This document shows, piece after piece, positions 1 through 64,000 of a DNA stretch of 64,000 bases. Each line of letters starts with the position of its first letter. Position 1 is the first letter of the stretch. The position numbers were made by a program, and so were the translations under genes. Origin of the DNA: Morinoia aosen. Lineage: Eukaryota > Arthropoda > Malacostraca > Amphipoda > Talitridae. The stretch is taken from positions 35,027,732 to 35,091,731 of the forward strand of contig CM059572.1 in the NCBI GenBank assembly GCA_030386875.1. The letters are read 5' to 3'. Under the pieces are notes generated by a model that had not been told where the DNA came from, ran no database searches, and was given only the letters and a program-made list of their open reading frames with translations.

Positions 1-1454
1 AGAGCAGGAATTGAAAACTGTAAAGATTCGTTTGTAAACTAAGCAGAAATCCTGCTGTGTACATGAATTTTTGCGTCGACGATGCTGCACCAAGCTAAAT
101 TGAAGGAAACACTTGAGAGTTTATGCACGAAAACCTTTGTAAGTTATAATTTTCATGGTGAAAGTCCTATACACCGACATTATGAACATATTTTATAATT
201 TACAGCTGGGTTTAAAGTCTTGTTTCCTCAACGTACTACAATTTTTGGACGTCATCAAAATTTTGGTTAGAAATGGCCGCTCTCTGACAACAGTTTGCTG
301 TATTTAAGCGTAAGTAAACTGTATGGGAACGTTATCGTTGACCATTTTTTGAACAATTTCGAACGTTTCAATCCCCTCTTTTTTACTGGCGGTAACGAAT
401 AATGATTTACGGAAAGGTTCAGATGCCGGTGATCGGGCAGCTGTAATAGACAGACGATATGAGTCTCATCAATGCGAGATGTTCTGAGCGGCTTTTTTGA
501 AGGAATGATTAATGCCGTGAGTACTCTAATTTTCCCACCCTCTTCTTCATTTTTCCAATATGTTTATTTTAGAATATAATTATTGCTTCTCCTGCATTTC
601 AGGAAACTCCGTGCTGAATTCCATTACAGTGCTGAAAAAATAATGACGGACACATTAACAATTTCTGTAGTATAGAGTACGTAAAATCTTGACTTCGAGC
701 ATCTGTACCTAATTTTTTAATTCATGCCCGGTAGAACAGAAAATTAAATTTTCTCAACTCTTTTAAAAAATAATTAGTACATTTTATTTTTTTTGCATCA
801 CGAGAAGTTTTTGAACATTTTGTTAGTTTTTATTTGCCTTTGGGGAGTTCTAAATTTGAGGAAGGTGATTTGTTTATCCCAAAGGAATTGACTGATTTCG
901 AGCTCTTTTGAGGGTGAAGTTCCTGTTCGATTTCAGACTTCGCTCGAAAACTTGATGAAGCATTTAGGCATTCAGTTGCTATAGGTCAGCTCTTCGTAAT
1001 GGAATTTCCCAAGGTTTTATATTCATATAAATGACTCTCCGAATTAACGTCGAAAATCAAATTTACCCTACGGAACCTAACCATATGTATGAACTATCAA
1101 CTATACGAAAAATATTGCAAAATAAATAACAAGTGCTAACCGATGGCAAACCAGTCCCAGAATTAACATTAACAGAATGCTTGCTCTTAAAAATTGCTCT
1201 AGGTTGTAGGATTTTATTCTCACGTTGCTTGCAGTTTGCTGCTTTATGCATGAAAATTAACAACGGAGAAGTTACTGGACACAGTGGGTTTGCAAAATGT
1301 ACACTTTCTCACAGCTGAGTGATTTTGAAATTGAAAATTTTCAGTGTAGTTTTAAGTCTTGAAACTGGAGTAGCCGACCTGTGAAAGAGGGTATTGTATC
1401 GCCCTTTACGGGTACTCTTCGTAGAAAATATGTATCAACTATCTCTAAATTATT
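1..1454. other. AT-rich sequence without recognisable gene
   Basis: Only short ORFs of about 60 codons occur on either strand and none resembles a known protein. No repeat shared with the rest of the window was noticed. It could be intron of a gene whose possible terminal exon lies at 8311-8419, but nothing here proves that. Confidence 0.4.
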
Positions 1455-1468
1455 TTCCTCTTTCGCCC

Positions 1469-1696
1469 CCCCCTCAGGGGGAGACAACTATTGTATCTAT
1501 GGGAATTAGCGCTCCCAGGGGGACCATGTGAGGGCCCGAGCTAAAGGTTAGGCAGGCTTCTTTTTTGTTGTAATAAAATAGGTTTTTGTTTTGTTACGGA
1601 CCATCTTTTTTCGGTTCACTGCTGTCCTGTTTTTCAGCACCTACTACTTTCTTCTTCAACTTTTTTCTTGTTTCATGAACTTCTTTCCTAGCTTAC
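1469..1696 (+). mobile_element. SINE-like repeat (family A), 5' part of a split copy
   Basis: Begins with the family signature: a CCCCTCAGGGG palindrome, then the hairpin-forming ACAACTATTGT block, GGGAATTAGCGCTCCC, and later a pyrimidine tract ending in TTTTTCAG. The copy stops abruptly after GCTTAC, and the missing 3' part is found at 7881-8018. The 14-bp direct repeat TTCCTCTTTCGCCC lies at 1455-1468 and again at 8019-8032, so the two parts are one inserted copy broken by a later insertion. The family is dispersed on both strands here. It has no convincing pol III A/B boxes, so SINE is a descriptive label. Confidence 0.75.
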
Positions 1697-1719
1697 ACTT
1701 TGACACTTGACACGACACT

Positions 1720-2730
1720 TTGCTGCTAGGTGATAATATTCTAAGCACGATCAGAAGAAAGGACATCGATCGCTCGTGCTGGATCAAAACTGTTCCATCA
1801 GGGTGCTTCGATGACCTTCTCCATACTGTAAATTGCATGCCTAGATTTAAAAATTATATACTAAGTTTTGATGGTCTCTGCCACTCGCCCTCAGACCTTG
1901 CTCGAATCAAACAATAAATTGTAAGGAAGTACGCACTCTCTCGTATTTATATTGCCAATGCTTGCAGTGCAAACGAATTCAACAAAGCGATGCATTTTTG
2001 CAAAAACCTGGGTTTAAACTTGATTCAATTTCAAACTTACCCAGATAATGAAAATGGTGACGCACTTAATAACTTTCAATGGCCTCGGACCCAGGAAGAA
2101 AACTTTTGTTTTCTTCAACAACTTGCAATGAAATCAACATTGCGAATCACCGTGCCATATTGTCCTCGTTTCAACAAATGTCAAGCAATAAATGGAATTG
2201 TAGATCATTCCAATGAATTCGAAAAATTCACGGAATGAGACAAATAGTCTCACCTTAAACTTTCAAAAAGAATATAAGCCTATGCACATCACTGCACATG
2301 GTAAACCAAATCCTTCAAAATTGGTCGCGTCATCAAGCAGAGCTCTGAGTAACTCACTCACAGCATGAGGAACGTGAATAAACCTGATCCTTTCCCTGAC
2401 TCGATCTCAGACAAATATAATGTCAGTACGAAAAATAAATTTACGTTACTTGCAACAGACACAAATAGTGATTGCGACATGCCCTCCTTTTAAACCAATT
2501 CTCAACTTTCCAGTGAGTACGCAGGAACCAAGGAAAGTCAAGCGAAAAACGATATTCAAAACTATTCCAAAGAAAATCAAATTATTCGAAAAATATCTGA
2601 TGCCTCTGCCGGGCCTCCGTCGAACGACCAAACCAATACTGCTACCGAAAAATCAACAGTGAATCAAATTTGCACACGCGTTGCAGGCACACTTGACGAC
2701 TTGAAACGATCGCTCAAAATGGAGCCTGCT
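1720..2730 (+). pseudogene. LINE N-terminal coding remnant (function uncertain)
   Basis: One forward frame stays largely open from 1720 to 2238, broken by a TAA near 1917. It reads LGDNIL..., then a patch resembling FDGLC, then a region with QFQTYPDNENGDALN. After a frameshifted stretch (about 2240-2340 in another frame) the original frame resumes around 2401 and continues to GTLDDLKRSLK near 2720, with a stop near 2488. The LGDNIL segment vaguely recalls the GDS block of SGNH/esterase domains known from some CR1-group ORFs, but this is weak. Low complexity and shifts suggest old decay. An alternative is a gag-like ORF1. Confidence 0.45.
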
Positions 2731-3163
2731 TCACTGTAGGTGACGGACACTGTCTCCTCCACGCCGTAACGACGCAGCTTGCTTCACAACAAATTTCTAA
2801 ATGGAATTATATATCTCTGAAAAAAGCCATCAAAACTGAGAGCTCCAGAAACAAGGACCAGTATGCAAAATTCGTTGACAAGAACAGTGGCAGTTTCGAA
2901 CAACTCATCGATAAATACATCGATAGAAAAGTCTTCGATCACGCAGGTGGAGACCTCATACCCCAAATACTTTTTAATGTAACGAGAACACCAATTCACG
3001 TATTTGATGAAAGAGATAATGGGATTTGGAAGATGACAATCTCCCCTACATCAAATGCTCTGATAAACTGTCCTCCGGTAAACATACACCGGAAACAGGA
3101 CCACTATAGCGGTCTCTTGAAAATGCGTGATGAAAATCGTGTTGCTCCCTCCCCCATTTTGTG
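2700..3163 (+). pseudogene. OTU-like cysteine protease domain remnant inside the LINE
   Basis: In the frame shared with the endonuclease, the sequence from 2724 reads ACFTVGDGHCLLHAV, then after about 120 residues DHYSGLL. OTU-family cysteine proteases use a D-G-x-C-L motif with the nucleophilic Cys, and a C-terminal His often followed by an aromatic residue; both are seen here in the right order and spacing. A frameshift near 2720 separates it from the upstream part, and a TGA at 3163 separates it from the endonuclease. OTU domains are known in diverse viruses and transposable elements; activity in this copy is unlikely. Confidence 0.6.
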
Positions 3164-3299
3164 ACTAAATAACAGTGATCAAATTGAATTTGAAGCTGAA
3201 ATCACAAACAATGAACGCGGCAATAAAAACCTAGAGACGAATACTAAATGCCCTGCTAGACCTAAAAAATGCAATAACTCCACTAAAGATCTGCCTATT

Positions 3300-4268
3300 G
3301 AGATAAATAATATCAAAATATTGCACATAAATGCTCGCAATCTCAATGGTAAAATGGATGACGTACGAGTAATGTTGATCACTAACGATATCGATATGTT
3401 ATGCATATCTGAAACATGGTTCGATTCACGAGTCGAAAGCTCATATCTCAGCATTACCGGGTACAAATTGTACCGTTATGACGGAGTCAAGAGTAAGAGA
3501 GGTAGCGGTTCATGCATTTTCATCAAAGATGTCTACTCTACATCCTTAGTTCCGATAAAAGAAAAATGCGATGACATAGAAATGGTTTGGCTCAATGTTC
3601 AAGTAAACAAACACAAGTCTTTCATTATCGGCAGTCTTTACAGACATCCGTCAGCATCTCTTCGTCCAACATTAGATTTCATTGAAAATACGCTTAGATC
3701 AATCTCTGCAGCCAAAAAGTCTTTCTATGTTTTCGGAGATTTTAACGTAGATCTGACAAATAAAAACAATCTGCTAAGCAAGATGCTGCACAGACTTAAT
3801 CTTTCTCAAATGGTCCAAGAACCAACGCGAATTACCAACACTTCCAAAACTCTTCTTGACCTAGCAATTACAAACAATCCCCAAGCAGTACTCAGCACAG
3901 AAATCTTACCGTCCTTTTCTGATCACCATTCGGTAGAATGCCAAATAAATATTGCAAAAGAGAAACAGAAATATAGTTACATTACATATCGCATGAAAAA
4001 CCACTACTCCCCTGAAATATTTCAAGAAAAGCTATTAGACAGATGGAGTGAATTTCAAGGCATGGAAAACACCGATGATGTCAATCTACAAGTTTCGCTT
4101 TTCACCGAAAATTTCGTATCAGCTCTTAACGAATGCGCACCTTTCATTACGAAGAAAGTTGAGCCAAGAATTTCTAAATGGATAGCAGATGAGATAAAAC
4201 GGTTGAGCAGAGCTAAAAGAAATTTGCAGCGTGAGTACAAACTGAATAAATCAGACAGTACGCGTTGA
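3300..4268 (+). pseudogene. LINE endonuclease (EEP/APE-type) domain
   Basis: An open stretch of 315 codons carries the EEP order: HINARNLNGK near the start, ISETW, GSCIFIKDVY, GSLYRHPS, FGDFNVDL and FSDHHSVE. These match the metal- and DNA-binding blocks (N, E, Y, D/N, DH) of APE-like endonucleases that nick the target for target-primed reverse transcription. The frame continues upstream through a TGA into the OTU-like part and downstream through a TGA at 4266-4268 into the RT, suggesting that one long ORF once encoded all three. The domain itself looks nearly intact. Confidence 0.85.
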
Positions 4269-6119
4269 AAATTATATAAAGATCATGAGAAGATCCTACG
4301 AAGAAAAGTTAAGGAAGCAAAACGGGACTACTTCCACAAAGAACTCTTGGCGGCAAAACAAAACCCTAAAAGAACTTGGGAAATCATTAGAGAAGCTGCT
4401 CAGTATGAAAATTCAGACTGCAAAAGCACTTTAGACAACCCCTCAAAAATGGCGAATGACTTTAACACTTTCTTCTCAAAAGTTGGCGAAGATGTTTTCA
4501 ATGAAGTATCCAGGACAGTTTCAGACACATCTACAGAGGCAAATCAGAGCGATGTTTCATTCCCAAATAGTAGCAACAAGTGGAGACCAAAGCCAGTTAG
4601 CGTCATAGAGATACGAAAAATCTTATACTCACTAAAGAATACTAAAGCGACTGGACATGATGGCATAAGCCTCCAACATATAAAAGACAGCTTCCCTGTC
4701 ACAGCACCCCTTATTCGCTTGATAATAAATACATCTATAGTCACAAACAAGTTTCCCGATCAATGGAAACTATCCATTATTAAGCCATTACATAAATCTG
4801 GTGATATCGACATAGCGTCAAACTACAGACCAAACAGTCTCCTGCCTGTTATGTCCAAAATATTAAAAAAAGTAATAACAAACCAGCTCTCGTCTTACAT
4901 AGACGAGTCACATCTACTGCTTCGCAATCAATATGCTTACAGAAGGAATACCAGTACTCAGGACGCCCTGTTAAACATAACAGAAAAAATTGACAATTAT
5001 ATTAACCAAAAAAAATTAACTCTCTTACTATTGCGCGATCTCTCTGAAGCTTTCGACAGTGTTGAGCATAAGATACTTCTACAAAAAATTTCAAACCTCA
5101 GAATAGACACTCAGTGGTTTGAAAGCTACCTACTAAACCGCTCTCATGCAGTGTGCTTGAATAACAAAATGTCATCATTCATACCAAATAATTTTGGCGT
5201 TCCTCAAGGTTCAATCATCGGCCCACTCCTATTTTCAATTTTCATCAACACCCCACCATGCCTGCAAACACAAAAATCTCAATGTATGCTGATGACGTGC
5301 AAATTGCCATGACAAGCTCAACAGCGGATTTAAAAGAAATACAAGCCAACGCTGAAAACCTGAGAAATCTGAATTTGTGGTATGACCATAATGGCCTCAA
5401 ACTTAACGCAAGTAAAACGCAATGCATTATTTTTGGATCACAGAATGCGACTGAAAATTTACCACCATTCAAGCTAACATTCGGAGACGATACAATTAAA
5501 CCAGTAGATTAGGTTAAAAATCTGGGTGTTTGGTTTGACAAAAATATGACTTTCAATTCACACGTCGAAACAATGTGCAACAAAATTAACGGAACCTTAA
5601 TGTTCTTTCATCGTATAAAGAACACACTTGACGAAAAATCTAGATTATTAGTGATTCAGTCTTTAGTTTTATCGCGTCTGGACTACTGCAGTTTTGTGTG
5701 GGGAGATTAACCTCAATGTCGTCAGGAAGAGTTGCAAAAATGTCTAAACTTCGCCGCTAAAGTAGTATGCAAAGGAAATTTCAGTAAATACGATCATGTC
5801 ACCCCTCTTTTAAAAAAACTCGACTGGATCCCAATACCGAACAGATTTATGATCCAGAAAGCTCGACGAGTATTCTCCTCTTTGTACCTCCCCCAAAGTA
5901 ATGCAGAGGTGGTAAATTTTTTTCCATCTAATATCCAAAACGAAAGACCAAACCGGAGGAACGATGTTTCAGTCAGTTACCGTTCATCTAACGTGGGACA
6001 AAAAGCTCTCTGTTTCTGGAGCTTTTTTGTGGAACAAGCTTCCCCAGCATATCAAAAACTCTAAAACTGGAAAAGAATTTAGAGTAAATGTGTCACGTCA
6101 TTATGCATCTCTGTCATAG
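4269..6119 (+). pseudogene. LINE reverse transcriptase domain with frameshifts
   Basis: The frame of the endonuclease continues with a basic linker, then RT motifs: SLKNTKATGHDGIS, LHKSGDIDIASNYRP, LRDLSEAFDSVEH and FGVPQGSIIGPLLF. A frameshift near 5250 moves the catalytic YADD box (about 5283-5294) into another frame. That frame continues through LKLNASKTQ and NLGVWFDKNM, with stops at 5510-5512 and near 5708. A last shift near 6020 restores LWNKLPQHIKN, ending at TAG 6117-6119. The WNxLP ending is typical of CR1/L2-type ORF2 C-termini. At least two shifts and three nonsense codons show it is dead. Confidence 0.85.
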
Positions 6120-7365
6120 GGCCTGCAGCATTTCAGTATGAACTTCCCATCTATCAGAAATTCTAATTTCCTTGAAATTTCTGTTTCAAATTTAGAAACT
6201 ATTTCATTTTACGTTTGCTAAGCGATTCGTATATGCATCTTACTTATTTCTGTCGACAACAATGAGCACCACAGCCGTCAGTTCAATGTAGCAGAACGAA
6301 CGTTCTTTCCATAATTAGGAGTATTTCCTCATTTTTATTTTGTTATTTCTTTCTCTTTTCTGTATTAATGTTTAACGTCCGTATGACAAATATACCATGA
6401 AATACATTTTGTGTGTACACCAATAAACAGGTTTATAGATGTGAGGGTTGTGCAAAGTTTATAATGAACTAAATTTTGGCTAACGTTGTCTCGCTTTTTC
6501 AAAATCATTCTCGAAGATGTTTTCAATCGATTTTCGAATCGATTACAATGTACATGTTTTTTTTTTACAATGTTACTCCATTTTATCCCACGTACACATG
6601 TCCGTATAATGCTGAAGAGTTGTGTTGCTTCTTGACTATAACCTGATTTTTCTTAAAAAATTTTTGTGAAGACATTAAAAACAAGTTCATTTTTATGTTT
6701 TTCGAAGTCTTCTTTTCCTTTTAGTTATTTTTTTGCGAAAAATTTCTTAGGATTACTGTGAGCTCAACTGTAATTTTCTGTGTAGTAGATGGTAGGTTGC
6801 TTTTATCTTTTATTTTATATATGTATTTTTTTTTAATATTTCATTTTCAATAAGTATATGTATTAATATGTGTGTGTACGTGTGTAGGTATATATATATA
6901 TGTATCTACATATATAGATATACATGTTTCTATTTCATTTCTTTACGCAAAATTATCCGGTTAATAAATTTTATTGCACTAGCGAAATGATTCAAAAATA
7001 GATCTATCACCTCCCCAGAGGGCGTTTCTGTGAATCGGATTAATGTCAAATATAATTAATGAAATAAAGTGCAATTTGAGCGTATGAATCGTAGTAAAAT
7101 TATCTTTGTCCGTATGTTGTACAAGCTATGAATTTTAATATTGAGTATATATTTGTTTACCCATTTCTACCAATATTCTGTAGATATTTGTCAATCATGA
7201 GTAGTAACCGGCTTACACTGTATCTCTATTTTATCCCATGTACCCATGTCCGCATGATGTGGTGAATATCGAGAAGATATGAAATATGTTTTTGGTGGTG
7301 ATAGGGCTTTGCATATTTTTAGGGCATATTTTTCATTTCTCATTCAACTACCCTTGACAGGGATA
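6120..7365 (+). other. Non-coding tail of the LINE insertion, with a ~650-bp direct repeat
   Basis: AT-rich and without coding potential. A block around TTTTATCCCACGTACACATG at about 6578-6614 recurs in diverged form (TTTTATCCCATGTACCCATG) at about 7229-7268. AATAAACAGG near 6422 could mark the LINE polyadenylation region, in which case the rest would be a separate insertion or readthrough. A TA-rich microsatellite lies near 6885-6925. Confidence 0.4.
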
Positions 7366-7795
7366 GACTATTGGCACGCCACGTATGGTTTGTCTATTAG
7401 TACGCCTCGTATATTTTGTCTTAATCTGCCTCGTATGGTCTATCTATTTGTACACCTCTGATAGCTTGTCTATTAGTAAACCTCGTATAGTTTGCCTATT
7501 ATTATGCCTCGTATGGCTTATCTGTTTGTACACCTCGGATGGTTTGTCAATTAGTACTCCTAGTATAGAACTTTTGTTGGATTACTAGCACACCACGAAT
7601 GGTTTGTCTATTAGTACGCCTCGTATATTTTGTCAATTCATATGCCTCGTATGGTCTATCTACTTGTACACCTCTGATAGTTTGTCTATTAGTACACCTC
7701 GTATAGTTTGTCTATTATTATGCCTCGTATGGCTTATCATACTTGTACGCCTCGGATGGTTTGTCAATTAGTACTCCTCGTATGGAACATTTGTA
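7366..7795 (+). repeat. Minisatellite, ~26-bp unit with higher-order period
   Basis: About 16 imperfect units of the type TTTGTCTATTAGTACGCCTC follow each other. Neighbouring units differ (GTA, CTC or ATG variants), but the run starting at 7379 is repeated nearly unchanged at 7592, giving a higher-order period of about 213 bp (eight units). Confidence 0.8.
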
Positions 7796-7880
7796 TTAGG
7801 ATGTCCTATATTAAGAAACTTTTAAAAGCCAATATGTTGGCATGTATCTCATGTGACAACTTGGAAATACACATTTTTTT

Positions 7881-8018
7881 CTTACTGTTTCTGTGCACCT
7901 TGTGCATAGATTCCGCGTTCCCTCAACTCCATCCTAAATGGTGCCTTCCTCTTTCCTCTCTTGGAACATCTTTGTCGTGGTTAAGAGAGGCTAAAACTTT
8001 CTTATATAATAATAATAA
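7881..8018 (+). mobile_element. SINE-like repeat (family A), 3' part of the split copy
   Basis: Begins CTTACTGTTTCTGTGCACC, continues with CACCTTGTGCATAGATTCC and ends in the family's (ATA)n tail, followed directly by the 14-bp duplication TTCCTCTTTCGCCC at 8019-8032. It joins the 5' part at 1469-1696 to give a complete ~367-bp element. Confidence 0.75.
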
Positions 8019-8032
8019 TTCCTCTTTCGCCC

Positions 8033-8310
8033 ATCAAAATTCCACTCGTGCTCACAAAAATCCCACTCGTGCACACTAGAATCCCACTCGTGCACACCAG
8101 AATCCCATTCGTGCTCACCAGAATCCCATTCGTGCTCACCAGAATCCCATTCGTGCTCACCAGAATCCCATTCGTGCTCACCAGAATCCCATTCGTGCTC
8201 ACCAGAATCCCATTCGTGCTCACCAGAATCCCATTCGTGCTCACCAGAATCCCATTCGTGCTCACCAGAATCCCATTCGTGCTCACCAGAATCCCATTCG
8301 TGCTCACCAG
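8033..8310 (+). repeat. 21-bp minisatellite ending at a possible splice acceptor
   Basis: About 13 contiguous units of AATCCCATTCGTGCTCACCA+G, nearly identical in the centre and more varied at the left. The unit length is a multiple of three, which makes several frames open; those ORFs are artefacts. The last unit ends CTCACCAG|AATC and the following sequence is GC-rich and protein-like. Confidence 0.9.
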
Positions 8311-8419
8311 AATCTTTGACTGCAGAGAGCTGCCCTCAACGGAACCAAGGGATCCTACGCCGCTAGAGGACGCGGACAGCCGGCCTCCTTCTCCGATGGA
8401 CATGGCGGTGACCACCTGA
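8311..8419 (+). CDS. Possible terminal exon of an unidentified gene
   Basis: After the acceptor-like CTCACCAG, one frame reads FDCRELPSTEPRDPTPLEDA and then a Pro/Ser-rich end PPSPMDMAVTT before TGA at 8417-8419. Base composition (GC-rich) and amino-acid make-up differ clearly from the flanks and look coding. A second possible acceptor is CTGCAG at about 8320-8325. No upstream exon was recognised and no family is suggested, so this is only a candidate. Confidence 0.3.
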
Positions 8420-9096
8420 AGCGCTGCTCAACATGGCGGCCTCCTGCACGCGGCGGCACCAACATCCTGTGCGGGGGTGAGCTCGTTATTGAAATGTTCA
8501 GGGAAATCTGTGCGCTGATTGCGTAATCTACGGGAAATTGCGGTCTTCCTTGGTAAGTGGCGAAATGTTGGTCATAGGATTTAGGACCTTTTGTGATCTT
8601 TTCGCCGTTGTGAACTAGTTTCTCATTGATATCGTGTTGGTTGTGAAATTTCCATATGCGGTGATGTGTAATGGTTTGTCACATGTCTCGTGAAGGCTTG
8701 AAAGTTTAATAATATTGCTCATTTTTTCGTTACTGCTTTATTTTCTGTCTATACGAGGTCGTGAACTCAACTTTGAGACGCAGTATGCAGTCCGCCGAAA
8801 AACTATGATCAAATTTAGATTTTAACAGTTACGTGATGCTATTATTGTCTGCATGGGGTATGTACTAGTACATGACATGCCACTGTGCCATTCTTCTGCC
8901 AAATGGGTCTGATGAGTTTCTTAGAAAAACAAATCAATATTTTGTCAAAATATGTTACGTCGAAATATGTTTTCTAATTTGCATACTACTGTAGAGAGGT
9001 CAAAATTTGTCCATATTGTCTATCTGTTCCACATTCTTTGTGAGGAATCTAGATTTTTTTTGAACAATCCCGTTTGATATAAGTTACGAGAAAATA
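8420..9096. other. Intergenic sequence, nothing recognised
   Basis: GC-rich for the first 80 bases (CGGCGGCACC, possible UTR of the preceding exon), then AT-rich. No ORF of note and no repeat found elsewhere in the window. Confidence 0.35.
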
Positions 9097-9678
9097 CAGG
9101 GTTGTTGCTCAAAATCTATACCTTTTTAAATTTCCAATAACTTTTTAAATATAAGAAATAGAAGACTATAACATAGAACATCCAAAAGAACATGAATTCA
9201 TTGTTTTCTTGCGTATCCGGTATACCCTTCAAATAAGTATATTCATCAAGGGTACAAGCGAAAATTGTTGTAATCAGCAAAAATGGCACAACTGACTCTT
9301 CAACATCGCAAGTTCGTCATCGAAGAAATGACGGAAATTGAATCCATCGTCGAGACTCAGAGGAATTTTTTTTGAATACCGATTCAAACATAACAAAATG
9401 AAGATTTAGAGGCACTTCCAAAAGTGGCAATCCCAGTTTATTGAGAGAAACACTAATAGAGGAAGATCTGGATGAAAAGTTTCTGAATGCACAGCGGATA
9501 GTGTTGAAAGACTGAGAACTCTAATCCAAGATGAAGTACGGTGGTATCTTTAAAATAATCATACAAAAATGAAAAATTAACTCTTCTTCTTTCCAATAAT
9601 ACCAGTTTTATTTCCCTATCCTGTCTGTGAAAAAAGTTATAGCAATTTAAAATATATACATTTGTTTTGCAACCACTC
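9097..9678 (+). mobile_element. Degenerate mariner/Tc1-type element with TA duplication
   Basis: Inverted ends CAGGGTTGTTGC (left) and GCAACCACTC (right) extend imperfectly for about 50 bp and are flanked by TA on both sides (9095-9096 and 9679-9680), as expected for the IS630-Tc1-mariner superfamily. The interior holds a broken transposase start. At 582 bp it is internally deleted. Confidence 0.6.
9283..9545 (+). pseudogene. Transposase N-terminus remnant (HTH, DUF4817-like)
   Basis: An ATG at 9283 opens MAQLTLQHRKFVIEEM, then an ETQRNF segment and, after a one-base shift in an eight-T run, EYRFKHNK. This resembles the helix-turn-helix N-terminus of arthropod mariner-like transposases (typically 'LTLQ...RAFIVE...E...TEVQR.FR..F'). 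Several stops follow within 150 bases. No DDE/DDD catalytic core remains. Confidence 0.5.
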
Positions 9679-9680
9679 TA

Positions 9681-10286
9681 TGTTTCATTGAATATTAACG
9701 TAGTCGTGATTTTTTACTTACGTGCAATGGTTTGCGGTGCACATGATTCTTTTATCCCTAGCAGGTGTACAGTACACTGTAAAAATTTTGTACCAAAAGT
9801 GAGTTATTGTTCAACACTATGGGGTACAAAAATTGATATACCATGGACGAAATTACAATATTTACAGTAATATACAGTTGATATATTGATACAATAATAA
9901 TTATTTCATTCGAAAACAAGTCGTAAGACTAAGTGAACCGCCGGGTGCTGAAGTTAGTAGATAAATTCTTACGAAAAGAATAGAGGCTAGACTTTCGAAA
10001 AATTTACGCTGTCGTAGCGATTGAGCAGGCAGTGCTTAAGGCTAGCTTAAGTTGCTGGCAAAATTTTTCTATTTAGATGGACTTACGCTGCAAGTCGTCC
10101 CGATACGACCGCGTAAATTGTTCGAAAATCACGCGCCTGGCTTTCAAATCGGTAGTCGGATGATTTATATACCTTCTATCCCAGGAGCTAAAATGGTTTC
10201 GATAGCAACTACATAGACAATTTGAGCCGACCCTCTTCAAACAATTTCGGATACTCTTTATCAGTGGCACTCAATGTAGCACACAT
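9681..10286. other. Intergenic sequence, nothing recognised
   Basis: One 65-codon minus-strand ORF (10073-10270) rich in Arg/Ser has no recognisable motif. No shared repeat was seen. Confidence 0.3.
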
Positions 10287-10813
10287 GTGGGGTGGCGCAC
10301 AAGTCACTTTACCATTTTAAAATGAAATATCTTTTTGGTAAATGAGTGTATTTTATTAATTCTTATTATTACATAGTTTAAAGATTGGAATTTTATTTAG
10401 ATTTATATATGAAAAATGTCACGTAAATGGCGTCCATTTTCAGCTTAGCAAACACGAGCTCTTTGTGAGGCATTTTCCGTGATAGTTCTTAGCATCTGAG
10501 GCTGTGTGGAGTGAATTTCCTCCTGTACGTTGGCTTTAAGTAAGTTGGATAGTTCCAGGTTTATTTACGTACACGTTTTATTTTACGCATGAACAAAATT
10601 TACCAGCATAACTCCACACTGAGTTCCAATTATTGAGCGTCCATTTTTAAATGAAAATTCAATTTTCACCATTCTCTCTTCGGTTGTGAATTTATTCATA
10701 TTTAGATTTCCAACAATGTACCCTTATAATTCTGAAGAGCAAAATCAAAATCAATTTACTGGAAAAGATAAATTTCACTTCAAAATGGTAAAATGACTTA
10801 TGCTCCACCCTGT
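10287..10813. mobile_element. Mariner-type MITE with ~45-bp inverted ends
   Basis: Left end GGGGTGGCGCACAAGTCAC then TTTACCATTTTAAAATG; right end CATTTTACCATTTTG in reverse then GACTTATGCTCCACCC. The outer ends pair as (C)AGGGTGGNGCATAAGTCA, with TA next to the right end. The interior has no transposase ORF. The ends are of the mariner type, so this is likely a non-autonomous relative. Confidence 0.55.
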
Positions 10814-13800
10814 ACAACACAAATGCTTTAGTCTTTCAAGATAAGATTTGACCGCCTAAAATTAAATTTTGTGTATATAGTCCGTACTCACAAGTTTAAT
10901 TATTCCTTTCTTTGATCGTAGGCTTCGCCCGCATCCAGCATTAGAGGAAGAGTATTTTTAAACGATTTAGGTTTAACTCACTTTGATGTCTCTGAAGATC
11001 GACAAATTAAGCCATAAATCTGAAAAATGCAGCGTCTGCTTGTGTTTCTATAAATGATGACTCACTGTCGTACTTTGATGTTTGGTGATCGACACTGAAT
11101 AGACGAATTTAAAAAAAATTGAGCCGTGAGGGAATTTAGAAATAAATTAGTTCTGTTGGAAAGGAGACAACATTCCGTAAAACATTATTTTGTTCATCTC
11201 GGTGAAACTGAGTTACGCATGTATGTTAAAAAATCGCAGCACATGAATACTACATTTAAAATTGGGTAAATAATTCTGACCTTCAATATGCCATTAAAAA
11301 CGAAAGTAGGGAATGACTTACAAGAATGAATTGAACTCGTACTTTGTCGAGATCTATGAAAAATAAAATCAGAACTTCAATACTACTGAGATTAGACCTA
11401 CTGAGCTTTATATCGTGTTTCTCCATGTAAACTGGGGGCTGGGGACATCAATATATTTCACTACAGGAATCACACCAAAAATTTCCGTCGTCATGGGAAA
11501 ATATTGATTTCCACAATTAATTCTTGCACTTCGGGATGACATTTCCATCGATCGCCAATGCGGGAGCTCCTACAGCACGTATACAACACACAGCGTAAAA
11601 ATGCTTATTTTTTACGTGTTAACTGAAGTGCAATTCAGTTTCTGGCTCTGTGTCACTTCTCAATAGTCACCTTCTTAACTGACAACGCGAGCGGCACCGG
11701 ACTGCAATAACTATACCATTTTTATACACTTCCAGCGAAATGAGTCCGCTTTTTCCTGTATCCACAATACTAGAATAACTCGCAAAATTCTTGGGTTCAC
11801 CGGGACAAACGAAGCCTACAAGTGTTGGTAAACTGTGCCCTAGTAAATAGAGCGGAGTGCCAAGTGGGACCACCTCTGCAGTGCCTGTGTTTGGCACTAT
11901 GTCCGCTACATCGGCCCTGTGGCCCGCCGGTGTACAGCAACGTGTGCGTGTGTGTGTACACTTGTTGGCTATGTGCGTGTGTAAAGAAGACGTACGCGTC
12001 ATGTCACGAATATTTCATAGCCCTTTCACGTCGTGCGATTGACGCACTCTCGGCAGCGAACAAAGCTGCGTAGAACAACCATGCGGTGATTACGATGCGA
12101 GTTATTTTTGTAGGAGTAAGTCTAATTTTTTTTTATTGAGTAAAGCAACCTCTATGATAGAGCTTCATTTATTTCATAAGGTAAATACGTATATTTCAAA
12201 GCGAGAAATAAAAGTGCTATCGAAGAGAATCGCATGAGAAAGCACGAGCAGCGTCGTAATATTTCAGTGTAACTTTTTCGTTATCAAATTGCCGTATAGT
12301 TAAATTCATTGCAGTTGCTACTCCTGTGTTGATCTGAAGGACGGTTGCTAGGCAAGCAGTTGATGCGAGCTCCCCTCAGTCGGAAATGCAGTCTTATTTA
12401 TAGAGAATTTAGTTTCACCAAAACGCAGATTGTAGGCCAAGTTGTGAGGCACCTTCAGAATGTAAGGTGGTCTCTTATAATGTGTAAGCTTTCTTTTCCA
12501 GAAGAAGTGGCGAGAAGCAATATTGGAGTTAAATTTTGAGTATATTAAGGATATCCATCCCTTCCTAAAGATTATCTGTGACTCCAACTGTTGAGTTGGG
12601 ATTTCTGACAGTAGTAATCTGTTTCAGGAACCACGGTAGGAACCACGGTAGGATGCCATAGAAGTCACTGAACTTATTCGGGCCCACAGGTAGCTATACT
12701 CAAATTTGACCATTGTACTAGACTTAAGAAACATTCTACCTCTGTATCACCTGTGGCAAATAAATTGTTTTAAAACATTATGCGAGGGTTATAAAAATAC
12801 ATATTTTGATTGATTTCTCAGCGTTTTCGAGCTGGTGCACTCATCAGACTCATAGCAGCTAACGCTTCTTCCCTGGAGTTCAGTGCCATAAGTTACTTAA
12901 CTGAAAATATATTCTGGTGCTGTTCCAGCTCACAAAGAGCGTAGAATTTTTTAGGAGTACAGCGCTATCTTCAAAGAACAAATTTTCTAAAAATTCAGTT
13001 GGCTCAGCGGACTCAAATTGAATGTTATCGAGCTCTCCCAGCTCTAGAGTTGAGCTGCGGTGTATAAATGTTTCTTCACGTAAATTACACAAAAATATTA
13101 TTGTTCTCTTTTATCTTCTTGTTTGCTGATGAAATATCAAACTTTTACAAAATTAGTTCTTTGCGATAGGTAAACATAAGCATCTCCTTTCTTTTGTGAG
13201 TTTACCAGCGTATCTGCGCTATCAAAATGATCATTTTTTAAAGTTAGAGTTAAAATTCGTCGGTGAAAATTTTCTCATGTGAACGATTAGAATGCCTATC
13301 CTTTCTATTTTAGATTCTTCTATTTTCATGTTAGAATAAATTTCGAATGAATTTCGCTAGTAGATCCCTAGGTTCCGTTCAATTCGAATACAAATCATTG
13401 GATACTGCCGACTGCATTGTATTAGACCTAAGTAATAATCTATTTCTGTATCGCTTGTGGTAAATAAATCGTTAACATGATATTCCTTGATATTTCTTGA
13501 CATGTGTTTTTTCGCATGTGAATCGGACATGTGTAAGACATGTGGTATTTTTTGCCCCTAAAACGCGTCCTAGCATGTTTCCTGGGCGAGATGCACCTCC
13601 GTCTTACGTCATGTCCTATGAGCAACTCGCATGCCACAATTAACATTTTCTTGCCCCGGCCTTGGCCTTGCCCGATCGATTCTGACGTCCTCGTCCCCTG
13701 AGTCCTCCGGTGACCTCCTAATTTCCTCACGACCTTCAGGACCTCTGATCTCACCTGGGCGATCTGAACCTTCCTCCATTCCAGTCGCTCGTTCTTAGAT

Positions 13801-14640
13801 GTACCTAGCACGGCGGCTGGCCTAGCGCTCTGTATCATCGATACGCGCGTCAATAATCGTAGCGCCACTTCCCAGAACTGCGCATTGCACCTTCACCCGC
13901 TTCTCTTAAAAAGCGGTGTGATTTGAACATCAATATCGCGGTATGTTTTTGATTCGTGCACGGTTTTCGGTGATGATTTAACTAGTACTGAGGACGACTT
14001 TTCAATTTGATAATTCTATCGTCCAACCATTGAATTAAATTTCTCATTTTAATCGTTTATTTTGAAGTTTGAAGTTAAGCTTCGATTCAACGAAATGAGC
14101 CACGTGAAGACAAGAAAGAGTACGTTATGCTTGGGACTGTCAAGTCTGCTACTGCCAGCTTAATTTTTCTTATTTGTTAAATGTTGTATTGTCTTTGTAG
14201 CAAAAGAATTCAGATTTGAAGTGAGTTAAAGGAACAAGTCTAATTCAGAGAACAGTTAGGAAGGACATGACTTTATTTATTAGAAATAAATCTCAGCCTA
14301 ATGAAGACTAGCCTGCGAGAATAATTCACTGCTTTCAATTTTTCCCAAAAACTCTATCATGTGGAAATACTTACAAGGTTTCATCTGGTATAGCATTCAT
14401 AGCTAAGAATTTATTGATAGTTTAATTTGAAGGTAGCGTATAAGGACTCTTATTCTCTTATAAACCTATAAAAAAGAAGGCATTGCTCTGAATTGAAGTC
14501 GTGAAAGTCCCAGATAATTGCCTCATCTAATTTCTCTTAGATTTAGTACATCGTTTCAGTAATACTTTTATATTTACGAATATATATGTAAATCACAATT
14601 TCGAATCAAACGTAACAAGACACGTTTTAAACAGATTAAC
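10814..14640. other. Long gene-poor stretch
   Basis: No coding region could be supported. It contains a GC-richer island at 11840-12075 and a 142-codon minus ORF at 13440-13868 (basic, no motif). A diverged ~65-bp direct repeat (12712-12775 and 13416-13478, sharing CTGTATC and GTGG-AAATAAAT) and a hammerhead-like block at 12823-12847 suggest retroelement debris, perhaps Penelope-type ends. Confidence 0.35.
12823..12847 (-). ncRNA. Hammerhead-like core (CTGATGA...GAAA)
   Basis: On the minus strand CTGATGA is followed by a 12-nt hairpin-capable segment (GTGCACCAGCTC, weak GAG/CTC pairing) and GAAAACGC. This is the two-part conserved core of hammerhead ribozymes, often found at the ends of Penelope-like elements. 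The cleavage triplet and stems I/III could not be confirmed by eye. Confidence 0.35.
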
Positions 14641-15019
14641 CCCTCGGAACGATATAACTATGAGAATTGGCGCATCCGAGGGGAGAAAGGGAGATCCCGA
14701 GCTAAAAGTTAGGTAGGCCTTCCCTTGTGGAAATAAAATAGGTTTTCTTTTTATGATGGACCATCTTTTTTTCGGTTGACTGCTGTCCAACTTTTTAGCA
14801 CCTATTACTTTCTTCTTTTACGTTCGTCATGTTTTATGAAATAAATCCTTAACTTGCCGTTTCTATGTGCAGGGAATCTTGTGTGAGAACACACTTTGTG
14901 CATAGATTTCTCTTCCTCTTAACTCCATACTGAAAATGGTGCCTCCATCCTTCCTCTCTTTGAAACTCTTTTATTGGGGTTAGGAAGGCTTAAACTAACT
15001 TATAACCTTACCTCCAAGT
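14641..15019 (+). mobile_element. SINE-like repeat (family A)
   Basis: Diverged but full-length copy: CCCCTCGG start, GAGAATTGGCGC, CCGAGCTAAAAGTTAGG, GGACCATC, CACTTTGTGCATAG. The 8-bp repeat AGATTAAC lies at 14633-14640 and 15020-15027, a likely target-site duplication. Confidence 0.65.
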
Positions 15020-15444
15020 AGATTAACTTGAGCTTTTTACGAAGCGACAACGATAAATACAAAATAAAATAAATTGGCATAAAGGAATGAACATGAGACG
15101 AATCCAATAACAATATCCAACTGAGCAAGCACGGGTTGGAGCAACTGTGTGGTGGTGTTTATGCGCAGCCTATGCTCGCTGACGTGGATCTCATTCAACC
15201 AAAATAAATCTCATTGACCGATGCCCTGCCTGCCAAGGTTAGTGGTGACGCTGTCACCAACGCGAACGAGGTAAAAGTGGTTCGTAAGGTAAAATTATTT
15301 TCGTTGCCATAAAGATATTTTAATGCCGAATGTCTAAAAATTCTTTTATCGGAGACGTCTGCTCGTTGAGGTTCTTCCTTATTTTGTTGCATCACTCATC
15401 ATTAAATGCGGTGTTATGAATTCGTATGTCTTCTCTTTGTCATA

Positions 15445-15768
15445 AGAAGCATGGGATAAGCAATAGGCTTAGGTTAGTTTGGTTTGTCCATCCTATACTA
15501 AGGGGACTAGCGACCTCAGCCAGTCATAGGTAGGACTATTGAACTTCAATCTTTCTTGTCAGCACTTCTTTTTTCTAGTTTCATACGTTCTGCACTATCT
15601 CTTTTTGAGTATTTTCGTCTTCTTCCTTCCTTTCTAACTTGCTGTTTCTATGTGCAGGGTATTCTGTGAGTGAACTCGCCTTGTGCGTAGAATCCCCGTT
15701 TTACTCAGTCCATACTGAATGGCCTCCTTCTCTTTCCGATGTGAAATCATCTTAATAATGAGAACGGA
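15445..15768 (+). mobile_element. SINE-like repeat, diverged subfamily
   Basis: Shares the 3' half (TTTCTATGTGCAGGGTATTC, CTTGTGCGTAGAATCC, CAGTCCATACTGAATGG) with family A but starts with AAGCAATAGGCTTAGGTTAG, as does the copy at 24195-24485. This suggests a second subfamily with its own 5' end. Confidence 0.5.
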
Positions 15769-15784
15769 TCCTCAAACCAACTGC

Positions 15785-16090
15785 TCTACTGCTACTATAC
15801 TATGAGAATTAGTGCTCCCGGGTAAGGAGCTCCCGAGGAAGATATGAGGTCGCGAGCGGAAGGTTATTTTGGCCTTTTACATAATGAAAATTTTTCTTAG
15901 CGTCGCCATTTTGTTTTCGGTTAAGTGATGTCGTTATTTCAGCACTTACTACTTTCTTCTTCAAATTTTTCTTTTTTCATTGACTCCGTACAATCTTGCT
16001 GTTTCTAAGCTCTAGTAATCTTGTGTGGAAACGCACGTCTGTATAGATTCACCGTTCCTTGAATTCCATACTAATTAGTGTCTGGGACAC
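15785..16090 (+). mobile_element. SINE-like repeat (family A), old copy
   Basis: Recognisable blocks: TATGAGAATTAGTGCTCCCG, GAGGTCGCGAGC, CAGCACTTACTACTTTCTTC, CCTTGAATTCCATACTAA. It lacks the clean 5' palindrome and the 3' tail. Confidence 0.5.
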
Positions 16091-16484
16091 ATTTTATGTG
16101 CGTAAGGTGGCTTTATGCTAATTGATTATTTAATTTTCAACAAGTCTTCAATGCTGATTGCCATTATTAAACAAAGAATTGCTGATTGCCATTATTTTTA
16201 GTGCGTAAACCAAGATACTCAGCGATGACTTGCCTCGTTGATACTAGCAGCTAACTCAAATTCACGGATTGCTTTGCAGTTCGTAAGGTTTTCTTATCAT
16301 ATGACTTTATTAATTATTTGAGGTTTTAAAGTCTGTTTAAAGCTTGGTTGATTTCTCAAGTTACAGCTGAATATACTTACCTGTCTCCTACTACAGCTCA
16401 GTTTATTTCATATTCCTTAAACAGCGTACATGTTGGATCTTAGTAAAACTTGCTTGTATGCAAACATACAATAATATAAGGATC

Positions 16485-16855
16485 ACCCCTCAGGGGATGT
16501 TATTGTGTGCTTACAGAAATTAGCGCTCCCAAGGGGAAAATGTGAGGTCTCGAGCTGATGGTTAGGTAGCTTTCCTTTCGTTGAAATAGAGAAAGATTTT
16601 TGTTATGTTACGGACCACATTTTTTTCGGTTCACTGTTGTCTTATTTTTTAGCTTTCTTATTCTTTTTTATTTTGTTTCATAACCTTTTTTTCTATCTTG
16701 CTATTTCCATGAGCAGGGTATCTTCTGCGGGAACACCTCGTGCATAGTTTTCCCGTTTCCCCAACTCCATCCCAAAATGTCCCTTGCACGTTTTTTTCCT
16801 TAGAACAATTCATATATGGTTGTGGGGGCTAAAAATAACTTATCTAATCTAATCT
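16485..16855 (+). mobile_element. SINE-like repeat (family A), TAATC tail
   Basis: Full-length copy from CACCCCTCAGGGGATG through TTAGCGCTCCCAAGGGG to a TATCTAATCTAATCT tail. The tail differs from the (ATA)n tail of younger copies. Confidence 0.65.
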
Positions 16856-19195
16856 ACAAAGTCAATTTTCACTTCTGTTTTCACTAACCTATATGTTCCA
16901 GCATGGGATACGCGACGGCTATGTGAATGGTAATTACTCACAACACCGAAAGTATTCCTTCGTGCAGCAATGGAACAGGTTGGATTCTTTATATTTTGTT
17001 TTTTATCATCGTAATTAGCGGTCCTTGTGATATGGACTACGGACTAAATGAACGTCTCTGTTGTAGCGCAGGTCGCTCAGAGGGAACGGACAATCTCCAT
17101 ATGCTGCCCAGAGATTTTGACATTACAGAATAAATCTGGTGAACGCGAGAGTCGTGCATCGTTTTAAATAAAAACAAAATCTCAAATAGATACAAATAAT
17201 AATGAGCAAAGATGCATGTAGTAATCAGGTTGGGTTGATTAATCCGGGCTTGGTAGTTCGTACGTCTGGCTGCCAGGTCGGTCCTCCAACAGTATGCGAG
17301 TCATGATCGTGATGTTATGTTTGTAACAACACATTACTCAACGTCGGAACTTTATCAGTTACAGCTGCGAACTGCAGCGGAAAGGTTGGGATGGACGTAT
17401 TTCGCAAGTGTGCACGCAATGAAAACTAACGGAGGAGAGACTGTCGGAAATTAAAAGTCGAACTATTCAAACTTGATGTTCTTTAAATTGTGGTATTTTT
17501 GCTGCATTACATTTGAATGCTATGAATTAGTGCTTAAAATGTTTCGTTGAGTAATTCCGACGCAGTCATTCATAAGTGATAAAGAAATGCCAACGCGCTG
17601 TCAACATATAATTCAGTTTCAACGGTTCAAGGTTCATTTCACGCGCTGTCGGTTGCAGAATTCTGTATTAGGAATTGCAATTTTGTGGATGTTTTTTTGT
17701 TGAGATTTTTCTTGTATCTATGATTTTATAGTTAGCGGGATGCTAAATTTGGTGTACTCGGTCTACAAACGTCAAGGTCATAAGTTTCACTGCAGCAAGT
17801 ACCGTGCGTGCGAGATGCCAGAAGCAGGATTTTGAAACCATTTTCGATCGTTGTGGTACAGCTGTTCGTGGATATTTTAACTCAACTTGGCTACTACTTC
17901 TCGTGCTGTATCACTTGACTGAACTACATGTTAGAACTCGTATAGCAGTCCTATCGACTGAGAGGAACTTATGTAGCCAGCTCCAAGCTAGATGTTTAAT
18001 CGTTAGAAAGTTTGAAACCCGGTTGTAATTTAACATTTTTCATCAAGTAAAATATAAAAACAATTTTATTTCCGAAACAGATGATTCAAAAACTCATCCT
18101 TGGTTTTGAACTGCAGCTAAATCAACGCATAGCCTGTATGAGAACTAACTGTGAAAACTGTTCTGAAGTCGCTTAGGTTTCAAGTTTGCCGGGCAGCTCG
18201 ACCCAGTTTTGAAGTGACATGCTCATGTTTATTTACGTAGGTAGCTGTACACTGTAACGTAGGCGATATGTTTTCATTGGCAAGTGCAATTAAAGCTTTC
18301 TTCCTAGTTGCGTAATAAAATTCTTCACAATGATTTTGATGTCACCTTGCGTGTAAAAAAAATGTAAATTTATTTCAACGCTATTTTTAATTTTGTTATT
18401 TGGCTTTGCACAAATTTGATAGCGAAGGCTGCGTATGGGTGCCCGCCTGTGTTGGTTAGACACAAACATACGAGTAGATACGATTGGTCGAGTCAATGAA
18501 CCTTTATTTTAGGTTTGGAAATGTTTATTCCACTGATGAAAGCGAACAAATATATATACTTTCAGATCTTGACTCACCATCCATTGCCCCAATTTTATTT
18601 TCGTTGTTTGGCCCAATGATGGTTTTCAGTTTTTTGCATGGCGAAAAAAGTTCCCGTTCCCCAAAAAACCAACAATGCTCTTGAATATCGCAAACCTTTT
18701 TTGGAGGAGACTCTTGTAAAACGAGGAGGTTCTTGAACTAAAGAAACTCAAGTTATGGTTAACTTACTAACTTACTATCTGGTCTTAAATGTACACATCA
18801 AATCTTAGGTTCTTGATTGATAATGAAAACCATTCATCTGAGTATCACGTGTTTTTATACGCAAATGCTTGGTTTGAATTGAGGAGTGCAAATTTACTAT
18901 ATTTTCATTTATAAAATACGTCAATGGAAAAACACGTACAAGCCACGGAGTAGTTTTCGAGTAGACGTTCAATACTTACGTTATCTCGTGGTTATCTCTG
19001 ATCATTATCAACATATGTACCATCTGCAACAGACTCTACATCATGATTCCGAACCAGGCTAGAGGCTTTGTCCCTGAACGATAACCCATGGTAGGCTGAA
19101 ATTTAATTTTTTCCCTTTGTTTATCTTTTCACAGGCTATATTTTTTCGATAGTCCCTCGCGATAAGATTTTTTAGCATTTGTTTCTAGGGAGAGT
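16856..19195. other. Region upstream of the EcKinase gene, nothing recognised
   Basis: Only short ORFs (up to 74 codons) without motifs. It may hold distal regulatory sequence of the downstream gene. Confidence 0.3.
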
Positions 19196-19199
19196 TTTG

Positions 19200-19240
19200 T
19201 TTTAAAAATTTCCGAGCTTTATTCCTGCGCATCTCAGTGT
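19200..19240 (+). promoter_or_regulatory. Candidate core promoter of the EcKinase-like gene
   Basis: TTTAAAAA at 19200-19207 is TATA-like and lies about 30 bases upstream of an arthropod-type initiator TCAGTG (19234-19239). This would give a 5' leader of only about 22 bases before the ATG at 19258. The position is plausible; transcription start is not shown. Confidence 0.35.
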
Positions 19241-19257
19241 ACTTCGCCTAGGCCACG

Positions 19258-22200
19258 ATGGAGCTTCTCACCAAGAGCACCGTGCAAGAAGTCGTCAAAG
19301 CTGCCACCAAACGTCAGGTTGAGGTTGAAAAATGGAACAGCGAGCCTTTTGCGGCGAATTTTTGTCTCATGCGATCTCTAGAGGTACGTTGTGCATTTAC
19401 TCTAAAATTAACCGATGATTTTCAGGAAATGTTACGGGATTGAGATACAGTATCAGCAACTGTGAATCGGCCTTGGTTCAGTATGAGTACCTCCGTATTT
19501 GTTTTTCGATTATAAAATTCATAGAAAAACTTGTGTTGTTCTCAAGGGAACACTTTTATTGGGGTTAGGGGGGGCCTAAACTAACTTGCCTAATCCAAGC
19601 TAGTAGAACTTCCGAACGTCATTTTAATGTTTTTTGGTCTCTGGGGCGTACAATTATTGTATCTATGGGAATTAGCACTCTCAGGGGAAAACGTGAGATC
19701 CGGAGCTGTGAGTAAGGTATTCTTTTTTTTTATTTGGAATAGATTCAGAATAGACTTTTAGTTTTTTAATGACTATTTTTTCCGATTCACTGCTATCGTA
19801 TTTTCTAGGACCTTTAACGTTTTTCTGCAACTTTTATCTTGTTTCTCAAATCTTCACTTATTGTTGCTCTGCGTGGTAGATCTTGTTTAGGAGCACACCT
19901 TGTGATTAGATTCCACGTTTCCAGGACTCCGTCCTCTCTTTGGAACACCTTTGCTGTGGTTAGGGAGACTGAAAATAAACTATAATTTAGTCTAATATAT
20001 TTCAATGTTATTCATTATTTTTGTCATTTGTAATAAAGTTCAATTTTAGTGGACAGTTGAAGTGATCAATCAAGCAGAACGGAATATTCCAAGACCAATT
20101 AAACGTGTCTAACAAAAAGTAAATTCAAGTTAAAACAGTGATAAACTCAATTTAATTTACTTCGAAACTTGTTTTTTTATTAACTGCTCAAATGAGATCC
20201 CCTTGAATACCCCCTCAGGGGGATACAACTATTGTATCTATGGGAATTAGCGTACCCAGGGGAACCATGTGAGGGCCCGAGCTAAAGGTTAGGCAGGCTT
20301 TCTTTTTGTTGTAATAAAATAGGTTTTTGTTTTGTTACGGACCATCTTTTTTCGGTTCACTGCTGTCCTGTTTTTCAGCACCTACTACTTTCTTCTTCAA
20401 CTTTTTCTTGTTTCATGAACTTCTTTCCTAGCTCACTTTTTCTTGTTCACCTTGTGCATAGATTCCGCGTTCCCTGAACTCTATACTAAATGGTGCCTTC
20501 CTCTTTCCTCTCTTAGAACATCTTTGTCGTGGTTAAGGGAGGTTAAAACTTTCTTATATAATAATAATAATAATAATCCCCTTGAATACCCACAATTTAC
20601 TTGGCGCAGGTTCATATCAAGAAGGACAGAGAAGCTTCAGTTCTGAAGTTCCTGGTAAAGCACACGTCGGACGGCTCCGACATTTTCACGTCCTACAGAC
20701 ATCGAGCGTTCGCAAAAGAGATTTTCTTTTACGGCACCTTAGCTCCACTGCTTAATGAAGAGCTGAAGAAGGCTGGAATGGAACCTTTGAGCATTCCGCG
20801 ATGTTTTTACACTGCGTCCTCGGCAGGTGATGTGTGCGGATGGGATGAGCATGGACGTTGTACGTTCTTTAGTATATGATATGTTTACACGTAGAAGCTC
20901 CCATAGACACATGTATGGATATAAGTGAGAGCTGCAGTCAACAGAATGTATTTTAATCGGAATTGTAAAATTTTTAGTAATCAGGGACTGTAATTAGGCA
21001 GATATTTTACCTGAAATAATGTCTTATAAGTCAGTTAGTCCACTTTCTGAGTGAAATCTTAAGTCAGTCGATTGAAATTGAAAAGCTTCGTGTTTATAAC
21101 GAGGGTTTAATTTTTTATTACGTTAATGTCACTTCAGATGTCCTAAGTTCTTTCATCTACAACGTTACTCGGTAGAATGATAGAAGGAATCCTTATAGCA
21201 AAACTCTCGCATGCTTATCACACCGAGTGCTCCTGTTTTACGGTGTTTTACGCGATCTGTGGTGTTTTACGCGATCAGTAGCTCAAAATTCATCTAAAAA
21301 TACTTGAACTTCTCTAGCTCAGATATCGATATCAGATATATCATCTATGATTTAAATAAAAATACCGCAGTAGATGATCAATTTTAACCAGAAGTAGCCT
21401 GAGTTAGAAAACTTCATCTTAAAGTTACCCCGAAATTTTGGTTTACAGTAATGGAGCTGAAAATATTTTCACGAGTTTTCCTCACTGGTAGTCAAAAATT
21501 TTATGTGAGTGATGTAATTTTCTCGTTATTCATTTTTTGTAGTGCACTAGGTTGAATGTTACATTATAGGAAAAGAGGTTCTTGGTTCAAAGCTTTACGA
21601 GGACGCGAAATGCGTAGTAGAGCAGGCAGCTCCTCTGATGAGTGTAAAAAATAAGATTATTAGGAGAGGTCAGATGAAAATCTCTAACTGAATGATTGTC
21701 CACGTCAATTCCTCGCGTTGAAAGCTAAAAACCTATTGCTCTTGTAAACACGAGGGTAATATGCAGCGATTAACAAAACAACCATGTTTCTTACGCCTCA
21801 GACTCAGCCCTGCTCGTCATGGAGGACCTGCGCTGCAGAGGCTTCAGAGCATCACGGTTCCTGATTGACGAAGCTCACGGTCTCTTGCTCGCGCGTGAGG
21901 TGGCAAAACTTCATGCCGCCTCCCTCATGCTGCGCGACCGGGGGGAGGAGCCACTTATCCAGCGATTCCCTTACTTGGTCGAGTCGTGGACGCTGGGCGA
22001 AGAACACAGAGATCCTTTTAAAACGGTTTGTGTTCGTTTTGGTATGCGCGGCAAACTGGATACGAAGAGAGTCCCGACTGGCTAGGGATAGGTAATGCTT
22101 AAAAGTTATTTGGAGCTAGTGGAAACGCCCTGTCAAAAATGACGGCATTCGATATTTGCCTTAAATTAATCTTGCAGATGTGGATGACAAAAAAATATAT

Positions 22201-25200
22201 CCATCATGATACCCGAAATCAAAATATTCTTGTACTTGTGAACTGTGAGCGCGACAGGGATCTATTGGACCAACAAGCAATAACTCAGTGCTTTACTTAT
22301 TATTAGCTAAAAAAAATTTGAAAAAATTGCTATATATATATTTCTTCTCTAGATAAATTGCACTTTTTTGAACAAACTATTCAATTTTCATTGCTGCAAT
22401 ATTTTTGGCTTCTGAACAAAAGTGAGCGGATGCCAGATTTTTTATATCATTTAAATGCTGTCCATGATAACATTCAAATAGATTTGAATTATTGGGAATG
22501 TTGCTGATATGAAGTATATAAATATATATAATTAAGCAAAGTATTATAGTGGGGATTATTAATGTTATAGGAATGAATATTATCGCTGTGATTACCTTTG
22601 TTTGCATGCTTGATAATCAGTTGTTGCACTGTGATCTAAATCTAAATTTCAACTCTTGTAAAGAAATTTTAATTTCACTGCTATAATTAGGATATTTCCA
22701 TAAGTATGTCGCTGACCTATTGAATGTTGAAGCTAGTTTCGTTTTGTATAAGTATCTAGAAATATATTTAATGCAAAAGATGTGCTCCGTAGTAGCCTGA
22801 GGGAAGAGCAGAAAAATGGAAGGCTTTGCTACTTCAAAGCTACGAGCACAATTCACACCTGCATAAGCATAGTTTATCATTCGGGTGAAGGCCCTGTTGA
22901 TTATCTAAATTCCTAACGAACACTCGCCTCGTGAGGCTGCATTGTATGGAGAACTTTATTCAGAGCACCAACCTTACGCGCTGGGAAATAATGAAAGTAA
23001 TTATTCTATTGCACGACTAGGAGTGTCATGCCAACCTCGACCGCAACCAAACGTCTGTAACTACTGATCAGGTTTTACGAATCTATTCAATAATTAACCT
23101 CGATAGATAGTCTATTGCGTGGTCTATTCAGCGAATAGTTTCCAGTTGACTGGCTCCAGCAGAATTTCTAGTTTACATTTGGCTTATGTGCTCCAGTGCA
23201 GAGTTTCTAAAAAACAATTTTCTACCTGCTCAAGTTCAATGTTGATCACAGACCGACGATGCACAGCCAAAACCAAGCTCGTCTTACGAGACAACCTTTG
23301 TGAGATCATCCCTACATTTCAAGGTAAAGTCTGAAATTTTCATGGAATCCTCTGGTAACTCTGCAGTACACATCGACGGGCACCAAAGCGATGGCGGAGA
23401 TGTTCTGCACGCGGCCAGAGCAGCGGGAGTTGCGGGAGTGGCTGGAGCGAGTGGCGCCCGACTCCCTCCTGCTGATCATGCGCCAGCTTCAGCACATGCC
23501 CCACACCTCCGTCATCACGCACGGCGACCTCCACACGCGCAACTGTCTTTTCAGGTCAGAGACTTGTTATTCCGCGCGAAAAGAAAAACAGTTTGTTTCC
23601 GATAAAATTGATACAAAAAGCGAGATACCTGAAATTTTGTAGCGTTGCTCTTCTTGTTGTAAGGGGAACTTTGAGCAGCGTGCTTGAAAAATTGAATTGC
23701 CATCTCGCACACCTTTGGAAATTTCTGATGTATCAGTGATACTCGCCATTTTATCATCTATATAATATTCTGCTTATTCCTTCCTTCAAACTTAGTTACT
23801 TGTCCGTCCTTTACATTTTCGTCCAAGTTTGCGGTATCATGGATACCGAATTCATAGAGTAACATCAAAAGATGGCCTTTACATGCATTAACATGTTCGA
23901 CAGTTTATAAAGATAGGTTCGGTTAGGATAGGATGGGATTTGTTATGTTAGTATATGTTAGGTTAACATAGGTTAGGTCAAGATATGTGAGGTTAGCATA
24001 GGTTAGGTAATGTTGACGGAATTTTTCAAAGGTCCACCTAGCTTAAATTAACGATGACATAGTCCGTGGAATTTCCACGGGTCCTGCTAGTTATTAAATT
24101 TTTCACAAGAGTTGTCACGATGTCTTTTTTTATTATTTAGAGGTTAGAGTTGGGATTGAAGTACCTGGCGGGCTATCGCGCTGTGTCGTCTCCTGCGGTT
24201 AGGAAGAGCAATAGGTTTAAAGTAGTTATCTTGCGCTATTGGGCCTAGCACTCCCACGTAGGATACTGCTAAATTGAGTCGGCTATATATAGGCCTTCTG
24301 AATTTCTATCGTTCTTTCCCACTTCACTTCTTTCGGTTTTTATGTCGTCTTTGTAATATCTTTCTTGTTTTTCGTCTCTTCCTTCATTACTTGTCGTTTC
24401 TATGCGCAGGGTATCCTGTGTGAGAACACACATCGTGCGTAAATTCTAAGCTTACTTTACTCCATTCCAAATGTTTTTTTTTCTCGATGATAACATCGTT
24501 GCAATTAAACTAACCACTAAACTATGCACTGGGCCGGCGAGCTTAAAAAATGTATACGTAACTTCCTCTGCAAGCTATGGTGTACATTGAAAAAAAACCC
24601 TCTGACTCGAGATAGCTATTCTTTCTACGATGAAGAAGCTAACAAATGACACCGATAGCCTTAGTTTCATAACATCAGTCGACGAGTCTCTAATTGTTGA
24701 TTTAAGAGCGAAATAGTGGTCTAATGAAATCACCGCAACTGGTGTGCTTAGTTATCTGCCGCTAAGCTGTGAATGAAAGTTCATAGAGATGTTCATTACT
24801 TTCTGCCACCATCACCTGTCAATGAAGCTGATTTTGGAAGATTCTTGAAAGTTCAATATATTGAAATCTGGGTTATTTCGTCCAGTTTCGTAGTATTAGT
24901 TCAGTTTAATAGGTAATACGAAGTTCGTAAAGCCTGATGTGATAACTGGACAAGACATACCGTATGAAACAGGGAAAATTCATTCAATGCTACTAAATGC
25001 TAGGATAGTGCTCTCTAGGGACCTTATTTTTTGATGAAAAAACTCCGGGTACAGTACCTAAGAGTTACACTTTATTGAAGCATCTTTACCTGTCAATCTC
25101 ACACCTGCTAGTAAAATGTGAACGACCTACGGAATTTTTATATTTTTGAAATTATTTTTAAGGCTGGGAAAGCAACGAATTTAAAATTAGTGTCTCGATG

Positions 25201-25952
25201 CATTGTCTCAAGCAAACAGACTCGGTTTTGTGGCACAGGTTTGGTTCTTTTATGATGGATTAGAAGCGAAGGGCTGAATTTTTCTTGTAAATTAAATGAA
25301 CGGCTATTTTCTCAGCTAATATAAAATATCGGTCTATGTTCTTCTGCGTAAAACTGTACAGATATTTTATAATTGCCCCAAGAAAATGACGACGCATTTG
25401 ATTTGAAATATACATCCTTGTAGGTACGACGACGCAGGACGTCCCGTTGAAGTTGTGCTACTCGACCTGCAAGTGATTCGAGTCGCTTCTCCAGTGGCCG
25501 ACTTGTCTTACTTGCTTCACATGTGCGTGCTGCCCTCCAAACGAGACCAAATCATACCCCCTGTGTTGAAAGCGTACCACGAGACGCTGCAGTCGGCCCT
25601 GGCAGGGTCGTCTACTGCGCTGCCCATTACAAAGGAGCAGCTCGAAAAGGAAGCAGCCGAGAGTAAACTGGGGCTCCTCTACGCTGTCCTCATGCTGGCA
25701 GTGGCGTGCAAGGCGGTCGACGCTAGCAAGTTTAAGAGGGAAACGAAGAGTGGAGAAGATGCGCTCGAGAACATACTAGAACATGCTGAAGAGAATGAAG
25801 ACGCTAAAAGAACCTCGAGTACGGAAGAGGAGACTACTGTTGGTCACATCGCGGAAATTAAACAGCTCCTTACGGAAATGGCTGACTACGCTTCAAGTTT
25901 GGGTGTACATAAGCAGTTTGCGGACATTGAGAACCATCTCTGGAAAGAATGA
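19258..25952 (+). CDS. EcKinase/CHK-like small-molecule kinase, five exons, 427 aa
   Basis: Predicted exons: 19258-19383, 20610-20826, 21802-22025, 23367-23554, 25424-25952. All junctions are GT-AG, phases agree and the total is 1284 nt. The EcKinase (DUF1679/CHK-like) family phosphorylates small molecules, such as ecdysteroids in some members, and is expanded in arthropods. Visible landmarks: ATP-binding Lys in FLVKHTS (residue 59), the FAKEIFFY helix (Glu79), the hinge LLVMEDL (118-124), a LHAAS segment, the catalytic loop THGDLHTRN (Asp243, Asn248) and LLDLQ (Asp266, replacing the DFG-type Asp of DFQ). The glycine-rich loop expected before Lys59 is poorly kept (EPFAANF). Length fits the family (~400-430 aa). 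The C-terminus is acidic, Glu/Thr-rich. Introns hold SINE-like copies. It is transcribed towards the separase-like gene. The substrate cannot be deduced. Confidence 0.85.
19540..19600 (+). mobile_element. SINE-like repeat fragment (3' tail)
   Basis: GGAACACTTTTATTGGGGTT and AAACTAACTTGCCTAATCC match the family-A 3' end only. It lies in intron 1 of the EcKinase-like gene, just upstream of a fuller copy. Confidence 0.45.
19638..19998 (+). mobile_element. SINE-like repeat (family A) in intron 1
   Basis: Begins CTGGGGCGTACAATTATTG and continues through ATGGGAATTAGCACTC and GGAACACCTTTGCTGTGG to a TAGTCTAATAT tail. Same orientation as the host gene. Confidence 0.6.
20213..20576 (+). mobile_element. 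Young SINE-like repeat (family A) next to exon 2
   Basis: A well-kept copy starting CCCTCAGGGGGATACAAC and ending in (ATA)n. The 15-bp duplication TCCCCTTGAATACCC is perfect at 20198-20212 and 20577-20591. It inserted in sense orientation only 33 bases upstream of the exon 2 acceptor, and carries its own acceptor-like CTGTCCTGTTTTTCAG at about 20363-20378. Confidence 0.8.
22026..23366 (+). other. Intron 3 of the EcKinase-like gene
   Basis: AT-rich, with donor GTTTGTG and acceptor AACTCTGCAG. No nested gene or shared repeat was recognised. Confidence 0.4.
23827..24092 (+). mobile_element. Fragment of a long-inverted-repeat element (arm), intron 4
   Basis: From TTTGCGGTATCATGGATACC through several TTAGGTTAGC-type units to CCACGGGTCCTGCTAG, it matches one arm of the large element at 58932-63113 (59148-59380) and, inverted, the opposite arm. 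Only one arm is present here. The GGTTAGG-like runs are part of this repeat. Confidence 0.6.
24195..24485 (+). mobile_element. SINE-like repeat, diverged subfamily, intron 4
   Basis: Shares AAGAGCAATAGGTTTAAAG with 15445-15768 at its start, and TTTCTATGCGCAGGGTATCC with the family-A 3' half. Confidence 0.5.
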
Positions 25953-27086
25953 GAAGTTCAGTGCAGTACTATTTTTAACAAAGCCTTGAATTTGCTTTTA
26001 TATGTTATTTCGCAGTACTGAGTTTTAGTAGCTGACGCGGAAGCTGAGTTTTAGTAGTACGGAAGTCATTCCATTCGGAAATCCTATCTGGGCGTGCATC
26101 AGGAAAAAGTAATTATTTGATCAGAAATTTATATAAAGTTCTCATAACAATGTTATGAAATTCTTTCAAGACGGGTTGCAAATCCGGAAGTTGAACTTCC
26201 TCTTTCCTAGGGCGAATTAACTTTAATTAGAAAACGTGTTTTCCAATTCTCATTTTATTTCTGGAAATGACATGGTTTCTAGGAATCAGAAAATTTTAAA
26301 CATTTTATTTGTACGAAATTTTTGCAAAGAACTTAATAGCATAGCCTCACAATATTTCTTCAACTTTTCATTCAATGTTCCCAAAAACGATGAAATTTTT
26401 GTCAGCTGAAATATTCTGTCAATTACATAATTAGTTTTTACTGATGCATGACCAAATATTAAAGTTGCTAAAAAGTTTCATCGATATTGGAAATATTGAA
26501 TGAAAAGGTGAAAAAATATAGTAAGGCTGAGGGTATACTCTTAGAATGTCCTTATTTGAGGACAGTCTAAGCTATTGGATCATTTTACGACACATTACAG
26601 TGTAGCCTGATGTTCAATACTAACTATAAAATGTAAATAGTTTGTATTTCAATAATTTTTTCACTCGAATTAGGTGTTAAAAATTAAAAAATTTAACTTG
26701 CCTCAAGTGCTCTTGAATTATTGCTATTTTTTTCTAGTTTAAATTATTTTACAATATATTCATTTATTGAAATGTAGAAGCAAATGGTAAATATAACAAT
26801 TAGCAATCAAAAAATTATACAACAATGAGCAAAAGTGTCACAACAAGCAATGAAATATTGCTGTCCTCATATGGTGACATCCGGCAGACGTGCCCGCAAA
26901 TGTGATGTGACATGTTCAATACGTTTGGACGTATTGCTTCACGCACTAGTGTGCTGCAAATACATAAGCAGACAACCAACAGCTAAGCACAGGACTGATT
27001 GGCTTAACATCAGGGGTAGTTTTCAGGTAACTTTTTACACCAGAAATTTTAGATCACATAGTGATGGAGAGCACTCGCTATGCTCC
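25953..27086. other. Downstream of the EcKinase-like gene, nothing recognised
   Basis: AT-rich sequence that includes the probable 3' UTR of the gene. No clear AATAAA was seen close to the stop; ATTAAA-type variants occur near 26458 and 26683. Confidence 0.3.
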
Positions 27087-29075
27087 TCAGGACAAGAACC
27101 AGTCTACATTTTTATTCAGCGATAAAAAATTGAAAATATTCATTGGTATACTGATATTTTCTAGGGATTCATTATACGTTGCTGCTTGGTCCGCCCTTTC
27201 ATTACCACCGATGCCTATGTGGGCTGGTCCCCAGCCGATAGTGATATTTTTATCCTCTTGAATAATTTGATGCATATCCGATGTTATCCGTTTGAGCAGT
27301 TGATTGTCTTCAGCATTGTTGTTGATAGCTTGTATGCAGCTCATTGAATTACTAAATATTACGAACTGACCAGACTGTGTTTCTTTTATTATGTTGACTG
27401 CAAGTTTGATTGCATGGAGCTCCGTAGTCATTACGCTTGCAACTATCGGCAGTGCGATCCTTCTCAAGATATTATCCATCACTGCTGCTGCACCAACCCC
27501 CGCTTGTGACTTCGAGACGTCCGTGAAGATCATTTTATAATCGCTCTAGTTGCGGAGTTTCTTCATGCACATGTTTCCAGAGGGCTGGTGTCACCTCATC
27601 TTTTCTCAGGTTCGTTGCGTTTTCCTCGAATTTCGGTGGCTTCTGAGTCCATGAATATATTTTAGGAGTGCAGTATGGCTGGACTGGTCGCGTTGGAATG
27701 TTGTATTTATTAATGACCTCACGCAGCCTCTGGATCACTGACTTCGAGAGGCGCTCACGGCTGCAGAAGAATAGTCCCAGGTTTAAAATGTGGATACAAC
27801 TATAAGCGGGGTTCAGGAAGTGACACTTAAGTTTAAAGTAGTATTGCAGGAACAGTTTTTCTTCTCTCATCCAGTTTTGGCTCATTAGTGATGATATTCA
27901 GGCCCTGTGTTGGAGTAGTCCTGAAAGCTCCCGTGCTGATGCGCATAGCCTCATTCGCAATGACATCCATTTCCTTTAATAATGTTATATTGACTGAACC
28001 GTAGTCTATCTTTGAAAGGATTAAAGATCTGTACTATCTCATTAGGATTTCTTGATCCGCTCTCCATGTATAAAGGCCTGTATACAAGATCATCGAGTGC
28101 GCGCATGAGCAGTGAAGAGAGGCGCAAGCCCCGCCCGCTCTCTTTCGCTTCTGGCGCATTTACTGCTCAATGACAATGCGGACCATACTCGTTTTCATGG
28201 CGGTGGCCAGAGCTCGTCAGTATCATTACAGCCACACTGTCTTAGAACAAGTAAATGCTCCTGAAGCGAAAACAAGTGGGCGGGGCTTGCACCTCTCTTC
28301 ACTGCTCACGCGTACACTCAATGATCGTGTAAACAGGCCTTAAGAGAATACAGATTGCAGCAGGTTAAGGTCTTTAATACATTTTGCCTTAGTTTTCTGT
28401 ATATTTTCGGTCCAGTTGAGTTTTCAGTCCCACTCAAGTCTAGGAAATTTTGTGCTCTACGTGACATATCGTGACATTCCAGTCGCAATGTTGGGGGCAC
28501 TATTAGTTCATTTCCTCTGTAAAACTGCATTGCTGTTGTTTTGGTCGTTAAAAATCTGAAGCCGTCGTGCTTAACCCATTGCGTGACTCGATTGATTGTT
28601 TCTTGCAGAGTTTTTTGCACTTCGTGCTACTAGTAGATCGTCCACGAAGAGTGAGCTGAACACTTCTTCGGGTATTTCTCTCGCCAATGAATTTATCTTC
28701 ATGGCTAAGAGAGTGACATTTTAAGTGCTACCTTGCGGTGCGCCATTGGCGAGTTCCTTTGGAGACGATATATGGTGTCCAGCTGTAACTTGGAAAGTGC
28801 GGCTTTTTAGAAATACCCATACGAAGTTTGTTGTCCTTCCTCTTCAGCTGACGGTCGCTATGTCCATCAACATTTCTTTGCGCCATGTCATGTCAAATGC
28901 TTTTTCTAAATCGAAGAATGCTGCCACCACGCACTTGCCGGCAGCAAGCGATTGTCGTATGTAGGCGTCAAATCTCACGAGGTGGTCGGTTGGTGCACGG
29001 CACTTCCTGAAGCTACACCGTGTGTCAGAGAAGATTTTCTTATTTTCAAGGTATTCTGTGAATTTTTCGCAGTAA
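27087..29075 (-). pseudogene. Truncated Jockey/I-type retrotransposon: RT and RNase H
   Basis: Read from right to left: RT blocks KIFSDTRCSFRKCRAPTDHL and AAFFDLEKAFD, NGAPQGS, the catalytic LFVDDLLVA, a thumb segment SLILSKIDYGS and GAFRTTPTQGL. These are followed by an RNase H domain with FTD, TELHAI, FSNS and GNERADQAA. RT plus C-terminal RNase H is the arrangement of the I/Jockey lineages. The third RNase H acidic residue (usually FSDS) is Asn here. The 5' part of RT, the endonuclease and ORF1 are missing. In-frame stops and a MITE at 28074-28340 show it is dead. It is unrelated to the LINE at 1697-7880, which lacks RNase H. Confidence 0.8.
28074..28340. mobile_element. 267-bp MITE with ~80-bp inverted repeats and TAA duplication
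   Basis: Ends AGGCCTGTATACAAGATCAT and, inverted, AGGCCTGTTTACACGATCAT; pairing continues through GAGCAGTGAAGAGAGG and GCAAGCCCCGCCC. TAA precedes (28071-28073) and follows (28341-28343). A 3-bp TWA-type duplication points to PIF/Harbinger-type mobilisation. It lies inside the retrotransposon remnant, so it is younger than that copy. Confidence 0.75.
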
Positions 29076-31042
29076 ATTCAGCATAACATAGGCGTTGTTC
29101 AGGTAATTATTAGGATTAATAATACGTATTAGAAGAAGCAGCCACAGAAGTAATTCCACTGGTTTGCTCACAAATATCAAGAGCCTCATTCGTTTCCACA
29201 GACCATCCATCAGATGGTCAGATAGATGCTTTAGAATACTGGCTGCATGTACTGCTTAGAGCGAATTGACACAGCAAAAAAACAAAAATGCTAAGTGAAA
29301 AGAGTTACATTTATTCACTGAAAATCACGCAAAACACAGCTCCTGTTTATTTATGTAATAAAGGCTTTAGTAGTCAAACAAACGACTCCTAAATGGCACG
29401 CGACTCCTGAACACTGCGGCCACCGCCTGTCCCAACCAGACGTCAAGAGCAGCGTACCGTCGGTACAAACCTGTCTTTTCAAATCAATCGTCATAGCAAA
29501 TCGCACGAATAAGTTACAAGGAAAATAATTCACTCCAACAGTAACTAGAACGATACGGAATTGTGTAACGTTTGATACGGGTTTTCATCTAGAAAATACT
29601 CTCTCGACACAAAATGTGCCAAATACTGACAAAATGAAGCTCATTAGTTTGTTAGGTTCTTTTCTTACTGGTTATGGTTTTTGTTGTTACAAATGACTAT
29701 CAAATACCGAAAACATCAAATATTGCTAAAATGAATCGCGTCAATATTGAAACATTCTGCCAGCACAGCAATTGTATTTGCCTGGAGATTTTTTAACGAG
29801 TACTAAAGTATGTTACAGAAAACATGACTTTGAGGAAAAATGTCCAAATAAAATCCAAGGTACGAATAGACCAAAATTATCATTCATTTTAAGGGTAGTA
29901 CACAATCAAGCTTATCCTTCAAATGCAGCCTAGCTAATGGAAGGCAACCGAAAAAGTAAAGCTAAAAGACAATGTCACAATGAAATCTCCCCTAAAAAAC
30001 GAGGATGAAATATTTAATAATAATCGCTGATATATATCAGCTTACAGCTATATGACTGCAGCTATGACGAAGACGTTTGAAAAATGGACTTCAAGCTTCT
30101 TCCAGCAGAGAATCTTAGATGAATGAGGTAGACAAGGGAGGTGGCAATGCTCTTCTGAAAAAGCGCTCGCATGGTAAGCGGGCTTCCTCCTAGTACAAGG
30201 GAACAATGGCCACGAGTGTCATGACTCTCGACTTTCATTACAACCACAACTTTTTACAGCTCGTCAATATACCGCAATTCGAAATCTAAGGCATCAAGTT
30301 TGAAAACGACGTACATATGAAATAAATGGTAGTGAAAAAGGAATGCACCAAGTTTCTTGCATCTATTTTCGGTACGTTTATACTGTCCTACTGTCGGACA
30401 TTTCAGTCACTATTTATTAAAATCGACATCCTGAAAACATATGTATACTTAATTTTATTATTAAGTAGTTCATAACCTTTTGAATGTCGGAGCAACTTTG
30501 AAAAGGGAAAATATAAATAATATTAACAGCCCAACGAGTACCCACACCAAACGACACCATGTGCGAACATTACTACTTTTCCTTTCATTATTGATGGTTC
30601 CAGAGAGTATTTTGCAGACTCATAATGGTCTGAAGACAAGAAGATGACTCATAAACTTTTGCATGATCAAATACAAACTTGTTTTTATTGAACAGATGTA
30701 TTAGCAATCCTATTTCTTGCACATCTTCCCTTGAACTTCAAACCAATCACAGACTGATATTAGTCCTCATATGCGTACGCATCAACTACCATTACACGTC
30801 TAACAGGAATAATTAAAAAAATCCCTATCCGTTGTTCATATAAGATGGATGTAAAGTCGTCCACGTAGAAACACATTTCCGTCTTCTCATGCGATCGGAA
30901 AGATGCATTTCTAAGGAAAATAGAAAACTCCTACCAAGACAGACCACGGGTTTTAAACAGTGGTGTACCTATACAAGAATGACGCAAAATAACTAGACTC
31001 AAGGTATTTTATACACCTAAAAACACCTACACTAAACAAACC
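29076..31042. other. Intergenic region and probable 3' UTR of the separase-like gene
   Basis: No coding segment and no peptidase C50 motif was found on the minus strand. AATAAA signals in the gene's sense occur at 30684-30689 and further on near 30454 and 30415, so a 3' UTR of about 350-600 nt is possible. Confidence 0.4.
30684..30689 (-). terminator. Candidate polyadenylation signal, separase-like gene
   Basis: AATAAA on the minus strand (TTTATT on plus), 354 bases downstream of the stop at 31043-31045. It is the nearest canonical hexamer I found. Confidence 0.3.
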
Positions 31043-31974
31043 TCAACTGCTGGGTCTTAGGACCCTTGATCTGCCTCGCCTTACCGAGGCTGTGGTAGGG
31101 GCACGCTCTTTGGTGCCGTCTACACCGTTTCCTGATCTCTTGTTGATAGTGCTACTAGTTTTCTTTGTTCGGGTTTGAGGGCCAACAGCGTTCTCTTTAC
31201 CACTGTCTGTCGCATTAATATGTTTCCTCGCAGTCTTCTTAGGTTTATTTAAAAATTCATCGGTAGCATCACCAGTAACCTGAGTTTTCTTAGAGCTTGG
31301 ATTGCCTCTGCTTCTCGATGCTGCCGCATTCACGGTAAGGCGAGAGTTATCGTCTCTTTGGGAGCAAACCCCAGACTTGCAAGACCTGCTAGAAGAAGTA
31401 CATGATTTTGTTGAATTGTCATCATCACTAGATTCGTCGTCTAAAGCTATTTCCCCGAGTTTCTTTCCAATGTCCATAAGATTGGAATCAGTGTCGCTCT
31501 TGGCTGGAGGATCATTTTCAGGTGACTCAGGAATAACAACAATTTTGGGAAGGACGACATGATCCGTCGTCTTAGCCATCGATCGAGCACGTATGTTCCC
31601 TCGAGAAGACATCGACTTTTTACAACTCCTTGCGGAAGGTTTCTTATAACATTTCCCAACATCGGCCGCTCCTGCATCGTCGTCTACATCTGAATCAGAG
31701 GAATCAGCGAGGGCTTTCTCCCCATTCACAAGCCTGTTTTTAACATCACTCGCAGAGGAATTATTTTGCACACTCATACCAGAGCCCCCGACCATTTCTG
31801 GGCTGTCGTCGGAGTCGTTGCCGTCTTGCCGAGGAGATCGGGGGTAGTAACGGGGGACGCGGTGCAGGGGAGGAGGGTGCCGGCTGAGTGTGGGCGAGCA
31901 GTGGGGCGTCACGGCGCCCACTGTGGGGCACGCCACGGGGCTCGCCAGCGGCACTGCCAAGGTCCTCGTCTCGT
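31043..31974 (-). CDS. ESPL1: Terminal separase-like exon: acidic, Ser-rich linker
   Basis: 309 residues, acceptor TTGCTCAG, phase-matched to the previous exon. Disordered: ADSSDSDVDDDAGAAD, IPESPENDPPAKSDTDSN, DDESSDDDNSTKSCTSSSRS, then basic segments (NKPKKTARKH, RRGRSR) that could act as nuclear localisation signals, and stop TGA. SP sites (PRSPRQ, PESPEN) are possible Cdk targets. A strong donor-like TCG|GTAAGG lies 34 bases before the stop and could bypass it if further exons exist. Confidence 0.65.
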
Positions 31975-34900
31975 CTGAGCAATGGGAAATGAGTGTAAAA
32001 ATTTTTCTGAACATTTATCTACAAAATTTGAGGAGAATACTAAAACATGAGTTGGATTCTGGAATGAAGAGATGGAATTGTCACTATAAGTCATTTGGTA
32101 TCTGATAGTAAAAATTAACTACTTTACTTTGGGGTCTCTAGGACGCGTGAACTTGTGCACGGTAATGAAGTAGTAACTGACTATTTATAAATAACTCTAA
32201 ATAGTTAAAAAATATCCCATTCATTCCCAAGAAATTCAGTCTGCCTCTAGGAAGACATTCACAGCAACAACACCAGCTCATGTTCAACATTACAATCAAA
32301 TTAATTTTCATCTTGCTGGCAAGAAACATTACCGAAAGATTACACAAAAATTAGCGACGTAATGCACAAAAATTTTCATAATATATATTTTATACACAAT
32401 ACATATTTTATTATGACATTGTGTTATTAGCTTTACTTTTTCAGCAGCCTTCCATTAGCTAGGCTGCGTTTGTCGGACAAGCTTAATTGTGTCTATCAGA
32501 AATTTAATGCAAGAAAAATTCCCCATTGGATTATTTAGAATGAATTGCTGTGAATACTTCTGCATTAATTGCTCAACGCGCATGACTTACTCGTTGTAAA
32601 TTCACCAAATTTTTACAAGTTATGTGACGGCTTATTTTCAAGAATGTTTCTTTCATCATCACAGAAAATCAATATGAATCACTTCAATTTGAATACGTAA
32701 ACTTTGTACAACAGCAGGCGATTAGGTTAAGAGCAAACTTTCCAAGATTTATATACGTGCAAAGTAAATTTCAAAGGCTTTATATTCCAGCAGATTTTAA
32801 AGCAAACGTTCTGAATTGCAGCAAGTCCAGGAGCCAGTTAGGAAACAAGGTATCTGGAATGGAAAAATCATGATTTCTATTCTGTCATATTTTGACTACA
32901 AAATTGAGGTTTACCAACAGATAGTTGACAAGAAGCTGTTGCTACCTGTCAAACAACTGCACCTAGCTGAGAAAAAGCTGTTGCCAGCTGAGAAAAAGCT
33001 GTTGCCTGCTGACAATAAGCTCTCAACATTTGACAAGAAGCACCTGCCAGTAGCCAGGAAGCACCTGCCAGTAGCCAGGAAGCCCCTGCCAGCCGACAAA
33101 AAGCACCTGCCAGCCGACAAAAAGCACTTGCCAGCCGACAAAAAGCACTTGCCAGCCGACAAAAAGCACCTGCCAGCCAACAGGAAGCACCTGCCAGCCA
33201 ACAAAAAGCACCTGCCAGCCAACAGGAAGCACCTGCCAGCCAACAGGAAGTACCTGCCAGCCGACAGACAGCACCTGCCAGCTGACAAGAAGCAGTTGCC
33301 AGTAGCCAGGAAGGAGTAGCCAGTTGCCCACCTCTGGAGGTGGCGACCAGGTGACGGTGGGCGTTGAGGAGGTGGCGCGCCTGGAGCAGCAGCGGCAGCA
33401 GGTGGCAGTGGTGCCGCCACACGCTCTGTAAGGCAACACGCAGGGCTTGTAGGGCAGTACAGTACAGTACAGTAACGAATAAAATTTCTCAGTAATTCAA
33501 CTTATAAGGTAAGACTTTACAAAAAAAATAAAGTTAAAGACAATACCATTCATGATAGTAGGATTTACTATATTACATAAGGCATTCAAACTGCAATGTG
33601 CTGCTGATTTCCACAAATTTTAAGTCAATTTTTTTGACATTCATTTAATATTTTTTTCACATTACCTAATCCTGTTTTACTTATAAGAAATTCGTATGTT
33701 TGCTGCTTAGTCAAAGTAAAAACTCAATACTGTAGTCTACTCCTTCACAGACCAATTGGTGACCAGATATATCCGAGTTAGTATATCAAGACTTTAATTT
33801 GTACATTAAGCGTTGACTTCTGATGAGAAAGCACACTCAATTTGTGAGTTAGAAGTTGATTTCTGTTGAGAGAGCACACTCAATCTGTAATTTAGTTTTG
33901 GATTTCTGATAACAAAGCACACTCAAACTGTAAGCTAGACGTTGATTCCTGTTGAAACAGCACACTTAGTCTGTATATAAGATGTTAATTTTTGATGAGA
34001 AAGCCCACTCCATCTGTAAGTTAGAAGTTGATATCAGTTGCGAGAGCGCACTGTAGCAACAAGTACCTGGAGAGGGAGGGCATGTGAGGCAGTGACCGCC
34101 GAGTTGCAGAGCTGCAGCGCCTCTGCCCACCGGTCGCGTGCCACCAACACCTGCACCGCACTGCGCTGCACGCTGCACCAGCCCTGCTCACCACACACCC
34201 CTCTCACAACATGCGCTGCCATTTCTACTAGTGCGTAAATATGTCCTTTAGCTTAATCCTTCAACGTCAAAGAGGATTTCAAAATCCAATTTCATGTTTT
34301 ACTTCTTGTGAAGTTTGTGCCGTAATGTGTTCTTCAAAGTTCATCATCAAGTGGCAGTTCTTTCCTCATCCTGATATTGGTGACTACTTGATGCAGGTGA
34401 CAGTTTAATGATAGCAGTTGTCATAACGGTAATATGAATACAAAATTGTGACGTTAAAGGGTTAATATCCCTCATGCAAGCCACTGAGGCATGTCCTCTT
34501 TTAACAGCTGGGGCGAGAAGTTATTCTCACACAGCAGCGCATCATTCTAATGATATATGAGTTTACGTGTACACTCAAGGGCAATAGTCTAATGGTTTAG
34601 CAGTTGATATCAGCTCAGGGTATTTGTGCACAGCAGCGCACCAGTCAAATGGTATTCAACAAGTACCTTATTAACTCATGCAACCTGCTGAAGCACCATA
34701 TTTGTTCTATCACTCCAGTCATTCTCACATTTCTGAAAAGTTGGGGTAATGAAGGAGTGTGAAGGAGGAGAGAGTAAAGGGGAGGGGAAGGAGAATTTTA
34801 CAATGCCATACAGAATTTAGGTACTTTAAAGCTCCTGAAACTGGAACATGCTCTAACTGGATCTTCCTGTAACTGGTCATCCTCAAATGTAAACAACTTT

Positions 34901-37900
34901 ATCGTAAACTAGAACAACTTCATGCCTAAATTGTACTATGATTCCGCGAAGATGCGCTGCATTGAAATATTATAAGTTACCATTTCATTTAAATGCTTCA
35001 TCAATTGTACTATTTCCCTCACCTTACAGAATATGTTTGCAATTCAGTACATTTAATATTGTCAATATACAGTACTCATAAAAATGACACCGAATGCAAA
35101 ACGAAAGCCAGTGAATTTAACAATGCTTGATTTATGAGAAATTCAATAAAAATATACAACGGCATGGATATGAGAGGTCTAATGAGTGAGTGCGAGATTG
35201 AGAGAACTGTTTTTTCAACATCAGAAAGCAGAAGTATGAGCAATTGAAAGCTATCATTTGTGAATGAAAAAAAAAAATAATAATTCTATAGTCAGTTGCA
35301 TAAAAGTAAAAATAGGTAAAATGCAGATCAGTGCTAAAAAAAAATATAATTACCAAAATTTGAAAATCTTTTACTTTGACTATGCACACCTTAAACTTGA
35401 ACAGCACATTGTAACTGGCATAAAGCATTCCGAAGAGAGGAAGAAGGAAGGCACCATTTAGTATGGAGACGAAGGAACGCGGAATCTGTGCAGAAAGGGC
35501 ATAGAAACCGTAAGTTGAGAAAGAAGTTTATGAAACAAGACTAAAGTTGAAAAAGAAAGTAGTAGGTGCTGACAGCAGTGAACAAAAAAAAGGTGGTCCT
35601 TAACATAACAAAAAACATTTTGTTTCAACAAAAGGAAAGCCTACGTAACTCTCAGCTCGGGCCCTTTTTACATTTTCCCCCTGGGAGTGCCAATTTCCAA
35701 AGATACAATAGTTGTATCCTCCTAAGATGGGAATATTTTGAGTTAAAATGAACTCGTCAGGTGATCAGCCAGAATTAACATACCACGATAACGGCATTTG
35801 TTGCACAGACAGTGTCACGCTCAGCATCTTCGCCGGTGCCCAAGATGCTGGTGATGATCCTGCAGTGGTGGAGAGCGTCTCGCTGCATCAGGTTGTACGC
35901 AGCGCTCGCCTGCCGACATGACAGCAATTTACAAGGGATTGTTATGGGACACTGTCCTGAAAGCTAAGAAATTAATTAAAGTAGCAGAGATAGGGGTTTT
36001 GTCACGGGACGCCGTCCTAACAGCAAGAGAAATTAATTAAGGTAGCAAGGATACAGGCTTTGTTATAGAACACTATCTTGATAGTCAGGAAATTAATCAG
36101 AGTAGCAAGAATATGGGCTTTATAGAACACAATCCTGACAGCAAGAGAAAATAACCTAACTAGCAAAGATATGGGCTTTGCTGCGGAACACTATCTTGCA
36201 AGTCCGTCCGTGAAATGAATCTACGTAGCAAGGAAAAGAGCTAGCTAGAATATTGTGGTGATTTAAATAGCAACGGAGCAAAACCAAATGACCAAAGAGA
36301 GAGGATGAGGAAATGAAAAATAAATAGAACAAGAACTAAAAAAGGATACAATAATCAACGTAAAATAACAATTCTTTGAACAAAGTAATGTGGAAGACTA
36401 CAGTAAAAAATAATTATCCCTATAAAAATAAAAATAAAAAAGTTAAAATAAACATGTGTAGGAATGTCAACACACCTACAAACACAGCTTCAAAAAATAC
36501 TTCTTGATTTCTTTACCGCAGGGTACTATACCATTTACGAATTGATTTGCTCCAAATGAATTTTGGTTTGATCCTGGCGAAAATAGAATTGCTCCAAGTG
36601 AATTTCAATTTACTCCTCGTGAAAATAGAATTGCTCCAAGTGAATTTCAATTTACTCCTCGTGAAAATAGAATTGCTCCAAGTGAATTTCAATTTACTCC
36701 TCGTGAAAATAGAATTGCTCCAAGTAAAATTTGATTTGCTCTTTTCAAATTTAAAATCATTCCATAAGAATTTTATTGGCTTTATAATGCTATTTGATAG
36801 AATCTTAGTGAAATATACTCGTATTTTTCTTTGTGAAGTAATTTTTCTTTGTGAGTTTTTACAGTGTAATTTACAAAAAAATACAGGGTATGATTTTCGT
36901 TGTATGAACCATTACACAAATCAAACCATTACATTACACAAATTACACAAAGTTAATAATTAATTAACATTAATTAAAATGAATATTGTATTTTTACAAT
37001 AATATATAACAAAAATATATAACATGTTATAGAAATAGTTTTTAAATAGGTTCATTTTTCAATAGGAAAGAGCGTTTAGAAGAGTGCCTGAGAAATAGTT
37101 GTGTCTATTTGTATAAATGTGATTGCTACCTGCAGTCCTATGTTGGAAGCACCACACTCCAGCAACTTATTCGTCACAGCCAACACTCTGGTATCTCCCA
37201 TAGAAACGGCCGTCCATACTCATCTCCCTTCCAGTCAGCCACTAGAGATCACTAACATAGTTCAAACCACCCTTTCAAAAATTTCAATTTCTCCACACTT
37301 TGTAGAACTGCAGAGCAATTTGACTTTAGAATGTTGGAACCATTGTTCTTTTTTACCCATAAACATCAGCTAAATAATGACCAAAGTGCGATGAAATTAA
37401 ATATTGCCGCAACTGTGTAAATATGAGTGTGTTTGAATGTGTGTATGTGTGCAGTTCTGTTACTTTGTGTACATAGATGTTATTGTGGTTTGGTTTGATT
37501 GCTAGGATTTAGGTGTATGTGTACGTATGGTTCCGAATGTTTAAGAGAAATTGTGTTTTTATTTTTAATGGTTAGGCAAAACTAATTTTCGATGTAGGTA
37601 TAGTGATATTAATTTCTTATAGTTTTTTGCAATTTATTCATTATCGTTTTTCGTTTCTTGTTCTACAGCACTGATGACGGAATCAGAGATTCTGAAACGT
37701 TTGCAATTAAAATAATGTTCCCTTATATATTGTGGCTTCTTTTCATTTTACGTTTTAGATTTTCCAAAAATCGCCCTTTTAATATTACAATATATAACAA
37801 TATGTAGTTTTTTAAATATTTTAAATACGCAAGTTAAAAAATTTCCATAATTTTGATACAAAACTATAGCAATCTAAAAATTATTTGGATCAACTGCAAA

Positions 37901-40900
37901 TTAAAAAAGAGCAAATCAAACTTCACTTGGAGCAATTCTATTTTCACGAGGATCAAATAAAAATTCACTTGGATCAATTCTATTTTCACGAAGAAAAAAT
38001 TAAAATTCCCTTGGAGCTATTCTATTTTCACTAAAATCAAATCAAATTTCACTTGGAGCAAATCTATTTTCACGAGGAGCAAATTAAAATTCACTTGGAG
38101 CAATTCTAATTTCGCGAGGATCAAATCAAAATTCATTTGGAGCAAATCAACTTGTAAATGGTATAGTACCCACATCCACAACTGCCACAAAAACCTTCAC
38201 TGGTGGACCTGCTCTGTCACTCACCACATCAACGGTGTCTTGCGCAGCCTGCCATCGCGCCCCTTGTCTGTGGTAAGACGCGAGCATTGCCCCCGTGCTG
38301 AGGTAAACTTCGCACAACAGCGGGAAATACGGGTCAAGTACACAGCTCTCGCGCGTATCTGCGCCCGCTTCTTCAGCAGGGTCATAAGGGCTTCGCCATG
38401 CGGGCAAATGTAAGGCAGTTTCCCGGTGTCCCAAGGAAGGAGATCCCAGGCAAGTGCTCCTTTCCCCGTCGAGCTTATAGCGATCTACTTTGGTGCTAGG
38501 GTGGCTGAGAAACTTGAGTCGAGACTTGATGGCTATCCACTGTGTCCCAAGCTTGTTTTGAGCATCAGCAAGGGCAAATTTGTCCTTGCTTTCCTCATCA
38601 TCAGGGGAAGTTTCGCCGCTGCTAGACCAGGCCTGACGCATCGCCTCAATGCGCACGGTCGGCATCGATGCAGAAACGGCATTAACGTAAGTGTTCTCTT
38701 TGCCACTCCTCGAAGATAACTTGCGTAAAGCTTTGTTCATCTTTGAGCCACTGGTTAGTGGAGTGGCATCAGCAGACCTGGTCTTGTTGAGGTTGCTAGG
38801 AGTGAGCACAGCACTCCCGATACTGGGGCTGAGATCGAGGGCCTGGACAGAGCGAGGCAGCCGAGCAGACAGCAGCATCAGCAGCGAGTCCAGTTTGACG
38901 CGACAGTCGTCCAGCTGGTCGCACATCAGGTCCACCTCGGCGAGCAGAGCAATGGCCACCGCAGCTCTGCACACACACACTCAACATTGTTACACGAGTC
39001 CAAAAACCGGGTGAAAAGGGCTGAAAAACCGAACAGCAGTGAACAGAAAAAAATGCCCTTCACAAAACCAAAAACCATTCTATTTCAACAAAAAGAAGGC
39101 GTATTTAAATTCTCTGCTCGGTGATAAGTCGGTATCTCACATTTCTTCCTTGGGAGCGCTAATTCCCATAGATACAATAGTTGGATCTCCTTTGAAAGGA
39201 TTCCATCAATTTGAGACAAACAGAATGTCCACAAGTAATGCTGTAATAAGATTGTGATCAAGCCTTCTTTATTCATGTCTTGTTTACACACCACAATTCC
39301 ATCAAAGAACGCAAGAAGCCACCAACAACAGAGGGGAAAAAGAGCTCCAAGAGTTTAGAACAAGTTGATCACACGCCCCTGCTAGCTAACGACTGCAACG
39401 TAAGTCAAGACTTCTCGGACATATTTTGCACCCGAGTTGGGTTGAACCTAAATGAAACAATTTTGTGTTTCCTAACCACTGATGCTCAAATGATGAAACT
39501 CTTGAAAAATTATTTATATATAATTGCCAAGTTATTTTTCAATAAATCATCTTTTAATTATTATTTTTTTAATTATTCTTTCATTAACTGTTTAATTATT
39601 AAGAAATTATGTTTTTAATATATAATTAGCTAGTTTAATCTTGCCAAGTTCCCTAAATGCATAAAAAGGACAGACCTGTAGGGCAAAACATCCTCCTGGG
39701 CGGCAGCGAGCGGAGCCTTGAGGTAGGCGCGAGCGAGACGCGGTTGTGCAGTGAGCAGCGCCAGACGACCCAGCCATGCTGACGTCAGCTGGTGTAGCCA
39801 GGATACGCGCCATGCCCATTGCAGGTCTGCAGTCGTGGTGTGTTTTGCAATGGGAGTATTGCGGTGATTTGGTATAGTAATATTTCAGTAATTTGCCATT
39901 TCTTACACTTATGGTGAAGCCCAATCGTGCAATTAGTACTGGGTATACTACCATGATCTATATACTTAATAGCAAAACTCAAAATTTGTGCGAGTCCGTT
40001 TGGAAAATTGGCTGAGTCTACATGGTCGAGTGAGGTATTAAATTGAAGCCACTGGTGTCTATATTTGCAGAAAACTATTTATTTAAATTTTTTTTATTTT
40101 TTTTTATTCTGATTTTTTTCTTCTTTATTTCTTTATTTTTTGATTTACTTTTTTTTTTATTTTTATTTATTTTTTATTTATTAATTTTTTTTTCCATTTT
40201 ATTTTTTATATTTTTTTTTATTTTTTTTATTTTTTTTTTATTTTTTATTTTTTTTTATTTTTCTTATTGTTTATTTTTATTTTATTTATTTTTTATTTTT
40301 TTATTTTTAGGCAAGTCGGACAACCCGATATTCGGGTTGAACCGGCTAGTTTAGTAATATATTAAGGTTAGCACATTGTATGACTGCTTTTTCAACACAC
40401 CAAGATACGCAAAAAATGAAATATGATAAAAAGAAAACAACGGAAGAAGCAAACGCCAAACAAAATTTCTCCACTGATACTACTTTTATATCAAGAAGTA
40501 AAGAAGGATGGCATCACTGAGCACTGTGACAAGCAAGCAGACTTGATATAGAGTGCTCGGCAGCACCTCTTACCGGGCACGTCCAGGGCGGTGTGAGTGA
40601 GGGCAATGGCTTCCCTCGCCGAGATCTGCGCCACTGCCACCTGGAAGTAAACAATATAACTGATGAGATAAGGCAAACAAGGTGGCTTAGGAGGTAAAAA
40701 ATTTAAGCTGGAGTGGTTAGGTAAGCAAGGTGGCTTAGGAGGTAAAAAATTTAAGCTGACTGCCACCCCATACATTAGGACATACGTCCAAACATGAGTG
40801 AGAGAAGTAAATAAGTCGCACGTTTGTTATCGAGAATTCCGGACTGTATTTCGTACTATCGAGCCAAACAGTAAGGTTGAACTAGAACAGTTTGATAAAT

Positions 40901-43900
40901 TTTTGTACAGAGAATCACTCCTCAGAATATAACTGGTATGGATTATGCATCGGATGTACTCAAGTGAGGATAATTCATAGGTTTTAACTATAGAAAATAT
41001 TTGAATACATACATATACACCACGATTACACTCAACTGCGCAAACAATCAGTCTGAATGTGCTTTTGATGACTGTTGTGACTGAATACGGCTATTATAGA
41101 ATATGAACATTTATAACAACAATAATTAATCATGTATTCTCAGTACTCTCAGTAACTTATTTCACTTACAGCTGAACTTACCTTGACAAAACTTGCATTT
41201 TCGTGAAATCCTTCACGCATTAAGCCCTCTAATACTGAACAAAATACCTGACAAATTTCACATACACACACACACACAAAAAAAAATAACGGATAGCTCG
41301 AACAGTGACATTTATGAGTAATATAACAATAACAACACTGACAGAATAATGCAAGCGAGAATAATAGAACGACAACACTGGCATAAAAACGCATTCATGA
41401 GCAACAGGACACCAGCAACACTGGCAGAACAACAGGACACAAACAAGACAGGCAGAACCATGGCGGCAGCAGCAGCAGCAGCAAGAGCGGCACACTGACC
41501 GGGTTGAGAGCAGGATGGCCGCCCAGGAGGTGGGGCGGCAGGAGGCTGTAGAGGGAGGCGGTGTGGTGCGCGAGGCACTGCACCTCCGTCGCGCGCACCG
41601 TCTTCTTTGTGCTCACCACCTCGTGTTGCAGCACGCGCTGCAGCACCGGCCAGCCCTCGCCTGGCTGTGTAGTTCACATGGGGGTTAGTGGTGCTAAGTG
41701 GAGGGTAAGTGACACTGCCGCTAATGTGCTGTGGAAACAAGGGGTAGTGCTACCGACACTTAGGTATGGTAGTGGCATTTATGCAAAAATAACTTCAAAA
41801 TGAAGACTCGTGTGAAGAAAATACTCCCCTTCCTAAATGTATTCCTTCACAAAAAATGTCAAAATAATTTGCTAACTACAATACATCAATGTGAAAAAAT
41901 AGTAGTACATGAATAATGGGCATAAGTACAAGCTAAGTCAAAATGAGCAAAAATGTGATGTTCCAAAGATGAGATTAATCTATGTATAAAAAATCCATGG
42001 AACGTTCAACATTGAAGTGGAGTAGAATATTTCTGTACTACAGTTCTAAGTCATAAAAGGACGGCGGCAATGAAGATAAGCAGAATGTGAAACCCCAGTT
42101 TCCAAAGCGTAATGATGTTTAATTAAAGGGAATCAAAGCTAGCTGATTGTATGGCAGATCGTAAGGTGGCGTGATGCTATTATGGTGAAGGCTTAAATGA
42201 CATTGTTATTAAGATGCTGCAGCTACACAGACGCTGTCCAGCTGAAGTTACACAGTCACTGGTTACTTAGTGAATGTAATGGCTCCAGCAACCCAGTCTT
42301 CAAGAAATTCTACAGTTACTGAACTTGAGTAACATTGCCACTTGCTAGCTGCTCAAGGAACTGAACAAGACCACCAATCAGTGCTGACTGTAGGGGTTCC
42401 TATTTAGCAATTGGACTACGGCTGTTAAAACTCAAGTTTAATATTCAACTCAAATTTAAAGTCAATCGTTGTAAGCAATGGAGAAAATAGCAAACTTCAA
42501 CTGGATCATGACTTCATTTAGTTTTGATATGGTATTCATGAAAATAGAGTTTGTGCCTACTGGTTGGTCAGTAGCATTATGAAAACTCCCTCAGTGACCA
42601 CCCATGGCTCATGTCGGAGCCATAGTGTCAACACGAGCATAAACGAGATGAGTATATGCATAAACGAGATCAGTATATGGAGAGATTTTATGCCTACTGG
42701 TCGGTCAGCAGCACTATGAATACTCCCTATGTGACCAACGGTGGCTCATGTTGCAGCCATGTCAACACGAGCATAAATGTAACGAGAGCAGCAGGGCCTC
42801 ATGTCGCAGCCAAAGTGTCAACACGCGCACAAACAAGAAGAGCCAAGTATAATGAGGACAGGACTGTGCTGGCAGCAACACCCACCTGTCCCGTGCAGAG
42901 GTGGCGGTAGGCGAGAGCGACCTGCGCCAGCACGACGGTGTTGGTGTCGTGACGCCCCACACTCCGCAGCTCTGCCTCCACCTCCTCCGCCACGCTGCCG
43001 TCCGCGTGCTCAGGGCTGCTCCATATCAGCTCACAGCACGCTGGTGGCACACACACCCCACGTTAGTTGCGGTTACTCTCGAGTGAGGCACAGAATAGGT
43101 CAGACCATGATTTAGGCTGGACTTGCTCCAGTTGTTGTTAAAAACAAATGCGTAATTTCGGAAACGTGTGGTTAAGGTATATATTTAGTACCAATCATTT
43201 GAATCCTCAACAGCCATTTCAAAAACAGCTTTGGTATTTGAAAATTTTACAAAATTTCTTCAATAATATACTTTTTGAAGTCAACTGATGAGCAGCAGTA
43301 GCTTCCAAACTTTGATATCGGTGACAACCTGATGCCAGTGCCAGTCGAATGACTGTGGTTGTGATAACGGTAATGCGAGTACAAAAGTTGAAGGGTTAAG
43401 ATACCTTTGAGCTTGTACGAGTGTAGCGCAGACCCGGAGGAGAAATGGAGGAGCAGCTTCCAGCTGAGCACAGCTGCAGCAGCACGGCCGTGCAGGACAC
43501 AAAACTGACCCACTGCAGTTATGCCGCGACACACCATCGCTGGGGCAGCGGGCGATACGTCGCCCATCTGGGACAAAATAACGCTTCTCAGTATTTATGC
43601 GTCCATTGGTACAGTTGGTTAGGAAATTGAATGAATTGAAACTAATGAGCAGTAAACTCGCAACATGGAATGTTGAGATTAGGCTTGCACTCAGTCAAAC
43701 ATTAAATGAAGCATTATGCTTGTTTGTAAATTTACTCGGGTAATACTACTGAACTATGCGTCTGCAACATGGAAGGTTTACAGTAGGTTTGTAGTAATGT
43801 ACTAAATCGAGCAGGGAAATAGACATGAGAGATGTTCTTGAATGTCTATCAATATTTAGGGGCTTGGTATAATTTCACTAGTCTGCTGTTCATTGCTTTA

Positions 43901-46900
43901 TTGATGTATCAGATGTTTTGAGGACCATAGCAATAGTTTGAGGACATTGGCCGTGACTTTAATAGCTTTGAGACTAGTTTGCTGAACTCAGGCTTTGACA
44001 GTAGTCCAGATGTCGGCAAATAAACTCATCTAAGGGGAAAATGCCTGAACTAAAGCCTCGCATACATCCGAGGGGGAAATATTGTTTTAAATTATAGCGT
44101 AATATCTCATTCAAATGAAAAAGCAAAAATTAAAAATAAATAAACTTGACAGAAGGCAGAATTTTCTTGATTTTACACAACCAAATTAGTTAGGAACGAA
44201 GCACAGTTAATTTCTAGCATAATATCCCCACAAGCACGGGCATTGGGGAAATTCTCTAAAGGAAACCTTGCATCATAAAATATAATTAAATTAAAAACAG
44301 TGTACACATGAATCTTCAGTTTGTCAAATGCCAAATTTCAGCAGCAAATCTGAAGTCTGAAGATGTGTGGCTATAATTCGGTCACTAATTGATCCACAGC
44401 AATTTTATTTGTGCCCGTCAAATGTGAAACAAAAGTAGAAAATTATGAGTGGATTCAGTAACCAAAAAATAAAAATGAACATTGTACAGTACAGACTGAA
44501 GGGGATTTGAAGAAGATAGACAAACTGGAATGCAGGTAAATTGAATTATTTCAGTTTAACGCTGAAACAATATGTTTCTCATCGCCACGTCAGCCTCAAC
44601 TTGATTTTTGCTACCTCTCCAATTAGTAAAGATAACACAGAGGAATATTTAACGCAGTATTTTCTCTTACCATGTATTGTGGAAAGCAATCCTTTTAGAG
44701 TTAATCCAATATATCATCATTTTTTCCTCAGTTATTGCAGAAAGTAATTTAAAATTTATGATCCAAATACGATTCTTTTTCGCTAGAGAGACTGCAGAAA
44801 GTATTATATGCACCAGTAAATCAAATTTATACTAGACGTTTTTGGTGGTATTTCAGAAATTAACCAGTAAATCCAATTTCTACTTGCCTTTTTTGCTAGT
44901 TTTTCGGAAATAAATCATTCTTCTTAAAGTAAATCTGACATATTTATTTTTTCCAGCAGGTGACGTATTACGGAGGGTTAAGTTAGGACCTACCAGCATG
45001 AGCCTCCAGCAGTGCAGCGCTCGGTGGAGGTGTGCAGCAGCGTGCAGTAGCAGGGGGTTGTGCAGCAGCGCTGCAGTGTTGCTGCGCACGTCGCACACAT
45101 CGTCAGGCTGCTGCTCGTCTCCCAAGTCTGCAGCGGCCGCCGTCAGTGACGAAGGTACTGCCGCTACCTCGTCCTGAAGGAACACGTCTCGTTAATGTTT
45201 TTTGACGGCACGCAAATAATGGAGTGATGTTTTCAAACGGACATGGGAGTTTTTCCCCTCAAATTAGGAGGCTAGTTTTTTATGGTATGCTCAGGCGTTT
45301 TAATCTAGTTAGGAGAGCTGCTTTCCGAAGTATAATTGAGAATTTATTTTTTACCAAATTAGGAGAGTAGTTTTCTAAGGCATGCTCAGGTCTATTTCAC
45401 CTATTTAAGAGAGTAGTTTCTAACATTTCAATGTAGCATATCAGATAGAAGAAATTCACACTCGCGTCACACTAAACAATGTCGTCAATACCCTAATCCT
45501 GCAAGTGGGATTCATGGCGTCCGTTCACGCTCTAGAAACCACAATACGAATTTCAAGCACACTATCTTAGCTAACCATTAATGAAGTTAAACAATATCGT
45601 AACATCACTGCAAAAACGCGTATCACTACAAATTCTTAATCCAATTTTATTCAAATGTGCCCCAATGTATTCACAACAGAACCACTGCAGATGGTCTTGA
45701 ACATTGATAAAGACAAAGGCAGGCAGTGAGGAAGCACCCACTTCTGTCTACAATTTACTACACGAGAAAACTTATGAGATCATGACTCAAGAAAAATAAG
45801 ATAGGTTTTTCCTGAATGTAATTAGCACACTAAAATTTGAGATCAAAACCTCATTGGATATATTCATCAAAATATAAATAAATTTTCCCTACGTATTTGG
45901 GCTACGATTAACTGAATATTCATTTACGAATCCACACTAAAAGGCAAGTTTCCGAAGTGCTTAACATTATGTTGTGCTCACATGCTTTTTGCTGAGCTTC
46001 TGCCGTTGCAGCAACGCCATCATCAGCCATAAATGAAGATCAGCACCGGTCTCCAACCATTCAGGAGGCACACTTGTCTCATTTGCTGCCTCATCTACTC
46101 CACCATTTTTAGAGCCTGTGTTTTTAGAGCGTTCTGCCATGTTTTTATTGGCTGCACTCAAGTTTTGTGACGTTTTAGCTGCAAGCTTTGAGGAAGTTTT
46201 GGAATTTGGCGCCTGAGAGGCTTGAAGTAGAGTACCTGTGTCCAAAGGAGGCACGGAGCCGACAGTGTCGCAAATAGAGAGGGCAAATGACAGCAAGTTA
46301 AGTGCTGGACAGCCCTCTACTGGTGACCACGAGCAGCAATGCGACTCCGTGACGCTCCCGTCAGGGCAACATGCAGCAAGTGTTTCTGTCTTCAGTGCGT
46401 CGGGAGAGAGCGACTTCGGTATGCTGATGTCAGGTTTGAAGTACGCTACCTGCGAAATGCACGTCACACATTACAATTCCGAAATAACAAAGTCTCAGGA
46501 AACAGGCTCAGGAATTTACAACTGAAAATGTTGCAGCTCACAATGAAAACCTCTCCTAAAAATATGCCACTTTGGACTGTGTGTTGCCAGAGCAAATCAA
46601 TAGAGAAAATTTAAAATGAAAAGTAAAGCCAATCGAATATAATAAAATTTAGTCGTTCCAGAATTTCTAGATAATGAGTTGGGTCAAAAGCCATGGAATA
46701 TCGAAATTATACGTTTTGAGTTTTGAAATACTGATGAAGATGAAAGAAAATCTTGAGTTAAATACAGCTGGATAAAATACAAGACGTAGGTGAAATTACT
46801 GCTAAAAACAAGTAGGTAATCAAAAAAATAAAAAACCAGCAACGCCAAATTTGGTTTAAACATAATCAACCCTAGAATAATTTAAATGGCAATACTCAGT

Positions 46901-49900
46901 GGGGTGGTTCCAAAGACGGAGATTTAATTAAAGAAATGAGCCGTTACTGAACAACATTATTATTATTATTATACTAGTTCAAGGCCCCCTGCCCACTACA
47001 AAGGCAATCTCGAAAAAGCAAAAAAAAAAAAGACCATTGAGCATGGACTGTAGGAAGCATCTACGCACGAAGTGTGTTCTTACACAGGAAATCCTATGCA
47101 GGGAAAAGCAGGTTAGGAAGACAGAATAAAAAATTAAATAATGAAGCAAATAAAGCATGAAAACTAAAGGACGCAAAGTGGGCACATAAGAGAGAAGGTG
47201 CAAAGGACTATCTATAGCTGAGGTAACTTACCAGTATCTGGGTACTGCACACTAAAAAATATTACATTCATGGCAAAATTTAATGCGCAGACAAATATTA
47301 CAGCAAGATATCAAATTAAGATTGAAAAAGTCTTCAGGTTACAGAACACAATTGCGGTCACATACGTTTTCTGAGCACATAGAAGCCAGGCACCACTTCA
47401 TATTGTGCCAACTAACAGAGAAGCACAATAACCAATGGAGAGTGAGATGGACAGAAAATGCTAGATGTCTCTCAACACGTTGACTACGTTTACGCGGATC
47501 GTACAGTTAATTTAGTTAGGTTGTAAGAAACAGAATTGGAAAATCCATTTTACTGCTTGAATAAGTTTCCATCCTTCATATGAAATGTACAAAATATAAG
47601 TGCACAATAATATTAATCTAGTATGATAAAATTCCTTTAAAAAAGGCTGCCGAGTGGTTGAAATGTTATTCATTTACACTGGCATGTAAATGAGCGAATT
47701 ACCTAGTGGTACAAATTTGTCCCAAAACGGTAGTCAATGTGTTAAAGTTACAGGCGGTTAAAGTGAGAGTGGAGTGCCACCGTAATCAGATACTGAAATA
47801 AACTAAATCGAGCGTAAGAAGTAGCTACACATTACATGAATCATAAGCTATCACTCCAGCTGTTGTTACTATCTAGATTATATTTTCATCTATATCTAAA
47901 CTAATCCCCACTAAAAAGTTTAAAAAATGATCACCTTGAAAACGAATTGCTCACACAAGAAAAAAGGTTGTCTGCAACTTTATTGCTAACCTGTACTCCC
48001 TAGTCTAATTTTCTCACCCGGATATCTATGGCTGCTAAGACTATGCAAAATCATAGTACACAGACTATGCAAAATCATAGTGCAAAAACTGTACTTGGGC
48101 GGCCATCATTATAGATGCCCCCTGCAAAAACGTTAGACTGGGTCAGCAGCAATACAACGTACAGCAGGTTAGCAGACAGATCTACCCAGAATACGAACAA
48201 CTTATACTATTGAGTGAGATTTTTCTGCCAAGAAGAAGACACAATTTTCTTTTCTATGCCAATTTTTTACTGAGTAGCGCTTTTTCTTCTGCCAGTTAGA
48301 ACCAAAATAAAAAACAAAGCAACAGGAAAAGCAACGCAGTTACCAAAGCAATTTCAGAGGTGAGGCCAACATCAATACTAGTGCCAATCCGGGCAAGGAA
48401 AGAATCTAGGCGGACTTGTGAAAACTGGTACACTAGCTGGGTGAGTATGGGTCAAATGGTACACTAGGTACCCGGGTGTACATGGTATAAACAGCACACT
48501 ACCTGAGCACACATGGGATAAGCAGTACACTACCTGAGCACACATGGGATGAGCAGTACACTACCTCAGCACACATGGGATAAGATAAGCAGTACACTAC
48601 AGTACACTACCTGAGCACACATGGGATAAGATAAGCAGTACACTACCTGAGCACACATGGGATAAGCAGAACACTACCTTAGCACACATGGGATAAGCAG
48701 TACACTACCTCAGCACACATGGGATAAGCAGTGCACTACCTGAGCACACATGGGATAAGCAGAGCACTACCTTAGCACACATGGGATAAGCAGTACACTA
48801 CCTGAGCACACATGGGATACGCAGTACACTACCTCAGCACACATGGGATAAGCAGTACATTACCTGAGCACACATGGGATAAGCAGTACACTACCTGAGC
48901 ACACATGGCATAAGCAGCGCACTACCTGAGCACACATGGGATAAGCGGCACACTACCTGAGCACACATGGGATAAGCGGCACACTACCTGAGCACACATG
49001 GGATAAGCAGTACATTACCTGAGCACACATGACCAGAGCCTGGACCAAGAGCAGGAGGGCAGCAGAGGAAGCAGACGCAGGACCAGAGCGCAGCTGCGTG
49101 AGGGCTGAAGTGTGCAGCAGGTGAGCGCATTGCAGCTGTTCTGCGCTGCAGTCAATGCTGCACAGTGCAATGAACTGTCTTAGCTGCTGTACTGGTGCCT
49201 TTTCTTGCAGATTACTGGTTTTGTCTGTGTTATTTTTAGTTTAGTAAATTTTTTAACTTTCTGTTGACAAGGTTGGACTGGAAATGCTAAAAATTCAAAA
49301 AATCAGTTTCAACCTATTCAGCTTTGAGGCAATTACTCTCATACTAGGCACATTTGATCATATGAAATTTGGTTATGAAAGCCGCCAAACACGGTAACAC
49401 TTCAGGGTAACCACAATGGAAATAAAACGTGATGATTCTATTACACTAATCATTAAGATAAAATTGGTTTCAAAATTCAAAGACTGATTCAGATATTCAC
49501 GTTGCAAAGGAACATAAATGAGCTAGCACTGCCGGTTAAGAATTAATGTAAATGTGCAAAGCTCTTCCTACTTCATTCGTATTTCCCTGAATCAGCTGAG
49601 GTGCGGTCGACTTACTCTATCTAAAACATGACAGCGAAATCTTATCTCACCCAGAATGTGAAGCTTGCCTTTTTGTCAAAGTTGTTTTAGTTCAGCATGG
49701 AAAACAATGAAAAAAACAATGGATGACGTAAACGTCACGTATAAAACTTTTGTGGAGAGAACACGGTAGATAAAGGACGAACGCATTGAAAGAACATAAC
49801 AAAGAACTCCTGAAGACGAACCACCAAACACCAGCAACAGGCAGCACTGACCCAACCGAATAACACAGGTTTGCCAGCTGTCCAGTAGCTTAGACTGACC

Positions 49901-52900
49901 TAGGCACAGTGGCGGCAGCAGCAGCATTGAACTCTCGTACCAGGAGCTGAGTTTGCAGCTCACCGCTAGGTCTGAGACTGGGCTGTCGCACCACCTCTGT
50001 CTGCACCAGCGTCCACAGCACCACACCCTGCACACACGGGATGTTGTTATGGTGTGCCTTTTTACAGCACCACACGGGATGTTGATATGGTGTGGGCCTT
50101 GTTACAGCACCACACCCTGCACACAAGGCATGTTGTCATGGTGTGGGCCATGTTACAACACCACACGGGATGTTGATATGGTGTGGGCCCTGTTACAGCA
50201 CCACACCCTGCACACAAGGCATTGTGGTGTTCTCCCTCAGACGGCTTTAGATTCCGGGCAGACTATGTAAACCTTTAGACTTTGTATATCTATGCCCGAA
50301 GTGAGTGCCTGAGGTGCAAACAAACCCGGCAGGGTAAGGAAAACACAACTGGAATAAAGGCCGTATTATTGAGAAGATCACCGACAGTATGGCACTTGAG
50401 GTAAATGATTACAGGCAGGTAGTATAGTACACAAGGACGACTTGGAGGACCGATGGTTGTCGGTAAGTCGCGTGTGCGTGCCGTGGCGTGGCTGTGCGCC
50501 GTCGAGGTGGCGATGGAGGCCGTGAGGCTACTGCTTGCTGAGCAGCCAAGACTAGTGAATGTCGGAGTCACTGCGCAGAGAGTCGCAGGGAGAAGTCTTG
50601 TGTGAGTCGCTGCTGTGAGGAGGCTCGTTGGAAGACTTGTGTGAGCCGTTGGAGTGAGGAGGCTCGTTGGAAGACTTGTGTGAGCCGTTGTTGTGAGGAA
50701 ACTCGCAGGAAGAAGACTTGACTTATGTGAACATCAGGGTTCCTGCGAGTGCACTCCTCGAACTGAGCGAACTCTGTAAACTGAATTGCGCTTAGCGCGT
50801 AGCTCTTCATATAGGGCTGGTAGCGGTCGCACTGAACCAAGCTAGCCTCTGGTTAGCCGGCTCGGGGTGGCGCTTTTGAAGCAGTTGAGGCTGAGATAAG
50901 CGTACGTGAGTGTTCCGAGGTGTCGCCTGGCTGCTCGGTGCGCGCGGCTTGTAGGGGCTCGGTCCGCCACCCCAGCGTCAGATTTCAGCGCTGATTGGTC
51001 GTTTAGAAGGATCACTTCGAGGTTGTAAGGTGGCGCTTATGAGCTTGTGTGGTGGTGAGCACGTACAACTATATGGAACCACCACAGCATGTTGTCATGG
51101 TGTGTGCCATGTTACAGCACCACACGGGATGTTGATATGGTGTGGGCCTTGTTACAGCACCACACCCTGCACACACGGCATGTTGTCATGGTGTGTGCCA
51201 TGTTACAGCACCACAGTTTTATCGGCAACCTGTGCTCCCCAGATGAATTTTCTCTCCAGGACACCTATGATTTTAGCCGTCCAGCGCACAGGCTATGCTT
51301 GGGGGCTATTAGAAGGTAGTGGTCCACAGTACTAGGTACTTTTGTATTTTGTATCGTTCCAAGCGAGAGGATTTTCAAAACAATTTTACAAGTGGGTTAT
51401 ATGGTTTTTAGCATAAGATCTAGCACTCACACTGCCTAGGAGCTCATTTACTGTTAATGCTGAAGTACAAGAGTTGCATGAATGTACAAGTCAGTACTAC
51501 CAAAATTTAAAAATGCAGCGTTTCACTTTAGGAGAAACAGCGCGCTTACTCAGTCTTGCCATGAAATACTGATTAGAGATGACAAAAATGTCTGGCCACA
51601 GTGTGCCCTCCACATTGCAGCCATTTCAATTTTGCATAAATTAAAAGAGATTGCACTCATGCAAAACTTCACAATCTTTTATCAAAACCAACATCAATGT
51701 TGAGTAATATATCGATTACCAAGGAACCTATCTCTTAACCTTTGAACTCCATCAAGAACAATCTATATTACTTTTCTAACCCTTACGGAATTTTATCAGT
51801 TCATCAGTTCAGTTCAATGCTGCATCTATGCAACTCTTCACACACCTGCAAAGTCGAGCTGCCCGTCTTCACTACCTCTCTCTTGAGCTTGAACCACACA
51901 GAAAACCCCATTAACATCCAGGCACACACTCCCACTCCTCACCTGCAAAGCAGAGCTGCCCATCTTCACAGCCTCCTTCTTGAGCTTGAACCAGGCGGTA
52001 AAGATGGCGTCGTAGGGCACCTGAGGAGCAGAAGCGCCAGGCAGAGCGGACTCGGCAGCGTAGTGCAGCACCTGCAGCGCCAGCACTGCTGCCGCCGCGC
52101 TGAAGTTCTCACTGTAGCGGTGCGCGTCGCACAGCAGCGACCGCTTCTTGTGCATCGAGCTGCTCATGCAACTCTGCAAGCAGTGCATTGAGCAACAATA
52201 TGGCTTCAGTTACAGGAGACTAACAACAGAAGTGAAATCATTCCTTTTTGAGTAATTTGGATTATTGGGTGAGTGTATCTTGCAAACAAACGTGTTCTTG
52301 AGCGCTATGCTTATTTATAAAAGAATACAGCAGTGAGGAAATGAGGTCACATGCGTTATGCTTCAGAGACCTGAAGCATGGAAGATGTTTCAAGGAACTA
52401 CTTACTTCAAATTCAACAGTCATTGTAAGACCAAAACCCAGCATAAAACCCAAATACCCAGCGTAAAAAACCTCAACATTGAAGAAATCAAACAAATAAC
52501 TCATTAACAACACTCTATTGGAAACACTTAACAAGATGAAGTTACTTCAACAATGAGCCAACAGCCAGTATCAATGACTGTTCAGATCAGAGTCACAGGC
52601 AAGAACACAGGGTTGGCAAATAAAAAACCCACCCAAAAAAGCTCAAAAAAAAAACACACTAAATAGTGTTTTTTTGGGCATTTCTGGGTTTCATTAGTGC
52701 TATTTAAATTTCACTTGTTTTCAAGCGTATAGAATCAAAATGAGCTAAATATTTATAGTGCCAAAAATTGGTCCAAGGCATTTGCATGACTTATGACAAT
52801 AAATATTGAAAAAAAAAACACCACTATAATAATAAAATAAGAAAAACCCTAATCACAAAAAAACTCGAGGGACTAGTATATTTCCATGAGTTCCATTTCC

Positions 52901-55900
52901 AAAGTAAAAAACAAAAACTAAGAAACAAATGCAGTTTGACTATTTGAGAGTATAGAGACTTCTGAATTCTTCCTCTGTCTTCTAGACTAGACTGCTACTA
53001 CAGTACCATTGTATTTCTCTTTCTACATCCACTGCCATTTTATCGTTGTCATCTACATCATGATCATTTATGAGGTGGCGATATCATGAGACCAATTTCT
53101 GTGCGCGTTCCGATCCTAATCTATTTCTCAATTTATTCCACACAATTCCAAATGTTTAGAAAATTCTCTCAAATGGATCCTGAACTTGCGAAGCAAGAAT
53201 AAAGATTGCTTATAAACTTGCAGGAACCCTCTGCCAGTGTTTTTTTCAGGAATCTGCATTTTCTGCTGTTTCATGTCTTGAATATCCCACCATCAACGAG
53301 GAGTCATTGTCTTAGTGATATTCTTGTAGAACATGTGTTTTGGGAAGATGTTGGAGTCCTTCAATTTGTACAAATAAATCACACCGATGAACTCCTGATT
53401 ATACTCAGCCAACCACTCTTCAATATGTGTCTCCTGTGAGAGCTTTGCCTGAAATAAGTCAGGGGTAACAATTATAGTCAGATGGGGTAAGACACGACCG
53501 CAGCCATCATGGGGTAAGAAAGTAAAGAAACTACTGGCCTATGGTGAGCATTCAAGCTGCACTGGAACAAATTTGACGATGGAATCCTTTAAAGCATTTA
53601 TTTCTAATCATTTTAGTGTTTGTTGCTATCTTGAACTGCAAAAAGTGATTTTTTTTGGTAAATTTTTAAAAAAAATTTTTGCCATGTCACTACATGTTGT
53701 AACATATAAATGTAAGTAAATGTACGAGGAGCTCACGAGATTAGAACTCAGGAACTTAAATTCACCGCACCAGAACGCTATCGATCGCGCTACCGGCCAC
53801 CCTAAAAGGTGGTCGACGCACAATGAAAGCAATCTTGGCACAGTGAAAGCAGGCACGAACTTGGCCCGACAGATATATTTCTTCAATTTTTACTTAAGTA
53901 TCGAGAGTTCAAAGTCAAGTTAAGAATCTAGTACGGAAAGCTACTGCTTCCACAAGGTTTTTCAAACAAATAAATGTAAGTAAATGTACGAGGAGCTCAC
54001 GAGATTAGAACTCAGGAACTTAAATTCACCGCACCATGTTGTACATGTTGTAACATGTAACAAACAGTGTGGTTGACTGACTTGGCTTGCGCTCCTAAGC
54101 CCTCCAGCTCACACAATACACATATTAAGTTGTTAACAGCATGACTGTTGAGTGATGTGCAGCTGTCTTGCTTCAAGTTGCTTGTGGTGGTTACTTATGA
54201 TCTGCATGGTGCTTCCCTTTCACATGACTTGCGTCTGTCTGTCTGCTGCTAAAACAACTTACTATGAATTGACAAGCATAGCAATTCTCTTTGCACATCT
54301 TATATCTTTACAGACTGCATAGCTATGTCCCTATGCATTTAGTAATTGGTAAATGGTAATTGTGATGGGCAAACTTAATACATATATTGTTCATATAATG
54401 TAATAATTCATATAATAATGTAATATAATGTCGGAAATAAAGTAATGAAATAACAATATTTACTCAATAAGTGTATATATATATAAATCTGGAAAAGAGG
54501 CAACTGGAGCTGTGTGAATAACTCTTTTAAACAAAAACAGGTATTACAAAGACCCAATAAAGCCCCCCAAAAAAAACAATTTAACACAAAAAACCCCACG
54601 TGGGTTTTTTTTTTTTCAAAACCCCAGGGTTTTTTCCATCCCCGCAAGAACAGCCAACCAACTGGACCAAGACGTGAGGCGCACAAGCATCCCAGCACAG
54701 CCTCATATCAACTGAACCAGTACTTGCATTTATTTCAACACACAAGCATCATGGAGCCAAGACTGACCCGCTGCTGTGGCAGTGCTGTGCAGTACATGTC
54801 CTGGAGTGCGACACACGCGTCCAGACAGGCTGCAGCGCTCGTGTAGTGCCCTGACCGGTAGCACAGCACTCCCAGGTTGCCGCATGTCACCCCTGTAATA
54901 CAGTAGAGTATGGTGACAGCGGCATGTCTCCCCCATAGTACAGTAGAGTGTGGCGACAGGTACGAGCTACACATCACCCCTGTGTAGTGATGCAAATAAA
55001 ACGGTTTTATTTGATTGCGGTTTTTTTGCAAAAAAAACGTGTTCTTTATGTGTTTTTTTTTGTTTTTTTTGCTCACCTATATTTTGTTAAGTACATGTCT
55101 GGGTTTTTTTTGGACACCTAAAATATATTAATATCCATGTTTTTTAGTCATTTTATTGTTATAAAAACATCAAAAAGAAAGCATACAGTAAAAGTGGTGG
55201 CAGATAACCCACAATTACCTAGAGGCGTCTAAGAGGAACAGCAGGAGCCACAGAACTTATATTGATGGAGTCAAAATTCAAAGCTTACTATCTCTACTAA
55301 GTCTGATTATGTTTTTATTTTACCAAAAAAATAAGACATAGCAGAGATAACAATGGAGAACTGCGACGTTTACTGGTACGATGTTGTACAGGTAGGGATG
55401 CGGACCAAATGCGCGGGCCCTAAAGAGCTCACCGCTTATAAGACCTCTGAGCACAGGGGTAGGGAGGCATGCTTGCTCGCACAGATAATAAGCTCTGAAT
55501 TTTGACTCCATCAATATAAGTTCTGTGGCTCCTGCTGTACCTCTTAGACTCCTCTAGGTAATTGTGGGTTATCTGCCACCACTTTTACTGTATGGTTTCT
55601 TTTTTATGTTTTCATTACAAAAAAATTACTAAAAACCATAGATATTAATATATTTTAAGTGATAAAAAAAATAAGCGGTTTTTTTAAAAACATGTTTTTT
55701 TTTTACAAAAAATTCTGACTAATAAAAATGAATATTAATATATTTTCTGGTACCAAATATAACCATGCTTTTTTTACAAAGAATCATAACTAAAAAACAA
55801 TTTATTTTATGTGACCTAAAAAGCCCCATGCAGTTTTAAAAAAACATGTTTTTGACTAAAAAATCATGACTGAAAAAACATGAATATATATATTTATGAG

Positions 55901-58900
55901 ACAAAACATGTTTTTGTACTAAAAAATCATGACTAAAAAAACATGAATATATTTATGAGACCTAAAATGGTGTTTTTCAAAAATTATGTTTTTTTTACAA
56001 ACAATGATGTATAAGAAAACCTGGATATGAATATATTTTATGCAACCAAAAAACCATGCTGTTTTATTTCAGCATTTTTCATAAAAAATTGTCTTAAAAT
56101 CATGGATATCAACATATTTTATGTTACTAAAGAAATCATTGTTTTATTTTAACATGTTTTTTCATTAAAAAGTTATTATGATTCATTTTTTGGTCACGAC
56201 TTTTTTGTAAAAAAAAAACACCCCCTCAGGGGGATACAACTATTGTATCTATGGGAACTAGCGCTCCCAGGAGGATAATGTGAGGGCCCAAGCTGAGAGT
56301 TAGGTAGGCCTCCTTTTTGTTGAAATAAAATGCTTTTGTTATGTTGAGGACCACCTTTTTTCGATTCACTGCTGTCCTGTTTTTCAGCACCTAATACTGT
56401 CTTCTTCAACTTTGATCTTGTTTCATAATCTTCCTTCCTCTCTTTGGATTGCATTTGTTGCTGGGTAGGGAGGCTAAAACTAATGACTAATCTAATCTGT
56501 AAAAAAAACATGGATATTAATTTATTTTAGGTGACCAAAAAAAACATGCTTTTTGAAAAAAAGATTTTTTTACAAAAAACAGGTGTTATTAAATTTAATC
56601 TGACCAAAAAAACATGACATTTTAAAAACCATGTTTTTTTACAAAAAGTCATTAATATCCATGTTTTTATGTCATGAGTTTTTGGTAAAGAAAACATGAT
56701 TTAAAAAAACCAGCATGGTTTTTTTTGGCACATAAAATATATTAATATCCACATTTTTTAATCATGATTTTTCTGTAAGAAGATGTTTTAAAAAAAAACA
56801 GCATGGTTGTTTATGGTAAAATAAAGTATATTAATATTTGTGTTTTTTAGTCATGACTTTTTTGTAACAAAAACATGAAAAAAATAGCATGGATTTTTTG
56901 GTCACATAAGATATATTAATATCCATTAGAATCATACCAGGTCTTAGAATAAAATATCCACAAAGAATCTATTCACTCTATAAAACCTTTCGGAGACTAG
57001 CTCCATCCTCAGTAAGTCATTCAGTCAAATGTTTTTCAAAGGAACAGTGAAAATTCATTGTCCATTTCACCAAATTTTACTGAATGACTGAGGATGGAGC
57101 TGGTCTCCAAAAGGTTTTATGGAGTAAATAGATTCTTTGTAGATACTTTATTCTAAGACCTAGTACAGTTCTAATAAACATGATTTCAATATTAACAGCA
57201 TTCTTTGTTTATAAGTTTCTAAAGACAATTCGATTAAAGAAAAATAACTTTCCTGATATACATCCGTGTTTTTTTTGTCATGATTTTTTTAAATGTTTAA
57301 AAATATAACAATTTTTGGTCCCATAAAATATAATAGCTATGTTTTTTTAGTCAAGATTTTTTGGTTAAAAAACAATGTTTTAAAAAAACAGCATTGGATT
57401 TTTAAGGTCACATAAATATATTATTATCCATGTTTTTTATTCATAATTTTTGTATAAACAACATGTTTTTTTTTTAAACAGCATGGTTTTTTAGTCACAT
57501 CTCTATCAATGACCATAAGTAAAGATATGTTATTATAACACACCATTTTAGGACTTGAAGGTCATTCACATGTATTGTAAAATGAAAGAAATATCAAAGC
57601 ATGAAACCTCAGAAAATGAAAAATTTCATAAAACCATGGAAAACCACCAATTAAGAAGTATGTTGTTTTATTTTATAATCTGACATGAAAACACATAATG
57701 TAATGTGGTTCTTTTTCTTGCCGAGTTATTTTAAGACAAAATATCTAAAAAAAAAAATATGCACGTTTTTTTGGCCACGGTTTTTTTTGTAAAAAAAACG
57801 TGTTCTTTTTTTAAAAAAACGGCATGGTTTTTTAAGAGTCACATCTCTACCCCTGTGATACAGTTGAACATGGCGACAGATACGAGCCGTATGGCACATT
57901 CTAGGTGATGAAGAGCATGAAGAACGCTCTTTTTGAGTGTGCACAAATAAACAATATTGGACAAAATATTGTGAAACGAGTCATGCAGACCACTACAGAT
58001 AAATATTTGTTTAGTTTAACCAGTTTAATTTTTGGAAGGAACGTAACATCTAATTTTCAGCTCTCAAATGTCACAAGGAATTGCTCACGCTGCAAACCCT
58101 TGAAAAAGGTTAGTCAACCCAACTAAAATCAACAGCAAAAGTTACATACATGTGTGTGTAATATCTTCAATATTAAGGATTGAATAAAAAATACCAATAA
58201 GCCCACTCTCAGTCACCATTCCATTTTTGTCACCACCTCAGTCACTCTTTTTTTTATAAATCTAACTCCCTGGGCCTTTACTTATCACATCACTTACTTC
58301 TAAGCATTTATTTTGAGAGTGAATTGGAAATTTTATAAATGAAAATTGTAGTAGTGCCATGCCTAAAAAATATAAAAATCATGCTAAATTCAACAAAAGA
58401 ATATATTGGAAACTGATATATGAATGTTCAATAAACTTTGATATAAAAGTACATACTGAAGCATCAAACAAAACAGTCATTCTTACAGCATCATCACAAC
58501 TTACAAGTTAAAAACTATACCCAGAAGATAATATTTTTGAGAGCACACTGAACTACCCGCCCATTTAATGTTGAATACGTTTTACAGTTACAACATAATT
58601 GATTTCATGATCTTGCACCAAAGGAATGACGAAATCTCACTCAGATTATGACCGTCTACCAAGCACTAACATCTTCTGCCCCAGGGTACGCAGAACATGC
58701 CCGGCAACAACTAACCAGGCACTAACAACAGCCTCTGCTCCATATGCTAAGCATGCCCAGCAACAACTAACCAAGCACTAACAACAGCCTCTGCTCCATA
58801 TGCTAAGCATGCCCAGCAACAACTAACCAAGCACTAACAACAGCCTCTGCTCCATATGCTAAGCATGCCCAGCAACATCTAACCAAGCACTAACAACAGC

Positions 58901-61900
58901 CTCTGCTCCATATGCTAAGCATGCCCAGCAACTAGTGATGTACCGATGTATCGGTATCGGCAGTATCGGCCATTTTTAGTGGTATCGGTATCGGCAAAAT
59001 CCGGCCGATACTTTACCGATACTTTCCAAAAATACGTATTTTATCATTCAAATGAAGGTCATAAATCATGAAAGTAAAAGTATTTAACCTAATAATACCC
59101 GTTGTGTGTTTATTTATTCATTTATTTATTTGGTGTCTGCGTTGTGTGAGTTTGCGGTATCATGGACACAGAATTCCTCAGTGTAACATTAAAAGATGGC
59201 GTTTCCATGCATTTAAATATTTTACATTTGATCAGGATAGGTTTTGTTAGGATAGGATAGGTTAGCTTAGATTAGGATAGGCTAGGTTAGCACAGGTTAG
59301 GTAATACTGTCAGAATTTTTTCTCGGGTCCGCCTAGCTTAACGATGACATTGTCCATGGAATCTCCGCGGGTCCTGCTACCATCTAATAATACCCTTGGT
59401 TTATTTGGAGTCCGCTTTTTCCATTTTCTCTGTCACGCTCATGAGGAGAGTTATAGTGACCGTATCTGTGCTACGAGTTTCACCAGTGCGTAAGAACAAG
59501 AATATTTTTATCACGAGCGCTGTTAGGATGAATACATTCGTTGGGCATCACATTTGGAAAATTTATTCAAGAAAGTTAGTGAGTCCCGTAATTTTTGACG
59601 GGCTGTGCGTACTTGTAATCAAATAAAGAGCCTATTCATACTTAGTGAATTAGATAGCTAACTGTTGAATTATAGCGTTCAATCAGGCCCACTAACTGAA
59701 TTCACTACTTTGAATTCCCGATGAGTCACGGTCATAACTGAAAGCTATGTAAAATGAATAGTTAAACCCTGTAGCTACATAAAATTTTTATACTTTTACG
59801 ACTAAACCTTTATAGTTATTATTATTATTATATAAGAACGTTTTAGCGTCCCTTAATTGCACGACAAAGATGTTCTAAGAGAGGTAGGAGGAAGGCACCA
59901 TTTAGTATGGAGTTGAGGGAACGTGGAATCTATGCACAAGGTGCACAGAAACAGGAAGCTGAGAAAGAAGTTTATGAAACAAGAAAAAGTTGAAGAAGAA
60001 AGTAGTAGGTGCTGAAAAACAGGACAGCAGTGAACCGAAAAAAGATGGTTCGTAACAAAACAGAAACCTATTCTATTTCAACAAAAGGAAGCCTACCTAA
60101 CCTTTAGCTCAGGCCCTCACATAGTCCCCCTGGGAGCGCTAATTCCCATAGATACAATACCTGTATCCCCATGAGGGGACCTTTATAGTTTGACCTAATG
60201 TCCATATCTTAAAGTATGTGACAGGCTAACAAAAACCAAACCAATATAAAGTTGAAGGTGCATATGAAAGTTTTTGTGAATTTAATATAGAAATTGCCGA
60301 AAATTCTATTTTAATTTAGCTTGTAAATCGCCAAATATTACGAAGCTATTAATTTATTTTAACTTAACATGCATATCACCGTTCATTACAAATCTTGCAT
60401 TTTTCTTCTATGCTAAGATGTTTGAACAATTCACGAACAATCTTATAGTTCAATACATCTGAACGGGTCAGTTGATTGCTTTCATCGCAACTTGATGAAT
60501 TTAAAAACGAGGAAAATTCCAATGAACTTAATCATATTTACTAGGAATACGTTTCGGAGTCCAGCTCCATCATCAGTTCGTAAAATTAAAATTCATTACG
60601 ACTACAATAAAAGAAAAAATAAAATGTTGGATACAGTCATTAACCCTTTAACGTCCGAATTTTTGTACTCATATTACCGTTAACACAACCACCGTCACTA
60701 AACTGGCACTGGCATCAGGCAGTCACCAATATCAGGATGGGATAGGAACTGCCACCCGGCAGAGAACTTCAAAGAATACATTAGGGAACTAATTGAACAA
60801 GAAATACTATATATTGAGGGCATTTTTGAAAGAGGACACTGGTGTCCTCTGGGGCGTTAAAGGGTTAAAGAAAATCACGTAAACAAAAAAATCAAAACAT
60901 GTCCCAGAGAAAGTAAAATCGACATGATCTACTTCCAATTTACGATGGGTAGGAACTGTCAGAATTGTTGAGGGCCAGTTTTCGTTTAAAAATATGTAGC
61001 GACTCTGAAATTCTGAGGTCACATGTAGTTGAAGCCGAATCTAAGATCTTGAAGTCCGCAGAGGATATCGGTTCGTTGCATTTTACTGCGTGATTACGTA
61101 CGAATTGTGCGAATTCATTCCCCGTGCGGAAGCTTCAACCCCGATGTTCGGCCATTCTGATGTAAAAATTTTGAGCCGTAATGCCGACGTACGATGATGT
61201 GCACTGCACACAACTGTAAGAATAAATCAGAAAGGCTCTTTCTCCATCAAAAGCGTATCCTTGTACCGGAATTGTTTAATTTTATGGTTGCTTCATTTTT
61301 CCGGTACAAGGATACGCTTCCGATGGAGATGCGAACCTCGATCTCTGATTTATTTTTAATAGTTATACAGTTGTGTGCAGTGCACATCATCGTACGTCGG
61401 CATGACGTCACGAAATTTTTAAAACAGAATGGTCGAACATTGGGGTCGAAGCTTCCGCGCGGGGAACTAATTAGCTTACTCCTCACACTCCGCAGTACGT
61501 AATCACGCAGTAAAATGCAACTAAATCTTAGATTCGGCTTCAACTGCATGTGACCTCAAAATTTTAGAGTTGCTACATATTTTTAAACGAAAACCGGCCC
61601 TCAACAATTCTGATAGTTCCTACCCATAACAAATTGTAACTAAATAGTAATCTTGTCGGTTTTAAATTCTTCACCTTATAGATGGTTGCGTGTTTGCGGA
61701 TATGTTCGGTTTCGGGGCTTACCGAATTTCAATATTTTCTTTCGCCAAAGTATGTACTCGTATTTGGTGTGAATAATACGAAAATGACAATCTTTTTTTG
61801 GAGAAACTATTGTTTTGGTCCCCTTTTGGAGCCAGTTACTATTATAGCTTGTCTAGATTACGTTGCAATATGATTAGAAACACATATCTATTGAATGGAT

Positions 61901-63882
61901 TTCATTTTGTTGTTTTTCTCAACAATATAGTTAACATTGCAAGAGCATTTTATTTTTCACAATCGGAAACTTTTTTGTCAATATTTTTGTATTATTAGAT
62001 ATATAAGGAAATAATGTTATTATAAAGCCCATGTAGGAGTTATAATGGTTTTATTTTAATACAAGTGTGCACGGCCCGCCAAAAATGGGATTCAATACTT
62101 TTCATGAACGAATTTTCGTGATGTAGATGATAAACAAATACAGTATATCCATCCTAACAGTACCCGTGATGAAAAATATTTTTCGCACCGTTGAAACTCG
62201 TATCACAGATACGGCCATTATAACTATCCTTATGAGCGTGAGTGACAGAGAAATGGAAGAAACAGACACCAAGCAAATAAACCAAGGGCAAGGGTATTAT
62301 TAGGTAGCAGCATGACCCATTGAAATGCCGAGGACAATGTCATCGTTAAGCTAGATGGACCCATGGAAAAATTCCGGCAACATTATCTAACTTATGCTAT
62401 CCTAATTCTATGTCGTGACTCGCACCGCCGTAAAGCACGTTCACGACGCAAAGGCCTAGCGATCGTCATTACATGGTAGCAACTGCGGTTCTTGTAGACC
62501 CTACACCACTAATGCGTTTTCCACTGTTGCCAATACGTAGAACGGAAAGTCAGGTAGGTTTAAAATGTTTATGCCGAGCACATATGTACAAGAACACACA
62601 AAGCTCTCTTGACTCGGAGTTCCCCTCTGGTGAAAAATCACCATTACTCAAAAATGATTACTTCGGATACAGCTATTCACCAAATTACTATTTTTAATTT
62701 AATGTCTTTTAATTATTCAATTTGGCCTAAAAGCTGCACAAAAGCGACATGGTTAGGAAAATGCGCAAATTACGGCGATCACAACAACCTATCCAATACT
62801 ACTAACCTATCCTGATAAAATTTCAAACATATCAATGCATGTACAGACGAACTTTCAATGTTACACTGAGGAATTCGGTCTCCGTGATACCGCAAACTCA
62901 GACATCCTATGTTTCTCAAGAAGCGGACACCAAACTAATACATAAACTAACATACAACGGGTATTATTAGGTTAGATGATTGTAAAAGTATCGGTATCGG
63001 TAGTAGTATCGGTCAAAGTATCGGTATTTTCAAGTATCGGAGTATCGGTATCGGCCAAAAAATGGGTATCCGTATCGGTATCGGCCAAAAAAATGCTATC
63101 GGTACATCACTACGGCAGCAACATCTAACCAAGCACTAACAACAGCCCCTGCTCCATATGCTAAGCATGCCCAGCAACATCTAACCAAGCACTAACAACA
63201 GCCTCTGCTCCATATGATAAGCGTGCCCAGCAACATCTAACCAAGCACTAACAACAGCCCCTGCTCCATATGATAAGCGTGCCCAGCAACAACTAACCAA
63301 GCACTAACAACAGCCTCTGCACAAGGCACTGCTAAGCAAGAACACCAACAACTAACCAAGCACTAACAACAGCCCCTGCTCCATATGCTAAGCATGCCCA
63401 GCAACATCTAACCAAGCACTAACAACAGCCCCTGCTCCATATGCTAAGCATGCCCAGCAACATCTAACCAGGCACTAACAACAGCCTCTGCACAAGGCAA
63501 TACTAAGCAAGAACACCAACAACTAATCAAGCACTAACAACAGCCTCTGCTCCATATGCTAAGCATGCCCAGCAACATCTAACCAAGCACTAACAACAGC
63601 CCCTGCTCCGTATGCTAAGCCTGCCCACCCACAGTGAACCGAGCACTAACAACAACTCCTGCTCCAGGCAATGCTAAGTAAGAACGGCACCAACTAACCA
63701 AGGTTGCGGTAGTGAGGTGCAGTCTCAGCATCGAGGGGCAGCAAAGCCCGCAAACTGGACTCAGCTCTGGCGCTCCAGGAGGCAGCTCTGCACACGTCTG
63801 GACCACTATCCACCGTCGAACTTGCTTCATGGTTCAGCTGAGCCACCAAGGTTTTGTACCAACGCTGCAAGCTTCCAACCAC
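31043..63882 (-). CDS. ESPL1: Separase-like protein, 17 exons, 5'-partial, without protease domain
   Basis: Exons in order of transcription: 63699-63882, 54768-54892, 51943-52173, 49900-50027, 49019-49214, 45982-46449, 44994-45173, 43405-43567, 42886-43040, 41500-41664, 40574-40640, 39676-39826, 38195-38966, 35784-35909, 34067-34183, 33332-33425, 31043-31974. Phases agree throughout and the sum is 4254 nt (1417 aa). The start lies beyond the window. Assignment rests on collinear resemblance to vertebrate separase helical repeats: CGNLGVLCYRSGHYTSAAA, WFKLKKEAVKMGSSALQ, SPAAPAMVCRGITAVGQF, DTNTVVLAQVALAYRHL, LGRLALLTAQPRLARAYL and FLSHPSTK, then an acidic Ser-rich linker. Separase cleaves cohesin at anaphase; this part binds securin. 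The reading ends in the linker, before the expected His/Cys protease domain. Drosophila splits separase into Three rows and Sse, so this may be a Three-rows-type half; an unseen further exon is the alternative. The 34067-34183 exon start and the 38195 donor are the least certain limits. Confidence 0.72.
33041..33310 (-). repeat. 21-bp minisatellite next to an exon donor
   Basis: About 13 units; in gene sense each reads GCTTTTTGTCGGCTGGCAGGT-like and contains a donor-like CAG|GTGCTT or CAG|GTACTT. It starts 22 bases after the true donor AGAG|GTGGGC (33332). Because 21 is divisible by three, all frames look open; these ORFs are artefacts. Confidence 0.9.
33790..34060. repeat. ~50-bp tandem repeat, five units, abutting an exon
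   Basis: Units of the kind GTTGATTTCTGATGAGAAAG followed by CACACTCAATCTGTAAGTTA, about 80-85% alike. The array ends within a few bases of the donor of exon 34067-34183. Confidence 0.75.
34253..34465. mobile_element. piggyBac-type MITE with TTAA duplication
   Basis: TTAA at both ends (34253-34256, 34462-34465), inner ends TCCTTCAACGTC and GACGTTAAAGGG, and an interior matching the copies at 60640-60868 and 43250-43396 (TCATCCTGATATTGGTGACT). TTAA target sites are the mark of piggyBac. Confidence 0.7.
35428..35733 (-). mobile_element. SINE-like repeat (family A), antisense-numbered copy
   Basis: Minus-strand copy: GATACAACTATTGTATC-type start near 35715-35730, CCCGAGCTGAGAGTTACG, TGCTGTCAGCACCTACTACT, GCATAGATTCC-like 3' part. 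It is in the sense of the separase-like gene, upstream of exon 34067-34183. Confidence 0.65.
35930..36240. repeat. ~65-bp tandem repeat, about five units, next to an acceptor
   Basis: Repeats of GGGCTTTGTTATGGAACAC, TATCCTGACAGCAAGAG and AAATTAATTAAAGTAGCAAG follow one another with 75-85% identity, beginning about 20 bases from the acceptor at 35910. Confidence 0.7.
36521..38171. mobile_element. Foldback-like element with tandem-repeat arms
   Basis: Ends are inverted repeats starting GGGTACTATACCATTTAC. Each arm consists of a 42-bp unit (TTGCTCCAAGTGAATTTCAA, then TTTACTCCTCGTGAAAATAG) repeated about four times on the left and five to six times, inverted, on the right. Inverted arms made of short tandem repeats are the hallmark of foldback elements. 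The ~1.1-kb centre has no transposase but carries a hammerhead-like core at 37671-37698. No clear target-site duplication was found. Confidence 0.75.
37671..37700 (+). ncRNA. Hammerhead-like core inside the foldback-like element
   Basis: CTGATGA, a 16-base segment that pairs as GGAATC/GATTCT around AGA, then GAAACGTTT. This is the standard stem II arrangement between the two conserved core strands. Stem III and the cleavage triplet are not evident, so self-cleavage is unproven. Similar blocks close Penelope-like elements. Confidence 0.45.
38195..38966 (-). CDS. ESPL1: Largest internal separase-like exon
   Basis: 257 codons. Begins AAVAIALLAEVDLMCDQLDD, matching the last repeats before the separase mid-region, followed by a Ser/Lys-rich segment (RKLSSRSGKEN) and KSRLKFLSHPSTK, which aligns with the conserved NFLSH block of vertebrate separase. 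It ends near PVK|GTTTTT. The donor is weak and only 23 bases from a transposon end; GCAG|GTCCAC 15-18 bases earlier is an alternative that breaks the phase. Confidence 0.7.
39019..39195 (-). mobile_element. SINE-like repeat (family A), 3'-truncated
   Basis: Minus-strand copy showing GGGAATTAGCGCTCCCAAGG and TTTCTGTTCACTGCTGTTC; the 3' half is missing. In sense with the separase-like gene. Confidence 0.6.
40070..40311 (-). repeat. A/T simple-sequence tract full of AATAAA
   Basis: The plus strand is almost pure T with scattered A, so in the sense of the separase-like gene this intron reads AATAAAAAATAAA over about 240 bases, with well over 15 overlapping AATAAA hexamers. The long ORF seen here is an artefact. 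Confidence 0.9.
40678..40758. repeat. 48-bp tandem duplication beside an exon acceptor
   Basis: CAAGGTGGCTTAGGAGGTAA and the following AAATTTAAGCTG occur at 40678-40710 and 40726-40758 with no mismatch seen, 37 bases upstream (gene sense) of exon 40574-40640. Confidence 0.85.
42550..42850. repeat. ~136-bp imperfect tandem repeat beside an exon donor
   Basis: TGCCTACTGG-TGGTCAG and CACTATGAATACTCCCT recur at about 42553 and 42689, with CATAAACGAGAT sub-repeats; a third partial unit reaches 42830, about 55 bases from the donor at 42885. Confidence 0.65.
43250..43396. mobile_element. piggyBac-type MITE fragment
   Basis: TGATATCGGTGACAACCTGA, GTTGTGATAACGGTAATGCG and the end GTTGAAGGGTTAA match 60640-60868 in reverse orientation. 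The left TTAA end is missing or eroded. Confidence 0.55.
43568..44993 (-). other. Separase-like intron, nothing recognised
   Basis: AT-rich intron between exons 44994-45173 and 43405-43567. No shared repeat was noticed. Confidence 0.35.
45174..45981 (-). other. Separase-like intron with weak direct repeats
   Basis: AAATTAGGAGGCTAGTTTT (about 45260) and AAATTAGGAGAGTAGTTTT (about 45356), each followed by a GCATGCTCAGG-like word, form an imperfect ~97-bp tandem pair close to the acceptor of exon 44994-45173. Confidence 0.45.
45982..46449 (-). CDS. ESPL1: Separase-like exon with Ser/Asn/Lys-rich insert
   Basis: 156 codons, phase 0-0. It starts VAYFKPDISIPKSLSPD, continues LNLLSFALSICDTVGSV, has a disordered stretch (SKLAAKTSQNLSAANKN) and ends with a helical PEWLETGADLHLWLMMALLQ. 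The low-complexity insert is longer than in the vertebrate protein at this place. Confidence 0.65.
46954..47235 (-). mobile_element. SINE-like repeat, diverged subfamily
   Basis: Minus-strand copy with an (ATA)n tail at 46954-46972, then (in its own sense) CACTTCGTGCGTAGATGC, CAGTCCATGCTCAATGG and a CAGGATTTCCTGTGTAAG-like block. The order matches the 3' half of the family; the 5' half is unclear. Confidence 0.45.
47236..48474 (-). other. Separase-like intron, nothing recognised
   Basis: Part of the intron between exons 49019-49214 and 45982-46449. It holds a local doublet GACTATGCAAAATCATAGT near 48040-48080. No coding signal. Confidence 0.35.
48475..49018 (-). repeat. 31-bp minisatellite repeating an exon-donor junction
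   Basis: About 17 units. In gene sense each is ATGTGTGCTCAG|GTAGTG then TACTGCTTATCCC. The first 12 bases equal the last 12 coding bases of exon 49019-49214, and the GTAGTG matches its donor GTAATG. The array starts at the exon border itself. Some units have TTAG or TCAG variants. Confidence 0.95.
50028..50222 (-). repeat. Minisatellite repeating an acceptor-exon junction (part 1)
   Basis: In gene sense units read AACATGCCTTGTGTGCAG|GG and TGTGGTGCTGTAACAAGG, alternating with shorter units (CAACATCCCGTGTGGTGCTG). GGTGTGGTGCTG equals the first 12 coding bases of exon 49900-50027, so the acceptor and exon start are multiplied. A solo-LTR-like insertion splits the array. Confidence 0.9.
50223..51086 (+). 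mobile_element. Probable solo LTR with GCAT duplication
   Basis: An 864-bp block starts TGTGGTGTTC and ends GAACCACCACA (TG...CA with short inverted ends). It is flanked by GCAT on both sides (50219-50222, 51087-51090) and sits between two parts of the same minisatellite. Inside is a 39-bp unit (GTGAGGAGGCTCGTTGGAAG) repeated about three times at 50598-50715. No internal coding region of an LTR element is present. Confidence 0.6.
51087..51225 (-). repeat. Minisatellite repeating an acceptor-exon junction (part 2)
   Basis: Continuation of the 50028-50222 array beyond the solo-LTR-like insert, with the same CATGTTGTCATGGTGTG and CACCACACCCTGCACAC words on the plus strand; two to three units. 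Confidence 0.85.
51846..51895 (-). pseudogene. Duplicated 3' end of a separase exon within the intron
   Basis: In gene sense it reads WFKLKREVVKTGSSTLQ| GTGTGTG, a near copy of the end of exon 51943-52173 (WFKLKKEAVKMGSSALQ|GTGAGG), offset by 97 bases. It has kept a reading frame and a donor but no acceptor of its own. Confidence 0.85.
51943..52173 (-). CDS. ESPL1: Separase-like exon with duplicated 3' end
   Basis: 77 codons in phase 0-0, ending WFKLKKEAVKMGSSALQ|GTGAGG. The last ~50 bases and the donor are repeated 97 bases downstream (51846-51895) in the intron with a few substitutions and a second donor CAG|GTGTGT. Confidence 0.75.
53700..53806 (-). mobile_element. tRNA-derived SINE
   Basis: On the minus strand GGCCGGTAGCGCGATCGATA resembles a pol III A box region, and GAGTTCTAATCTC about 50 bases later resembles a B box (GGTTCRANTCC type). 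The 3' part ends in TACATTTACTTACATTTA. A 3' fragment of the same repeat lies at 53970-54037, identical for some 60 bases. Confidence 0.6.
53970..54037 (-). mobile_element. tRNA-derived SINE, 3' fragment (or local duplicate)
   Basis: Repeats AATGTAAGTAAATGTACGAG to AAATTCACCGCACC of the copy at 53708-53772 exactly, then stops. Both are followed or preceded by ACATGTTGTAACAT, which suggests a local duplication rather than an independent insertion. Confidence 0.55.
54768..54892 (-). CDS. ESPL1: Separase-like exon boxed in by two hAT-like elements
   Basis: Reads VTCGNLGVLCYRSGHYTSAA then CLDACVALQDMYC: a TPR-like helical pair matching the SNLAYSFYSHKLYAEA region of human separase. Acceptor TATTACAG, donor CGG|GTCAGT. 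One transposon ends 115 bases after it, the other starts 92 bases before it in gene sense. Confidence 0.75.
55180..55597. mobile_element. Inverted-repeat element with ~105-bp arms
   Basis: CAGTAAAAGTGGTGGCAGAT on the left is matched by ATCTGCCACCACTTTTACTG on the right; pairing continues through CCACAATTACCTAGAGG and GGAGCCACAGAACTTATATT to ATTGATGGAGTCAAAATTCA. About 190 bases of unrelated spacer lie between the arms. Confidence 0.7.
56221..56497 (+). mobile_element. SINE-like repeat (family A), internally shortened
   Basis: CCCCCTCAGGGGGATACAAC start, GGGAACTAGCGCTCCCAGG, then a jump from the CTTCCTTCC area to TTTGGATTGCATTTGTTG, ending in TAATCTAATCT. Flanked by TGTAAAAAAAACA-type duplications (56206-56220 and 56498-56510). 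Confidence 0.7.
56926..57177. mobile_element. Inverted pair with degenerate hammerhead motifs
   Basis: Left arm TTAGAATCATACCAGGTCTT, AGAATCTATTCACTC, CTTTCGGAGACTAGCTCC; right arm the inverse (GGAGCTGGTCTCCAAAAGG, AAATAGATTCTTTG, AAGACCTAGTACAGTTCTAA). Each arm has CTGAGGATGGAGCT...CTCC(G/A)AAAGG, a mutated hammerhead core (CTGATGA and GAAAC expected). Likely remains of Penelope-like terminal repeats. Confidence 0.5.
57858..58659 (-). other. Separase-like intron, nothing recognised
   Basis: AT-rich sequence between hAT-like element 2 and the 56-bp minisatellite. No ORF or repeat of note. Confidence 0.35.
58660..58931 (-). repeat. 56-bp minisatellite (left part)
   Basis: About 4.5 units of GCTCCATATGCTAAGCATGC, CCAGCAACAACTAACCAAGC, ACTAACAACAGCCTCT. 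The same array continues at 63114 after the 4.2-kb insertion. In gene sense each unit has CTTG|GTTAG, equal to the donor junction of exon 63699-63882. Confidence 0.9.
59818..60178 (-). mobile_element. SINE-like repeat (family A) with 12-bp duplication
   Basis: Near-consensus minus-strand copy with (ATA)n tail at 59818-59832. ACCTTTATAGTT is perfect at 59806-59817 and 60179-60190. It lies in the centre of the long-inverted-arm element, hence is younger than that element. Confidence 0.8.
60551..60576 (-). ncRNA. Hammerhead-like core (best preserved)
   Basis: Minus strand: CTGATGA, then TGGAGCTGGACTCC with a 4-bp GGAG/CTCC stem II, then GAAACGTAT. Both core strands are intact. Flanking stems and the cleavage triplet were not established. 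Confidence 0.5.
60640..60868. mobile_element. piggyBac-type MITE, complete, TTAA at both ends
   Basis: TTAA|CCCTTTAACGTCC at the left, GGGGCGTTAAAGGG|TTAA at the right. 229 bp including TTAA sites. Related copies at 34253-34465 and 43250-43396 show it is a family. Confidence 0.75.
60930..61640. mobile_element. ~0.7-kb palindromic element, arms ~330 bp
   Basis: The left arm (CAATTTACGATGGGTAGGAA ... CAAAAGCGTATCCTTGTACC) is matched by the right arm in reverse (GGTACAAGGATACGCTTCCG ... GGTTCCTACCCATAACAAATTG-like end) with roughly 85-90% identity and a spacer of about 40 bases. The two ~100-codon ORFs here are mirror images of each other and are not genes. Confidence 0.8.
63114..63698 (-). repeat. 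56-bp minisatellite (right part) reaching an exon donor
   Basis: About ten units like those at 58660-58931, becoming more divergent towards the exon (63600-63698). Units contain CTAACCAAG (gene sense CTTG|GTTAG), the exact donor context of exon 63699-63882. Two units carry a CACAAGGCA variant instead of CATATGC. Confidence 0.9.
63699..63882 (-). CDS. ESPL1: Separase-like exon, first one in the window
   Basis: Reads GSLQRWYKTLVAQLNHEAS and ends LDAETAPHYRNL with one base carried over. Acceptor TGACCATAG, donor CTTG|GTTAGT. The donor is immediately followed by the 56-bp minisatellite, whose units contain the same CTTG|GTTAG junction. Confidence 0.65.
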
Positions 63883-64000
63883 CTATGGTCAGTAAAAGCA
63901 TAGTATTTAAAACTGTTAAGTGGTGTTGAAATTGATTGCACAGGGTTCAACACTAATAGTAAAAAAATGTGGCATTATGAATAAAAAACGCAAGTGACTA

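What the first reader, a model, noticed from the sequence alone, without database searches (positions are those of the whole stretch)
31043..63882. Minisatellites in one gene are repeatedly seeded at exon-intron borders
In the separase-like gene several introns contain tandem arrays that begin at, or directly copy, the adjoining splice junction: 31-bp units with the donor of exon 49019-49214, ~50-bp units with the acceptor of exon 49900-50027, 56-bp units with the donor of exon 63699-63882, and a 97-bp duplication of the end of exon 51943-52173. Further arrays (33041-33310, 33790-34060, 35930-36240, 40678-40758, 42550-42850) lie within about 60 bases of exon ends. The non-random position suggests a shared cause, for example replication slippage or R-loop repair at splice junctions, or selection for spare splice sites. 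I know of no named system of this kind.
Basis: partly seen in the sequence, partly recalled or inferred. Interest (0 to 1): 0.85.

Follow-up and report, generated by a model that had tools for sequence, protein, structure and literature searches.

The report
Minisatellites copying exon-intron borders ("mirages")
Short repeats in this gene's introns really do copy the neighbouring splice junctions, but the same thing occurs in unrelated genes of this genome, was described before in amphioxus as "mirages", and looks mostly like ordinary random tandem duplication that is tolerated at splice sites.

Summary
I found a fifth junction copy (40-bp units at the acceptor of exon 54892-54768). The exon model keeps one open frame over 15 exons. 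An independent sample (72 exons of myosin, dynein and separase genes of the same 1.99-Gb genome) shows the same structures in unrelated genes, best in a myosin gene (42-bp units, 11.6 copies, starting at a donor). It has a name: "mirages", reported in amphioxus. Excess placement at junctions depends on the null. It is strong if arrays may not enter exons. It is weak in the sample if a duplication may straddle the border by up to one unit (7 of 53 arrays, 3.2-4.9 expected, p 0.03-0.20). Junctions are copied no more often than intron interiors (window 5/36 v 80/587; sample 5/144 v 226/2924). Best reading: splice-blind tandem duplication, purged from exons, tolerated at borders. Spare-splice-site selection and Rogers-type intron birth are not supported. 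The name "separase-like" is unsupported.

The parts
48480..49031 (-). 31-bp array, 17 copies, copying the last 13 nt of exon E6 plus its donor
   Evidence: TRF; 17 copies aligned, AG|GT in 17/17; GT offsets 0,31,62...516
50015..50222 (-). about 91-bp array (two unequal half-units) copying the acceptor and first 13 nt of exon E5
   Evidence: TRF; exonic share 13 nt; genome search of 49990-50222 finds only this locus and the next part
51087..51217 (-). continuation of the E5 acceptor array beyond an inserted 864-nt element
   Evidence: TRF 51089-51165, read on the strand, 92% match of the array query at 51083-51215
63116..63702 (-). 56-bp array starting at the E1 donor (CTTG|GTTAG)
   Evidence: TRF; copies aligned; genome search finds two places, both in this intron
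58658..58932 (-). second half of the 56-bp array, split off by a 4.18-kb insertion
   Evidence: flanks share GTTGCTG
51843..51905 (-). 97-nt-offset duplicate of the end of exon E4 with its donor
   Evidence: 63 nt at 83%; 51 exonic nt
54879..54958 (-). two 40-bp units copying the acceptor and first 14 nt of exon E2 (not in the finding)
33032..33328 (-). 21-bp array beginning 3-18 nt after the E18 donor
   Evidence: TRF, exon end 33332
33812..34032 (-). 43-bp array 34 nt after the E17 donor (14 nt in the local TRF run)
   Evidence: TRF, exon end 34067
35939..36198 (-). 61-bp array 29 nt before the E16 acceptor
   Evidence: TRF, exon start 35909
42546..42842 (-). degenerate repeats (45- and 78-nt families) 43 nt after the E10 donor
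40649..40744 (-). two 48-nt units (75%) 8 nt before the E13 acceptor
63699..63882 (-). exon E1
   Evidence: open frame, phases
54768..54892 (-). exon E2, weak TPR_2 match
51943..52173 (-). exon E4
49900..50027 (-). exon E5
49019..49214 (-). exon E6
31043..31974 (-). terminal exon E19 with stop codon

Best explanation
These are mirage-type minisatellites. Short segments (about 18-125 bp) are duplicated in tandem at positions blind to splicing, then expanded by slippage or unequal exchange. Duplications inside exons are purged. Those straddling an exon-intron border are tolerated, because the outermost copy of the splice site still ends or begins the exon and all further copies lie in the intron. 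The array edge therefore coincides with the junction without any splice-specific trigger. Later insertions split some arrays. Shown: copies, positions, local origin of two arrays, occurrence in unrelated genes, near absence from exons, no fixed register. Inferred: the mutational mechanism and that splicing uses the outermost site.
For: Exonic share of the copies has no fixed register: 4, 14, 51, 13, 13 nt for five window junctions and 22 (47 in a wider alignment), 4, 15, 24 (27) nt for four sample junctions (the other 5 of 14 rows are void). TRF coverage is 0.9% (window) and 0.7% (sample) of exons. In the sample it is 5.5% in the first 25 intronic nt, 8.3% at 25-50, 11.6-12.7% at 50-200, 8-10.6% beyond, so it does not peak at the junction. 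Copy rate at junctions does not exceed interiors: 5/36 v 80/587, 5/144 v 226/2924 (one of the five rests on a donor called wrongly there and corrected). Placement null with overhang up to one unit largely accounts for the sample: 7 v 3.2-4.2 at 5 nt, 7 v 4.0-4.9 at 15 nt. The 56-bp and E5 arrays match only this locus (the tool warns that common words are skipped); the 31-bp array has elsewhere only 67-68% matches, to 14-bp arrays.
Against: Residual excess at junctions even with one-unit overhang: window p 0.003-0.019, sample p 0.03-0.20 at 5-15 nt and 10 v 5.2-6.1, p 0.02-0.05, at 30 nt. In the window coverage falls from 24-25% at 50-200 nt to 8% beyond 800 nt, though inserted elements dilute deep introns. 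No RNA, no polymorphism data, no relatives. Sample borders rest on profile matches plus splice-site scores; 15 of 144 were set aside by hand as uncertain and two donors reset by hand. Sample arrays cluster in a few genes, so they are not fully independent.
Confidence: 0.68

Rival explanations
1. Junction-directed seeding: something at splice junctions (R-loop edges, polymerase pausing, breaks) raises the local duplication rate, so arrays start there more often than blind duplication would give.
For: Placement excess in window (5-6 of 24 v 1.2-2.0) and a smaller one in the sample (7 of 53 v 3.2-4.9; 10 v 5.2-6.1 at 30 nt); coverage bump at 50-200 nt.
Against: No fixed register; no excess coverage in the first 50 nt of the sample; junction copy rate not above interiors; the window was chosen for the pattern.
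Confidence: 0.2
2. Selection for spare splice sites keeps junction copies.
For: AG|GT kept in 17 of 17 copies at E6.
Against: In the 31-bp unit many other positions are equally invariant; in the C11 42-bp array the G before GT is the most variable position, kept in 5 of 10 copies. By the periods and spacings only 2 of 10 junction-copying units (42, 18) are multiples of 3, so a spare site mostly shifts frame; reading on from E6 meets a stop within three units. The C11 42-bp array, by contrast, reads open for five units.
Confidence: 0.05
3. The introns themselves were born by tandem duplication of an AGGT-containing exon segment (Rogers/Hellsten model, or the mirage-to-intron model), and the arrays are remnants.
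For: E6|intron CAGGTAATGTACT resembles intron|E7 CAGGTAGCGTACT, and one C16 intron start resembles the next exon start (score 23; 0.15% of mismatched pairs reach it, but that donor is uncertain, 24 nt inside the profile match).
Against: Matched donor/acceptor pairs are no more alike than mismatched pairs: 17 window introns p 0.35, 45 sample introns p 0.32; same-register test p 0.24 and 0.12. Some sample introns may hide unmatched exons.
Confidence: 0.05
4. Arrays are parts of dispersed mobile elements that happen to lie near exons.
For: True for the 42-bp arrays at 36540-36725 and 37912-38145: 73 matches listed, 40 of 840 candidates scored, on 20 of 29 contigs.
Against: The 56-bp and E5 arrays were found nowhere else in 1.99 Gb.
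Confidence: 0.02

Closest known systems
'Mirages' of amphioxus (Adh3, globins BflGb6 and BflGb9, TnC; similar repeats in PGBD5; PMC3087553 section 16 read, PMC3902484 one passage; Canestro 2002 seen only as a reference)
   Same: Minisatellite-like tandem repeats spanning an intron-exon boundary, at donors and acceptors, units 10-160 bp, many copies carrying AG/GT signals, several genes of one genome
   Different: Another animal (arthropod-like by its EcKL exon; species not named); no RT-PCR, haplotype or somatic data here; arrays of up to about 26 copies; one or two split by insertions
Human IFI6 (6-16) minisatellite giving several splice donors (Turri 1995, seen as a reference and through one passage of PMC4526556)
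   Same: Repeat units at an exon end that carry donors
   Different: There, downstream units are used as donors; here use is untested and most units would shift frame
Internal tandem repeats at exon-intron boundaries of human segmental-duplication genes (PMC2812944, outline and passages)
   Same: Minisatellites of about 30 bp at exon-intron borders
   Different: There, repeat number varies between paralogues and can create introns; not tested here
Intron gain by tandem duplication (Rogers model; PMC4974935, abstract and introduction)
   Same: Duplication crossing an intron-exon boundary
   Different: Cross-similarity test negative here

Membership tests
mirage minisatellites | tandem repeat spans an exon-intron boundary, unit includes exon and intron nucleotides | tested here: met
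   5 of 36 junction sides in the window; several in the sample
mirage minisatellites | both 5' and 3' borders can be affected | tested here: met
   window: donors E1, E4, E6, acceptors E2, E5; sample: donors and acceptors
mirage minisatellites | several unrelated genes of one genome | tested here: met
   window gene, C11 myosin, C16 dynein
mirage minisatellites | regular splicing not disturbed | not testable with these tools
   no RNA data
mirage minisatellites | length instability between haplotypes or somatic | not testable with these tools
   only one assembly at hand
Rogers-type intron gain | intron 5' end resembles downstream exon start and intron 3' end resembles upstream exon end | tested here: not met
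   permutation p 0.35 (17 introns) and 0.32 (45 introns)
separase (gene name used in the finding) | Peptidase_C50 catalytic domain | tested here: not met
   3 matches, all on C24, none on C17; no separase family in a Pfam scan of 1049 aa, E1-E16

The most novel reading that the evidence does not exclude
In this genome splice junctions raise the local rate of tandem duplication, so that mirages arise about twofold more often at exon ends than blind duplication predicts, in many genes.
Probability: 0.2. Interest if true: 0.7.

Novelty: new member of a known kind. Interest (0 to 1): 0.38.

Why it matters
If mirages are common in an arthropod-like 2-Gb genome, they are not a lancelet oddity, and a chromosome-level assembly allows a real test of whether splice junctions attract tandem duplication, and how the spliceosome picks the right one of many near-identical sites. 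Even under the blind-duplication reading it is a caution for gene predictors, which face many equal splice sites at such borders.

Tried and rejected
Separase identity: Pfam, PDB phmmer and genome-wide Peptidase_C50 gave no support. Intron birth by tandem duplication looked promising by eye at E6/E7 and E1/E2 but failed permutation. Dispersal of the arrays as a mobile family: not found for the 56-bp and E5 arrays, true for the 42-bp arrays of intron 15. The other genome matches of the 31-bp array (four rows, three loci) are 14-bp minisatellites with a similar CAGGTAGTGTG core, not copies. A codon-usage scan for upstream exons of the gene in L004-L007 found mainly giant coding-like tandem arrays and no convincing exon.

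Limits of single calls. One search counts 36 sides of a model that includes an unconfirmed 48-nt exon (E16b), left out elsewhere; if the alignment must span the junction by 4 nt on both sides, it gives 4 of 36 against 12.6% of 587. In one search the clear C11 acceptor at 27527112 scores 28, below the cut of 30. One search is a first placement test with uncorrected borders (sample 8 of 53 touching v 3.0 at 5 nt and 4.0 at 15 nt, p 0.0085 and 0.03); replace it. In one search five of 14 rows (E17, E18, E10, C11 27527112, C10) are void because the query overlapped its own target, and the wide alignment is void for four more (E1, E2, C11 27532459, C16 437447), for which only the narrow one was used. 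First patching of loci used a wrong orientation and was redone. Of 113 profile-match rows (79 myosin, 31 dynein, 3 separase) 82 were given to and 72 lay in held stretches; 129 of their 144 borders were used.

Papers were searched, in an open-licence library. I saw no report of mirages in arthropods in those listings, but no search paired the word mirage with arthropods, one search showed 12 of 40 papers, and most listed papers were not opened.

Full report
What was checked. The window is C17:35027732-35091731 of a 1.99-Gb, 29-contig eukaryotic genome. The animal is arthropod-like: an ecdysteroid-kinase-like exon lies at 25407-25952 (inference). The gene in question runs on the minus strand. 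I built an exon model from splice signals and open frames. E1 to E16 (15 exons) read through without a stop and with matching phases, which is good support for the borders without RNA. E16 to E17 is out of frame, so one small exon is missing or a border is wrong there. The gene ends with a stop at 31043. The name separase is not supported: the catalytic domain is found only on C24, and the Pfam and PDB searches gave nothing useful.

The arrays. All four junction-copying structures of the finding are present. The 31-bp array repeats the last 13 nt of E6 and its donor 17 times. The E5 acceptor with its CAG is repeated upstream at -89, -180 and -1139, with half-units lacking the CAG between; the far part lies beyond an 864-nt element with TG...CA ends and a 4-nt ATGC target duplication (read by eye; not searched in the genome, since one search did not complete). 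The 56-bp array starts at the E1 donor. It is one array split by a 4.18-kb insertion whose ends are inverted (TAGTGATGTACCGAT / ATCGGTACATCACTA) and whose flanks share GTTGCTG. The end of E4 with its donor is copied at a 97-nt offset, 63 nt at 83%. I add the E2 acceptor (40-nt units). The five further arrays named lie 8 to 43 nt from modelled exon ends. Genome searches with the 56-bp and E5 arrays found only this locus, so they most likely arose on the spot; the tool warns that very common words are skipped.

Is it only this gene? No. I used profile matches of myosin heads, the dynein DHC_N2 domain and separase to find exons in about 17 other genes (my count from the map places), and set borders by splice-site scores: 72 exons, 144 junction sides, 149.5 kb. 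Five of 144 junction sides have a copy in the adjacent 600 nt at score 30 or more. One of those five rests on a wrongly called donor, corrected. The best is a myosin gene on C11: GTACTTCTACCTCAACCAG|GTTAGTGGCC... in 42-bp units, 11.6 copies, from the donor on. A dynein gene on C16 has an 18-bp array from one donor, a 55-bp array ending 4 nt before the acceptor of the same exon, and copies of another donor 101 and 226 nt downstream. The C11 gene also has 61-bp and 76-bp arrays at two acceptors.

Is the position more than chance? It depends on what chance means. Arrays that may not enter exons would touch a junction within 5 nt 0.24 times in the window and 0.75 times in the sample; observed 5 of 24 and 7 of 53 (both p<0.0001). 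But a duplication that straddles a border is harmless if the outermost copy still defines the exon, so arrays may overhang by up to one unit. With that null the expectation is 1.2-1.7 (window, p 0.005-0.017) and 3.2-4.2 (sample, p 0.03-0.11) at 5 nt; 1.6-2.0 (6 observed, p 0.003-0.008) and 4.0-4.9 (7 observed, p 0.09-0.20) at 15 nt; and 2.1-2.5 (6 observed, p 0.009-0.019) and 5.2-6.1 (10 observed, p 0.02-0.05) at 30 nt. The window was reported because of the pattern, so the sample is the fairer test. A second measure shows no excess: copies of a 40-nt window across the junction occur at 5 of 36 sides in the window gene against 80 of 587 interior positions (13.6%), and 5 of 144 against 226 of 2924 (7.7%) in the sample. 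Coverage by distance does not peak at junctions in the sample (5.5% in the first 25 nt, 11.6-12.7% at 50-200 nt, 8-10.6% beyond). In the window it is high over the first 400 nt and falls beyond, where inserted elements dilute the introns. Exons are nearly free of arrays (0.9% and 0.7%).

How it most likely works. The genome is rich in tandem repeats: 0.5% to 67% of each of 17 stretches taken by place. Copies take 4 to 51 exonic nucleotides, with no fixed register to the splice site (nine usable junctions). That fits duplication blind to splicing, removed from exons by selection, and tolerated at borders. Expansion by slippage or unequal exchange is inferred. Spare splice sites are unlikely: 8 of 10 units are not multiples of three, reading on from E6 meets a stop within three units, and in the C11 array the G before GT is the most variable position (5 of 10). 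Birth of the introns by tandem duplication is not supported. A residual excess of up to about twofold in the sample is not excluded and is my novel case.

What is known. Tandem repeats spanning intron-exon boundaries were named mirages in amphioxus Adh3 and found in its globin genes (PMC3087553, section 16 read); PMC3902484 adds TnC and similar repeats in PGBD5 (passage). PMC3087553 says that the Adh3 and RT-PCR data suggest regular splicing is not disturbed, and gives units of 10-72 and 150-160 bp. Human IFI6 has a minisatellite giving several donors (PMC4526556 passage and reference). Human minisatellites at exon-intron borders are treated in PMC2812944 (passages). So this is a new occurrence of a known kind, in another animal group and several genes, with splicing and instability untested.

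Noticed in passing
window 36515-38172: Inverted pair of 42-bp tandem arrays sharing GGGTACTATACCATTTAC ends: a dispersed mobile element with repeat-built termini; 40 of 840 genome candidates scored, 73 matches on 20 contigs.
   Followed up: partly
window 58933-63115: 4.18-kb insertion with inverted ends TAGTGATGTACCGAT / ATCGGTACATCACTA that splits the 56-bp array; hAT-like by recall only.
   Followed up: partly
window 50223-51086: 864-nt solo-LTR-like insertion (TGTGGTGG...CACCACA, ATGC duplicated) inside the E5 acceptor array, read by eye.
   Followed up: no
L007 (C17:35121732-35131731): 67% of the stretch is tandem array, including about 3 kb of open-frame repeats at C17:35124438-35127413.
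   Followed up: no
L048, L049, L050 (C6, C7, C20): Three separate 14-bp minisatellites with the same unit (CTGCAGGTAGTGTG in some rotation or strand), 69, 40 and 94 copies.
   Followed up: no
L055 (C11 27529911 donor): The 42-bp unit resembles the last 45 or so nt of the myosin exon itself and reads open for five units, as if the exon end had been duplicated in frame.
   Followed up: partly
window about 53705-53770 and 53970-54034: About 65-nt duplicate (GTGCGGTGAATTTAAGTTCCTGAG...) inside the intron after E2, read by eye.
   Followed up: no
window 2697-5312: Plus-strand open frames that look like a LINE with endonuclease and reverse transcriptase (family from recall).
   Followed up: no
window 35784-34224: Frame break between E16 and E17; a 48-nt candidate exon near 34730 keeps phase but does not account for the break.
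   Followed up: partly
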